Positions 1 through 64,000 of a stretch of 64,000 nucleotides of DNA are shown here, piece after piece. The DNA comes from Catenaria anguillulae PL171. Its lineage: Eukaryota > Blastocladiomycota > Blastocladiomycetes > Blastocladiales > Catenariaceae. The DNA lies in contig MCFL01000050.1 of NCBI GenBank assembly GCA_002102555.1, positions 109,911 to 173,910 of the forward strand, in the 5' to 3' direction. How positions within the stretch are numbered: position 1 is the first letter of the stretch; every line of letters starts with the position of its first letter. A program made the position numbers and the translations under genes. A model generated the notes under the pieces. The model worked only from the letters and a program-made list of their open reading frames with translations. It was not told the origin of the DNA and ran no database searches.

Positions 1-1323
1 CGGTTGGGCAAGCCGATCCACTTCAAGGGCTGACTGGGCATGTTGAGGGACGCTGGCTTCCAAAGACGCAGTCACGGGTTGAGTGCGCAGCTTGAGCCAC
101 CGGCGCATGGCCGACAGTGCGCTTGCAATATCAAAGTCGTTGGCCAAGTGCGCTTGGATGGCGGCCGTCACCGAGGGCGTATCGGGGACAACGTGGATTG
201 AACGCGATTGGTCTGACGTTGGGATTGCCTGGACCATGATGGAATCAAACAGTTGCACAGCCGCCTCGGCATGTCCCGCTCGAACCAGTCCGGCCATCAT
301 AGTTGTCACATGGGTCGCAGAGAGCAGGTTAGGATCAAATGTTTTGAATGCGGTGACGGCTTGTTCGAATTGGCCAAGCTCCAGCATGGATTCGAATGCC
401 GGGTTGAGGGCACGAGGGCTGGATGCGAGAATGGTGGATCCATAAGTGGTGTAAAGATGGATGACTGTCTTGTGAATGCGGGTCGCCTCCTGTGCCGAGC
501 GGGACCGTGCGGCTTGCGACGTCAGGCCAGACAAGATGTGGGCGAGGAGAGTATCGATAGGGAACGAGTCGTGCATGGCCGGAGGCGCCCCCGTGGAGCT
601 TGACTTTGAAGGGTCGGGCAAGTAGGGTTCAAGGACAGCGAGGGCAGCATATGGATTGCCGATGCGGACGAGTGCGAGAACTTGATGCTCGACGAGTCGA
701 GCAAAGACTGCCCCCGATTTCATGGCACAGCACAACTCGATCGCATCGGATTGACGATGAGTACGCTTGTCGCCAGTGAAGCGCTGCCTGTATGTTGGCC
801 GGACATGGCATTGCGAAATGGTGCTCAACTCGAGCTTGTTGGCAGCATGACCGAGGACAGCGTCTCGCATGCACACGCATTGGCCACAGCGATGGGGCGA
901 CACACTAGAGCTGGTCTCGGGTTGCTTGAACAGCGGCGCAAGGTCGTTGCAAATCGCCAGAATGCGCTCCTGGTCACTGCGCAAGTACGACCTCGACAGC
1001 AGGTACAGGAACCGGGAGATGAGCGGCGCCAGGCGAGGCAGGCATTCCGGGTGCGCTGCCTTTGAGGTCGAGTAGAGCGCCCAGAGCAAGTCGACATTGT
1101 GGTGGTTGGCGTCGAGCAATGCAGACGCAAAGACATGGGTCGCACGTGTTGCCCGCTGGAGCGGCGAGTTGGGTTTGGTCCTAAAGTGGGGCTTGACCTT
1201 GAGCCGGTCGAGCGGGGATCGCAGCTGGAACCGGCGGACAACTTGGGCCAGGACCGGCGTCGATGGAGCCAACGGCAATGGCAGCGGGGCGCATGTGACG
1301 GAGAGCTTTGACCGCAACGCCAT
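1..1323 (-). CDS. PPR-like helical-repeat protein, 3' end cut by window edge
   Basis: An uninterrupted frame of 441 codons runs from an ATG at 1323 to the left window edge with no stop, so the C-terminus is missing. The first ~60 residues are rich in Arg, Leu, Ser and Pro with almost no acidic residues, as in mitochondrial presequences. The rest is mostly helical and contains paired amphipathic helices such as ALVRIGNPYAALAVL (middle) and GLVRAGHAEAAVQLFDSI (near the right part of the frame). These resemble pentatricopeptide or TPR units, which bind organelle RNA or proteins. A CXXC-type cluster (CGQCVC) lies near residue 147. The A1 gene lies downstream of its promoter side. Function in mitochondrial RNA metabolism is inference; only the repeat-like look and leader are seen. 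Confidence 0.7.
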   Translation of the reverse strand, partial: MALRSKLSVTCAPLPLPLAPSTPVLAQVVRRFQLRSPLDRLKVKPHFRTKPNSPLQRATRATHVFASALLDANHHNVDLLWALYSTSKAAHPECLPRLAPLISRFLYLLSRSYLRSDQERILAICNDLAPLFKQPETSSSVSPHRCGQCVCMRDAVLGHAANKLELSTISQCHVRPTYRQRFTGDKRTHRQSDAIELCCAMKSGAVFARLVEHQVLALVRIGNPYAALAVLEPYLPDPSKSSSTGAPPAMHDSFPIDTLLAHILSGLTSQAARSRSAQEATRIHKTVIHLYTTYGSTILASSPRALNPAFESMLELGQFEQAVTAFKTFDPNLLSATHVTTMMAGLVRAGHAEAAVQLFDSIMVQAIPTSDQSRSIHVVPDTPSVTAAIQAHLANDFDIASALSAMRRWLKLRTQPVTASLEASVPQHAQSALEVDRLAQP

Positions 1324-1746
1324 GATGAGATGCTATTACGAGGTGCCAGAAACTATTGCGTCGAGTATTTCATTTGGTATCTGCCTTGAGTGCTCGCTCA
1401 TATTCATTTTTGGGGTACGAATACGTGTTCAGCACGGCAGCGCTGCTCGTGGTCGGTCGTCACAGTTCGAATCGGAGTCGCTGTCTCACATGCATTACTT
1501 ATTTATCATACCGCCAAGTGCAATCACGTCATGTCTCACGGTTGTTGTCATATTGGATGGATCCTTGACCTGGAATCATGCCATAAACCAAAGAAAAATG
1601 CCGATGACTACTTGATTGTCAGTACCCTGTACATTCTCTTTCACATAATCCGTGAATTCTAGGGACACATCCGCTCTACCCCTCGACCAACACGATGCAA
1701 CGGGCATTGTGTCGCGCAAGCAACGTTGACTTGTCTGTCGTTATCG
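1324..1746. other. Intergenic, no gene seen
   Basis: This 423-bp stretch separates the PPR-like start from the A1 stop codon. It is AT-richer than its neighbours. I see no coding frame with support; it should hold the PPR-like promoter and the A1 3' UTR. Confidence 0.4.
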
Positions 1747-2576
1747 TCACTTGTGCAATTGGCGTCGATTCCTCACGAACAGGGCAACGCAGATGAGCAG
1801 CAAGACAACGCCTCCCGCACAGCTAATCACAATCATGAGCATGTTCGAGGTGCCACTTGAGGATTGGGTCGATCCAGAGCTGCCCTCGGTGATCAACACA
1901 GCGGGAAATGTTGTGCCAAGCGTCGGACGAGCGCGTGAGGTCGGGGTTGGCGCGGCTGGTGTGGGAATCGTGACATTGGATGGGCAATTGAAATGAAAGC
2001 GAACTACATTGAGCGTATAGAGCGATTCATGCGATCGAATCAGTGCTTAAGTATCGCAGTGCAAACATGATGGCGAAGGGACGACTGGACGCAACCGTTG
2101 TTGATCGTCTCTGTGATGAGCGTGTCATGCTCGGCCTGTATACCCTTGAGCACGCACGAGTCGTACTCGGAATCCACCTGCCTCCATATTCCGCCTGTCG
2201 GCGAGACGACGCCCACGAGCGCATCGGCATAACCAATCGACTTGACGGATGACGCCCCAGTCACAAGGACATCGCGAATTCCATTGGGCGAGTCTGAACC
2301 TTGAAACAGCGTCTGGGGCCGGTGGATACCGAAAAAGGGGGGTGCTGCGATGCCTTGCTTTGGCGACTTGTCGGAACATGTGACAAAGATGCCAACCACG
2401 TCGGCTGCGACCATATGCACACCCTTTTTGGTTATCGAGTCGGAAGAGGCGCGGTGTGCGATTTCAAGGTCGAGGCGAGTCACAAATGAGTCGCCAGAGC
2501 ACAGGGCCAAGGTGGTGTTGGCCGACGGGTTGATTGTCCCAGGACGGTCGAAAGTTTTGATGTTTGACGATGCCAT
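1747..2576 (-). CDS. A1: type-A C-terminally anchored membrane protein (pair 1)
   Basis: Two exons, 2576-2096 and 2003-1747, join in phase 1 to give 245 residues. The ATG at 2576 is where the A family aligns (MASSNIKTFDRPG); no hydrophobic leader precedes it. The ectodomain has family cysteines in LCSGD, VTCSDK, SCVLKGI and FNCPS, plus the motifs NGIRD and SIGYADALVGV. After the intron come a Ser/Thr/Pro stalk, one membrane helix (MLMIVISCAGGVVLLLICVA) and the tail FVRNRRQLHK, which is shared with A2 and A3. It is transcribed head to head with B1. Family unknown; a beta-prism (VMO-I or jacalin type) ectodomain is only a guess from the spacing of Cys and hydrophobic strands. Confidence 0.85.
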
Positions 2577-3276
2577 GGTGTGCTGATTGTCGAAGAAAGA
2601 GACGTTCATCCAAGGTACATCCGGACTGCGGTTGTAGAGCATGCATTGAGATGTCAAGAAAATGTCAACAGTCAGAGAGCGTGTGGGGCCGGCCAAGGAG
2701 GTCCTCGCGAGATCAAGTAGGTAGGTGAAAAATGGATGATGGACTGAACCCCTTTCTGTGAGTTGTGAGTGTGTGTGTGTGCCCAGGTTGCGAAACCCAA
2801 CTGACACAAATTGAAAACGAACAAAGACATCAGACTTGACACATCAAATTGGCGACATTCACCGCCGCCACACCATCATGATACATATATATATAGTGGA
2901 GGTGTGGGAGCTTGATCAGTTGTGACATGTTTATGTACATGGGAAGTGCACTCGTGATCAAGTGAGACAAGCCCAGAGTTTGTTGGAAGTCTCACTTGGT
3001 ATACAACGGGCGGTTCACCGCAAATAAAGGAAACATCAAATGAAAAGGAGACCTATCGTGGAACCTTCGTCGAAATGCACGTACACTCTCTGCTGGGTCC
3101 CACTTGATCCGCCCAACATTCGTCTGGCGCTTCGGTCTCGCCCTCGCCGCGGCCTCCACCACACTTTTGGTCTCATATATGTAAATACGCATCAATCCAG
3201 CGCAACAAAAGAACCCCGTCTCGACGCTCATGAATCCTCTGATCGTTGTACATACTACAATTCGAAAAACCGCAAA
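2577..3276. promoter_or_regulatory. Shared divergent promoter of pair 1 (A1/B1)
   Basis: This 700-bp region between two opposed start codons holds a GT repeat (about 2766-2781), an AT repeat (2883-2896), a 10-bp inverted repeat (2959-2968 and 2989-2998, CAAGTGAGAC/GTCTCACTTG) and a 17-bp element at 3011-3027. The minus-strand reading of that element, TTATTTGCGGTGAACCG, recurs exactly in the pair-3 promoter at a matching distance from the B gene. Confidence 0.6.
3011..3027 (-). promoter_or_regulatory. 17-bp element shared with pair-3 promoter
   Basis: The minus strand reads TTATTTGCGGTGAACCG. An identical copy is at 23972-23988 (+). Here it lies 250 bp before the B1 ATG; there it is 247 bp before the B3 ATG, in the same orientation relative to the module. 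A 13/17 match sits 241 bp before B2. The role as an operator is inferred. Confidence 0.5.
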
Positions 3277-4233
3277 ATGTCCGCTTCAAATGCCACCGAC
3301 CCTTTGCGAACCTTCTCCCGGCTCATCGCCCTCGGCGGCAATGTGCAGAACCCGCCGACATCAACCAATGGCCTTGGCGAAGCGATTCGTGCGTCCAATG
3401 GCATGGCCCTGTGCCAAAAGCTCATCACCCGGCTCACGCTCGAAGCACGCACCGATCCACAAGGTCTTTCCAGTGTCGCCAACGGAATCGGCGCGCACTG
3501 CAGCGACTCGGACCGAGTCATCGGAATCAATTTCCTTGGCAAACCTCGCCGATTGAACGACGACCTTGTGCCGCAAGTACCCATGAACACAACGTTGGCG
3601 CAGGTTGCAGGGCCCGACGCCATGGACGGAATCAAGGATTTGACGGTGGGAATGGGCACCGTGGTCAATTCGACGGCGACAGGTGAGGCGAAGGAGCGCT
3701 TTGCGATTGTGTCGCTCGGGTATGCGGGAAAGGAACTCAAGTTGGACGGTCTTGCTGCAGGTAACTCGAGTGCAAGTCGTGCAAATGCCACGGCGGTGTC
3801 TGTCAAGAGCAACGGGGTGTGGAGGCAAAGTGAGTCGAGCGCTGCAGGATGTTCATTGACCGCGATCGAGGGCGTGTACCCATCCTTCATTTCAGGCAGT
3901 ATGCTTCCATTTCTGTCCTATCTGCTGTTCAAACCGTCGCTTCTGACTGACGCTAGTCATATGTTTTGCATGGATCGATGCTTTGTTCTTCCAGTTCGCC
4001 TTGTGTTTGCCTGCCCGGCGACCACCCAAGGCGGGTCAAGGGAATCACGTGCATTCATTATCGCCGCCTCGTCCACTGGAAGCACCAACGCGGAGGCCTC
4101 GAGCGGATTCGGCATCACAGAGTATCCATTTATTGCTGCCGGTGTCGCTGTTCTGCTCATCATTTCACTTGTAGTTGGAGTTGGGCGGTTGTGCAGCAGG
4201 CGTCGCAACACCAAGATGTTTGACCCGAGGTAA
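3277..4233 (+). CDS. B1: type-B C-terminally anchored membrane protein (pair 1)
   Basis: Exons 3277-3898 and 3995-4233 join in phase 1 to give 286 residues. The 96-nt intron has no in-frame stop, so an unspliced message would also read through with 32 extra residues. The start MSASNATDPLRTFSRL matches B2 and B3. No signal peptide is visible. Family landmarks are LITRLTLEARTDPQ, HCSDSD, AGPDAMDGIKDLTVGMG, FAIVSLGYAGKELKLDG, GVWRQSESSAAGC and the post-intron VRLVFACPA-type strand (here IRLVFACPA). A membrane helix (FIAAGVAVLLIISLVVGVG) and a basic tail RRRNTKMFDPR end the protein. Sequons such as NATD, NSTA and NSSA suggest the ectodomain is glycosylated, despite the lack of a leader. Partner of A1 by shared promoter. 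Confidence 0.88.
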   Translation: MSASNATDPLRTFSRLIALGGNVQNPPTSTNGLGEAIRASNGMALCQKLITRLTLEARTDPQGLSSVANGIGAHCSDSDRVIGINFLGKPRRLNDDLVPQVPMNTTLAQVAGPDAMDGIKDLTVGMGTVVNSTATGEAKERFAIVSLGYAGKELKLDGLAAGNSSASRANATAVSVKSNGVWRQSESSAAGCSLTAIEGVYPSFISGSMLPFLSYLLFKPSLLTDASHMFCMDRCFVLPVRLVFACPATTQGGSRESRAFIIAASSTGSTNAEASSGFGITEYPFIAAGVAVLLIISLVVGVGRLCSRRRNTKMFDPR

Positions 4234-5392
4234 ATAGGAAGGCATTGTCACGACCAGCAGACCAATGTGGTGTGCATGTAGAAAGACACAAAGCTGGTGG
4301 TTCGCGACACCTTTCGTTTTCTGTTTGTTTCCCATTGCAGAATGTATTATAGATCACCTGAAGGCATGTTGGAGTGGCAAGCTCTCAAGCGGACCACAAT
4401 CCCGATTGCGCCAGGCGAGAGAACACTGGACGGGCAGATAAACCAACTTCAGTGGTACGATGCACGGCGACAGCGATTAGGTCAGCGTCAAAACTGGCGT
4501 GCCAAGAGCCAACTGCGAGTGAATGCTTGCTCGAGCGGCTCTATTCGGATCGGAATGATGGGATGCCGTGACACGTCTGATCGGAGGGACTACCTTCAAT
4601 TGGTGGTTCGAGAACGATTATTGGTAACAAGTGCTGGTGGCTGATGGTCATGCGGTGCGGTGAAGCAGAACAATGTGTGAATGACATTTCGTCATACATA
4701 TATGTAATCATCGCAGCAAAAGGAAGGTGTCAGGATTGGCGCGAGAACAAAGTGAAACCGCGTGCGGCTGGAAAGCAGCGTTCCTGTGTTGCAGGTGGCC
4801 CATGCATGGCGGCAAGCCCACTTGATGGCTGCCCACACAGGCATTTCGGGGGGAGGGGAGGGTTTGCGTTCATCACATCGCAATTATTGCTATTCCCCCA
4901 ACGTTGATGACCCGCTTTCCGTCCTGCAGTCACAGTCGCCATCGCCGCCGTCCTCGCCCGACGCCCGACGCCCGCCCGAACCCGTCCCATTGCTGCCCGT
5001 GCTCGAACCGTCGTCAGCCAATGTGTCGATATTGCGGGCCGCCCTCCCATTCATCCATTGGCTGCCTCTGCTTGTCCGCAATCACATCCCATGACCTTTT
5101 CGGCAGTCACGGTACTTGTCGAGCGCTCCGTTCCCCGTTCCCCGTTCCCCTCTCAGAGAACTCACTCTGATTGTCTGCAATTGTCTCGCACTGCGCATCT
5201 ATCGCCTCACGCCCACGAATGCATGCACCTGCGCCCACTTGAGACTTTCACAGACTTGGTGCACTTATTTGCCAGACTCTCAACTCATTTCGAAAACCGT
5301 TTGTTGCCCCTCCCGCGCCCCAACCCGCTCCTGCTCCAAAACAACATTGCCCTTGTCTTTGGATCGCAATTGGAACTGCCGCCGCCCTCATC
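4234..5392. other. Intergenic, no gene seen
   Basis: About 1.16 kb between B1 and the zinc-finger gene. Short frames here lack codon bias or recognisable motifs. The last ~400 bp are pyrimidine-rich, as in the 5' leaders of other genes in the window, and probably hold the zinc-finger gene promoter. Confidence 0.4.
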
Positions 5393-8300
5393 ATGTCCTT
5401 TCCGTATCCGCAGCAGCAGCATCAGCAGCAGAAGTATGGGCAGCATCAACAGCAGCAGCCACATACCATCCTGCAGCAAGGTCGAGGCCAAGCACAGTTC
5501 GTGGCACTGGCACCCGCCCAAGTTGTGCATAGTGCATCGTCCTCGTCCTCGTCCTCCTCGCAACCGCTGCCACCAACACCATATTCGCAAGTGCACCACG
5601 GCCATAGTCAGCAAGCGCTCATGAACCACCCGTCATCGGCGCTCTTGTTTCCTACCGAACTGTTCAGCTCGACTGTCCCACACCCGGCCCAGTCGCGGTC
5701 GCTTGTCTCGCAGTCGCTGTCGCAGCAGCAGCAGTCGCAGTCTCAGCAGCAGCAGCAGCAGCAGCAGTCGCCCAATGCCTCGCAGCAGCAGAGCCAACGG
5801 TCTGCATCGTTTTCGATTCCGCAGCCCGATACTGCGTCGCTTTCGCTGTTGCTGTCGAGTGGCATTCGGGATCCAAACGGAATGACGACCATCACTCCTC
5901 AAACGCAGCAGGGTTTGGGCTACCAGCAGCAGTACCATCGACCGCCGCGGATACCATCACCAGCTGCACTGGATCATTCAACAGGCTCTGTATTGACGGC
6001 CGACTTGTCGACATCCCACCTGGATGACCTTGCGGGTCTTTTTGGGCCCATACCGCCACAAACGGCTGCCGCCGATGCCCCCGTTTCTGCCGCATGTCCA
6101 CCAACGGCAACGCCGCTCGCCACTCAGGATCTGCAACCCAGCTCTCTCGTTCGCAAACCTCCAGCACCGGCAACAGAGCACCCACAACCGTCGCAGCAGG
6201 CGCAACCATCATCCACCTCGGTTCCTGCCGACAACAAAGACTCGGTCGACGACCACCCTCTTCCTTTTGCCTGCCCGATGGTCTCTTGCCACCGCCGGTA
6301 CAAGACTGTCAAGGCTCTCAAAAAGCACATAGTGGATCACGCCAATGCCCTCACCGGTGATGCCGACGATCGCGATGTGAATGGAATTGTCGAGGAGGAG
6401 GATGCCAACCCGATCGTCACGACGACAACATCAGGCGACGAGTCACTTGCAACCAGGACATGTTCCGTGTGCGGGCGCGTGTTCAAGCGCAAGTCGGATT
6501 GCCAGCGCCATGAGCGGTATGCCCCTCAGCCTCTCATGTTCTCATGTCGACATAGTTTCTCTTTGCCTGACTTTTTCTCGTCACAGTTCACACACCAACG
6601 AACGGCCATTCGCCTGTGCGACGTGTTGCAAACGCTGGACACGCAAAGAGGGTTTGACCAAACACTTGCGCGAATCCGTGACTTGCCGAGCAGCGGAAGA
6701 GCTGCGCGTCAATGGCTTACTTTCTGGCTCGCCCTCGTCCACCCTCGTCTCACCACTCTCGCAGTCGCCCTCAATTACCTCAAGCTCGGGCTCGCCCTCT
6801 TCCATGTCTCCGCCCGTGATCACTCGCCGTGTATCCGCAAATTCCAAACTCTTTTCTCCTCCACATGACCACCTGGCACCTCCTTCGTCCTCATTGGCAT
6901 CGCTCTCCGGATCCGTCCCAACATCTCGCGCAATGCCGCTTCCCAGCCCGCTCGCCACCCCGCCTGCCGTTTCGCGCGCCCTCGCACAGGAATTCACGGC
7001 TCGCGAATCGGGTGCACCTGAACCAGACGATCCGCAATCCACCACGTCTGCTGGTTCGCTCGTGCCTCCACAACCTACAGCCGCGTCCGCAGCCGGTGCA
7101 CAGCAGTCCAACTTGCTGTCGCGGCGAATGATGCGTCGACCGGCGTCCATGATGCACGACGCGTCCTTCATGATTGTCCCTCCACAAGAACAGCAGCCCG
7201 CAGCAGTGGCCAAGGTCGATGATCCGCTCTCGAGCCCAGGCGTTGCACGACTCGCCAGCCTACGCATCCAACGCACAGAATCGCTCGACCTATCCACGAC
7301 CGACCTATCAAAACTCTCGGCATCACCTCGGCCGCCCTCGACCAGGGAAATCCAGCAGCCGCCCGCAAAGCGGCACGCAGGTTCCGGGTCGTCCGCCATC
7401 AATGTGCCCGGAGGGCCTGGATGGATGGGTGACACAGGCGCGCCCGAGCAGGCAGAGGTATTGGCCACGTCACCGCGGTCGCGCGGGCTGGCCAGGCACG
7501 TATTCGCAGATTTTACCCACGTTCCGTATGGCGCGAATCCAATCGGAACCACAGCACTTGCGCGTGCCCCGCACTCGTCGGCGACCACCGCCAACCCCTC
7601 GGCGACCACCGCACCGACAAGCGCGACGACCACCACCACTGCGCGCGGAACGAAACGCCCAGCGTCGTGGTCGCTGCAATCCACGGCCGACGCGCTGCTT
7701 CGCGAAACGCTGTCACGGCCGGACACGGGCGTTGCCGAACCGGCGCCGCCCATGGGCTCGCGCCGCGAAATGCTCGACTTCCCGCTCTTGCACATGATGG
7801 GTGGTGTTCCACACGGCTTTGGCGAAAGCGGATTCAGGCACTCGTTTGTGGGCGTGGCACCTATTCCGCCGAGCTCGAGCTCGGCGAGCGAGACAAAGTC
7901 GACCGTGGCCGGCACTGACTCTTCATGGACTGTGGACGCCAACGGGAACCCCTTGCTTGGTGCAAACCCGTCATCGTCCTCGTCGGCTGCCACGCTTGCC
8001 GGCGGGATGCTTTCGCACATTTCGTTGCCATCATTGACAAACTTGTCCATGCTCAGCCAATCGTCGTCGTCGGTCGCCGCACCTGCGGCTGGGACCACGC
8101 CCATGGGTCCTGCGGCGGCAAGCGTTCAGCCGACCCCACCACTGTCTGCGACCTCGTCCGATATCAAGTCCCCGTCGAGCTTCATGTCGTTTTCGCCCAA
8201 CTTGGGCGGCACCGCTGATAGCACCACGCCCGGTCCGGGTGCGCGCAGAGGCGCAGGCAATTTGGTCCGGATCCCGAGCCACTTGTCGTATGCGAGCTCT

Positions 8301-8834
8301 TTGATTGCGTCGCCTACTTTGGATTCGTTTGAAGGTGCAGCCGCCGTTGCAATGGCAAGCGTTTCTGGACTGGGCATGGGCCAACAAGAGCAAGGCCAGC
8401 AGCAGCACGCGCAACAGGTCCAGTCCTTTAGTCAGTCGCAGCCGACCATGCAGCACTCGCAACCGCCGCCGCCTTCCCTTGTGCAACAAGCGCCAGCGGG
8501 CCCGGGCCAACCAACCATGCTCAAGCTGCAGCCGATTGTCAACCCCGACGGCTCAACAACCATCCGGCTGCCTCCTGGGTTTGTACTTGCACCGGGCCCC
8601 CCGCCGCCTCAACCAAATGGATCTTTCAGTGCCAACTCAATGTCGTTGGCGCAACACCAGTTTGCGCCCGCGGCTGTCCCACAATTTGTCGTACTTCCGC
8701 ACCCACAGCAGCAGGATCAGCCTGGCCAGGCGCAGGGCCAAGCACACGATTTGTCGTCCTGGACGCAGGTGGTGCCGGGTTTAACGCAGGTCGGAATGAT
8801 GACCGCGCAGAATGGGGCATACATGTTGCGGTAA
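5393..8834 (+). CDS. C2H2 zinc-finger transcription factor with poly-Gln/Ser regions
   Basis: Exon 1 (5393-6516) and exon 2 (6587-8834) join in phase 2 to give 1123 residues. The splice falls inside a finger linker and restores HERSHTNERPFAC. Three fingers cluster at residues ~290-410: a degenerate one with C-x4-C spacing (CPMVSC ... KKHIVDH), a classical one (CSVCGRVFKRKSDCQRHERSH, spanning the splice junction) and a third ending in H-x5-C rather than H-x3-H (CATCCKRWTRKEGLTKH). The N-terminus is rich in Gln (CAG/CAA runs) and Ser; the long C-terminus is Ser/Pro/Gln-rich, as in activation or IDR segments. This layout fits a nuclear sequence-specific regulator; target genes cannot be told. 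A 507-codon antisense frame over exon 2 is a composition artefact. Confidence 0.88.
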
Positions 8835-9174
8835 ACTCGCGTGTCCGCATTAGATTATTTTTGTTCCTTTTTTTGGTTCTTTTGTTTGTTTTTCAGTTAC
8901 CCCTCTTCGCGTTTTTCTTGCTTCTTTCGCTTTTTGTATTGGCACCCCCGTGTTTCGCTCCGAGTCGGCTTGCCGTTTTGTACCAATGATTGTCGTTGAG
9001 TGGAAGTAAGTAATGATGTACATAAATGTATCATTGTCGTCATATTCGCAAGCAAGTGTGTAAAGAGTCGTGTAAATGAACAATCAGAACAACCACTATG
9101 ACAACCAAAACGAAAACAAGTCGCTTGCCTAGTAGTCGGACACAATCAATCCCCGCTTGCATGTCTGAAACGCC
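8835..9174. other. 3' ends of two convergent genes
   Basis: This 340-bp, T-rich then A-rich stretch lies between the stops of the zinc-finger gene (+) and the docking-complex gene (-). It is presumably the two 3' UTRs; nothing else is seen. Confidence 0.5.
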
Positions 9175-11309
9175 CTAATCCTTCTTGTCAGTGCCCATCC
9201 TGGCCCTCCGCCGCCTCTTACTCGATCCACCCCCATTCTGCATCCGCTTGGTCAATCCCCGCAAACTCTTGCTTGCCAACTCTTCCCTACTCAACGGCCG
9301 ATCCTCATCCGCATCCTCATCCGAATCCTCATTGTCACCTGTATTCGGCGCAACGATCTGCACCACGACCGCTGTGGGGCCGCGAAGATGTGCATTTCCA
9401 CCTGCCGGTGCGCCCGCCGACCCGGCGCCGCCGCCATTTGCATCCCTGCCCTCGGCCGATGTCGGCGCGGCAGATCCGGGCGCGCTTCCACTTGACCCGT
9501 TTCCATTTGCGCCAGCTGGGGCATTGGGCCCCGTGGGACTGGCTGACGCGAGCTTGGCGCGCGGATTGGTGGCAATTTGGTGCAGAATCAAAAGGTCATT
9601 GACGCGTTCTTCGATGCTGGCCAGGTGCGACAGCAGCGCGTCGGCGGTCGAGGCGCCAGCGGGCAGTTTGATGTCGGCCATGATGAACGGGTTGGTCGTA
9701 ATGGCCGACGAGGCTGCGGGTTGCTGTGGCGAGGTGGGCGACGAAACGGCCGTGGAAGAAGCCGATGGACCAATGTTGGATGACGACGAGGCGGCTGGAG
9801 GGCCAGTCACGGCCGCAGCAGCTGCTGCTGCGGCGGCGGCTTCTGCGTCGTCAGCCGCCACAGGGGTCGTGGACGTGACTGTGACGTTACTGGACCGGAA
9901 CGCGTCAACGAGCTTGAGGACATTTTCGTACAGGCCCGTGACCATGGCCTGGATCTCGTCATTGTGCGCCTGCAATTGCATGCTCTTGTCCCTCGCATCT
10001 TGCAAATGCTTTTCCAACACTCGCAGACGTTTGTTGCGATTGACATCTGCGCGCTTGTTTTCGTCGTCCATGCCGTCGATTTGCCGCTGGATCCGCACAA
10101 GCTCCTCGCCAATCTTTTCCACCTCGTTGTTGACCTGGTTGACATAGTTGAAGAGCGAAAAGTTTTGCTCTTCCACGTCCTTGAACCGCTGCACGAGCTC
10201 GTCGAGCGATTTCACGCCCGTGACTTCTTGGATGTGATTGAGCACCTTTTCGTACGAGGCCACCGACACGTTGAGCACGTCTTGCGAGGACGACGAGGCT
10301 TTCGACAAGCCCGCACCAGGGGCGCCAGCCGCGGCACCTGCGCCGCCCTTGGGCTGTAAGCGGCCGGGCGAGTTGGAGGGCGAGATGGACGAGGCGGTTG
10401 GGTCGAGCCCGGCACTGCCCAGAAGAAGTGCGCCTGCGTGACGGTCGGCTGCCTTGGTCGCAAGGAAATTGCGCAGTTTGCGGTCTTGCTCGAGCGTGCG
10501 GTCGAGTTCCTTGATTTCTTGAATGTATGCTTGGTATTCCTTTTCGGCTTTTTCCGACAGGATGAGGATTTTGGCTTGTGCTTCATCGCTGTAGTTGTGC
10601 CGAGTTGAAGCATGTCAAGTAAGACATCCAATAGTGGAAAGAACAGGTGGCATGTGGCGTACCGTGCTTCATAGGCTGCATTGGAACTCTCAATGATCTC
10701 GGCCATGGCCTTCTTTTGCTCGGTCAACTCACGCTCAAACTTTGTGTACACGGTATCAAACACCAACCGCTCCCTCCTCAAGTTGTCAATCAATCCCCTG
10801 AATCGCTTGTTGTTGGCGAGCGCCCGGTTGTACTTGACGAGCGCCTGGTCCAGCCTGTTTTCTAGAATGCGAATCTGCTTTTCAATGGCAAGCGAATTGA
10901 CCATGGCCGCATTCACGCCGCCCATTTGCTGTCGCTGCTTGGCCATGGCCTTATGAATCTCGTCCATTTCCTTGTCGAGCTCGCCAATATGCTCGGCAGC
11001 CGTCTTCATGCGCCGCTGATGCAAATCTGCGCGCTGGTGCAAGATCTCGGCCTTTTCGGACCCTGTCCCGTTGCGTTTGGTGTCTTCAATGCGCCGCTGG
11101 GCTAGGGCCAGTTCTTGCAGCAAGTACTCGTTGTCACGGCGGAGTTTGTCGATGGCTGACCGCTGCTTTTTGATGAGCTGGCGGGCTTCTTCAGCATAGG
11201 ATTTGCGCTCGGATTCCATGACGCGGAAGGTCCGCTGCAGTTTGGAGTATTCGAGCTCGACGGCACCGTCGTTGGCTTCGCCCGACGTGACAGATTGCGC
11301 GCGGCTCAT
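9175..11309 (-). CDS. ODAD1: Outer dynein arm docking complex subunit (DC2/CCDC114-CCDC63 family)
   Basis: Exon 1 (11309-10663) and exon 2 (10588-9175) join in phase 2 to give 686 residues. Long coiled coils fill residues ~15-370. Family landmarks are the N-terminal ELEYSKLQRTFRVMESERKS, the SSNAAYEA|RDEAQAKI segment across the splice, SYEKVLNHIQEVTGV, VEEQNFSLFNYVNQVNNEVE and a C-terminal PLSREELASK. The family links outer dynein arms to axonemal doublets, so this gene implies motile zoospores. An in-frame ATG at 11369 would add 20 residues; 11309 was chosen because MSRAQS directly precedes the conserved region. A Ser/Pro/Gly linker (~270-310) and an Ala/Ser-rich C-terminal part are insertions relative to animal proteins. 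Convergent with the zinc-finger gene and divergent from Rab5. Confidence 0.9.
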
Positions 11310-12293
11310 GGCGAATGGTTCAAGATGGGATGGGTTGTTCAGGGCAGGGGATGTGCAGACAGCTTTCAACGGTTGGGCTCAAGGGCGGATCTAGTGAATT
11401 GCATGAGGTTGCATTGGGTCAAGGTCCTGTTTGCTCAGGCATTTGTCGAGGTGAACTGGCAGGCATGATGCTTTCAGTAGCTGAGAACAAAAATAGGGAA
11501 CATCTCGAAGCACACAGACAGTGACGCGTCAACAAAACAAAGGGCTAGTGCGTCCGTCTCCAAGCTGGAAATGTCGAGCGGCGGGATCGAACGAACATAA
11601 GAACAGGATTGAGATGAAGGCGAAGAGGTGAAATAGGTCGGGGGACGCATGTTGGCAAAGCGAATGCCTGGTGGTGGGATGCATCTCCGGTGTTTGGACC
11701 ACCGCGCGCGAATGAAGAAGCCTTCTAGAGCGCGACGAGAGAAGAAGTCGAGAAGGCAGAAGGCGAGAACGTGGCTGGCTCGAGCTCAGTCACAGTCACC
11801 TGGCTCGAGCTCTTTTTCAGTTCAGAGTCTTGTCTTGTCAGCAGACCACAGCCGCCAAGTCGATGGCACCATCAGCCATCAGCCAGCGAATTTCGAAGCT
11901 GAAGGCAAGAATCAATGCACGCTATCCATAGTATTCGCCAAAAAGTACTGTATGAAACTCTGAGCATTTGCCCCGCACCGGCTGCTGCCTTGATCTCCAC
12001 TGCCCGTTTCGTTGTCACCGCCGGTCGTTGCCACTCTGCCTGTTACTCGCCACATTGCGCCGCCCACTGCCGCCGCTCACCAACCACCCACCACGCAAAC
12101 GCAAACGCTCCTTCCAGCCAGCCAGTGGCAGCCCGCACTCGCTCCACCCTTTACCCCCTACAAGCACTTTGCATGCAGGCAGCCAGACTGACGCACATAC
12201 TCGCTCCTGTTGCTGCTGCACACGTGCCTTACCCTGAATCCGTCTTTAGTTATTGATTCATCTGTCCTGCAATCCGAGAAACCTACCCCAAAA
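11310..12293. other. Divergent intergenic region (ODA docking gene / Rab5), no gene seen
   Basis: Nearly 1 kb between opposed start codons. The Rab5 side is C-rich (about 12000-12290), typical of leaders here. No coding frame is supported. Confidence 0.4.
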
Positions 12294-13582
12294 ATGTCTG
12301 CCCCCGCCGCCGCCGCCGCCGCTGCCGCAACTCCCGTCCAGGTCAAGCTCGTACTCCTTGGTGGGTTTCTTCTCTTCACGCCGCCTGCCGATGCCCAAGC
12401 TTTGGCAGTGCCGATCCGGCGCGTCCATCCTACGGGCTAAGCGACCTCTGGCATCTTCTGCCCAACTGACATGCTCATTTACCCATGCCACTTGCCACTT
12501 GAAATCAAATAGGCCAAGGTATGTCCTCGCTTTCGTCGCGCACGTCTTTCCAATGCTCCATGAACTCTCACCGCTCCGTCTCATGCACCTGTCCAATTGA
12601 ATAGCCGCCGTCGGCAAGTCGTCGCTTGTGCTTCGGTTTGTTCGCAACGAGTTCCAAGAGAACCGTGAACCCACCATTGGCGGTGCGCCTTTTGGTTTTG
12701 CTGATGACCTGTTGGTTTCGATGTGCATTGCTGACGCACCCTGACCTTTTACTTCCGATTTTCTTGCTCAGCCGCTTTCCTGACGCAAAAGTGCAAGGTC
12801 GACGACAAGGTGGTCAAGTTTGAGATTTGGGATACAGGTCGGTTTTCATTCTCTCGCCTTTGCTATTTCGTCCATACCTTGTGCTTCCATCATCATGATT
12901 CCCTTGGCTCGTGGCATGGCCATCAGCTCGTCTCATGCTTGCGCCCAAGCCCGGAAATCGGACCCCACGTTCACTCGTTACGCAAACACGCAGCATCCCT
13001 CAAACCCTCACACGTTTTTTCCCCATCCATGTCACTCACCTCCCTCAACACCTATGCTCCACCATGACATTTTCCAGCCGGCCAAGAGCGCTTCCACTCG
13101 CTCGCGCCCATGTACTACCGCAACGCCCTCGCCGCCATTGTCGTGTATGACGTGACGTCGGCGCAATCCTTTGACAAGGCCAAGTCGTGGGTCAAGGAGC
13201 TGCAGCTTCAAGGAAACGCAAACATTGTCATTGCACTTGCAGGCAACAAGATTGACTTGGTCAAGTCCGAGGGCGAGAGCGTGCGCGAGGTGGCCGAAGA
13301 CGAAGCCAAGGCATATGCACAGGAAACGGGCCTCTTGTTCTTTGAGACGAGTGCCAAGGACGGGACAGGCGTCGAGACTATTTTCAACGATATTGGTATG
13401 TGGCTTTTCACTCCCCTTTCTCATGTGTATGCGCTACTCACTCGCTCGTCTTGGTCGTGCCCACGTCTCGTATCACAGCCAAGAAGATTCCGTTTGAGCA
13501 GATTCTCGCAAAGAACAATGCACCCCGTCAAGGCGTCAACCTGCACGAGCCGCAGGCGCCTGCACCCAAGGGGTGTTGCTAA
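12294..13582 (+). CDS. RAB5: Rab5-type endosomal small GTPase with a 6-nt micro-exon
   Basis: Six exons (12294-12360, 12513-12518, 12605-12682, 12772-12837, 13078-13395, 13479-13582) give 212 residues. All five introns are phase 1. Exon 2 is only GCCAAG, flanked by AG and GTATGT; without it the P-loop GQAAVGKSS would be one residue pair too short to keep G-x4-GK-S. Further signatures are TIGAAFLTQ (switch I, Rab5-specific), [18 protein letters not shown] (switch II), GNKIDL (G4), ETSAK (G5) and the C-terminal geranylgeranyl motif GCC. Rab5/Vps21 controls homotypic early-endosome fusion and vacuolar sorting. An Ala-rich N-terminus precedes the G domain. The fold and subfamily are certain; exon 2 is inferred from the motif and splice sites. 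Confidence 0.93.
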
Positions 13583-16085
13583 ACTGTGCCGTGCCGTCAG
13601 TCGAGCTGTTTTTTTGTTTTTTTTTTTGTTAAGCTTTGTTGCCGGTTCCTTGTCCTTTTCCCTCCTTTCGATCAAACCCCCGCTCCTCTCTGTCATTTGC
13701 CTGCCCGAGCATTTTCTCTTCATGGCGGATCTCTCCTTCTCTCCCTCCCTTTTTCCTTGATTATGTATTCTCGTTTCTCTCCCGGCTGCGCGTCTCCTCG
13801 CACGGATTCGTATTCGCTCTCCACCCTTCTGATTCGTTGCCTGCCACTCCTTTTGTCGTCTACTGTCGGTCATACGTTTACCGATTCATCTATGTACATT
13901 TGATTCACTGTTGACTGTGGCAAATTGAGTCGTGCATCGTGCACTCGTGCCAAGACTTGTGTTCGCGGTGCTGCTTTCATGGATATCGTGCAAGTGTGCG
14001 CAAATGCAACCATGACTGCGGGCACCTCTGTAAACCAGCTGCGGACAACGTGTGTCTCGACGTGGAGTGATTGGTGTTTGGCTCGCATAAGAGCGGCACG
14101 CTCTGTTTGAGGATTTTCATTGTAGCCGCCGACGCTGACGAGCCCATTCCCGTGTTGGGCACAGCGGCAATCGGCAGGAACCGCCCGCGTCGCCGTACAT
14201 ACTGTACCCACCATCCACGCCGTGAATTCCTGCCTCATGCTTGTATGTACGTAGGCCGCCGACAATATGGTCCGCCAAGGGATTGACATAGACGGTAGCG
14301 TAGGTGCCTACCCGCCGCCGACGGACGATGAACAATCAATGGGGCGCGACATACCCCGTTAGCTTTGTAGGCACAGATGGTGTTTGGGGGTCAAGAACGG
14401 GAGAAGGAGAAGAGAGCGTTGCTGACGGGTGTCGACGCGATCAGGCACGGTAGGTGTGGAGAAACGAGGCGAGGGTCGGAAACGGTAAATGTCACATGTC
14501 GCGAGAGCGAGGGGCATGAAGTTAATGAAATTTGACGGCATATGGGTCATGTGAAGTCGGAACCGGGAACTGACAGCAGCTTTGTCAGTTCATTTATATA
14601 ATATGCAACAACGTATAAAACAGAGCGTTGGTACATACAGGTCTAGCTTCCGTGAGCTCGACGCGATGCTCCCGGAACGCAGCCCGGAACGAGTCGGAGC
14701 GCAATTCGTTTGCGACTCTGCGGTTCAAGCATAGCGCCAATTAGACGGACGGGCGGAGCGTGACCTATCCAAACACATGTGCCTCATGTGTTGAGTGGGG
14801 AACGAACTTGGCGACAATGAGAAAACGTCGCGATCTTGGTCGTAGCGGCAAATGTACAGCTCGGCCGCTTGGCCGATAACATGAGTAGGTAGCAGAAAGT
14901 CAGTGGAGCACAGGTCAAGAGGCAGGTAGCGAGCGTCCTGTTTGGCCCGCCCGTCAATCTGTACACGGCCAGTCTCGCGACGCCGCCGTCAATGACCGAG
15001 AGCGCGTCAACATCCAAACCGTTCCGCAACCTCCTTTCGCGTTGAGACATGCGGTCGGAACGGAACGGGGACCGAGCGGCGCAACATGCATGCACATATA
15101 CCCGCCACTTGCATTCCAATGAGCCGGGACAGGCGGACGTCAATGCCACCCACAATGATCCGCGCGATAATGTGGAGTTAAAGATTGTGATCAGCCGTGT
15201 TCCTTGTCTCATGTTGTTGCCTGTTTGAGCAAAGGGCGCGTTGAGGCTCATTCCGGGTGATCATTCCGCTCCAGCAGATCCATTGTTCCGACGCGCTTCC
15301 CTGCAGTTTCCGACGGGTCCCGTCCCTTTCCATCTGAGCAAGCCTCGATCGCATCAGTTTGTTGTTTGGTGTGCCTTTTCATCAAGTGTGTCAACGAAGG
15401 GCCTGGTTCCTATCAGTCGTTGATAAGGGCTCGAGGGCACATGAGTGGCAGGGGCTGTGCACCATGAGAGGCGCAGAACTGGTAAGAAAGGATGCGTCAT
15501 TGTTGCTTGGGCAACGTTGGTGAGGCCAAAGGTCGGAACGAGGAAGCGAAAGTTGCCGATGTTTTGTTGATGTGGGCGGCCTCAAAAGAGCATGGTGCAT
15601 GAGTGCGACGTCTGACGTTGAATGTGCTCACAGCTTCCACACCCGCATTCCTCATGTCGCTCGCTCACGACCAGTGCCACCAGAAAAAGTATAAAACCAA
15701 AGCGATCCCCCATAGTTGGAAAGTTTACAAACCCGCTTTCCTTGACCGTAGTGCTTGGTTGAACGTCTATTCCCTTCGATTTCAAGCTCCAAACCCATCC
15801 CAATCCATTCGACCCCACTCCCGCATCCATCCCATCCTGCTCCCAACGTCTTGCGTCCGCAACCAAGCAGTATCTTGCTAGTTTCCAACTGGTCTCGCAC
15901 ACACTGTTGTCGTCGTCGTTGTCTTTTCTGTCCATTATTCCGCTCCTTTCTTGCGTGTGTGTGTGTGTGTGTGATTTGTTGGATTCTCGCCCCGTGTTCC
16001 CCTTGATTCCCACCCCCACCCACTTCTCCCGCCCGCCCACCCCCTCCCAATTCCAAATACAAGCGTTGCATCGTGAGACATCATC
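13583..16085. other. 2.5-kb region without a supported gene
   Basis: The first ~300 bp are the Rab5 3' UTR (T-rich). Frames at 13870-14290 and 14784-15251 (-) have no coding character, conserved motif or partner exon. A TATA-like AT stretch lies at ~14595-14605. A (TG)n repeat is at about 15956-15972, and the last 300 bp are the C-rich leader of the next gene. Confidence 0.4.
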
Positions 16086-17954
16086 ATGTTGCGCGTCCCC
16101 TCCCACTCCAGCTCCAGCTCCACCTACAGGTCACCAGCGGCACCCGTGTCGACCTCGTTTGCCATCCCTTCCTCTTGTGCATCCTCAACGCATTCCATCT
16201 CGCCAGCCATGTCTGTGTCATCCGTTTCCACATCCAGCTCCTCGTCGTCATCATCCACGAGCAACTCGTCCACATCGGCGACTGGGCCTCGGTACGTGAC
16301 GCACGCCGTGCTTGCTCGCGGGCCAAACTCGGCCGCAGCCGCACTGGCCATTGTCTCGATGGGCGACATTGTGCTCGCACGGTCGCCCGCCGGGGTCGAG
16401 TATGCCATTGTGCGCTCATTGCTCGTGGACGCGACCGGGTCTGCATGGTTTCGACGGCAGCCATTGGTTGCGCGCGTGGTCAACTCCTCCATGCAATTCT
16501 TCCCCGCGTCTTCCTCATCGTCGCCAAAGCCCTCTTTGTCGTCATCTCGGTCGCCCGCCGCTGGTGCCGCCGCCGATGTTGCTTCCGCGGGCGACTCGGC
16601 AACGTGGGAACCGCTCGGTCTTATTGTGCGTGTCGTGTACTCATCCAAGAATGGCAGTGGCAATCCACCAAGTGTCAACGTGGCCTCTGTTCCCAGCGCA
16701 ACCCGCACGCCGTCGACCCTGGTTCCGCAAAAGCACAGTCCTGCCCAGGTGAGCGCAGCAGTACATGACAAACCATCATCCGCGATGAGAACAGTAGTAG
16801 CAGCCGTAAAGGATGTCGTGCCCGGACTCGGGTCCAAGGGAACCCCTTCCAGTTCGTCTCGCGCCCTAGCGGCTGCCAATGTCTTTTCGTCGTCGTCGTC
16901 GTCGCAGCAGCACCCCCGTCCACCCGTTGCCCGAGGTCACGTGACCCCTGCCCTGCCCATTGCGCTCATGAACCCGACGTTGCGGCGCTTGTCTGGCCTT
17001 GGCCCCGCTGCCTCTGGGCCATCATCCATTGGATCGTCGTCGTCGAGCTCGTCGTCCTTGTCGGGATCCTCATCACCCTCGTCTTCGTCGTCCTCGATCC
17101 CAGCCGACCCAATTTCCCGCTTTCACCCGTATGCCCGCCCATCATCCAACTCGCCCAACTCGACCAATGCCGCGGCTGCTGTCGCCATTGCTGCCGCAGC
17201 CATTCGCCGCTTGCCCACGCCCACGCCGTCGCCGGCATCCGCCCACGATCCGCTCGCCTCGCGCCAAGTCACCACACCTTTGGCCCTCGGCCCGCCCGCC
17301 ATGGTGATCCCAACATCGCCACCGGCAACACCTTCTGCCGGGTCGGCTGCGCTGAGCCGCGCACGCTCGTGGTCGCAGACGCAGGCGGCGCCAACCTCGG
17401 CACTTGCCATGCCGGCCCTCACCGTGGGCAACGGCAACCGCACGCCCGCACTTGTTGTGTCACACGACCGGCCCGTTGCCACCAACCACAAGTCGTCGTC
17501 ACAATCAAGCAGCTCCACTCCATCCATTCCAATCATGGTCAGCTCGCCCGACTCCTCGTCCAACTCGCCGCTCGTCCTGCGACCCACGACCCCACCGCCG
17601 TTCGAGCTCACCGAAGCCGCGCTCTCGGAACCAGCCTCGACGGCCCCGCGGTCACTCACCATGACCATGACCATTGTCGATGCACCCAAGCCGCCCAACA
17701 AGTACACGCGCCCAGCCAACTTTGTGCTGCCACGCATGCCCGCGGCTCCCATTTGCCCGCGCACGTCCGGGCCTGGGTCGTTGGCGTACATTGTGACGAC
17801 GAGCCGCGGGTGCTTGACCGAGATTGCTGAAGCCGTGAGCGCCGAGGAGGAGGAACAGGACCGGGATCAAGATGCCATGGATGTGGATCGCGAGGGAGAT
17901 GAGGCCGCGGCACAGGTGTTGTTGCAGTTGGCGCGGGCGCCGGTGCGGGCATGA
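16086..17954 (+). CDS. Ser/Pro/Ala-rich protein of unknown function
   Basis: A single uninterrupted frame of 622 codons opens at ATG 16086. Ser-rich blocks occupy the N-terminus and much of the middle. A more ordered-looking segment (residues ~66-205) contains SMGDIVLARSPAGVEYAIV and PLGLIVRVVYSSKN, which could be a small beta domain. A second ordered part near residues 530-570 (NFVLPRMPAAPICPRT) is followed by an acidic C-terminus with EEEEQDRDQDAMDVD. I do not recognise a family. The opposing strand also has open frames of 222-251 codons, but they are just the complement of the Ser/Ala codon bias. Confidence 0.7.
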   Translation: MLRVPSHSSSSSTYRSPAAPVSTSFAIPSSCASSTHSISPAMSVSSVSTSSSSSSSSTSNSSTSATGPRYVTHAVLARGPNSAAAALAIVSMGDIVLARSPAGVEYAIVRSLLVDATGSAWFRRQPLVARVVNSSMQFFPASSSSSPKPSLSSSRSPAAGAAADVASAGDSATWEPLGLIVRVVYSSKNGSGNPPSVNVASVPSATRTPSTLVPQKHSPAQVSAAVHDKPSSAMRTVVAAVKDVVPGLGSKGTPSSSSRALAAANVFSSSSSSQQHPRPPVARGHVTPALPIALMNPTLRRLSGLGPAASGPSSIGSSSSSSSSLSGSSSPSSSSSSIPADPISRFHPYARPSSNSPNSTNAAAAVAIAAAAIRRLPTPTPSPASAHDPLASRQVTTPLALGPPAMVIPTSPPATPSAGSAALSRARSWSQTQAAPTSALAMPALTVGNGNRTPALVVSHDRPVATNHKSSSQSSSSTPSIPIMVSSPDSSSNSPLVLRPTTPPPFELTEAALSEPASTAPRSLTMTMTIVDAPKPPNKYTRPANFVLPRMPAAPICPRTSGPGSLAYIVTTSRGCLTEIAEAVSAEEEEQDRDQDAMDVDREGDEAAAQVLLQLARAPVRA

Positions 17955-18422
17955 GATGGATTTGGCCACACACCCTTCGACATTTCTCTTTCTTGTCTCC
18001 TTTCATGTACATATGCGGTGATTACCTCCCTCCCCGTCCCTCCTCCTTTCCATGTCTTGTTTCCCGCACACAAGTCTTGGTTTTGATGCTGGCCGGCCTG
18101 CCTGGCCCTTGACTCTTATTTACCCCCTCCCTTTGTTTGTCTGTCTGCACCACATAGTATGTTTTCACTTTGTTGTTCTTTTCGTTCGTGATATCATTTG
18201 TTATTCAATGCAGAAAGATGTTTACTGCCTGAATTGTTGGTGGATGGGGTCTCCCAGCGCTTCTCTCAGAGTGTTCAGTGAACACCAAGGTTTTGTCTCA
18301 CATGAAAATAGTGAAAATTCCACATATTGCCGAGTCAAAAGTGTACAGCACACACAAAAATCACAATCTAGCTCGGTTTCCTCGTCACCCTCATGCCCCC
18401 CTGCGACAACCGTTTGGCTCAA
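17955..18422. other. Convergent 3' region, no gene seen
   Basis: 468 bp between the stops of the Ser-rich gene (+) and B2 (-). AT-richer and T-rich; presumably two 3' UTRs. Confidence 0.4.
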
Positions 18423-19350
18423 TTACACCCTCGGCTTTGGATTAAACATGTTGGTGTTGCGCCGCCGCCGGCATCCCAACCCAACCACCATGGCAACGAT
18501 AAGCAGAACGGCAAACCCAGCGCCCATGGCTGCGAACGTCATCATACCAAAACCAGCCGTGTCGGAATCACTTGGACCGGTCGAGGCAGCAATGAAGAAT
18601 GCTTGCGGGTCGCCCGAACCGCGTGGAGTTGAAGCAGGGCAGGAAAAGTAGAGGCGAACTGTGAGAAACGACAGTGGTTGAATGTGAGACTGTGCGTTGC
18701 AACATGGACCCGGTGTGTTGTCGGAGCATCATACCGCCCGAGATAAACGATGGATACACAGCCTCGATCCCAGTCAACGCACACCCGGCCGCACTTGACT
18801 CGCTTTGCTTCCACACCCCGTTGCTCTTGACAGACACGGCCGTGGCATTTGCACGACTTGCAGTCGAGTTACCTGCCGCCAGTCCGTCCAACTTGAGCTC
18901 TTTGCCCGCATACCCGAGTGACACAATCGCAAACCGTTCCTTATCCGCTCCCGTCGCCGTCGAATTGACCACGGTGCCCATTCCCACCGTCAAATCCCTG
19001 ATCCCATCCATGGCATCGGGTCCAGCAACCTCGCGGTTCATGGACGTTGTCTCGCGCCACGGCAGGATCAACGCGCCATTGCTGCTGGCATTGATGCCTT
19101 GCGGCTCGTCCGAGTCGGAGCAGTGTGCGGCCAGTCCGTAGGCAATGTTCGGAATAGATTGTGGGTCGGTGCGTGCCTCGAGCGTCAGGCGCGTGATGAG
19201 TTTGCGGCAATGCACTAGGCGGGTTGACAGGCTCGTGCCGAGGATGGGTGTGAGGGCGGAGGGTTGCTCGATGTTGCCGCCGAGGGCAATGAGTCGGGTG
19301 TAGGTCTTGAGCGGGTCGGTCGCGGGGACAATGGGAGAGGCGGACGACAT
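18423..19350 (-). CDS. B2: type-B C-terminally anchored membrane protein (pair 2)
   Basis: Exons 19350-18735 and 18658-18423 join in phase 1 to give 283 residues. The start MSSASPIVPATDPLKTYTRL is nearly the same as in B3. Motifs: LITRLTLEARTDPQ, HCSDSD, AGPDAMDGIRDLTVGMG, FAIVSLGYAGKELKLDG, GVWKQSESSAAGC, then after the intron VRLYFSCPAS. The membrane helix AAMGAGFAVLLIVAMVVGLG and tail RRRRNTNMFNPKPRV match the B1 and B3 tails (basic run, then NT/KT-x-MF). No N-terminal leader. It shares a 561-bp promoter with A2. Confidence 0.88.
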
Positions 19351-19911
19351 TGTTTGTGGTGAAAGTCGTTGGGTGTCGGGGTGTGCATGAGAAAACGTTA
19401 CAGACTTGGTGCAAGAAACGGCGGGCCACGAGGGCCGAGGGTGTGTGATGGTTTTGTACTGATGGTTCCCTACGTTCAATGCAAACTCGATGGCGACATC
19501 TGTCTGCGACGAGGAAAGTGTCGAGAAGAGATTCGGAACTTTCCCCAGCCTTCTTGACAGATCCAAACCTTGTCACATGGAACATGCAAATCATTTACGG
19601 TGTACTGCCTCGACATTCCACGCCACGAAAAGATGGCTCACATGACGGACGGTGCCTTCCTCGAAACTTCTGAGAAGCCCTGTGACCATTCCGCCTGTTC
19701 GGACGTCAGCCATTGCCCCAACCCTAACCTGCCGATGTTGTGTGTGCCAGCTCCACATTGACGAATCGGCATTCAAAAAGCAATGGATACCTCTCAATTT
19801 CAACTCCGTCGCTGACATGACTATTTGTGCTACATACCCCTGTCTCGCGCTGTTCACCTCTCCCAGAATCGCACTCCCGCACTCATCGCGTCCACTGCTC
19901 CACAAATCGCC
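19351..19911. promoter_or_regulatory. Shared divergent promoter of pair 2 (B2/A2)
   Basis: 561 bp between opposed starts. At 19591-19607 the plus strand reads TCATTTACGGTGTACTG, 13 of 17 matches to the element of pairs 1 and 3, in the same orientation relative to B and 241 bp from its ATG. Confidence 0.45.
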
Positions 19912-20751
19912 ATGGCTGCAACAAACCTCAAGACCATTGACCGGCCCAAGCCTTTCGAGTCCACTGGCGGCAAAACCATGCTCGCCATGTGCCCAGGCGA
20001 CTCGTTCGTGACTCGCCTCGACTTTGAAGTCTCGCACTGGATCTCGTCCGACGCCAAAACAAGACAAGGTGTCTTTCGTTCCATGCTCGACGTGGTGGGC
20101 ATCTTTGCTACGTGCTCCGACAAGTCTCCCAAGCAGGCCATTACGTTCCCCAAGAAATTCAATGCGGGTGCGCCCAAGACGCTGTTCCAAGGGCCAGAGT
20201 CTCTCAATGGGATCCGCGACATGGTGGTAAATGGGCAAGTGTCCGTGACGGCCATTGGATACGCCGATGCGCTTGTGGGCGTCATTTCTGGGGATAGCTT
20301 GATGTCGGTGGATGTTTGGAGGCAAGTGGATACCGAGTATGCGCCATGTGTGCTCAAGGGAATCGAGGTGGAACTAAAGGGGATTACAGGTGGAAGTGTG
20401 GAGAAAGGTACAGCCCGTTCTGACTCCAGCCTGGCAATGTTGTCTCGCTCGCGCTGCCGTACTGAACCATGTCACTGACTTTATTAAATTGTATTCCTGT
20501 CAGTTCGCCTGCATTTCAACTGCCCAGCCAATATCACGATTTCCACGCCAACATCCACCTCGCGCACGCGCCCGGCTCCTGGCACCACGATTCCCGCCGT
20601 GCTTATGACTGAAGGCAGCGCAACGTCGGCAGAAGTATCTAGCGGAAACTCGACCATGCTTATGATCGTGATTGGTTCTGCGGGCGGCCTGGTCTTGTTG
20701 GTCATCGGATTTGCCTTGTTTGTACGGAATCGGCGCCAACTGCACAAGTGA
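19912..20751 (+). CDS. A2: type-A C-terminally anchored membrane protein (pair 2)
   Basis: Exons 19912-20407 and 20504-20751 join in phase 1 to give 247 residues. Landmarks: IKTIDRPKPFES, AMCPGDSFVTRLDFEVSHW, TCSDKSPKQAI, NGIRDMVVNG, VTAIGYADALVGV, VWRQVDTEYAPCVLKGIEV, and after the intron VRLHFNCPAN. A Thr/Pro/Ser stalk, a membrane helix (STMLMIVIGSAGGLVLLVIG) and the tail FVRNRRQLHK follow. Much of exon 1 is nearly identical to A3 at the DNA level (for example around 19988-20100 and 24530-24640), pointing to recent duplication or conversion. Confidence 0.88.
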
Positions 20752-21558
20752 GCAGGAGCGGGCGTGGCCATGCTGTGTTGACGTATTTGTCGGGTGGTGT
20801 ATACTTCATATCGAACCAGTTTTGGGATATCCATGTAATGTCGTTATTCTCCTCAGCTGGCTTGCACCAAAGGATTTTTAGGTCTGTCTCACGGTCAGCC
20901 CGCGGTCCGTCGGCTGCGTCTCTGTCACGGCCAGGTTTGTTCGCGCCTTTGCGGCCGAGGACCGATCGACTGGTCGTAGGTTTACATGACAGCAGTCTGA
21001 GGGCACCATTTCAAACATCAACTCTATGCATTTTCTCAATGAACTCATTATGACCAGCATGCACCCGCTCCTCGTCACCATTGGCCGTCGTCCTTCGTCG
21101 ACCTGCCCGCCGCAGCGGCCCACTGAAGATCACTTGAACTGCTCGACGATCCCGACCTTGCATTTGCAACCCCCGGCTCTGAATTCGGCGCGGTCTCCTT
21201 TCTCATTTCATGAGGAATCCGTTGGCGCTGCAGTGAGCGGCATTATTGACCACGTTGAGCGCTCATCGCCGTGCGCACCCACCCAAGCTGGGCTTTTCCT
21301 GGCATTCAATGCTGCCTCCCTCGCCGAATCTTGTGTGTAAGATCACAAGCCAGCGTCGGGGATGATGGGATATCATTTCCATTTCTAATTGGTCCTCCGA
21401 GTGCCTTTTCCTCAGACTTTGCCTCGCTCGTCCTGTCCTCGCTCCGTGACGCTCTCCCGAAATCATGCATCGTCGCATGTCCACTGCAATCAATTCCGCC
21501 ATCACCTCAGATTTCGCCATTGTCTCCGTACGCCGCTGTGCTCGGGTATGCAACGGCG
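20752..21558. other. Intergenic / possible 5' part of next gene
   Basis: About 800 bp with no convincing gene. The frame of the following gene is open back to about 21271 but without an ATG, so an undetected 5' exon could lie here. Confidence 0.3.
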
Positions 21559-22518
21559 ATGGAGCATGCTGACGCCATCCTGATGGCCGCGTCCGACGAT
21601 GTGCTCACAAGCTCGGTCAGTCACATGTTTCCATCGCCAAGAGCAAGGCATGGTACCAAGTCGTTCGGCAATTTGGCCAATGCGGAACGGCCGATGCTGC
21701 TTTTTGATTTGGTGACGGCGTGCTGCCCCGTTCCACATCTCAAGTATCTCAATGTCGGTTTGTCAAAGTACGTACTTTTTACTTTGCCGCAACCGATTTC
21801 GGATCTAGCTTACCATGCGTACAAAACTCAGGACACAGCGCGTGCATCCGGGCGCACTGCCCGACGCAAATGTCGCCGTGACCACCTTGGTCGACGCACT
21901 CAAAAGTGTGCATGACGTTCGGCCGTGGTACGCCACCTCCGTTACATTGGCCGTCTTGTTGTCTGTCCCGTTGCTTACGCTCATGATGTGTGTTTTGCCC
22001 AGTACGCTGGCCGCCACACTGCATGCATCCTCGCATATTGTCAACGACAACCCAACATGGTCGTGGACTGCCGTGCGCGGCAAACTTGCGACCAAGCTTC
22101 GCTTTACGCCAGCTTCGTTTGACGGCGAATCCAGTCTTGGGTTGCCCTTGTATTGCCGGACCGTCGCTCACCAGCATGGTGGTGGGTCACCGCTGTTACC
22201 AGGTGCATTTTCCTTCCCATCTCTTCGTTTGCCCCTCGTCGCACCTAACCAACCTCTCGATTGGCTTCAGATGTCCGCAAACCATCCGCAGCAACCGCTC
22301 GAACTTCAAAATGGCCATCGGCTCAGCTCTCGCTCGTCTACAACTCTGCCTCGGTTGCCGCGAGCGATCTCGCGCAAATGGCCGTTGCGGCCACGCGCAA
22401 GGCACACGCCCAAGCGTTTTTGCATCACTTTCCTTTTGAAATCGGCAACGAGTGGATCCCGGACGCGTGCGAGGCCATGTGGGAGAGTGTTGACGAATAC
22501 CGCGAGTATTTGCAGTAG
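21559..22518 (+). CDS. Unknown protein with one hydrophobic segment, three exons
   Basis: Exons 21559-21767, 21832-22202 and 22271-22518 join in phases 2 and 1 to give 275 residues. Splice sites are AAA|GTACGT, CAG|G, CAG|GTGCAT and CAG|ATG. The start is the first in-frame ATG; the true N-terminus could be upstream. A hydrophobic stretch (SVTLAVLLSVPLLTLMM) lies near residue 105, followed by a soluble C-terminal part ending ACEAMWESVDEYREYLQ. No family recognised. It sits between pairs 2 and 3 of the A/B modules without resembling them. Confidence 0.5.
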
Positions 22519-22739
22519 TTGTAGGTCAGGCATGTGTCATGTGCCGAGCATGCCTGGCAATACGTTCAAGTTGCCAAGTACCAATGGCACTTTTGCTACC
22601 ACAGTGTGTGATGTAAAAAATATGCAAACGACTGATCCATTCGTACAAAATTGAACACATTCTGTAAAGTGACACACTCTGAGAACTTATCACCGAATCT
22701 AAACATCGTATCCGCCGTTCGTTCCACACGCCCAACTCG

Positions 22740-23725
22740 CTACACTTTCGGGGCAAACATGGAGGTCTTGCGCCGCCTCCATACCAACCGCCCAAGCACC
22801 ACCGCCACCACGAGCAAGATGGCAGCCCCAATGCCAATGATGGCAATCGTTGTGGCGTGAAGACCAGACGGCGCCAAGGCATCTGCAGTGTTGCTACGAG
22901 TCCCGCTGGTCGGGCCTGGAGTGGTTGTGCGGTTGGTGGACGAGGCAGAGGCAAGGACGAATCCACGCACGTCGCCTGACCCACCTTGAGTTGTGGCCGG
23001 GCAAGAAAAGTAGAGACGAACTGGAAGAAACGGAAATGGTATTGGTTAGTAGCTGTGAGGCATTTTGTCATGTAGACAAGGCACACATTGCCAAACATAC
23101 CACCCGAGATAAACGATGGATACACGGCCTCGATCGAAGTCAATACACACCCTGCCGCACTCGACTCGCTCTGCTTCCACACACCATTGCTCTTGACCGA
23201 CACGGTCGAGCTGCTCGAGTTGCCTGCCGCGAGACCGTCCAACTTGAGCTCCTTGCCAGCATACCCGAGTGACACAATGGCAAACCGCTCTCTTGCTGAA
23301 CCCGCCGCCGTCGCATTCACCACGGTACCCATTCCCACCGTCAAATCCTTGATTCCGTCCACGGCGTCGGGCCCTGCAACCTGCGCCAGAGTCGATCCTT
23401 CGGGCGCATTGGAATCCAAATCGGTGAATGTGCGCCTGGGCTTGCCGACGTAGTTGATCCCCTGTGCCCTGCTGCCCGGGGCCCTGACTAAGTCACCGTC
23501 ACTGCAGTGTACGCCAACGCCGTTGGTCACACCAGGAACAGATTGTGGGTCGGTGCGTGCTTCGAGCGTGAGTCGCGTGATGAGCTTTTGGCAATGGTAC
23601 AGCCGGGTCCACGTGTGGGTCACACCAAGGGTGGGCCGTTGCTGCACATTGGCGCCGAGGGCAATGAGCCGGGTGTAGGTTTTCAGCGGGTCGGTCGCGG
23701 GAATAATGGGTGAAGCCGACGACAT
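22740..23725 (-). CDS. B3: type-B C-terminally anchored membrane protein (pair 3)
   Basis: Exons 23725-23101 and 23020-22740 join in phase 1 to give 301 residues, the longest B copy. Start MSSASPIIPATDPLKTYTRL. Motifs: LITRLTLEARTDPQ, HCSDGD, GKPRRTFTD (also near-identical in B1), AGPDAVDGIKDLTVGMG, SLGYAGKELKLDG, GVWKQSESSAAGC, VRLYFSCPAT. The Ser/Thr/Pro stalk is longer than in B1 or B2; then comes a membrane helix (TTIAIIGIGAAILLVVAVVL) and tail WRRRKTSMFAPKV. No leader peptide. Shares a 729-bp promoter with A3. Confidence 0.88.
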
Positions 23726-24454
23726 ATTGTTGGGTGAGCAGGAGGGATGACTTGAGGTACTGCTCGATTTCATCCAACTATCTGGAGTTGGGAATGCTTC
23801 GTTTATACGTGCCCCAGGTGTCCGGGGCATGTGTTGGTGATTGCTCGCACCGCCCAACATGTTGCCTCAAAACGACACGGCGGCAGGCGGAGGGCGTGCT
23901 TCGATGATATCGCCTACAACTCTTCCACCCAGCTTCTGGATTGATTCCCTGTGCCTGCATGTATACGCTGATTATTTGCGGTGAACCGTTGTGGAATCAA
24001 GCGTGAAGGCTCCTCATGTCTCATGTGTCAATGTTGTTGTTTCACATGATCTCTTGACACGATCGTCAACGTTCCAGGGTCTGCAAAATTGCATTCGAAT
24101 CAATCTTCAACAGTTTGTCAACGGTGGTCTGTGTGGCGGCGGTGCAATGACTCCAACATTGGTCATTTTGGAAGCTTCAATCTTTGATGTCGTCTCCGTT
24201 CGTGGGCTTCCTTACCTGGCGCAGACGCCGAGGCATGATCATGACCGATTGAGGTGTGGGTGGGAAAGGGCGGCCGACACCGTCACACATTTATCTCTCA
24301 AGTACTCCCAGATTTGCCTTGGCGATACTAGTGTATCAGTCTCGTGGTCTGGGCTGAGTCTCCATGCAACTTCACGCGTCCTCACGCATCCTCACGCATC
24401 CGCATCACTCACACCATCATCTCCCACTCGCATCGTCCGTCCTCAACCACAACC
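23726..24454. promoter_or_regulatory. Shared divergent promoter of pair 3 (B3/A3)
   Basis: 729 bp between opposed starts. It carries the exact 17-bp element at 23972-23988. A short direct repeat CTCACGCATC appears near 24385-24410, close to the A3 start. Confidence 0.55.
23972..23988 (+). promoter_or_regulatory. 17-bp element shared with pair-1 promoter
   Basis: Reads TTATTTGCGGTGAACCG, identical to 3011-3027 on the other strand, and 247 bp from the B3 ATG. A chance 17-bp match at the same relative place in two related promoters is unlikely; it may be a binding site or a relic of duplication. Flanking sequence is much less similar, which favours selection. Confidence 0.5.
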
Positions 24455-25306
24455 ATGTCGGCAACCACCATCAAGACCATTGACCGCCCCAGGGCTTTTG
24501 ACCCGTCGGTCACCACCAGGCTCGCCATGTGCCCAGGCGACTCGTTCGTGACTCGCCTCGACTTTGAAGTCTCGCACTGGATCTCGTCCGACGCCAAAAC
24601 AAGACAAGGTGTCTTTCGTTCCATGTTCGACGTGGTCGGCATCGTTACTACGTGCTCTGACAAGTCTCCCAAGCAAGCCATCACATTCACCAACAAGTTT
24701 GGTGCTGACACGCCGAGGGCGCTTTATCGTGGACCTGATGCTCCCAACGGGATTCGTGACATGGTGGTGAACGGGATCGTCCGCGTGACGGCCATTGGAT
24801 ACGCCGATGCGCTTGTGGGCGTCCTTTCTGGGGAAAGTATGATGTCGGTGGATGTTTGGAGGCAAGTGGATTCCGAGTATGCGCCGTGCGTGCTCAAGGG
24901 AATCGAGGTGGCGCCAGAGAAGCTTTTGAGTGAAAGCGTGGACAAAGGTACGCACAATCCCCATAGTCTTTTGTTGAATCGCAGTTGTCACAATTGCTTA
25001 CCGAACGCTTCTATGACTTTGGAACGGCCAAATGGCCCAGTTCGATTGCATTTCAATTGCCCATCGACCGTGTCGATTCCCACCCCAACCTCAACCTCAA
25101 GTGCTCGTACGGTCCCTGGCACCACGGTTCCTGCCGTGTGGATTACCGAGGGCAGCGTGGCATCGCCAGCATCATCAGCATCACCTGCCGCCGTAAGCGA
25201 CAACTCTACCACGCTCATGATTGTGATTGGGTCGGTGGGCGGTGTCGTCTTGTTGCTTGTCGGATTCGTCATGTTTGTGAGGAACCGGCGCCAACTGCAC
25301 AAGTAA
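24455..25306 (+). CDS. A3: type-A C-terminally anchored membrane protein (pair 3)
   Basis: Exons 24455-24947 and 25041-25306 join in phase 1 to give 252 residues. The 93-nt intron has no stop in frame, so intron retention would insert 31 residues. Landmarks as in A2: IKTIDRPRAFDPS, AMCPGDSFVTRLDFEVSHW, TCSDKSPKQAI, NGIRDMVVNG, VTAIGYADALVGV, VWRQVDSEYAPCVLKGIEV, VRLHFNCPST. A stalk, a membrane helix (LMIVIGSVGGVVLLLVGFVM) and FVRNRRQLHK follow. The stop codon faces that of B4 167 bp away. Confidence 0.88.
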   Translation: MSATTIKTIDRPRAFDPSVTTRLAMCPGDSFVTRLDFEVSHWISSDAKTRQGVFRSMFDVVGIVTTCSDKSPKQAITFTNKFGADTPRALYRGPDAPNGIRDMVVNGIVRVTAIGYADALVGVLSGESMMSVDVWRQVDSEYAPCVLKGIEVAPEKLLSESVDKGTHNPHSLLLNRSCHNCLPNASMTLERPNGPVRLHFNCPSTVSIPTPTSTSSARTVPGTTVPAVWITEGSVASPASSASPAAVSDNSTTLMIVIGSVGGVVLLLVGFVMFVRNRRQLHK

Positions 25307-25472
25307 AGAAGATGATGCTGTCAGTGGAGACTACTCGAGGTGTGGCTACGGAGTGTATGTGTCTTAGATCGGAGCAGCTTTCAATTCACAGATCAATACA
25401 GACATGTAGACAGTTTCTCAAGCGACCGTGGGAGACGTGGCAATTCGCATAAGAGTATATTTAAAGGAGATC

Positions 25473-26402
25473 TCACGCAGCATTTGTTAATACACCACCC
25501 GAGTTCATTTGATTCACGCTCAGGCTCACGTCATGAACGATACTTTTCTTTGGTGCCCAGCGTGTCTTGAGAGAGAGCCAAAACCGGGCAAACATGCAAG
25601 CACTTGCAAGAGCGCCAAGCACCGAAACGGTTATGAGTGAGAGGGAAAGAAAGTCGAGACCGAGAAAGAGGGCCGCAGAACCTTGGCTTGCACCAGCAGC
25701 CTTGTACGAGACAACTGCAAAAGTCCTCGGGGAGCTTGATGTGGAGCTTCTGTTTAGCATTTGTGCTTGGCAAGCAAAGATGAGACGAACTGGGGACGTT
25801 GTCGGTTGAGTTAATTACCGTTCGGCCCGCTGAGGTGAAGTATACATGGACGGACCGCCAGTGAGAACCTCCCTCGAATTGCCCTCGATCCCAAGCAATG
25901 CACACCCTGCAGCCGTCGAGTCACCTTGCTTCCACAGGCTCCGTGCTTTGAATCCAAACGACCCAGTCACATTCAAGTTCCCAACGACTGGAACGACACT
26001 TGAATCCTTGCGCAGCTCCACACCCGTATACCCAATGGACACAATTGCAAGCATATTGTCATCCTTTGCGGTCGCATTACCACTCCCAACCAACCCGGTT
26101 CCCACCACCAAATCGCGAATCCCGTCCATCGAGTCTGGTCCCTCTTGTCGGCTCAATGTGGTCACTTCCAAACCGCGGCTGCGAACGATCCAGGCATCAC
26201 GACTTTTGTTCCCACAATGGACACCAATACCAGCAACAAGGCCCGGAATGCTCGGGCTATACGTCCGCCAGTCAATGCTGATTCGCGTCGCAAGATTGCG
26301 ACCGCAAGAGACGAGTTGAGCATCTGTGCTGTTTGTCGTTGGAAGGGTGGAGCCCAAGTTGACTGTGTGCAGGTAGGTCTTTGTTGGGTCCATAGTTGTC
26401 AT
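25473..26402 (-). CDS. B4: divergent type-B membrane protein (pair 4)
   Basis: Exons 26402-25856 and 25789-25473 join in phase 1 to give 287 residues. The donor is GTCCGT, weaker than in its paralogues but the only phase-1 GT there. Motifs: MDPTKTYLHTVNLGS, ATRISIDWRTY, HCGNKSR, EGPDSMDGIRDLVVGTG, AIVSIGYTGVELRKD, LWKQGDSTAAGC, VRLIFACQAQ. The membrane helix (SLITVSVLGALASACMFARF) is followed by a ~36-residue tail unlike the MF tail of B1-B3. A second ATG at 26393 is possible. A run of 15 C residues (on the sense strand) lies about 38 nt before the ATG. Confidence 0.82.
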
Positions 26403-26810
26403 TGATACGATGCATGTGAAGGACACTATGTGACTTGAAGGGGGGGGGGGGGGGAGGGGAGCTCGACTCATATGTGGATGTGTCGCTGTTGTCGTAACGC
26501 GGGTTATGCTGGTGCAACCGCTCATCGAACTGTTCACCGCAATGGCACCTGAATCCCCTGATCTCGAGAAGTGAGACACAGAAACTGGTCCTCACCCTGC
26601 TGTAATTGCATAGCTGGTTCCGATATGAGACGTTCGGGACCGTCTCCCTGCGTTCCACACCAGAAATGGCCACAATCGGACGGGCGAGTCAAGGCCCACA
26701 CATCTCACAAATACATCATGTGCCCGTCAGGATAGACGTACTGGTCCCAAGCCAATGGAAAATCCGTTTTGAAAGTTCCAAATGTGCATTACATTCCAAC
26801 CATTTCTTCC
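26403..26810. promoter_or_regulatory. Shared divergent promoter of pair 4 (B4/A4)
   Basis: 408 bp, the shortest of the four. It has a G15 run at 26440-26454, the core GTTCACCGCAA at 26531-26541 (11-bp match to the 17-bp element, but reversed relative to the module) and one AAGTGAGAC copy near 26567, as found in the pair-1 inverted repeat. Confidence 0.4.
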
Positions 26811-27621
26811 ATGAGCACGCGAACCGTCGACCTTCCCTCCGCCATTGGCAATGTCAACACGACGCTGGCCTTGTGCACCGGCACAGACGCATACGTGACC
26901 CGCATCGATGTGGGGCTGGCTTACTGGGTATCGCCCAGGCAGAAAACCAAGCAGGGAGACCCAATGTCGTCACTTGACATCACCTCCGTGGCCATCAAGT
27001 GTTCCAGCAACAATACCCTCTTACAGTCCATTGCGATAAATCGTTGGACGCTGCGGGATGCGTCGCGCGAAGCGTCCACGGTGCAATTTCAGGGACCCGA
27101 GGAGACCAAAGGCATTCGCGATATGGTGGTGGGGGTCACGGGTTCAGTGACGTCGATTGGGTATGCGGGCGGATTTGTGGGGGAGGTTGTGGAAACAACA
27201 GGATCGCAGACGCTGGCGAGCCTGTGCATCTGGAGGCAAGTGGGATCCTACTTTGAAGCATGTCTTCTGAAAGGAGTTGAGGTCCCGACCGCGAGTGGGC
27301 TGAAAGGTATGTATTCCATGAACACTTTATCAATGCTATGTGTTTCTCGCCGGTTGGTTCAATTCCCCTCCCCCGACTCCAGTTCGGCTCCACTACCTTT
27401 GCCCATCCACGTTCGTCGTTCCCACGCAAACTTCCCGGCCTCGACCAACAGTCACCACGTTTGCGGCGGAAACAGTTGCCGAGGACACCGCTGCATCTTC
27501 AAGGGCCAGTGCAACGATCGGGCGTGTCAGCAATGTGATTGTTTTCGGAATTGTCGGCGGATCGTGTGCGATCATGTTTCTGTTGTGTTGCTGTGCCGCG
27601 TACATGACGAAGAGGAGGTAA
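26811..27621 (+). CDS. A4: divergent type-A membrane protein (pair 4)
   Basis: Exons 26811-27306 and 27383-27621 join in phase 1 to give 244 residues. Landmarks: ALCTGTDAYVTRIDVGLAYW, IKCSSN, KGIRDMVVG, SVTSIGYAGGFVG, IWRQVGSYFEACLLKGVEV, VRLHYLCPST. A stalk with Thr/Ser/Ala, a membrane helix (VIVFGIVGGSCAIMFLLCCC) rich in Cys, and a short tail AAYMTKRR replace the FVRNRRQLHK end of A1-A3. The four ectodomain cysteines are kept. Paired head to head with B4, also the divergent member of its family. Confidence 0.85.
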
Positions 27622-28895
27622 ATCAAGGACTATGCATATGTGTCACGTGCGTATGTTGCCCTTGGTCGACTGACGTCGACCTGACACTTCCAACCATTTT
27701 TACACCAACAGTGTGACTTGCATGGGAAATCGATCGTGGCGCGTCCGTCGTTACTGCGCTGAGGGCCGCAGTGTATTGGGCGCGACTGAGTCGTAGATCC
27801 GCCTTCACCTGTGCCTTAGAGAAGAGGAAAGCATGCTTGGGTACATGAGAAAAGTTTGCCAACACGGGCAACATCGGGCAAGGGCACGGGAAATCCGCGC
27901 GGTCATGAATCGTACAGGCGTCAGCAAAGATAAGGGCAGTGATGACAAATTTTTTTTTTATCATGTCGTGTCGCCAGGTGTGGGACATTCGGTGCATCTG
28001 GGTGGATCTGGGCAAATGAGGGAAGGTCGATCCTGATTGACATCGTCTGCATCGGCCAGCCAGAGTCAGCGCGTTCGCAACATCGGCCGCGTCGCCTTTC
28101 CCACTCGGGCACAGTTGCCGCGCCGACCCACGGCTGCTGGCAACGACAATTTTTTTTTTGCTGGCCAAATCATTATTGACAAAGCTACATTGAGCTCGTC
28201 AATCATCTTGAAGAATCTGACCAAAGACTGAGTTGACGATGGTCGATGGTCGGCGGCAGGCACCGTCCGACGGCTGACGAGGATGGCTTTTGGTGGCTCG
28301 TGAGACGGACGCCGTTCTGCCCGAGCCCGAGCACCACCTCTGGCTGCTTGCAGGCCACAATATTTTTCACACCGTCACCGAAGTCAAGTACATGCAATCG
28401 CAAAACCCTCGCCAATCGCACCAAGGCTCAGTTGTTTGGACCGAAAAGTGGGTGCAGTCCCCACATGGTTTCCGCCGATCAGGTTGCGGAACCCATCGGC
28501 GCAGTCTCTGCGTTGGAGATCATTCGTCCCAAGCTCCACACCCCGAAACACGAAGCTGGCTGACTGCCTTGTCTCCATTTGCTTACGTACCAATGCTCGT
28601 CACACGTTTCTGGACGTTTTCTCGGCCTTGACGATTGCAAAAGTCCGACCAGAAATCGTCGGCATCGGGTCTGCAATACATCTTGTCTCTCGGTATCGAC
28701 AACCGTCAATCGAGCCCATGCATCCTGCCTTGCCTTCTCAACAACGAGTCTCCAAACCATTCAAATTCGCACCGACACCTACCACTTCCGCCCTCTCGTC
28801 GAACAACACCTAAGCTGCCTCAACCCATCTATCTGCCCGCCTGTCTCTCTCATTCTCCCAACGAACCCGACACAGTCCAAGCCACTCTCAACACC
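27622..28895. other. Intergenic with a possible gene fragment
   Basis: About 1.27 kb. Two short T runs (27952, 28150) are present. On the minus strand at 28203-28593 two frames look coding (ACKQPEVVLGLGQNG and AIGEGFAIACT), faintly like RCC1 repeats, but no start, splice pair or full domain was found. The last 250 bp are the C-rich leader of the oxidase gene. Confidence 0.3.
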
Positions 28896-30890
28896 ATGTC
28901 ACCAGCAACCTCATCCACACCTTCCTCGACCGTCAACGGCAACACTCATGCCGCCTCGGCATCGCCATCACCAGCAGCATCAGCGTCTTCCGAATCCCAG
29001 CGCATCACACTGTTCAAGGAGCAGTTGACGCCCGACGCAGGTGAGTACAGACATGCATGCATTCCTTTCGCCCCTCTTAACTCCATCATTCCCACCGGGC
29101 CGTTCGTTCAGTCATCAGATATGACTGCGGGCCACTCGAAATTGGCCGATCACCCGACTCTGTTTCGTGGGGACACGGCGACACGGCAAGCTGCATGCAT
29201 TTGCTTGCACTTGCACGTGGCCCGTCTCCATCCGCCAGTTTCCCTCGATTGCACGCTTGTTCTTACCCTTATTCTGTCCGCATTCATGTCGACCATCCCA
29301 TGACCACTCACTCACGCTCTTGGCATTACCCATGCATGATCCTCTACAGAAAAATCGGCGCTGCTCAACTGGGCTGGCACCCGTGCCCTCGCGACGCTCT
29401 CGCAAGTCCGCTCGCCCGCGTCGCTCGCCGAACTGCAGCACCTCGTGCGCGCGCACGACCACGTCCGCCCCGTGGGCTCTCGTCTGACATACGAAGCACT
29501 CACATGCATCGACCCAACACGGCCAAATGCCATCATGGTTGACCTGTCCAACCTGCACGGGCTCATTTCCATGACCGACAATACAGCCACCTTCTGGGCA
29601 GGCACGTCCATCGACAAGGTGTCCGAGATCCTCAAGCAGCACGGCAAGTACATCAACTGCTCGCCGGGCGTCATTGGCGTGCAAACGCTAGCGGGCGCCA
29701 TTGGCACGGGCACCCACGGCCAAGGGCTAGGACAATCGTTCTTGTGCGACATTGTCACTCGCGTCGAGCTCGTGCGCGCCGACGGATCGCTTGTTGTTAT
29801 TGACGGCGACCAACACCCAGACCTGCTCGATGCTGTCCGCATTCACCTTGGCCTGCTCGGGCTCGTCGTCAAGGTGACCATTGAAACCCAGCCGCTGCGC
29901 ATTCTCACGTGCACCAAGGCTACCATTGGCGTTGACGATTTCCTTTCGGGGTTCACGGACCTGAACCGCAAGGAGGAGTTTTGCAAAGCCTGGTGGTTCC
30001 CCGACACTAACCTCGTACACGTGTGGGCCGCGAGCCCCGCCGGCGCCAGCGAGATCGAGCGGTACCGCGCCAACGGCGAACAGCTGACGGATGTGGAAGC
30101 GGCGGGCGACGAGGATCGGCTTGCAAGCACCATTTACGCGCTCGAGCAAAAGATGGCCAAGGACACGTTGCTCGACCCCGCACACGCCAAGTCGGCTGCA
30201 TCGGCACCTGCCAATGGCGCGGGCCGCCAGCTCGAGACGGTCCAGCGGTTCAAGCGCGCCGTGTCGGTCACGGGCACCATGCAGCAGATTTACATGAAGG
30301 GCATTCCCGTACCGCAAATCAACTGCGAGATTGCCGTGCCGCTGTCGCAATTCCAAGCCGCCGTCCACGCACTCGCCAACTGGCTCAAGACCACAAAGCA
30401 CGAGCTGCATTACCCCTTCATTTTCCGCAACACGGGTGCGTCGCGCGCGTGGCTCGCACCGCACCGTGGCCAAGAGCTGTGCTACATTGGTTTCCTCGTG
30501 TACTTGTCTGCCGACGGCACCGCAAAGCCCGGGTCGCTCGAAATGATGCGCGAGATCCAGCAGGTGCTTGTGCCGCTTGGCGGCACCCCGCATTGGGGCA
30601 AGCACATGTGCTTGGACTTGTACAACATGCCGCGGCTGTTTCCACGGATGACGGATTTCGTCCGCGTCATGCGTGCGTGGGATCCAAAGGGCAAGTGGCA
30701 GAACGAGTACACCCGCGACATGTTGAGTGACGCTGTGGCGGCCATGGAGGAGGAGGATCGCGCGCGCAAGGCGGCAGAGGTGGCCAGCGGGATGGTTGGG
30801 AAGATGGCCGAGGGCAAGACCGTGGTTGTGTCACGGCGGGGGGGCAGCGGACATGTCGGAGAGTCCATGTCAATGCGTGCCAGGTTGTAA
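28896..30890 (+). CDS. FAD-linked sugar-lactone oxidase (ALO/gulonolactone oxidase family)
   Basis: Exons 28896-29040 and 29350-30890 join in phase 1 to give 561 residues. After a Ser/Ala-rich N-terminus comes NWAGT, then a PCMH-type FAD domain with GVIGVQTLAGAIGTGTHG and later a C-terminal ALO domain with PHWGKHMCLD and DFVRVMRAWDPKGKWQNEY. Family members oxidise D-arabinono- or L-gulono-lactone to (erythro)ascorbate, passing electrons to O2. The usual VGxGHS loop, whose His carries FAD covalently in many members, reads VGSRLTYEAL here, so FAD may be non-covalent and the substrate is uncertain. No membrane segment is evident. The ~309-nt intron is longer than most here. Confidence 0.85.
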
Positions 30891-31371
30891 ATTGAAAAAG
30901 GTGACCTTTTGTGTATGTCGCGTACCTGATCGCATTGCTCTTCCCGACTTAGCATTCAAAGATAGTAGTCTTGTTTGTCTTTGTTTTTTACCAATTCCAC
31001 CAAAGTCATCTTTTGCTTGCTCGCTTTCTACTATTTTTCGTTTGTATGCCTTTTCCTCCCCAGCTGTGCGCTCTGAATAGATCCTAATACACGGACATGT
31101 GGGACCCAGTATTTCAACCTTTCTTGATACCTCACCTCAGTACCATATTATTAACATGTTTGTATCAATACGCCTCGCGCCAATGAGCAGCACTCGAGAG
31201 CAGTGCCCTTCCTGCGCGACAAGCGAGCGGGAAAAAGAAGAAAGCAAATATGAATGATGCATGGTTCTGTACAAATTTCACAAACGATACTGGGAAACCG
31301 AGGCTTTTGAGTTACACTGGCGACCCAGGATTTTGACAGTCAATGAATTGCGGCTCGAAATGAGCGACCGC
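30891..31371. other. Convergent 3' region
   Basis: 481 bp of T-rich sequence between the oxidase stop and the inhibitor stop. No coding frame is supported. Confidence 0.4.
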
Positions 31372-31921
31372 TTACTTGACAAACTTCTTTGCGGCAATGG
31401 ACACGGTGCCGTCGGCCTCGATAAAATCCAAGTGCGGGTGGGCAGAGAGCGTGGCTGCCAATAGGGAAAAGACATGAAAGAGCGTTAGGAACCGAAACGA
31501 AGCGAGCCTTGGAGACGGGGGCAACGTACTAAAGTGGTTGTCAGGGACCGTGGCCGAGAACCCAAGGATGGTGGCTTCGTAGCGGTGACCGACCTTGCCG
31601 CCTGTTTGTCATGCAGGAGCACGTTCGTGGTCAGTCTCGTGCCATGCAGTCAAGTGCGAGACGTGCGGTGGTTCTGGGTCGTCGACCTCTGTCCTGCTCA
31701 ACAGAGGTGCTGGCGGGCCAATGTGTCGGCTGAAGCAAGATTCTCGACACGGCGCAACGCCCGCCATCGACTGCTTCCACGTCCATGTCGAATGTCGATG
31801 CAAGCACAGCAAGGGTGCGGGATTGAAAAGTACCTTGCGATTCGAGATCACGCGCAGCCTGGTCAATGGCCTCCTTGGGGGTGCCCTGCTTGAAGACGAC
31901 GATGACTTGGGATGACGACAT
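31372..31921 (-). CDS. Proteinase inhibitor I9-like protein (Pbi2 type), copy 1
   Basis: Exons 31921-31834, 31601-31530 and 31454-31372, all phase 1 joins, give 80 residues from MSSSQVIVVFKQG. The order SQVIVVFK - DQAARDLESQGGKV - YEATILGFSATVPDNHF - LSAHPHLDFIEADGTVSI is the I9 (subtilisin propeptide/Pbi2) fold, with a helix after strand 1 and a final strand that would enter the protease site. Fungal Pbi2 proteins of this size inhibit vacuolar proteinase B and aid vacuole fusion. Upstream in-frame ATGs at 32008 and 32056 would add 29 or 45 residues rich in Arg and Ser, possibly a targeting leader; a TATAAATT (minus strand, 32153-32160) suggests those ATGs are transcribed. Confidence 0.85.
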
Positions 31922-32495
31922 GGTGGTTGTGGCAATGGCAAAGCTAGACAGGGCACGCGTGAGATTGGCCACGCGAACGTGAGATGGGAGGCCAGAGAAG
32001 AGTTGCATGGTGTCGGTGTCGAGGTGGAATTGATGGCTGGAGTCATTGGGACACATACATGGTGTTGGGTTGGTGTGTGGTGTGATATTGCTTCGGGATT
32101 GATTCTTTGAAGACTGTAAAGAGAGAAGGAGACCAACCGAAGAGGCGTCGGCAATTTATACCCGCGGCGCGACCAAAGGGTCGGGCCAATTGCCGGGTCA
32201 TTTTTTTTGCAGTGAACGCGTTCAGGTTGGCTGCGTGTCTTCTTGGCAACTGAGCCATCTCGCAAAGTCATGGGTTCTTCCTTGACAAAAAGGCAGAAAT
32301 TGGTTCATAACGCAATGCCGAGTGTTGGTACTTACAAGTAAACGCAGAAAACAAAGAATACAAGGATCAAAATGTACAGTACAGTAAAACATCAATAGCG
32401 CGCCACCATGGCCAAAAAAGGAGGGGGGGGGGGGGTGACAGCAGGGTGCTCGTCTCGTTGGGTGGTCTGTCTCGAGACCAGGACCGACACATTGC
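31922..32495. promoter_or_regulatory. Promoter region of I9-like copy 1 and 3' UTR of copy 2
   Basis: Minus-strand TATAAATT at 32153-32160, about 100 bp before the first in-frame ATG (32056). A G13 run is at 32423-32435, 3' of copy 2. No extra gene is seen. Confidence 0.5.
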
Positions 32496-32941
32496 TCACA
32501 TGAGCTCCAACTTTGGCTGGACCGGCTCAATCATGCTCACCTTGTAGTTTGGCGTCACCTTTTCAACCAACGGATGGCCACGCACGTTGTCTGTCCAAGT
32601 CGTACATTATGTGCCAAACCAGGCCGTCAGCACTCAATCCATAGGCAAACAGAAACAGAACAAGGCAACGAACCGAGATAGGTAGGCGGAATGTGTGCCG
32701 AGAAGCCGTGGTAAATGGTGTTGTAATGGAATGTGACCTTGCCGCCGTTGGCATTCACATCCTTAATCACATCGTAAATCACGTTGTCGGGGGTGTCCTT
32801 CTTGAACTGCACGAGCCAAGAGTTGGGGATGGCATCGTTATTTGCGCCGGCGCCAAGGTGCAGCTGGATGTGTTCAATTTGTTGGGCGAGGTTGGGGGCT
32901 GCGGCGGCAGTGCCAGCAGCGGTTGCGGGCACGTTGTTCAT
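32496..32941 (-). CDS. Proteinase inhibitor I9-like protein, copy 2, N-terminally extended
   Basis: Exons 32941-32674 and 32590-32496 join in phase 1 to give 120 residues. An Ala/Asn-rich stretch precedes the I9-like domain: SWLVQFKKDTPDNVIYDVIK, GGKVTFHYNTIYHGFSAHIP and, after the intron, HPLVEKVTPNYKVSM. It is more divergent from Pbi2 than copy 1, and the two lie in tandem on the same strand. The start ATG overlaps, as ATGA, the stop of a 45-codon frame that encodes a signal-peptide-like sequence (33075-32938). The upstream part of the gene's own frame is also open and Ser/Thr-rich, so the N-terminus is uncertain. Confidence 0.72.
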
Positions 32942-33075
32942 GTTTCGATCGTCAGAGTCAGAGGTGGAAGTAGTGCTGGTGGAGGAGGGTTGCCTGCTCC
33001 GGGTTGAGCAATTGCGGTGGTGAGTGAGTAGAGGAGAGCAAGGTAGACGGCCCGGCAAGACACGGACATGTACAT
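32938..33075 (-). other. Signal-peptide-like upstream ORF overlapping the inhibitor start
   Basis: 45 codons starting MYMSVSCRAVYLALLYSL, with a hydrophobic core and an Ala-x-Ala-like end (TTAIAQ) followed by Pro/Gly-rich residues. Its TGA shares bases with the ATG of the downstream gene. It could be a real uORF, or the leader of the inhibitor separated by an indel. Confidence 0.4.
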
Positions 33076-34160
33076 TTGAATTGAGGTTGACTTGGCGGCA
33101 AATGCAGATTGCACAGGCTTCAAGTATCTTTTCATGGCATTGGCATACCGACATATCGCTAATGCATTAGCGTCAACTGGTACGAGCATGACGTGTCGCC
33201 AGTCAACCTGCTTTGACTTGGCCGACCCAATCATGGCAGGCGAGGCCAGGCGGGTGGTTTTCCGCCTAAAGACCCGTGATGCCTACTGCCCGATCGCTCA
33301 CTTGTTCGGAATTCTGACCCTGGTCAGGTGAACGCCACTCGAGTCTGCGATTGCTCTCGGCGTTTGCTGTCGAGAGATCCGACGTTTATCCTTGTTGGCA
33401 CCGAGTCGAAATGTCTCACGGTCTCACACAACGTTGCATGCTGTGATCGCGCCGGGCAAGGCACTAGATGACATTCTTTATTCATGTTGGAAACCTTTCA
33501 AGGCAGAGAAGTCGATCTCAACTGCAGCAGCGAGCTCCGGACCATTTTAACCGAGATTTGTTGGACTGTCGGTTGAACAGCTTCATCCATCAGTTCCTTG
33601 AACCAGCACAAGCCCTGCTATCGACGTGTTTTTAGCGACGCGAGCCTTCAACTCGCCCACAGTTCCCACTGATGAATGTCTCATCTCTCGCAAACAACCC
33701 ACAGCAACAGGCAGCAAACAGGAGATCCGTTGCCCAGGGATAGATCAATTGGGCTCTTCCTTGATCTGGTCATGTGTCCATACGCAGCACGGGCTTGCTT
33801 GGAAAGCTAGTGTCATGTGTACCTGCACTGTTCGGCGCCGGATCGAGCCACAACCAACCGCCGGCAAACCGCTGGCATTGACGCATTCATCAATTTGGGA
33901 ACACTTCTTCATCAGTTGCAAGCAAGCACAACCACAACGCACAGCGTCAGTTTTTGGATCACCCGGCCCAGCGACTCCAGAGTCGTCCTGATGCTTGCCG
34001 CAAAAGGGAATGCCCTCCCCGTCGCCCTTTACTCAGCCCCTTCACGCAAGGTCCAACTCCGTCCCATGCACTTCTTGACGCTTCAAGACGGCCTGAACCC
34101 AACCAGTTTACCGCTGCCCGTTCTCTGTCCACCTACGTCTCGATTGCTTCCTATACAGCC
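33076..34160. other. Intergenic, no gene seen
   Basis: About 1.1 kb between the inhibitor upstream frame and the permease start. Short frames lack coding character. The last 200 bp are C-rich, as in other leaders. Confidence 0.35.
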
Positions 34161-35801
34161 ATGACTGCCGCTTGCCACGCCGCCGTCGAAAAGAGCCACA
34201 GCGATGTCGAGTCGTCTGGTAGCTCGATTCCCAACCACCTCAAGCCAACACTCAACGTCTTTCAAGGCGCTGCCTTGATTGCCGGTGCTACTATCGGCTC
34301 AGGTCCGTCCACGGCTACTAGCTGCATTGCTATCGACCCGAGTTGGAGCTCATCCCGTCTCACACCACAATGAATAGGAGTCTACACCAATCCAGGCAAA
34401 GTACTCGGCGTCATGGGCGCAACAGGTCCCTCGCTGTTTCTTTGGGTGCTTGCCGCTGTTGTTGCCTTTGTCGCCGCCATGAACTACGCCGAGCTCGGGT
34501 CTCGCATCACTCAATCAGGCGGTGACGCACCGTACCTGGAATCTGCCTACCCACGGCCACGCAAGTTCCTCGCCGTCATCTTCTCCTGGACACGTGTGGT
34601 GCTTGTCAACCCAGGCTACAACTCGTCGCTGTCGTACATTGCAGCCACCTACTTGGCTGAGGCGTTCCCCGATGCACTCTCATCAACGACCAATTCGCTC
34701 CGAACCATCGCCACCATCATTCTTGTCGTGCAAACGCTCGCGTGTATCCCGTCCAATAACGTTGCGGGCAAGTTTGTCGCTGGCGTCACGGTCGTCTCTG
34801 TACTGTCGCTTGCTCTGTTTTGCATCACGGGCATGGGCGTGCTGGTCGGCATTGCGCCGTCGGTCCGCACACTTGACTCGTTCTCGTCCGAGCACTTGTT
34901 CAAGGGCACTACAAGCAACCCAGGTGAATGGGCCAATGCCCTGTTCAAGGTGCTGTGGGCATTTGACGGATTTGCCAATCTTGCCAGTTCGCTCGGTGAG
35001 CTGCGCAACCCGGAACGCAACATCAAGCGCGCAACCGTGCTCGGTATCGGAACCGTCACGTTCCTGTACCTGCTCGCCAACGTCACGTATCTCGTGTCTG
35101 TCCCCTTTGACCTGCTCTCAACACAAGGCGACAAGATTGCGTCCGTCTGGGCAGAGCGGGTGTTTGGCGCTGGCGGCCGTGTTGCCGTGACGCTCATCAT
35201 TGCTGTGTCTGTGCTTTCGTGCTGCTACGTGTGCTTGTTTTCGGCGTCAAGGATTGCACAGGCCACAGGCGAGTCGGCCATGATCTTCCCACCGCGGTTC
35301 TTTGCGGCCTTGAACGGCAAGACGGGCACGCCCGTGAATGCGCTCATGGTGAACCTGATCATGTCCATCGCATTGCTGTGGATTCCGCCCAACGACGATG
35401 TGTTCTGGTTTGTCATTAACCTTGTCAGTTATCCCACCTGGTACGCCTGCATGCCTTTTTCATTCTCCTCCCATCCCCATGCATGCTTTTCGAGTTCTGA
35501 CTCTTGCCCCCCTTCACAACATGCAATCACTTTCAGGTTCTTCTACGGCCTCACGTCCATCGCATTGCTCATCATCAAGCGCCGCGACGCAGCCAACGGC
35601 TACGCGGGCGTTACCATGCACCCGGCGGGTGCCGTGTTTGTGCTGCTCATGGCGCTGTTCCTGGTCGTATTCCCGTACTTTGACCCAACGCTCGTGCTGC
35701 CGTCGGCGCTCGCCTGGGTGTTTATGTTTTTGGGCATTCCGTCGTGGTTCTTGCTGATGCGGCAAGAGCGCATGGCAAAGGACGCCGTGTTGGCGCATTA
35801 G
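34161..35801 (+). CDS. APC-superfamily amino-acid permease (LAT-like)
   Basis: Exons 34161-34302, 34378-35440 and 35537-35801 (phases 1 and 2) give 489 residues. The first splice restores the substrate-binding bend of TM1, AGATIGSGG|VYTNPGKVLG, typical of LAT/HAT amino-acid exchangers. About 12 hydrophobic segments follow, including SLFLWVLAAVVAFVAAMNYAELG (TM2, shown here in part as LFLWVLAAVVAFVAAMNY) and the TM6 region FKVLWAFDGFANLASSLGEL with RNPERNIKRA. It probably moves neutral or cationic amino acids across the plasma membrane; specificity cannot be read. The second intron (96 nt) has no in-frame stop. No heavy-chain partner gene is nearby. Confidence 0.9.
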
Positions 35802-36124
35802 TCAAGTCGGGAGGAGTGTCCGCTTTTTGTTTTTGTTGAATCGAGAGGGGGGAGGGAGACCCGATTGTTTTTCTTCTGCTGGTGGATGGCATCCACTAGC
35901 GCATTGTACAGTTACCCGCAATTGTCTTGCCTCCCTCGGTATTGCATGCATTGTACTGCAGATGCAGATTCGTAGAATTACATAACACACACTATTACCC
36001 CATTTTTTTGTTGCTTGATCAACCATCATCTCGCACATTTCCGAGTTTTTCGCCGCTCGTATTGTGGTTGAATCGATGACGACGGCCGCCTTGATGACAA
36101 CACTATGCAATCGTCATATGATAC
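35802..36124. other. Permease 3' UTR / intergenic
   Basis: 323 bp, T-rich near the start. Nothing else is seen. Confidence 0.4.
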
Positions 36125-37042
36125 ATGAATATTCCATCCTCCACTCGAGCCATTCCGTGGCTGCCGCACAATGTCGCCGACCAGATCCTCGCTCATGCGA
36201 TCCGATTCGCGGTCTGGACGAACCCGATCTGCCCCTTTAGGTCGATGCGCCCTCGCCTGGGACCACCTTGGAATGTGTGCCCGAACCCAACGACGCCGAC
36301 GAACACTTGAGTGCCTCAATCGGCTACTGTCTGTTGGTCGCGCCCGACTTGGACTTGACTCACCAAGTGGCCGTGGTGCATCATCCCGACAGGTCCTTGC
36401 TCGAGGCATGTGTCGACGGCCACTTGCCGTTGTTCTACCTGAAGTCAAGCGCAAGGGCATATGTGCTTGATTCCGAGTTGATGCAGTGCATCACAGAGGC
36501 CTCGGCCAATGTCCATGTGCATATCCATGATTTTGGAGAGCGGGCTCCGTATCATCATGTCCGTCCAAGACCTTGACCGCGCGTCACTTGCGTGTTGTTT
36601 GAACGTTTTTTTGGATTGGTTTTTGTCTCGAAAATCAGGACAAGTGTGGTGGTCGTCGCTCTCTCGTCGGTATTGATTTGCGAAACGTTAAGCGTTTTGA
36701 CGCGCAAATCTTGGATTGGTTGAGGACGAGTGGGTTGATGGAGAAAATGCAGGACGTCGTTGATTTGCGTGACTCGGATGTGCACGTCGCACTTGGGGAA
36801 AGAGCCCGTACCTACTCGTTCGAATTCGGTCCTCGCATCGTTTGCGTGGCGAACGAGGCATGGGTATGCCGTGCTCGCGAGCCATGCCAGGTCATCTTGA
36901 ATACGCGGCCGCGAAGGGTCAGTTTGAGGTGGTTTGAGTAGATGTCATTGGTGGAGCTCCCACGACATAGCTGATTGATACGCTGGAAGAGTACGAGGGT
37001 CTGGAGCATATCATTGACTGGATGAGGTCGAGGATGAGGTGA
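36125..37042 (+). pseudogene. Decayed DWW ankyrin-like repeat gene
   Basis: Pieces in several frames match the larger gene at 45.2-47.4 kb in order: LPHNVADQILAHAIRFA, then after a frameshift CLLVAPDLDLTHQVAVVHHP and ACVDGHLPL, then LMQCITEASANVHV, then a jump to the C-terminal part (AQILDWLRTSGLM, near 36705) and the end (HIIDWMRSRMR, stop 37040-37042). Frame changes near 36260 and later, plus a missing centre, show it is no longer a working gene. Confidence 0.7.
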
Positions 37043-37341
37043 GACGGATCCTTTTACTAGTGCATCCTTGTGCGAGCAAGCACTTCCTGTTGTCGCCGTT
37101 CCATTCCCATCGTTGAAAGTGCGAACCCAGAATGATCATTGCACGATCTGACGAGGGTGTTTCGCACGCCATTCCGTTCCTCTTAACCGATCGATTGTCA
37201 GTAGATTGCAGTTGAAGAAGACGAGACATTATAGTAAACATTCATGACATTCAACCACAATACGTCTCGAATTACACACCGGCACACCGTTTACACCCTA
37301 GTCTCATAAGTTCCACACCCATCGAACTTGAGAATGTATGC

Positions 37342-37838
37342 TTAGTCAGAACGAGTCCACGACGACGACTCGCGGGGAAGCGGGTAGACGGAGCCGAACA
37401 TTCCCATTGCATCAACCATGCGGTTGCCCCAAATGCGGGACACGCGGGCATCGCGGGTCATGGCGCCAAATTGCCACGTCTGGTAGATGTTGTTGCCCTG
37501 CATGTCCTTTTGCTTGAGCGTGACCGTGTTGCCTTCTTTGTCGGCTTCCCACTTGCCCGAACCCATGCAGTTGACGGCCGCGCACTTGAGGGCCGTCACG
37601 TAGGTGTAAGTGCCATCGGGCTTGAAGGTAATGGCCAAGTTGTGGGTTTGGTCGACCTTGTAGGTGGCCGGGAGCGGGAAGGGCAGGGAAGCTGTTGTGT
37701 TGACGCGGCGGTTGCAAATGAGTTAGTGAAGTGTCGTGTGCGAGCAGACGGTGGCAGCAGTAAATATGTGCACGGACCGGCCGAGACGGTGGTGGCCACA
37801 AGGGCGACGATGAGGACGAGAAGAGCGATCGGGTTCAT
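37342..37838 (-). CDS. Small secreted protein, inverted-duplicate copy 1
   Basis: Exons 37838-37778 and 37691-37342 join in phase 1 to give 136 residues. A clear signal peptide (MNPIALLVLIVALVATTVSA) fills exon 1 and the intron falls at its end. The mature part has GTYTYVTALKCAAVNCMGSG, a two-Cys segment, then GKWEADKEGNTVTLKQKD and YQTWQFGAMTRDARVSRIWG. Alternating beta strands recall small lipocalin/META-like barrels, but no family is recognised. A TATAAAG lies 112 bp before the ATG. It differs from copy 2 by about four residues and lies head to head with it across ~1.2 kb. Confidence 0.85.
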
Positions 37839-37952
37839 GTTGAGGGTAGTGGTTAGGTCAGGCTGGGCTTGCGAATGGAATCGGAAGAGCTGAGGATGAG
37901 GAGCAATGGTAATTGGGTTTGTGAGCCGGGGGTTGCGGTTGCTCTTTATACC
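37342..37952 (-). repeat. Inverted duplication, left arm (611 bp)
   Basis: Runs from the TATA box to the stop codon of copy 1. The matching arm is 38936-39546 (+), with the same length and only scattered substitutions, including four in the 86-nt intron. Similarity stops abruptly at the TATA box and right after TAAG. Confidence 0.8.
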
Positions 37953-38935
37953 TTGACTTTGGATCGCCTTGGGGATCTCAGACTCCTCGACTTAGTGGCC
38001 GCAGTTTTCTGTAGTGTCTCTGACATCCGTCAAACAGTCGCGCTGCAAGACGTTGGCCAGCGCTCGCACAAGTCGGAACACCATAACCGCGTGCCCGGTC
38101 GATTTGTCGAGTGGCCGTCGCCGGATGTCGGCGGAATCGGCTCAATCGCACAAATGAAGGCGAATGGTGTGAAACTTGCGGAAACTATTGCATTCCTACC
38201 ATTCATGATTCATTAAATTGGGATCCACGACTGTTTATCCGACACGATGTTGCTTGCGACTTGCATGCCCCACCAATTTGCTCCCAAGTCAGGCTCGTCC
38301 GCATTTGCCACAATCTGGAGATGCAACATTTACACGTACGTAGACATGAAGTCTTGTCCATGTTTGTTGCATGATGCTGCGGTTGAACATAATACGGTTA
38401 CAATATCCAGGGATTATTCGATTTCCAGCTACCGCCACAATTCCTGATCAGTTTGCAAACTATGTTTCAAGTGAGACATGATCTTCACCACCCACATCGG
38501 CGCAACAACTTGGACCAGCCGGCCGCCACCAAATTCACCACTAGCAACGTTGCCCTTTTCCGTACGGTGAAACGAGACTATTGGGTTTTTCCTTTACACG
38601 CCCTATTTCGGTACCTCCCTGCATGCTCAACCGATCATTTGTGAAGTGCCTGCTTAGCGGGTTCTTGCAGTCCGCTGCCATTTACATGTTTAACCGAAAA
38701 TGAAACAAAGATTGATGAGCGTCACTATTGGTTTCTCAAGCGCACCACCTGAAGTATTTGTGCAAACCATCCCAAATCAAGAGGTAGCGGACGGGAGGGT
38801 GTATGCGATACACCGCGCTCGAATCGTCAAACCTCACGTCAGTCAGCTTCAGGTCTCTCATTCTCATCTTTTCCAGATCCCCATGGCGTTCCTATTGCCA
38901 TTGTACATGATGAGCAGCATGGGGGTCCTTGCCCG
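37953..38935. other. Spacer of the inverted duplication, no gene seen
   Basis: 983 bp of AT-richer, unique-looking sequence between the two arms. It contains one AAGTGAGAC copy near 38466. No gene is supported. Confidence 0.4.
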
Positions 38936-39546
38936 GGTATAAAGAGCAACCGCAACCCCCGGCTCACAAACCCAACTACCATTGCTCCTCATCCTCAGCT
39001 CTTCCGATTCCATTCGCAAGCCCAGCCTGACCCAACCACTACCCTCAACATGAACCCGATCGCTCTTCTCGTCCTCATCGTCGCCCTTGTGGCCACCACC
39101 GTCTCGGCCGGTCCGTGCACATATTTTCTGCTGCCACCGTCTGCTCGCACACGACGCTTCACTAACTCATCTGCAACCGCCGCGCCAACACAACAGCTTC
39201 CCTGCCCTTCCCGCTCCCGGCCACCTACAAGGTCGACCAAACCCACAACTTGGCCCTCACCTTCAAGCCCGACGGCACCTACACCTACGTGACTGCCCTC
39301 AAGTGCGCGACCGTCAACTGCATGGGTTCGGGCAAGTGGGAAGCCGACCAAGAAGGCAACACGGTCACGCTCAAGCAAAAGGACATGCAGGGCAACAACA
39401 TCTACCAGACGTGGCAGTTTGGCGCCATGACCCGCGATGCCCGCGTGTCCCGCATTTGGGGCAACCGCATGGTCGATGCAATGGGAATGTTTGGCAGCGT
39501 CTACCCGCTTCCCCGCGAGTCGTCGTCGTGGACTCGTTTTGACTAA
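38936..39546 (+). repeat. Inverted duplication, right arm (611 bp)
   Basis: Mirror of 37342-37952. TATAAAG at 38938-38944 sits 112 bp before the ATG, as in the other arm. Sequence outside the arm shows no match to the other side. Confidence 0.8.
39050..39546 (+). CDS. Small secreted protein, inverted-duplicate copy 2
   Basis: Exons 39050-39110 and 39197-39546 join in phase 1 to give 136 residues with the same signal peptide and mature domain as copy 1. Replacements seen: Ile to Leu in ALTFKPDG, Ala to Thr in KCATVNC, Lys to Gln in EADQEG and Ser to Phe before the last Asp. The intron is retained in both copies, so the duplication was DNA-based. Unknown function; secreted to the wall or medium by its leader. 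Confidence 0.85.
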
Positions 39547-39732
39547 GTGTGGACTGCGATGGGAGTGTGGGCGTGTTTCCTCATTGTGTGTGTGAATGTT
39601 GATTTTGAAGCGAAATGAATGTATACGATGATGGCGATGAGGAGAAAACACAGTGTGTCGCATTTGCACAGTCGCAATCCCTTCATCGAGGCGAGATGTT
39701 CCACACATCAACCAGCTTGAGCGTCAATGGCA

Positions 39733-41060
39733 CTACCACTCTTGATTAATGACCCGTTTACTCGCTTTGTTAAACATGGATCCTGTGCGGCTCAGAGGCT
39801 GAGCCTGATGCACAGCCATGGTCAAGTTCCTGTTCTTGCGCAAAATGATTTCGAATCCGGCCTCGGTTGCACATGCAATCGTGCTGAGCGAGATACACAC
39901 GGCCATGGGGCGTATGGCCATGCGCGGATTAAGGATCAGGACGTAAAGGTACAGCGTCCAGTAGAAGGCTTGCAATAGGGTCTGCGCAAACAGAAATCAA
40001 GTGCGTGAGTACATTTTTGAGACACAGCGATTCCTCGGGTCAAAGTGCGCACCAAGAAAACGAATGTGGATTTCAATGATTGAGCCAGAACAAATGCGGA
40101 TGATGCAACAGACTGTCCGGTTGCGGTGGATGCGATTTGCGACTCGTTGGCATTTGGAGAACTGGACAACGATGAGCTGCCATTGCTGACCTGCTGTTGC
40201 TGAATATTCGGTTCCCAAGTTGTCGCCGTGGAAGGTGCGGGTGTCTTTTGCGAAAGCACCGCCTTGACCAGCCAAAGAGATGCTCCGATGCACAGAATCT
40301 GTTTCGTTGACGAAGGTATGAATGTTCGTGATAGAAAGAGATTTCAAAGTATTCACAAGAATATGAGCGCACAGGGAAGAGCGCAATAATCAATCCAGTT
40401 TCGACGCCGTAAATGACAATGGTTTGCCATGCCACTACGCAGTGGGACCGACATGTCAGAATAGTGAAATTGAGGAACCGGCGGAGAATCATGGAGGGTT
40501 ATACCAATGCTCTCATTCCAATGCTGCCTGAGCCCACCAATCACAAAGCTCGCAAACGTAACCGGCATAACCACGGTCAATATCCCTGTCGCGGCAAGAA
40601 ACTTCCTTCGCGTGCGCGGATGCGTCACCAGGACCAAAGCGATTCTGTACGCCATGGCTAGACCCACAAGCGGTCCGGCGGGGACAATGGTCAAAATGTC
40701 AAAGACATATGCCATGGGTGCATCAGCTTGATCCGGCCGCTTCCACAGGTATCCGTAGTAGGCCATGGTATTGATACATGCCCCGGCGTGCATACATGCC
40801 GATAAAAAGATGGCCAACACGCGGCTGTTGCCGGCTTTCACAGACCAATTTGAGCCTGCGCCGTGAACTGAGGCAGATGACGACGCTGAGGCATGGTAAA
40901 ACGATCGAATGGCGGGCCCGATTCGTTTGGACAGGGAGGCAAGCGTTCCAATGCAGATGCATACTGCTGACGCGAGTAGAGCAATCGAGTTGATGGCTTG
41001 CTCGTCAGTTATCAGCACGAGGTTTTGAGCCGAAGACTGTTGGTGTAGGAATGTTGGCAT
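39733..41060 (-). CDS. Seven-transmembrane protein T1 (receptor-like, tandem family)
   Basis: Exons 41060-40505, 40434-40373, 40298-40053 and 39981-39733 (phases 1, 0, 0) give 370 residues. Hydrophobic segments lie near residues 24-43, 81-105, 116-146, 154-178, 187-222 (TM5), 280-305 and 318-340, giving a 7-TM layout. Conserved with T2 and T3: DEQAINSI-like start of TM1, LTIVPAGPLVG in TM3, IALVLVTHPRTRRKF after it, VAWQTIVIYGVETGL in TM5, and the loop motif STATTWEP between TM5 and TM6. The long Ser/Gln-rich TM5-TM6 loop is where GPCRs bind G proteins, but no known GPCR class motif is seen. Tail is basic then Ser-rich. Confidence 0.82.
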
Positions 41061-41292
41061 TGTAGGTTTTGTTTCCGCGGAAGTGTAGAACGGGTATTAG
41101 GAGACTTGCATGAGCTGACTGAAGTTTCTTTTTCATCGAGTGTCCTCTTGGGAGCTTCGATTGACTTTGTTCCGGGGAATATATGTGTGTATCGCGGTCT
41201 CCATGTGGAAAGTACAAACGAGCTTAACAGCGTATGCGAACACTGCGAACATGCGTGCAATCACACCGCGTTCTATCGCATTGTGCCGGGGG
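41061..41292. other. Spacer between T1 and T2
   Basis: 232 bp, T1 promoter side and T2 3' UTR. No other feature is seen. Confidence 0.4.
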
Positions 41293-42724
41293 CTAATACA
41301 TGCTCCCCCTCGACATTGACTTTGCGAGTGAGCCCATCGTCGCCCTTGCTCGACTGAACACTGAACTTGTCTCATTATTCAACCCACTGCGGGTTTGGCT
41401 GCGATTTGTCGCCATGGTCAAGTTCCTGTTTTTACGCAAAATGACTTCGAATCCGGCCTCGGTTGCACACGCGACCGTGCTGAGCGCCACCGTTACAGAC
41501 ATGGTTCGAAACGGCATGGGCGGGTGCAGGATGAGAACGTAGAGATACAGGGTCCAGTAAACTGCTTGCATGAGCGTCTGTTCAAATGACCATGATGCAC
41601 GAGCCCGGAGCCCTGGGGTCAACGTCTGCTGTCGCTGGGATGAGAGTTTGAGGAAGGATGGGGCAAAAGTACATACGAGCAAAATGAAGGTTGACTTCAG
41701 AGACTGAGCAAGCACCACGGCTTGGCTTGCGACCGAACGTCCTGTTGCTGTAGAAGCAATGTGGGCGCCCTCCTTGCCATTTGGCGGTCCTGGAGCAGTT
41801 GCCCCATTGAGTGTGCCGATGTGATTCCCATTGGAGTTGGGCTCGGAATCGCCTGACCTTCTCTGTTGGAAATCGGGCTCCCATGTCGTCGCTGTTGCCG
41901 GCGCAGGTGTTGGCTGGGTCAAGACGGCTTTCACGGACCACAATGATGCTCCGATGCAAAGAATCTGGGAGAAAATCAAATAAATGATACCAAGCGTCGG
42001 CGGAGCGATAACGATTAGGTGATTTCATGTTGCTCCAAACATACAGGGAACAGCATGATTGTCAGCCCAGTTTCTAACCCGTAAATCACGATGCTTTGCC
42101 ACGCAACTGTATGTTCCCAAAGAAACAGAGTCTGGAGCGTGAGCTTTGCATACCTAGAATCGGGAGCGTTGGGAGACGACAATATCCAGTACCGATATCC
42201 TCATGCCAATTCCGTACGATTCCCCCAATCACAAAGCTTGCAAACATGACAGGCATGCACATGGTGAGGAATGCCGTGACAATGAGAAACCTGCGGCGTG
42301 TATGTGGATGGGTCACCAGCACAAGCGCTATTCTGTATGCAGCCGCTAAGCCCACCAGCGGTCCGGCAGGGACAATGGTCACGATGTCGGCAATGTACGA
42401 CAGCGGGGCGTTGGCCAGCCTCGGCTGTTTCCACAAGTATCCATAGTACGCTATGCTGTTGACACAAGCGCCTGCATGGAGCAATCCCGAGAGACAAATA
42501 GCCAAGACTCGTCGATGGCCCGCTTGGACTGACCAGTTTGCTCCTGCTTGATGGCTCAACAGCGATGATGTGTTTGATCGAAAACAGGCACGAATAGCGG
42601 GTATCACTCGTCTTGAAAGCGATGCAGAGGTGCCGATTGCCATGAAAAATGTCATTGCGAGCAATGTGATCGAGTTGACAGCCTGCTCGTCGGATATCAA
42701 GATGGGATCTTGGACTTGTGTCAT
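41293..42724 (-). CDS. Seven-transmembrane protein T2 (tandem paralogue of T1)
   Basis: Exons 42724-42193, 42106-42045, 41964-41677 and 41577-41293 (phases 1, 0, 0) give 388 residues. Intron positions are the same as in T1 and exon 2 is also 62 nt. Shared motifs: SDEQAVNSITLL, VTIVPAGPLVGLAAAYRIA, LVTHPHTRRRF, VAWQSIVIYGLETGL, ATATTWEPDFQ, and TVACATEAGFEVILRKNRNL at TM7. The C-terminal tail is longer than in T1 and rich in Ser, Arg and Met. The 99-nt last intron is open in frame. Tandem duplication with T1 is clear; ligand and signalling partner unknown. Confidence 0.82.
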
Positions 42725-43344
42725 GATGCTTCGCGTTTGTAAAGAGTATGGAATCTCGCGGATTGCGCTAGGTGCTATTCATACCGAGTTCCATTAGCTC
42801 TGTCCCAAATCAAGCAGGTAGACGCCGAGCCGTGAGGGGAACAGCGGCTGCCAAGAGGCTGCGGACAACAACGCGTGATTTGGAGCCGAACTTGAGAGGC
42901 AGATGGGAACCTGAAATGCTCAGACATGGACGGAAAGGATCATCAAAGTGGGACACAACGGGGATTCGGTACCCTTGCCAATTGACGTTGGTGCATTTGT
43001 CCAACCGTGCCGAATTTTGCTTGCCAAATGAGTGCGCGCGGGCTGGAGATGCCAGCTCGATCGTGTTTCCAGCTCTGCAGCCTGAGTCCGCAAGCAATGG
43101 GCGAGCACCTCATTGAGTACATTCCAGACGCTGACGTTCGTACACAGGTCATTGGCGGCGTGTGTAATTTTGGGACACCTTTTGGACGGCGATCGACCAA
43201 CAGAATCGGTCCTTCGATCACTTCGAGATCATGATTCCGGCTCCAGCGCCAGCGTTGTTGGCCCTCCATGTCCACGCCGTTGAAATGGATGCTTGATAGG
43301 AACCAAAAGCAAAGCCCGCCCCAGCCTACGCATTCGTACGAACA
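42725..43344. other. Divergent intergenic region (T2 / Mediator-1-like)
   Basis: 620 bp between opposed starts. No coding frame is supported. Confidence 0.4.
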
Positions 43345-45053
43345 ATGACCGCCTCCGCGACCGCCTCGTCGCTGCACCTGCAGTCGACCATGACCACCAC
43401 CGACCCGGCACTCATGGTCCCGCACCTGCCGCCGCCGTCCGCGGCCCCAACTGCCATCCACTCGCTGGCGGCGCGCGGCCTCTCTGAACCGCTGTTTCTC
43501 GCAACCACGTGGCGCCCGATCCTGACGTCGCCGCACCGCGGCCACCCACCGGGTGAGTTTGCACGATGCGCGCACTTGATGGCAGGCGCACGCGATCATT
43601 TAGCTTTGGCAGCAACGTCGTCCGGTACGGTAAGCAAGGCCGTGGCAAGGCCCGCGTGGCACAAGCTGGTCGTGGACCGGATCGTCAAGCGCATTGCGTG
43701 GATGCCGCTGGACAATGTGGTCGAGGACGAGGCGCCCGATGGCGACGGGCATGTGTTGCTTGTTGCGGGCAAGGTGCTTGTGCTCGAGTTTCACTTTTTC
43801 GACAAGCAGGGCGGGGAGACGATCAAGGCTGTCAAGTTTGATCCCGCAGGCGATCCGTTTGATGCTGCAACCAGAGCACAGGTCGAGACCATGCTGTTGA
43901 GGTTGCTCAAGGCTGGTATGACCGAGGCTGCTGTGAGAGTCGTGGAGGAATTGCTTCGGGCAGACCACACGGTGAGCAATGTGGCACAAGCACCCTCGCC
44001 GTCGTCTGATGACGCAGGAGCGTTAGGCTCAAAGGTGTATCGCAGCTTGGTTGCCGCATGGTCCGATATGGCAGCCGGATTGGATGCGTCCATGCCTGTG
44101 GAGATCCACGAGCGCAAGATCGGCGCGACCGTTGCGTATTTCACGACGCCCGGTTGGCAGGGTGGCGTCGTACCTGCGCCCGGGCCGTCACCAGGTGTGT
44201 ACACGTTTCGGCTCGTGCTAGGCGAAGGCGGTCAAGCACAGGTGCTGGCGAACCCGTACGTTTAGATATCCTCTTTCATCTTGTGGTATAGCATCTCGAT
44301 TTACATTCGTGAGTACAGGTTGTCATCCTGGGGATTAGAATCCGAGCTCGTAACCGTATCCAACATGCACTGGTCCGTTGTGCTTGAACCACCGCTGCCA
44401 GTATGCTCGGCGACATTGGACGCTATTCAGGCGAGCGGTGTACAAGGTCATTACGTTCTCCAAACACACTTCTGATCTACCCTTGCGACTGATTCGTTTG
44501 ACCTCGTACTTTTATTCGTATAGACATGGCATCAATGTCTCTCCCCGACCCTTCGCAATCCTACCTGACTCTGCTCCCGTTACGCTGTCCCAAAACCACT
44601 CTGACCCTGTCTCCAACCCACCCACCCACACCCGCAACTATTCTCACGCACATTCAGCTCTTGCAGCCATCGCATCTCTCTGCCCTCCTTGTGCCGCTCA
44701 AGCGCCAAGCAGCGCTCAATGCGTTCCTGGACGGGTTTGCCGGATGCCCGTCGGCCACCACGGGCGCTACGCGGGTCATGGCGGTCGTGTACGCAGGTGC
44801 GCCAGAGTTGGCGGTGGATGTGTGGGTTCAAGAAAAGCGGCTGATGGTCAAGACGACGTTCATGGACGATGGGGTGTGGCGGGTGACGGTCGTGAGCGAT
44901 GGGCAGCCGGAGCAGGGCCAAGTCGACGGGCAAGCGCAGGGCGAGGATGACGACGAGGGTAGAAGGCAGGAGCGGGTGGATAGGATGGAGAAGGTGTTGA
45001 ATACGGTGGGGAGGCTGGAGCTGTGGGCAAGGTGGTTGCTCGAATGTTTGTGA
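43345..45053 (+). CDS. Mediator subunit 1-like protein
   Basis: Exons 43345-44255, 44319-44446 and 44524-45053 (phases 2 and 1) give 522 residues. Splices are CC|GTACGT, CAG|G, CAAG|GTCATT and TAG|AC. The N-terminal part is Thr/Pro/Ala-rich. Then a GKVLVLEFHFFDKQGGET strand pair, a helical stretch with MLLRLLKAGMTEAAVRVVEE, and in exon 2 the segment MHWSVVLEPPLPVCSATLD follow. The latter recalls the ...L.PPLPV.. element of fungal Med1, a Mediator core component that bridges activators and RNA polymerase II. The match is by pattern only and Med1 is poorly conserved; a different nuclear protein is possible. An acidic C-terminus with DDDEGRRQER closes it. Confidence 0.6.
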
Positions 45054-45167
45054 ATTGTTTGTCAGGTCAATTCATTCATTCAACCTCTGCTTCCCTTGCG
45101 CACCAGCATACACGCTCCCGTTTCGTGGCGTGGCGCGCAGTGCACACAGTCGTGTCGACTGATCTCA

Positions 45168-47418
45168 ATGACTTCAAATGCAATGAAAGACACCCCAAAG
45201 AAAATGCAAAACGACCAACCGCACCAACTTGAAGACCGCCGTGACACGCCGGCCCTGCCGCACAACGTGGCCGACCTGATCCTGGCCCACGCGATCCGTC
45301 TCGCCGCCGCCACCGGCCCGATCATCTCGGGCGACTCGACTGGCCAATCGCTTGATTATCCCGAACCAAGCGACGCCGACGACGACCTGATCGCCGCAAT
45401 TGCCCGGCACCTGCTCGTTGCGCCCGACTTGTTTGCCGCCAGGCACACGGCCACCGTGCAACATCCTGACCGGTCGCTCGACGAGGCGTGTGCCGATGGC
45501 GAGCTGGCGCTGGTCAAGGCGTGGTTTCTGTCGACGGCGTACGTATGCCATGCCACTTTTCTTGGCCTTGTATCCGGCATCAAGGGTTGAGAGGCGCTGA
45601 TGTCGTGGTCAACCGCTCCAACAGCACACATCACATTCGCGACTCGGATTTCTTACAATGCGTCACGCTGGCCTCGGCCAACGGCCACGTGGACATTCTT
45701 GATTGGATGTATACAAGCACGCTCACCGGCCGTTTTACTATACGTGCGAAGCCGTCGACGAAGCAAGCGCAAACGGGCACACGGATGTCTTGGCGTGGTG
45801 GCTTTCAGTTTCCAACCAGCTTCCATTTCGGTACTCGACCGAGGCCATGGACGGGGCAAGCGCAAACGGCGAATTGGATTCTCTGAATTGGTGGTTGGCA
45901 TCCGGCTTGGAGCTCAAGTACACGGAAACGGCCATGGATATGGCCAGTGCGGGCATATTCATCGAGGTTTTGGACTGGTGGTTGGAGCATGTCACGCCCG
46001 ACGGGTGCCAGCACTCAGAATCCAGCATTCAAGAGGCCCTAGCCGCGGGCCAGGTCGCCGTTCTCGACTGGTGATGGGCGCATCGCGACACGTTGCACGT
46101 CAATTACGTTCACGCCTTGCCCGTGTATCGCATGGCCATGGAGGCGGGCCAGCTGGCCAGTTTCCAATGGTGCATTTCCAAGCTGCATCCCAACTTGACC
46201 CTCAACGACGACGCCGTGGACAACGAGGGTGATGACGAGCGCGAGCCAACGTCGGCCGTGCTTGGCACCGCCGATGTGATGCTGGCGGGCGCAAGCATGG
46301 ACGAGTACTGGACACTGCTCAAGTGGTGCCACGACCACGGCTTGCACGTCAGTGACGTCACTGCGCAGAATATGCGCAACTTGGGATGGGAGGCCGCGCG
46401 GCGCGGGCGCATCGACATTCTCGACTGGCTCTTGTCAAGTGCACAGGATTTCGGGATCGGCATTGACGCCTGGGCCGTCTTGAACAACGCATCCGAGGCA
46501 GGGCATCTGGACGTGCTGGATTGGTGTGTAAGGCGCAAAGTATTTGATCCGCAAGACGACGATGCCGTCAAGTACACGACCGAGTCGGTGGTCGCGTGTG
46601 CTGCCGGGCACGGCACAGTCCAAGTGCTGGATTGGTGGATGCAAACGCTGGGTGGCGGCGAGCGCTTGCAGTACAGCGAATGGGCGCTCGACGCGGCCAG
46701 CTTCAACGGGCACCTCAAGGTCCTGCAGTGGTTCAAGTCCAACGGGCTTGAACTAAAGCACCACCAAGGGCTTGTTGTTGACAAGGCTGCGGCAGTAGGC
46801 TTAGTGGACGTGATTCAATGGTGGCATTCGCAGCACCCGTTGGTGCGGTTCATGTACACGACTAATGCTGCTGACACGGCGTCCATGAACGGGCACGTCC
46901 AAGTGCTACAATGGTTTCTTGATGCTGGGCTCGAGCTCAAGTACACGGAGCAAGCAATAGATTGTGCGTCGCAGTGTGGCCGCGTATTTGTGCTGGACTG
47001 GTGGGTGCGCAATCGGGCAAGGTTACCCGCTGGGTTGCAGTTTACGTCGAATGCATTGGTGCACTCGCATAGAATCGCTGGCCCGCAAGTTTTGGATTGG
47101 TGGCGCACGAGTCGATTGGTCTTGGCCCAGGATGCGTTCTTCGAATTGGATTTTACCGATCTGGAGACGGTGCTCGGGCAATCATATGCAGTCCAGAACG
47201 CACTTGATGCTGTTGTCTGGGGCAAGGCGAATGGGTACTCGGTGATTGCCGATGAGAGCCACCTCAAGAGGGCTGTCGAGCTGGGCCGGTTTCCCGTGGT
47301 TGAGTGTTTGGTGGATGTAGTTGGAGTTGTTCCGACAGCAAGTTTGGTGGCAGAGTTGGAGATGAGCCAAAGTGTCCCCGTGCACATTATCGATTGGCTC
47401 AAATCTCGTATTGATTGA
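45168..47418 (+). pseudogene. DWW ankyrin-like repeat gene with one frameshift and one in-frame TGA
   Basis: Starts MTSNAMKDTPKKMQ. A 53-nt intron (45539-45591) joins the N-terminal LPHNVADLILAHAIRLA region to the repeats. The repeats follow a pattern of A-S-x-N-G-H-x-x-V-L-x-W-W (for example ASANGHVDILDWMY, AASFNGHLKVLQWF, TASMNGHVQVLQWF), an ankyrin-like helical pair used for protein binding. The frame changes between ~45705 and 45735 with no possible intron, and TGA at 46072-46074 stands where a Trp is expected (VLDW then stop then WAHRD). From 46109 to 47418 a 435-codon part remains open. The damage could be real decay or assembly error. Convergent with the SOG2-like gene, 57 bp apart. 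Confidence 0.7.
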
Positions 47419-47475
47419 GTTGCATTTGTTGTTGTTGCTGCTTCCGACTCAATGTATAACACAAAGATGACAAAC

Positions 47476-49335
47476 TCACGATCCCGCGGCCGCTCCCTTT
47501 TTCGCCTCCTCCACGGCCCACGCCGCCCACTCTGCTCCCCGCTTTCCCTCGCCCACGGCCTCCCATAAAACCCTGGCTGTCGGACGCGCCGTCCGACTCA
47601 AATCCCCTCTCCTGGCCCCCTCACTCATCCCCTCCACCAACACCTTGGCGTGCGCAATGGTGGCCTGTGCGGCCTTTGCAAGCAAATGATACGTCTGAGC
47701 CACACTGGACCACGACCGGTGCGAGCTCGATGGGTGTAGCGACCGCAAGTACCGCAACGTGATGGATGACAGATGTGCCGACGCAGTCAGCAGCGGCGTG
47801 CCAGGCGTCGACGTGTGTGCTCGCGGCGCAGTGCGCAACGTGCCGGCCACGTGCGAGTCGCGGTACGTGTGCGTGCGCCCGAGCGTGTTACCTGCACCGC
47901 CGCCGCCGCCGCCTCCACCACCACCACCACCACCAATGTTGCCGCCGGCACCACCGCCGCCAAGGTGTGGAATGGGTGGCGGTAAAAAAGCGGCGCCAAC
48001 GGCATTTGCGCTCGTTGCCAACGAATACGCCATGCTGGCTAGAATAATGGCCGAGTCGACCGTGGCACGTGGGCCAGGTTCCGCGGGCGGGTCGGCACGC
48101 GCCGCGACAATGAGCGTGCGCAGGGCGAGCGCGGCTTGCGCGGCGGTTGGCGGAGCACCAGACCCAGAGTGCAGTGTGTTTGAAGGCGATGTTGCAGTCG
48201 CGCCGGCAGTGGCGGATGCGCCACCAACGCCACCATTTCCACCGCCACCCCCGCCACCCGGCGTTGCGTCAAAAAGTGACGCGGCAGCGACAGACGGTGG
48301 GGCCGTAGATGCAAAAGGATCATGCATGACGGTCGCGTAGGGGTCAAAGATGGGTGCAGACGGGTGGGCGTGGCCGTGCGCGTTGGCGGGTTGTGTCTGA
48401 GGATTGTTGGAAAACGATCCACGAGCGGCAGGGTGATGCAGCGGCGGATCCGACGTGAGCAGCGGCGCCGACCCAGAACCAGACCCAGATCCCGACGATA
48501 TGAGCGTTGGGCGGCTACTTCCGGGGATCAGTGGCGCAGTTGGCGGCGCACGAGTTGCCGACGGAAACGATGATGTTGGCGCAGCGTCCTCATACGTGTC
48601 GGAACAAGTTGCTGCCAATCGCAAGTACTTTAGCACTTTGCCAAGTGCCACCTTATCGTCGGCCTTGCGCACAAGTGAGGCGACCACGTGCTGTGGGGGG
48701 AACGCGATCGGGTTGGCGTTGATGGCAAGTGTGGCCAGCGTCGATTCGAGAAAGTGAAGCGTTGGCGGGAGTTCTGTGATGGAATTGTTGGAAACATCGA
48801 GGAGGCGAAGAGAGGGTAGGCCACGGCCAAGAGAGCGCGGGAGGCCCGTGAGCCGGTTGTGTGCCAAGTGGAGTGATTCCAGCATGGGCAGAGCAAAGGT
48901 GACCGTGTCTGGCAGCAGCGACGTGAGGTGGTTGTGGTCGAGGCGCAGGACACGCAGAGCGGTGCCCAATTGAAGCAGTTGTGGTGGAATCGACGTGATT
49001 TGATTGTCGGCGAGCGACAGCCGGACCAGGGCGGGCGCCTGCTGCAGGACCGTTTCGGGGACGTGATCCAGACCGGCCGATTCCAAGTTGAGAATGGTGA
49101 GGGCCGCCATTGGATGCAGGGGCGGGTGCTGGTGGAGCTGCGGCGCCCGTAGCGCGGCTGGCGGCTTGCGCGCACGGCCCTCACGGTTGCCGTTGTTGTT
49201 GCCACGTGTGTCGCGGGATTCGCGGGCACGGCGAGTGTCTGGTGATCCAGGCGCGGTTGTTGGCGGCGATGCTCTTTTGACGAGGCCGCCGCTGCCGGGG
49301 GAATGGCCGGAGCCAGCGTGGCCGACGGATTTCAT
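47476..49335 (-). CDS. Leucine-rich-repeat protein, SOG2-like (RAM pathway candidate)
   Basis: One uninterrupted frame of 619 codons. A basic Ser/Gly/Pro N-terminus (~75 residues) precedes about six LRRs of the LxxLxLxxNxLxxLP type (residues ~80-230: LVRLSLADNQITSIP, LRVLRLDHNHLTSL, LESLHLAHNRLTGLP, LRLLDVSNNSITELP). A long Gly/Ala/Pro-rich linker with a Gly tract (CAC/GCC-type repeats at ~47895-47940 in the plus strand) leads to a C-terminal helical region SWSSVAQTYHLLAKAAQATI. This order resembles fungal Sog2, an LRR activator of the Cbk1/Orb6 (NDR) kinase in polarity. The C-terminal match is weak, so other LRR adaptors are possible. Confidence 0.75.
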   Translation of the reverse strand: MKSVGHAGSGHSPGSGGLVKRASPPTTAPGSPDTRRARESRDTRGNNNGNREGRARKPPAALRAPQLHQHPPLHPMAALTILNLESAGLDHVPETVLQQAPALVRLSLADNQITSIPPQLLQLGTALRVLRLDHNHLTSLLPDTVTFALPMLESLHLAHNRLTGLPRSLGRGLPSLRLLDVSNNSITELPPTLHFLESTLATLAINANPIAFPPQHVVASLVRKADDKVALGKVLKYLRLAATCSDTYEDAAPTSSFPSATRAPPTAPLIPGSSRPTLISSGSGSGSGSAPLLTSDPPLHHPAARGSFSNNPQTQPANAHGHAHPSAPIFDPYATVMHDPFASTAPPSVAAASLFDATPGGGGGGGNGGVGGASATAGATATSPSNTLHSGSGAPPTAAQAALALRTLIVAARADPPAEPGPRATVDSAIILASMAYSLATSANAVGAAFLPPPIPHLGGGGAGGNIGGGGGGGGGGGGGAGNTLGRTHTYRDSHVAGTLRTAPRAHTSTPGTPLLTASAHLSSITLRYLRSLHPSSSHRSWSSVAQTYHLLAKAAQATIAHAKVLVEGMSEGARRGDLSRTARPTARVLWEAVGEGKRGAEWAAWAVEEAKKGAAAGS

Positions 49336-49751
49336 GGTGAGGTCGGGATTGCTGAGAGTGCCGTGTACGATGACTTGGGAATGGATTCAGGAATCAAGCG
49401 CACATTTTGATGAAAATGAAAAGAGCTAAACACATGTAGGTACGCTTTGGACTTCCGTGCGAACACGTGCCGTTTCCTCACGCAGAAGCGCTCTGCAGGC
49501 AGAATTGATTCTCGATTTGAGTCTGTCCGCAGTCGTCAGCGCGTGCTGTGTCACCCAAGCTTTAAGCTTTGGTATGAGAAACATGGCTCGATCGAGGATT
49601 TCGATCCATATACATCATCAGACGGCAGACGGTTGACTTGTGCTCGGTGAAAAAGGGCACGTTCGCACCTACGGCATTAATGCATCAGACCGCCATACCA
49701 TCTCATGCAGTCAGTCCTTGCCAACGACAGACACTTGTCTTTCGACCAATC
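49336..49751. other. Divergent intergenic region
   Basis: 416 bp between the SOG2-like start (-) and the Ser-rich gene start (+). An in-frame ATG at 49680 could lengthen the latter. Nothing else is seen. Confidence 0.4.
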
Positions 49752-52215
49752 ATGTCTGCACCTCACCCAACACCACTCACCTCTGGCGCCGACCGAAGCG
49801 CATCCTCGCTGCAGGATGACAATGCCAACTCGTGTGATGCCGTCTTATCGGCTGCCATGCAGTCTCTCCTACCGCCGTCCAACGTGCCTTCGCGGCGACC
49901 ATCAACCGCTTCATCCAGCTCCACATTCGCCTACGGCTACAGTTACAGTTACAGCCATCCGCCTGCTGCTTCTGCCGACCCGTTTCAGCAGATTGCACTA
50001 AGCGTCGTCCTACCTCCCTCACCTGCTCGATCTCGCTCTTCATCAACCTCAGTATCACATTCCGCCAAACAGCCGCCCCTACCTTCTGACATCCAGCCTG
50101 GCGGTATTGATTCAAATCGATCTCGTAGTGCTTCGTTTTCCGCTCATGCTGCACGCAACACTCCACTGCCGGAATCACCAAAGCTTGTCGCAACCTTGGC
50201 GAACATTGATGTTATCCCAAATGCGACTCTACCCCCCACTCTCGTTATTGACATGACCCAAGATTCCACCTTCACGGCTACTTCAATTCCGTGGTCCATT
50301 CCGCTCCCACAATCGCCTTCGTCCTCGTTTGCATCTTCGCATCCAGCACAACGAGATGCCTCCTCTGCGGCCCCTGTCTGGATTCGAAACGAGCCCGTCA
50401 TCGTCCATGATACCACACTTGACATGGCAGCTCAATTGCCACTGCCTATGTCGCGCGGCGGTTCATTCTCACATTCGCTGCCATCTTCGTCATCCACGAG
50501 AGACTGGACTCGCTTTGCGCAACAAGTTCGACTTCCACCATCTTCATCCAACTTCGCGACTATGCTACAGGATGCCAGCGTGGATTTGCCATTGCTTCAG
50601 TTTGACCAAGGGCACCAAGTCCCACTTCCATCGTCAACCTCCCTTCTGGCACCCGCAATGCTCCCACCGCTTCCGGCGTCAACATCCATGTTGACTCCTG
50701 CTCATGATGTGCCCAGTATCACACTTCAAGCAACCCCTGTGCTGCACCCTCCCTCCAGCTCCTCATCCAACACATTTGTCGACAGCGGATCCTTTTCTTC
50801 AACGCATTCTGCACCCATGCTAGCCGCGCACTTTCCCATTCTCCCGCCTTCCTCTTCTTCTTTGGCGTCTGGGCCGTCGCATGGGGCGTCCAGCATTCCA
50901 TTGCCACCAAGTAGGTCCACTTTGGCCACTCTGCAGCCGCACACAATCGCGCTTCCACCCTCCTCTTCTCATCTGCATGGCCAACGCGATGACGGGCTGC
51001 AATCAGCAAATGTCCCATTGCCTCCAAGCACATCAGCGACTGCTCCGTCTCCAGGCCGATCATTGGAACCAGCGGCGATGGCTCTCCCTGCAGCAGCTTC
51101 AGATCAACCAACAGCAAACAACCGGCGCGACGCCACAGAACAAGATGTGGATACATGGGCAAGCAAAAGCGGCCATCGCTCAAGCAAACCCATGCTCAAT
51201 GACCAAGTGCTTGTCGCCCTGCGTCTCTCCGATCCAGACCTGTTGTCGTCCCCGAATTCCGATAAGCCGCCTCAAGTCCAATCCCCCACGACCCATGAAT
51301 CGATTGAGCAGGGCGACTCGAGCACAAGTACCGCTCATTGCATGCCGCTCCCACCCTCGCAATCCCACCTCGTTTCCAAATCCAACCATTCGTCAGCATC
51401 TCTCACCCGCCTTCCAAAGTCCGGCTCGCTCACGCCGCGCGAATCCTCGGCCCCGTCTCGCCGCCTCTCACAACTCACCACCTCAACCCACTCGCTCTCG
51501 CCCTCGAGCTCGGGATCTGTGACTCCCACGGACGCATCATCCTCGGTTCATCTGTACCGCTCTGACCGGTCGCGATCCGCCTCCTCCTCCTCTCGCGCAC
51601 TGTCCCTGATTGAAATCTTTGACATCTTCTTCATCTATGCGTCCGTCACGTCGTCCACGCCCGTCAAGTACCGCCAGGACCGCTTGCTTTCACTGCTGCG
51701 CGCCAAGCTCGGGCCGACGCGCATGCTGCTCGCAGACATCACACTGCCCGAATTCCACAAGTTGCGTGCGCAGGCAATCGAGCACGTCAAGGCCAAAGGG
51801 TTCAAGGTTCCGCCATGGCCCGTGGTCGTTCTGCAAGTGCGGGTCGTGGAGGGCAACGCGTCTGGCGCGAGCTTGGCGTTCAAGGAGGAGGTGGATCCCA
51901 CGGATGCGGGCGAGGTCAGGGCGGCGTGGACGGCGGGTGATGAGGAGGCAGGGGGAGGGTGCGAGCGCACGTGGATTGCGGTACGCTGTGTTAGCATGGG
52001 GCTTCCCGTGATGGATGAATCGTACTAGCCATTCCATACCTCGCTTGTGTTGGAAATAGCATGAAGAGATTGAAGAAGCCATGGAGATGGGAACACTTGA
52101 TGAGCTGCTCCAGCTCGAACACGAGGACGAGGTTGAGGTCGAGGGTACACAGGATGACGGCGAGTTGGATGAGGAGAAGGAGTCAGATGTGAGAGAGAAA
52201 GATGAGAGCGAGTAG
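49752..52215 (+). CDS. Ser/Pro-rich protein with conserved-looking C-terminal domain
   Basis: Exons 49752-51980 and 52060-52215 join in phase 0 to give 794 residues. Most of the protein is Ser/Pro/Thr-rich with repeated short blocks of the form LPPSxS or PLPxS (e.g. VPLPPSTSA, IPLPPSRSTL, IALPPSSSHL), which could be docking or phospho-sites. The last ~190 residues are ordered: SLIEIFDIFFIYASVTSSTP, RQDRLLSLLRAKLGPTRML, HVKAKGFKVPPWPVVVLQV. The second exon adds an acidic tail (HEEIEEAMEMGTLDELLQLE). Without splicing the frame would end at 52028 in a short unrelated stretch. Family unknown. Start at MSAPHPTPL; an upstream ATG at 49680 is in frame. Confidence 0.75.
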
Positions 52216-52331
52216 AGCCATTGCACGGCGATTGTGTAACACTGTTTTGTCAACCATAATGCAGAAAGTATATGTGTGAATTGTCACAGCAACACTTGCA
52301 GGAAATGTGCAAGAATATGCTCAACGTCATT

Positions 52332-54911
52332 TCACCGTTTCACAGCACTCTGAATCCGCGATGAAGCTGACGGGGTGGGCACATTGGACGATGAAGGGGC
52401 AGAAAACATGGCCAACTTCTTTTCAAAAGCCGTGTGCAGTTCAGAAACTGCCGTATTGTCGTCTGTTGGGAACAGGTTTCGCTGCGCTCGATTCATTCCA
52501 GTGTGAGCGTCTTAAGAAAGGAGTGACAGCGGTACGTGAAGACACGCCATACCTCCAAGTTGACCGTCAAGAGTCCATGCTTTGAACGCTCCTTCAACCC
52601 TGGGTCGGTCGCATACATGTTACTCGTGATGAGGTTCTTATCGGTCACCATTTGGTCCGCGATGGCGTCTGCAAACATCTTGACAGCTGGATAATCGAAG
52701 CAGTCTGTCAGATTGTTGCTTGCTACCCCGTGCGCGAACATCTGGTCGTACCATTGACGCTCAGCCGATTCATGCTCAAATTGATATGCGCCAGAGTACG
52801 ATTGCCCCACAAGAAATACCCGCCGCCCTGTTCAAACATGTCCAAATCGATGCCTGGCGGTACACTGATCACCTCGAGCGGCTCGCCATTTGCGTCCAAA
52901 TTGGCCGACGACGTCCCCTCTTCTACACTGGCATCTGCATCTGCTCCCGCCCCGCCTTTGCCCTTGCCACCTGCACCGGGCGCGCCCCCCTTTTTCGCAG
53001 CCGCACCAGACGCAGGCGCAGCAGCGCTGCCCTTTTTCGCACTCGGCCCGCCGCCGCTGCCTTTCACGTCCACGGCCGACCCAGGAGGCTTCCCGCCTGC
53101 AGCCGGATTCGCATTAGCCGCACTCAATCCTCCTGCTCCCTTTGCTCCTGCCGCACCTGCCGCAGCGCCACCTTTACTTGGCGATGCAGCACCTGCTGCT
53201 GCCGTTCCCTTGCCTCCTTTTGCACCTGCAGCTTGTCGCTCCTCGGCCGACCCACCCCTTGCCGTCCCTGGCTTTCCCGCTCCTCCGGCGCCACCGGCGC
53301 CTGCCCCAGCTTTTGCCTTTTTGCCGCCAGCTGTCGCGGCGCCCGCCATTTCTTGGGCAAGCAGGGCTTCTTCTTCGACAACCTTGAGACGCTCCAGCTC
53401 GGTAAAAAACTTTTTGCGCATGGCTGCGTCGTCTTGCGTAAGAGGCTGCTTGCCGAGGACCCGGGCAAGTGCAAAGGCGGATTCGTCGGTGAGTGCGTTG
53501 GAGGCGAGCGACAGCGAAATGAGCGGAGGTGTATGTGTAGTTGTTGATGAAACTGGCAAAGAGGGCAACATCGAAGTGTTGGTGGGAATCATAGCTGGGG
53601 TCGGAGACGTCATTGAGGGTAATGCGGGAGGAGCGACTGATGCAGTCGGCGTGATGGCGAGAGTCGGCGGTGGCCCCTGTGCGCCCACCACGACAACGGA
53701 GGGCGTAGTTCCCATGTTTGATGAGATAGCAGCCGGGCCTCTCGGCAAGAGTGCATCTGCGAGTGCCTCAACGCCAACGCGCGTGATCTTGTTGCGGGCC
53801 AGGCACAGCACACGTAGGCCACACATGTGGCTCTTGATGCCCGTGGCGATGGCGGTGACAACGGGGTCGGCTAGGGAGCAGCCGCGGGCAGAGAGCAGGA
53901 CCAGGGTTGGGTTCGAAGTGACGAGTTGGGTCCAGAGCGACACGTCCAAGGAGGACGATTGCGAAGGCGATGATGATGCTGAGGAAGACAAGGACGTCGA
54001 GGGCAGAGTTGCTGACCCGCCAGAGAGGAGCGGGTTGTGGTCAATGTACAGGCACCGAATGTGCGACAGAGCCGAGATTTGGTTAACGAGAATTTGGAGA
54101 TGAGCGACAGTCAGGTTGCAGTTGACGAGACGCAGGTCGACAATGGTCGAGTCGGCAAAGAGAGCGAGGCACATGTTTGGGAGGGTGGCGAGCGGAAGGT
54201 GCAGATTTCTCGCTTGCAGTGACTGGAGTGATGTGATTGGGGCTGTAGGCAAGAGCGGAGCAGGCGGCACCGCTGGTGAAGCTGCAGAAGCTGAGGCATC
54301 TGTCGTGTTTGGTGCAAAAGGGAATCCGGGCGCCATGAGCGCACTGAATGACGACGCCGTCCCAGCAAGTGGAGGCGGCAACGGAACTGCAGCCAGCGGG
54401 GTGATTGTTACGCCCGCGAGCAGCCGGTCGATGCTGAACCCGGTTGCAGCTGGTGTTGTTGTCGCTGCTGCCGTCGTCGTTGTTGCTGTTGGAGGACTAC
54501 CGGCGGTCGACGACAACGACGTTGCGAGCGCATCGTGACCATCCGCCGTCGCTAAGGACGGCTGATCGCCCACCGCTGCGGATGCCGCTGCTTCATGACC
54601 CGGGCCGCTTGAAGTCGCGACCGCCGCGAGCTGTGGCTGCTGAGGTTGCTGTCCAATTGTTGCGGCCAACAACGGGAGCACGTTCAAGCAGGACGCGTAG
54701 ACGTGCCTTGGGCGCAGCTTGGACGAGGTTCCGGCAAGTACTTGCGGGTGCTCTTTGATTGCTATACATGGCACGAACGAAGGCGGCTATCAGCGAATGT
54801 TGTGGCCATGGGAGCGTGCGCAACATGGACGATCAGCGACTGATTATTGATCATTTATGCTCCACGTACTCTGAAATGGCGGCGAATGAATCGGCAGCGA
54901 CGGGGCGCCAT
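52332..54911 (-). CDS. RNI-type leucine-rich-repeat protein, LRRC71-like candidate
   Basis: Exons 54911-54870, 54786-52752, 52668-52553 and 52481-52332 (phases 0, 1, 0) give 780 residues. Exon 1 (14 codons) is tentative: the main frame has no ATG near its start, and this join uses AGA|GTACGT and TAG|CCG. LRRs appear at STIVDLRLVNCNLTVAHLQ, LVLLSARGCSLADPVV, LRVLCLARNKITRVGVEALA and PLISLSLASNALTDESAFAL. A Lys/Ala/Gly-rich insertion (GGKKAKAGAGAGG and beyond) is followed by LAHINLSMNRLSVNDAI and, in the last exon, LERNLFPTDDNTAVSELH. This order, with a basic insert before the final repeats, is like the axonemal protein LRRC71; with the ODA gene it fits flagellar biology. The name is a hypothesis. 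Confidence 0.72.
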
Positions 54912-55123
54912 TGACCTGGCAATGGGCCGAGTACGCCATGGAGAATGCGGATGCCATGATTGCTCGATTGATTGCTCGGGCTTTCAACGTGCTGGTTCTT
55001 ATTCCTTTCCAAACTTGCATTCATTCATTCATTGATATCGATTCTTTCGGAATCACGTCAAGTCGGACGATGGAAGCTCAGTCACATCGTTTATCACAAG
55101 TAGATTTTCACCCCCATCGCTTG

Positions 55124-56722
55124 TCATCGTTTATTCATACTGATGCCTGTCTCGGAGCCTTGCCCAACCTCTGCCGAGCCCTGCACCGCCCGGTTCCCCT
55201 CTGCAACCTGCTGCCGCAAACTCAGCATGGACCACCGCTGCTTGGTACTCCACCCGCGCGCCTTCTTTTTCTTGCCCTGCTGTTGGTTCTTTGCTCGTTC
55301 CTTGAGCTGTGCCTGATTTCGCCGCAGTATTGATTCGAATGCGGCCTCGGTCGCACACGACAGCGTGCTGAGTGTCACAGTGATGGACACGACGCGCATG
55401 GGAAGCGGAGGATAGACAATCATGAGCAGGAGGTACGCTGACCAATAACATGCTTGCAACACCGTCTATACGACGCAAAGAGCATGCATGAGTGACAGAA
55501 ATAACGAGCCAAGATGCAGTGTCGAAACCTGAAGAAACGTACGAGAAGCAGAAAGGTTGATTTGAGAGACTCGGACAGCCCGCCTTGATGAGAACTCGAC
55601 TGTACTGCATCTGCTGTCGCCGACGTGATTTGCGAGTGGTGCTGCGAACTGCTCTTGGCTTGCTCGGATAGCTGCGACGCACTACCTGCCAACTGCTTGC
55701 TGCTGCCACCCGCTGATGGCGATTTTGGCTGCGTGTCTCCTGGGAACACAGGCTCCCATGTGGTTGCCGTTGACGGTGTTGGGGCTTGTTGCGTCAGAGC
55801 GGCACGAATGGACCATATGGAAATGCCGACGGCGAGCAGCTGCCATTTTGTGAGGGGTTGTGGTCAGTTGGCGTCCGGCCGGGTCTGAGGATGATGGAAC
55901 AGAAGCTGGTTGCGTACAGGTAACAACAGTACGATTGGACCCGTCGAAGGTGTGTATACAATGATGCCCTGCCAAGTCACTGTTCGTTTCACCACCTCGT
56001 CAGCATTTGCCCGAATGAACGTCAAGGAGGAGCGAGGAGGAGCGAATGGACGTACCGATATCTGTATCCCAATGCATTGCGATTTTGCCAATCACGACCG
56101 CAAAGAAGGCAACAGGAACGATGAATGTGAGCGCATTCGTCACAAGAAGCAGCCGATTTCGAGTCTGTGGGTGCGTCACAAGCACCAGGGCGATGCGATA
56201 GATCATGGACATGCACACCAGCGGAGCGCCAGGCACAATAGTGATGAGGTCGGCGAGAAATGATGCAGGCGCCTGCGACAAGTTGTCAACGCACTGTCAA
56301 ATGGACGCTGATTGAACGAGCAGTTGACTACGGCGGTAGATACGCACATGTGCCCACTCTGGTTTCTTCCATATCAACAAATAATAGATGATACAGTTTA
56401 TCGCCTGTCCCACATGCATCACCGCCGAGACAAATATCGCCAGCACTCGCACATGCCCAATCTTTGTCGACCAAGTCATGCCCGCGGCCGATGCGACTGT
56501 CGCCCTTGACGCAAGTGAACCGACACTGTTTCGGCGGCGCATGAATGATGACCCAAGTATGCGAAAGGGGTTCAAGGCGTTCAATGCGGGACCCGCCCGC
56601 GGGGCCATGATGCATGAAGTGGCCGCGCCAACACACAAGGCTCCGCACAGGATCACGACCGAGTTGATGGCGGCATGGTCGGCAATGAGGGGTGGGACCT
56701 TGGAAAAGTCGATTGTAGACAT
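55124..56722 (-). CDS. Seven-transmembrane protein T3 (dispersed paralogue of T1/T2)
   Basis: Exons 56722-56348, 56272-56056, 55979-55918, 55839-55543 and 55465-55124 (phases 0, 1, 0, 0) give 430 residues. It has one extra intron compared with T1 and T2, between TM2 and TM3; the rest match, including the 62-nt exon. Shared motifs: DHAAINSVVIL, LITIVPGAPLVCMSMIYRIA, LVTHPQTRNR, TWQGIIVYTPSTGP, STATTWEPVFPGD, STLSCATEAAFESILRRN. The TM5-TM6 loop is longer and rich in Ser and Gln, and the tail is Lys/Gln-rich. It starts at MSTIDFSKVPP, where it aligns with T1. The 13-kb distance from T1/T2 shows an older duplication. Confidence 0.8.
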
Positions 56723-56948
56723 GACAGGTGATTCATGTGCTCGTTGCAGCAAGTTGATGGTACACTTTTTTGGGGGGATAAATAAATTAGATTCAGCGGG
56801 CAGAACAGCTATTCTTGATCGAACTCTAGCACGTTCGAGGTTGGAGAGCATGTGTCCGCAGCGTTCGCGCTCAACGCATTCGAATCGTCCGTTTGATTGA
56901 GAATTGAATTGCCCACATCAACAAAACCAACTCCTTTCATGCAAAAGA

Positions 56949-59900
56949 TCATCGCCCACAATGCATCACACCCTTCCTAGCAACCTGCATCACCTCCTCG
57001 ACAGTCTCCATCAATCCGTCATAGCACTTGACGAGTTGAGCGCGCTGGTCGGTATCGGGCTCTTGCATGAGCCGTTGCGTCAGCCCTTGCTTGGTCTCTA
57101 CATATGCACATGCATGTCCGGCAAGGACGGTCAGCAAATCGAGCATTTTGCCATGTAAAATCAACAAGAGAAAAGGCAAACGAACCAAGCAGAATGGTTT
57201 GCACGCTGCCAAACACGTCCTCAGGAAACGCACGCACCATCGCAACCACGGCCTTGAGGACAACTTGAAATCGGGTCAGCCTTGGAGTCGCCGCCGCTTG
57301 CACGTCAACACCCATTGGTGCAACCAAATGGCCTGGATCCAAACTTGAGCTAAACATGACCGGAAGCATAGGCAAGATCTGTTTTGTGGCGAGCTGCAGT
57401 GTCTCGAGAAGCGGGTACTCGTAGCAGAGGGCGGCAAGAAGGTACAGCGTGAGATGCGGGTGGGTTTGGAGCGTGGATGTGTACTGCTGCAGGAACACAT
57501 CTGTAAAACGACGAGGCACAGCGATTGCGTGAGACAGCTGGAAAGTATTGCACGATGGATCCAAGAAGATACACAACAAATGACGTACGAAACGACGTAA
57601 GCTTGACCAGGCTCGGTACTGTCCTGGGATCCACGCCCAACCCGACACACCGGCCAACGAGCATGCCGTCCTTCATGTACATGCGATTCATCCATCCGAG
57701 CACTACGTCATCTGTACCTCCTCCTCCTTCCGGGCACGACACAAGCAAGACTTGCTCCGCGATCTTGTTCATCACGGCGGCCTTGACACCTGCAACTGCC
57801 TCGCCAACCTGCCACTCGAGCTTGCCCGCGTCATGCTCGTGCTGCTGAGCGTCAATGTATGTGCCAAACGCTCGGTATGCCCTTGAGCGGACGAGTGAGG
57901 CCGATGCGGCCAGCAAAAAGTCGAGCGTGAGCAGGGACATGTTGGCGAGCGAGGCCGTGGCAAACATGCCAGCCAGGGCCGAGCTTGAAGACGAGAACAC
58001 CGACATGGGGTTTTCGAGCATGTCGGACCAGGACAGGCCGGTTGGCGACACGAAGGCGAGCGTTGTGTGTGCAACGTGGATCGGGTCGAGTGCAAACTTG
58101 CGTGTCCATTGGCTCACACGGCCACGCGCAATCAACTCATGCACTGAATCCACCTCGCCGTCTACGCCAGCTTCATCGCAACCGTCGGCGTCCTCGACAT
58201 ATCCACTGCAATCCACGGCTTGCATGAGGGCCAAATACTCGCCAACCACACCCAAACTTGCCCTCAACTTGTACTCGACATGTGTCCCCTTTGCGCGCTT
58301 GAGTGCCCGCGGCACGGGCAACGAGTGCACAAACTCGACTGGGAAATGCGATGAGTGCGCCCATGGGCCAAGGCGGGTCGTGAGCATGAGCACATAGTAC
58401 GTGAGCAGCACGGTTGACAGCGGCATGGGCTTGGCGGGCGGCGACGTGGCAGTCGTGTGCGCACGAACAGCGTCTGGGTCGAGTGGTGGGCACGTGCCGG
58501 ACATAATGCCGGAATCGACAAAGATCTCGACCAGCTCCACATCTGCCGCACTCATGACCTGGTCCACGGCCAGCAAGTAATCAAGCACCCAAGAGCTTGT
58601 GGCGGGACCCGCGACCTTGCGCTCACGGATCAGCGCAACCATCAACTCGACCTGTGCTCCACGGCGGGTAGCTGCACCAACCACGGCGTCGCGCGCTGCA
58701 AGCTCGCCAATGACCCACGATGTCCATTTCATGACCCGGTCACCTGTCATGGTGCCACCCCCGAGTAGTCCCGGTAGCGGCGGTGAAATGTGCAGCCAGG
58801 TGCACCAAGTGTGTTCGGCGGCGGGCCAGCCGCCAGTGCTGCTGCTGGCGGCGGGAGATGTCGAGGATGAGGCGAGGTGTAGCAGAGTTGCAAGAGGCGG
58901 TAGGCGCAAAGTGTATGAAGCGAGCGAGTCGCGGGTCCAGTGCGTGTCTTGCTGCTGGTTGTCAGAATCGTCGTGGTCGTCAGCCGTGATTGCGATCGCT
59001 TGAGTTGATTTTGGTGACGCAAATGTCAGTGTGGCGAATGCAAGGCACGAGAGGTAGGTTGAGATCATTGGGTGCCTGTGCGGCCCATTGTCAATGCCAA
59101 TGGCGCTGGTAACGGCTTGTAAATCGGAAAACGAAACCATGTGCGGGATCATGCCAGCGAGCAATGCGAGCAGCCGCACAAGTGTCAGCTGTTCAACAAC
59201 ATGGCGCTGGTTGGAAATCCGACGAATCAGCAACGATACGAGCACCTGCGCGGCCGACTCGGGCGGCACCGTTGCCAAAACAACGGGATCCGCCGCGGAA
59301 TCCATCAAGTCGCGGGCAACGGCCCGTGGGTTGGCGGACAGGACGGCATCGGCCAGATCGACGACAACGGATCCGTCATCATCCTCTTGACTTGACGGAA
59401 TGGCAAATCGGGTGGCGAGCTCAATAGTCAATGCAGGCAACATGGCGGTCGTGCGTAAATGCTGAGCGACGTGCCAAGCAGCACTTGGTGCGACTGCGCC
59501 CAGCCCGAGCATGGCGGCCCGAATGACGGGTCGAACGGCGGATCGGTTGGTGCGGTAGGCGGCAAGCAGCCAGTCGGTGGTAAGCGGATCAATCAACCGG
59601 TAAGGAAAAGTCAGGACGAGAATCGGAAAGAGAGTGGCTGTGAGTTCCGGGTGGGTATTGGGGAGGTGTGGTGGGATGGGGAGATGGTAGAGGGCATGAA
59701 TGAGCGTGATTGTGATGGCCAAGTCGGTCACGGTGGTATCTGCAGGGAATGGTGGGAGTGTGTGCGGGTGATCGGGTGTGCACGTCAGGACCAGCGTGGC
59801 ATGGACAATCAGCCACTTGTCGGGCGGGGTGGCAGATGTTGTGTTGGCAAAACGAGAGGCAAACTCGAGCAGCTTTGGTGTGAGGAGCGGGCCGAAGGCG

Positions 59901-60223
59901 TGCGAGAGAAAGAGGCCGTGGAGCGCCATGAGCGTGCGCAGCCCGGCGCAAGAGTTACGGATGGCCCGTGGAAGGGCCTCGTTCTTTGTGATCTTGACGG
60001 TGCCAGCGGATTGCGAGTCGGGCGCCGTGCAAAAGTGTACAATGAGGAATGGCAAGAGCAGCGCATGGGTCGAGTTGGCCTGGGATTGTGGGTCTTGCCA
60101 CGCCGCGAGAAACGTGCTGCCGGCTTGTAGCTGAGAACAGTCTGGAACTGGCTGACCCAGAGTCAGCGACAACTGGACGGCGTGCCAGTCAATCGTGTGT
60201 GTCGCATTGTGATTGGATTGCAT
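56949..60223 (-). CDS. Large helical protein of unknown function
   Basis: Exons 60223-57589, 57500-57186 and 57097-56949, both joins phase 1, give 1032 residues. The protein is almost wholly alpha-helical with many Leu/Ala-rich segments such as LVRLLALLAGMIPHMVSF, NMSLLTLDFLLAASASLV and TLYLLAALCYEYPLLETLQL. It has no clear membrane helix run and no leader, so a HEAT/ARM-like solenoid scaffold is likely. A short acidic/Asn patch (DDHDDSDNQQQD) lies near residue 410. The C-terminus (TKQGLTQRLMQEPDTDQ) is more polar. I recognise no family. It is divergent from the MIM2-like gene with 350 bp between starts. Confidence 0.82.
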
Positions 60224-60573
60224 GGTGTATTAATTTCGTGAAAATTAAAATGAACTCGAGCAGTGTGTTTAATGTTAAGCCATCGTGCCTTCATTTTCCA
60301 TGCACCATTGTCCAGTTTTCGTTCGCAGCAGCAGCGCAGCAGAGAATGTGAACGCGAATGGACACAACATTGCAACTTGCGAACACTCATCGCGAGACAA
60401 AAGAGCTGCTCTCACCGCGAGTGCGGATCGGCGGGTCGCTTTGCTGCTCAGTCGTGTTCGGCGGCTCAGGTGCGAGGAGGAACCCAAGACAGACATGAAT
60501 GTGGCGTCGTCTTTGCCCGTGTAAATGCATATGTAAATAACCAATGACGACTTGATTCGACTCGTTGCATTGA
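60224..60573. promoter_or_regulatory. Divergent promoter region
   Basis: 350 bp between the large helical gene (-) and the MIM2-like gene (+). AT-rich near 60230-60280 with GTGTATTAATTT. No gene inside. Confidence 0.4.
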
Positions 60574-61207
60574 ATGACTGAACACTCCACCATGGACTCG
60601 ACTGCCGATTCCTCCACTTGGCAAGACATGACCCACCCGGCGGCCCTTGCCCATCCACTCCCGCAATCCGCCACCTCTTCGTCGTCGTCATCGTCCTCGG
60701 ACTCTGACAACGAGTCTGACTCGGCGTCGTCAACCTCGTCGCAAAAGCTCCGCCAACAACGCCGCCGCGTCTTTTCGTCGAGCGCAACGCCGCAAGCTGC
60801 CGCCACCGTCGCTGCTGCTGCCCCGTCACGTGGCAAGTCGGCCAGTGTCCCTGCTGCGTCGGACGAGGCATTTGACGAAGACTCGGGCGAAGACGCTGGT
60901 GACGAGGACGAAGACGATCAAGATGATGAAGACGAGGCAGAGTGGCAAGCACTCGAGCGGCAATTGGAGGAGCAAAAGAAACAGCTGGCCACGTTGATGG
61001 GTGCTGTTGTGTTGCCGTTTTTGGGCCGGTTTATCGGCAGGCGGTTGGCGCTCAAGTGTACGTCTCAACGTCATTTTTTTTTTTCTCGCTGTCGGCGGCC
61101 GCTTTGGTACCCGTTCTCAATTGACTGATTTCGCTGACGCGCACATCATTCATTCGTTCGCAGTCTTCCCGCGCGTCCTGGACCGGTGGTTGCCCGCAGC
61201 GTACTGA
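60574..61207 (+). CDS. MIM2-like mitochondrial outer-membrane protein
   Basis: Exons 60574-61057 and 61164-61207 join in phase 1 to give 175 residues. A Ser-rich, then strongly acidic N-terminal half (EDAGDEDEDDQDDEDEAEW) precedes one short helix with Gly spacing, LMGAVVLPFLGRFIGRRLAL, and a C-terminal FFPRVLDRWLPAAY. Acidic cytosolic part + Trp + VVLPFLGRFIGRR-type helix is the pattern of Mim2, which with Mim1 inserts helical proteins into the mitochondrial outer membrane. Yeast Mim2 is about half this length; the Ser/Ala-rich part is an extension. A second ATG at 60592 would remove six residues. The second intron-exon is needed to finish the conserved region. Confidence 0.72.
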
Positions 61208-61749
61208 GAAATGCGGCGTGGTAGATTCGAACGTCCGTGAATCGACGTGAGTGTATTTACTGGTGTGGCAGATTCAAAAATCTCTGCGCAGCGACGTCAG
61301 TGTACCGTTGTGTGAAAACACGCATCGATTCACGTCCTTTTTTTCTCTCATTCCGGATTGGTCAGGCCGGTTGGTGAGTGTCTGTCCACATTTCTATTGA
61401 ATATTATTATTATAATAAGCTTCATTTCCATACTTGCGCTCACTTTGTTAACCCCCTGCACTCACTTGCTTGCACTTGGCGTCAGTCACTTGACGAGCTT
61501 GGGGCGGGCCTTGCGCTCGCGCCCAGCAAAGAAGATCGGCATGCTGGTTCGAGATGCGATTGTGAAGATTGTGAAGGGTGGATCGACGGACTGTTTTCAA
61601 ACGAACATAACATCAGCGAAGCAACAAAGCAATCTTTGGCGAGTTTTGCATGAATGATAGTGATAGCAAAAATCAGTTGGCAATGAATCAACGGCGGTAA
61701 CTTAGCAACACCCACGCAATCGCTCACTGCTGCCGCCGCCTCCGCCGCC
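61208..61749. other. Intergenic, no gene seen
   Basis: 542 bp. Two similar half-repeats carrying GTG-x-CGACGT-x-AGTGTA occur near 61230-61310. An AT-rich stretch of ATTATTATAATAAG lies near 61402. No coding frame or tRNA was found. Confidence 0.35.
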
Positions 61750-62583
61750 ATGATCCGTCCCTCTCCGTCCTCGTCGTCTGCACCGGCCGCCGCCGCCGCG
61801 GCCATCGGGGCCCTGGCTATCCGCCGGTCGCTCTTGCACACCTCCCGTCCGATGCTCCTGGCCACGGCCACCGCTGCCGACGTCGAATCCTCCGCCACCA
61901 CCGGCCGGTCACGCTCCGGCAAAAAGCTCAACCGCGTGCAAGCCTGGCTCGCCTCGGAGGGCAAAGTGTTCCAACAAGTGCACACTGGCGGGTCCAACTA
62001 CGTCTCGCGGCGTGGCGACCAGCCCTTCCCCATGAACCCGCTGTTCCGGCCTGTCCCGCCGCTTGCCGACCGTGTGCGCAACGACATTTTCACGCAAGCA
62101 ACGCAAGCCGGCGGCAAGTCTGTTGCTGAGCTGGCGGCGAGCTTCCGGTTGTCTGAGGCCCGTATCAAAGCCATCATCAAGCTCAAGCAGCATGAGCGCA
62201 CGTTGGTACAAGAGCAAGGGTTTCAGTTGCAGCACGCTTTCCGTGAGGGCATGGAGCGCATGTTGGGTTCATTGACCCGCCGGCCAGGTGGGCTGGATGT
62301 TGCCTATGTCAAACCCATTCGCGCCGATCCGCCCTACTTGCTTGCTCTGGACGAGGATGCCGTGTTTGAAAAGGAGGATGCATTGCGGATGCTCAAGGCC
62401 GGGTCGGCCCATGGAACGGATTCGGCTGCCGAGCGGAAAGCGTTCAAGGAAAAGAGCAAGAAGAAGGAGCCCGTCGTGTTTGTCAAGGAAACAAAGCGAG
62501 GCAAGATGGTCTTTAACTTGAACGCAGATGTGACTCAAGGGCATGTCAAGCGTGTGTACAAGACAGAGCTCAAGTCGTATTGA
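61750..62583 (+). CDS. Mitochondrial small-subunit ribosomal protein mS45/Bot1 family
   Basis: One frame of 277 codons. The N-terminus is Ala/Ser/Arg-rich without acids for ~45 residues (IRRSLLHTSRPMLLATATA), a mitochondrial presequence. The core reads PFPMNPLFRPVPPLADRVR, NDIFTQATQAGGKSVAEL, then RLSEARIKAIIKLKQHER, a helix-turn-helix-like unit where the family has ...YPMNP.F.P.PPLSD... and ...I.R+.AI++LK.... This is the Bot1p/mS45 (Mrps35) pattern of fungal mitoribosomes. The C-terminal third is Lys-rich (KEKSKKKEPVVFVKETK) and could contact rRNA. Convergent with the RING gene, stops 68 bp apart. Confidence 0.85.
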   Translation: MIRPSPSSSSAPAAAAAAIGALAIRRSLLHTSRPMLLATATAADVESSATTGRSRSGKKLNRVQAWLASEGKVFQQVHTGGSNYVSRRGDQPFPMNPLFRPVPPLADRVRNDIFTQATQAGGKSVAELAASFRLSEARIKAIIKLKQHERTLVQEQGFQLQHAFREGMERMLGSLTRRPGGLDVAYVKPIRADPPYLLALDEDAVFEKEDALRMLKAGSAHGTDSAAERKAFKEKSKKKEPVVFVKETKRGKMVFNLNADVTQGHVKRVYKTELKSY

Positions 62584-62651
62584 GTGTTGTCAATTGATAT
62601 GATGGTTTTTATGCTTCGTGAAAAACATAGCTGTTTTTTTTGTATCATGGA

Positions 62652-63743
62652 TCAATCTACATAACCAAATTCACTTCTTTGGTCATAATCCCTTTTCGCC
62701 ATATCGACCAGCGTTGGCACACCCGCTTCCTGACTCGCCATGGCGTCGTACGCAACCAAGCTCAACCCAGACTGTGCAAATCGAGTTGCTTCGAGCACCA
62801 GCTTTTCGGCAACCTGACTCGAGGGCAACTGCAACACTTGGACGAGCCGATCCAGTTGTTTGTCCTTTCTGGACCTTGCCTGTTCCGTCGCTTGAGTGAA
62901 AGACATGATCAAATCCTTGGCCACCCGGACCAGCAATGGATCGTAACTTGTCACCGACTTGAGTTGGCCGCTAGCGAGCATTTGAGGCGCACCAAGGAGG
63001 ATTGCATTGTACACTGCCCGCAAATCCCGCTCTATCCACGCATCCACGGCTGCCGCTGGTGTTTGGCATGCCACCGCTCGGCCGGGCGGCCGTCGCACCG
63101 GTCGTTCTACATCCGCCCCTGCACTCGCTGACGGCGATGCAGACGCAGACGGGCGACCCGAGGTCCACCAAGCGTGGTAGAGCAAGTGCCGCCGGCATTC
63201 CGCCAACCTCGACCGGTAACCGACAGGGAACATGCGCCAAATCGGGTCGTCGAGCGGGTTTGTGCTTGCTGCGAGCCTAGCTTGATCCGAGTCGTCCCCC
63301 ACTGGCATCGTGGACGACGACACAGGCGCAGACACAGACGCAGGCGCACCAGAAGTCACGGCCACGGGCAGCCGCCACTTGACGGGCGGCACGGTGACGC
63401 CATACGATCGGTTGGATGGGGTGAGCGCAACCCCTTCGGTAAACCGAGATTTGCATAATGGACAGGTGGCACAAGCGGGTGCCACAAGAGAATTGGGTTG
63501 CCGGCGTGTGGACGCTGAAGACTGGGTGTTACTTCCGGCGGAAGCGAGATGAAGCGCCCATTGCTCGATGCATGGCCGGCAAAATGTGTGTCTGCATGGT
63601 AGGAGCGAAACGAGCTGTGCGCCGGTGAGTGGGTCTAGGCAGATGGCGCAAACGCAGACGGGTTCATGATGGCGGATCAAGTTGGCGCCGGATGATGATG
63701 AGTCGGATGCATTGCGTTCGTCGTGATGCTGTGAGTGCGCCAT
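62652..63743 (-). CDS. RING-finger protein (probable E3 ubiquitin ligase)
   Basis: One frame of 363 codons from ATG 63743. A C3HC4 RING starts at residue ~32: CAICLDPLTGAQLVSLLPCRHTFC-type order with CRPCIEQW, then after a ~30-residue Ser/Asn-rich insertion CPLCKSRF completes the second zinc site. The insertion between the third and fourth Cys pairs is unusually long. A helical C-terminal part (VRVAKDLIMSFTQATEQARS, DRLVQVLQLPSSQVAEKLVL) could bind a substrate or partner. No membrane helix is seen. RING proteins of this kind bring E2 enzymes to targets; the target here is unknown. Confidence 0.85.
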   Translation of the reverse strand: MAHSQHHDERNASDSSSSGANLIRHHEPVCVCAICLDPLTGAQLVSLLPCRHTFCRPCIEQWALHLASAGSNTQSSASTRRQPNSLVAPACATCPLCKSRFTEGVALTPSNRSYGVTVPPVKWRLPVAVTSGAPASVSAPVSSSTMPVGDDSDQARLAASTNPLDDPIWRMFPVGYRSRLAECRRHLLYHAWWTSGRPSASASPSASAGADVERPVRRPPGRAVACQTPAAAVDAWIERDLRAVYNAILLGAPQMLASGQLKSVTSYDPLLVRVAKDLIMSFTQATEQARSRKDKQLDRLVQVLQLPSSQVAEKLVLEATRFAQSGLSLVAYDAMASQEAGVPTLVDMAKRDYDQRSEFGYVD

Positions 63744-64000
63744 TGTCCGGTGCTCTCAACAAAGATCGTCTCACGATGATTCCCACGGATATATATCGAT
63801 GTCGACCAAGCGTTTGTGTTTGATATATACGTGCCGTCACTCGCAGACTCGCAAGCGCATAGGAAATAGCGTGGTCCTCCGATCGATATCAGGCGACCAA
63901 TTTGCTGAAGTGGCGGAAACCTCGAGCGCAACGTTGCTTCTGTTGGGTTCTCGCCAGTTCACGATCCTTCTCTCCCTCTCTTTGACATAGGTACTTCACA
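63744..64000. other. RING gene promoter and window edge
   Basis: 257 bp with an AT-rich GGATATATATCG near 63788, about 45 bp before the RING ATG. No further gene is seen before the edge. Confidence 0.4.

Follow-up and report, generated by a model that had tools for sequence, protein, structure and literature searches.

Four divergent gene pairs for predicted membrane-anchored beta-prism proteins in Catenaria anguillulae

The window analysed here, a stretch of 64,000 nucleotides of contig C404 from the worm-parasitic fungus Catenaria anguillulae, carries eight genes arranged as four divergent pairs, each composed of one gene of type A and one gene of type B. The strain, PL171, is placed in the Blastocladiomycota, and the species can be grown in culture. 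A preliminary description of this DNA had proposed four head-to-head pairs at these positions, and all eight genes are found there with a single end corrected (B4 ends at 25479 rather than 25473). The division into types A and B also holds in that the two are distinguishable, but they are not unrelated, as a tree of the ectodomains places them in two branches of one family.

The explanation that we tentatively favour, and regard as quite possible, is that these four head-to-head units encode paralogous membrane beta-prism proteins that act jointly, are driven together, and spread by copying of the unit. Each product would comprise a leaderless N-terminal beta-prism I domain, a Ser/Thr-rich stalk, one transmembrane (TM) helix, and, in all but B4, a short basic tail. 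One ancestral divergent pair would have been copied as a unit, with a spacer element driving both genes together. Located on the cell surface and probably acting as an A:B complex, the A and B proteins might jointly mediate adhesion or recognition, the wall-less zoospore being one stage at which this could happen, and the presence of several pairs together with gene conversion might supply variant ectodomains. To our knowledge, the surface molecules used by zoosporic parasitic fungi for host recognition are poorly known. The genes described here belong to an anchored beta-prism family that is invisible to Pfam and, within searches of limited reach, found only in Catenaria, and they form four apparently co-regulated two-gene units inside that family.

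Gene models and predicted fold

The eight genes are located in the window as follows.

1747..2576, minus strand: A1, exons 2576-2096 and 2003-1747
3277..4233, plus strand: B1, exons 3277-3898 and 3995-4233
18423..19350, minus strand: B2, exons 19350-18735 and 18658-18423
19912..20751, plus strand: A2, exons 19912-20407 and 20504-20751
22740..23725, minus strand: B3, exons 23725-23101 and 23020-22740
24455..25306, plus strand: A3, exons 24455-24947 and 25041-25306
25479..26402, minus strand: B4, exons 26402-25856 and 25789-25479
26811..27621, plus strand: A4, exons 26811-27306 and 27383-27621

All eight genes have two exons separated by a single phase-1 intron of 66-96 bp, whose position is common to all of them and lies directly 5' of the last ectodomain strand (VRLxFxCP-like). 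The database entry BCR44DRAFT_38973 (P0001), a gene prediction rather than a transcript, is identical to our A2 model letter for letter, splice included. A second entry, BCR44DRAFT_58068, has the splice of the A3 model but a start internal to A3. The splices of the remaining six genes are based on homology of the intron position. A1 encodes a leaderless beta-prism ectodomain followed by an S/T linker, a TM segment, and a basic tail of nine residues, and B1 is a paralogue with the same architecture. This single-pass build bears out the earlier view of the products as membrane proteins resembling receptors or adhesins.

Profile searches and structure prediction had been suggested as checks. Pfam profiles matched none of 20 family members at E 0.1, and other profile scans gave weak, unrelated matches only (best E 0.015). 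Sequence searches against solved structures likewise returned weak matches only, mostly to transmembrane or linker segments. The predicted model of A2 matches beta-prism I folds with Z to 11.3, and that of B1, predicted from a read-through ORF with a mean pLDDT of 57, does so with Z to 11.1. From these models, the A and B ectodomains are predicted to be beta-prism I domains with a lectin-like fold. This fold is shared with jacalin-related lectins, ZG16, and VMO-I, to which A2 is 3-15% identical (VIA rows) and from which the A/B proteins differ by their membrane anchor and four conserved Cys residues. A viral origin was considered and rejected, in that one structural match, to a Fadolivirus protein (E 4.6e-5), is read as the same common fold.

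According to the available text of one study, jacalin-related lectins carry a mannose-binding GXXXD motif before the last strand (PMC4059138). This motif is found at that position in none of 18 family members, a count that leaves out the C432 member, where the last-strand pattern was not found. GxxxD occurs at other positions in four of the 18, none of which is an A or a B protein. A survey of fungal lectins names jacalin-like lectins in Agaricomycetes, and the available main text makes no mention of Catenaria (PMC8227253). Within the open-licence literature, we found no publication linking jacalin with Catenaria anguillulae, and nothing relevant on transmembrane jacalin proteins in chytrids or on fungal transmembrane beta-prism ectodomains.

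Second copy, gene conversion, and intergenic spacers

All eight genes are present again on contig C9, in the same order and on the same strands as in the window. Two stretches were compared, one of 5.5 kb that aligns at 94.8% identity and one of 10.6 kb at 93.2%, and we infer that C9 represents the other haplotype of the locus. Pairs 1 and 2 are further apart on C9, by about 7 kb (window 5687-18378, C9 12479-32193), and C9 27500-32193 aligns to the window only via repeats like those at window 5408-5795. Other genes are also found around the pairs. A gene for an ODAD1-like ciliary coiled-coil protein (PF21773) occupies window 9175-11378 on the minus strand, as expected of a fungus with flagellated zoospores. 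Open frames without a Pfam match lie between pairs 2 and 3 (21259-22651, plus strand), and a D-arabinono-1,4-lactone oxidase-like gene lies 1.7 kb beyond pair 4 (29340-30887, plus strand).

The open frame is kept in seven of the eight C9 copies. Comparison of the window with C9, expressed as ratios from computed dN and dS with gapped codons dropped, gives dN/dS values of 0.40 for A1, 0.27 for B1, 0.31 for B2, 0.52 for A2, 0.42 for both B3 and A3, 0.59 for A4, and about 1.2 for B4. Seven of the eight genes are thus under purifying selection (0.27-0.59), and, with open frames kept in seven C9 copies, they look like real, constrained genes. Pseudogenes or chance ORFs are rejected on these grounds for all but B4, and for A2 and A3 also by the database models. 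B4 is the most diverged B gene. A one-base gap in exon 2 separates its window and C9 copies, and its predicted tail of 45 residues is atypical and lacks the basic cluster present in the other tails. Its C-terminus is possibly decaying, and the gap and the atypical tail suggest that the B gene of pair 4 may be on its way to being lost.

Two A genes share a segment that bears the signature of an exchange.

19980..20085, plus strand: apparent conversion tract in A2, 106 bp identical to A3 24520-24625
24520..24625, plus strand: partner tract in A3, identical to A2 19980-20085

A run of this length was equalled in none of 1000 codon-column shuffles, and over 60 bp of the tract, A2 and its C9 counterpart have an identity of only 58%. 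Judged by these comparisons, the segment is best read as a gene-conversion tract. The exchange alters residues 44-58, which lie inside the long hairpin of the A-type domain. A 45-bp run between B1 and B2 (P 0.001, uncorrected) is a weaker conversion candidate, and the remaining 22 of the 24 paralogue comparisons give P 0.014 or more (uncorrected), so that A2/A3 is the one strong case among the 24.

The preliminary description had also proposed a shared promoter of 0.4-0.7 kb within each pair. The spacers are indeed of this size (408-729 bp), and a site within them suggests that each may act as a bidirectional promoter shared by A and B.

2577..3276, 700 bp: A1-B1 spacer, putative bidirectional promoter
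19351..19911, 561 bp: B2-A2 spacer, start codon to start codon
23726..24454, 729 bp: B3-A3 spacer, start codon to start codon
26403..26810, 408 bp: B4-A4 spacer, start codon to start codon

This site is near-palindromic and occurs once in each of the eight spacers of C404 and C9, in the window at the following positions.

3011..3024, minus strand: element TTTGCGGTNNACCG in spacer 1 (C404:112921-112934)
23975..23988, plus strand: element TTTGCGGTNNACCG in spacer 3 (C404:133885-133898)
19598-19607: degenerate element CGGTGTACTG in spacer 2, the C9 copy of which has the full element
26530-26539: degenerate element CTGTTCACCG in spacer 4, orientation reversed relative to B

In pairs 1-3 of both contigs, a distance of 238-256 bp separates the site from the start codon of B, and in pair 4 the site is reversed relative to B. 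The spacers are otherwise unalignable, with matches of 17 bp and 26 bp that both involve pairs 1 and 3. Such persistence of a site at one position, where the surrounding sequence has diverged beyond alignment, is what a shared regulatory site would be expected to leave. The full 14-mer TTTGCGGTNNACCG has five copies in the 41.07 Mb assembly, all five of them in A-B spacers (C404 pairs 1 and 3; C9 pairs 1, 2, and 3; five of the eight spacers), for a pattern that was chosen after the sites were viewed and whose copies are related by descent. Spacer 2 of C404 and spacer 4 on either contig have no full element. A control pattern read backwards likewise has five copies in the assembly, and a slightly wider element pattern matches nine sites in the whole window, four of which are the spacer sites. 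Random stretches of the window equalled the spacers in two of 60 sets at a width of 14, and in three (C404) and 12 (C9) of 60 sets at a width of 12. The 11-mer GTTCACCGCAA has 23 copies in the assembly, compared with 34 for its control, and four of the 23 are inside A-B spacers. No 8-mer is common to all four spacers, and one 7-mer is, compared to 1.56 by chance.

The wider family and the origin of the pairs

The assembly was searched with A2, B3, P0004, P0005, and one member from C113, and the fetched pieces were scanned with profiles. With all counts being lower bounds, these searches yielded at least 25 further family loci on C113 (13), C112 (5), C441 (2), C432 (2, one fragmentary), C79 (2), and C417 (1), and at least 13 more that resemble second copies on C9 (8), C245 (4), and C19 (1). 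One of the four C245 loci is without a clear partner on C112. Outside Catenaria anguillulae, protein database searches returned no homologues, and P0003, which is among the matches, is the window's own unspliced A1. Two of these searches scored only the candidates with the most words in common with the query, 8000 and 7999 in number, and a third missed P0001, itself a row of its query. Given these limits and a genome search that covered the C. anguillulae assembly among Blastocladiomycetes, the absence outside Catenaria is weak evidence.

In a tree of 45 ectodomains, which leaves out the fragmentary second C432 locus, the A proteins form one clade (99/97) and the B proteins another (99/95). 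A4 and B4 each branch first within their own clade, and the identity of pair 4 to the rest is 0.35-0.40 in both A and B. The branching order of pairs 1-3 differs between A and B, with A2+A3 set against B1+B3 at weak support, and a label-permutation test of A and B distances places the observed pairing at rank 5 of 24, which is not significant. These relationships make it probable that a single divergent pair was ancestral to all four and that the unit was duplicated. If so, the A+B composition of all four pairs does not reflect four independent events, but is probably one inherited feature that has been kept under selection. That the composition is kept in every copy had earlier been taken to mean that the two products work together. 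The four A+B pairs stand, but the inference is weaker than had been stated, because pair 4 is an outlier in both clades and unit duplication explains the composition.

An explanation by passive retention is possible, although we consider it somewhat doubtful. Here, one inverted duplication would have been followed by copying of the unit, with A and B being surface beta-prism proteins that act separately and whose genes remain linked solely through their common promoter. The outlying position of pair 4 and an A+B composition that was inherited rather than regained are both in keeping with this. So too is the arrangement of the wider family on the primary contigs, where 12 of 14 adjacent pairs of non-A/B members are tandem, one is convergent, and one is divergent (orientations were counted between family members, whatever genes of other families intervene). 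However, in pairs 1-3 neither gene is disrupted on either contig and all dN/dS values lie below 0.6, and every A and B gene found is paired (8/8 in the window and 8/8 on C9), meaning that loss has left no orphan. The lone divergent pair outside A/B (C113:246216-249679, L062; 246.2(-)/248.4(+)) joins two different subfamilies of the beta-prism family, and its spacer does not contain the A/B 11-mer, allowing up to one mismatch.

Membrane topology and comparison with known paired systems

Topology was assessed by hydropathy and charge counts, rather than with a trained predictor, for 19 members with full frames, and by this measure the N-terminal region is free of hydrophobic segments in all of them. 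The simplest reading of the sequences is an N-outside, C-inside topology without a cleaved signal. A signal peptide on an upstream exon was also considered. The first exons of pairs 1-3 show 64-84% identity while the spacers barely match, and a conserved upstream coding exon is therefore unlikely.

The A and B proteins might instead be tail-anchored intracellular proteins whose beta-prism is kept in the cytosol. The lack of a hydrophobic N-terminus would suit this arrangement, as would the position of the TM segment, which is 9-17 residues from the C-terminus, and so within about 30, in seven of the eight proteins (B4 excepted). We nevertheless judge it improbable. The 15 residues after the TM segment carry an excess of K/R over those before it in 18 of 19 members (B4 ties), four Cys residues are conserved, and all eight A/B proteins have sequons upstream of the TM segment and none downstream. 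In addition, the eleven non-A/B relatives examined have tails of 68-191 residues, some of which carry PPxY (DPP[AS]YL on C113, C245, and C79, for example L062, L068, and L071; PPVY in P0005 on C112). This is a likely WW-domain docking site, which would be expected in the cytosol.

A locus for mating or self-recognition in which the paired genes are polymorphic, as in fungal HD1/HD2, would have divergent pairs in several copies and could explain why the two A2 copies differ strongly in one segment, but it is very unlikely given that the other seven genes are 94-98% identical in nucleotide sequence between copies and that none of 20 window ORFs has a mating-type domain (Pfam, E 0.001), leaving the mating function proposed earlier unsupported. 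HD1/HD2 mating pairs and head-to-head plant NLR pairs are also divergent genes for partner proteins; these proteins are soluble or intracellular and belong to families unrelated to A/B.

Several observations count against our favoured explanation of jointly acting, co-driven units. The folded domain that must cross the membrane has about 170 residues or more and no leader, the A and B trees of pairs 1-3 are discordant (permutation rank 5 of 24), and B4 looks degenerate. Moreover, the spacer element was fitted post hoc and is equalled by its control, and GXXXD is present in 0/18 members.

By layout, the closest counterpart of the A/B genes appears to be ves1alpha/ves1beta of Babesia bovis. In the available portions of three accounts (PMC7485966, PMC6630957, PMC9477259), these genes form head-to-head pairs of paralogues with quasi-palindromic bidirectional promoters, and short segmental gene-conversion tracts are described among ves genes. 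The encoded VESA1 is a heterodimeric surface adhesin with one C-terminal TM segment, a short tail, and no signal peptide (PMC6630957 for the last), a lack that the A/B proteins share by hydropathy. The earlier statement that no described family has such an architecture therefore fails, on these accounts, with respect to layout.

Both systems, as far as these accounts go, have divergent pairs of paralogues around a shared spacer, and both encode proteins with a single C-terminal TM segment, a short tail, and no signal peptide (by hydropathy for A/B, where the B4 tail has 45 residues). They differ in that the Babesia ectodomains are described as a Cys/Lys-rich domain and a coiled coil, whereas those of A/B are predicted beta-prisms. 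VESA1 is also apicomplexan, with over 100 genes and part of the ves genes unpaired. The heterodimer and the variation are reported there as demonstrated for VESA1, whereas A/B are known from sequence and predicted models. Since the ectodomain descriptions differ and ves was compared by description only, the likeness is one of working rather than of family membership, and the A/B scheme was probably reached independently. A heterodimer of the two products is a hypothesis prompted by this layout. A fuller version, which we consider unlikely, would see an independent VESA1-like system in a fungus, with heterodimeric beta-prism adhesins, bidirectional promoters carrying a genome-unique palindromic element, and hairpins exchanged by gene conversion, through which zoospores would recognize one another or their nematode hosts. 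Should the two proteins prove to be parts of one receptor, the strategy of paired genes and gene conversion known from Babesia would have a second, independent example in this locus.
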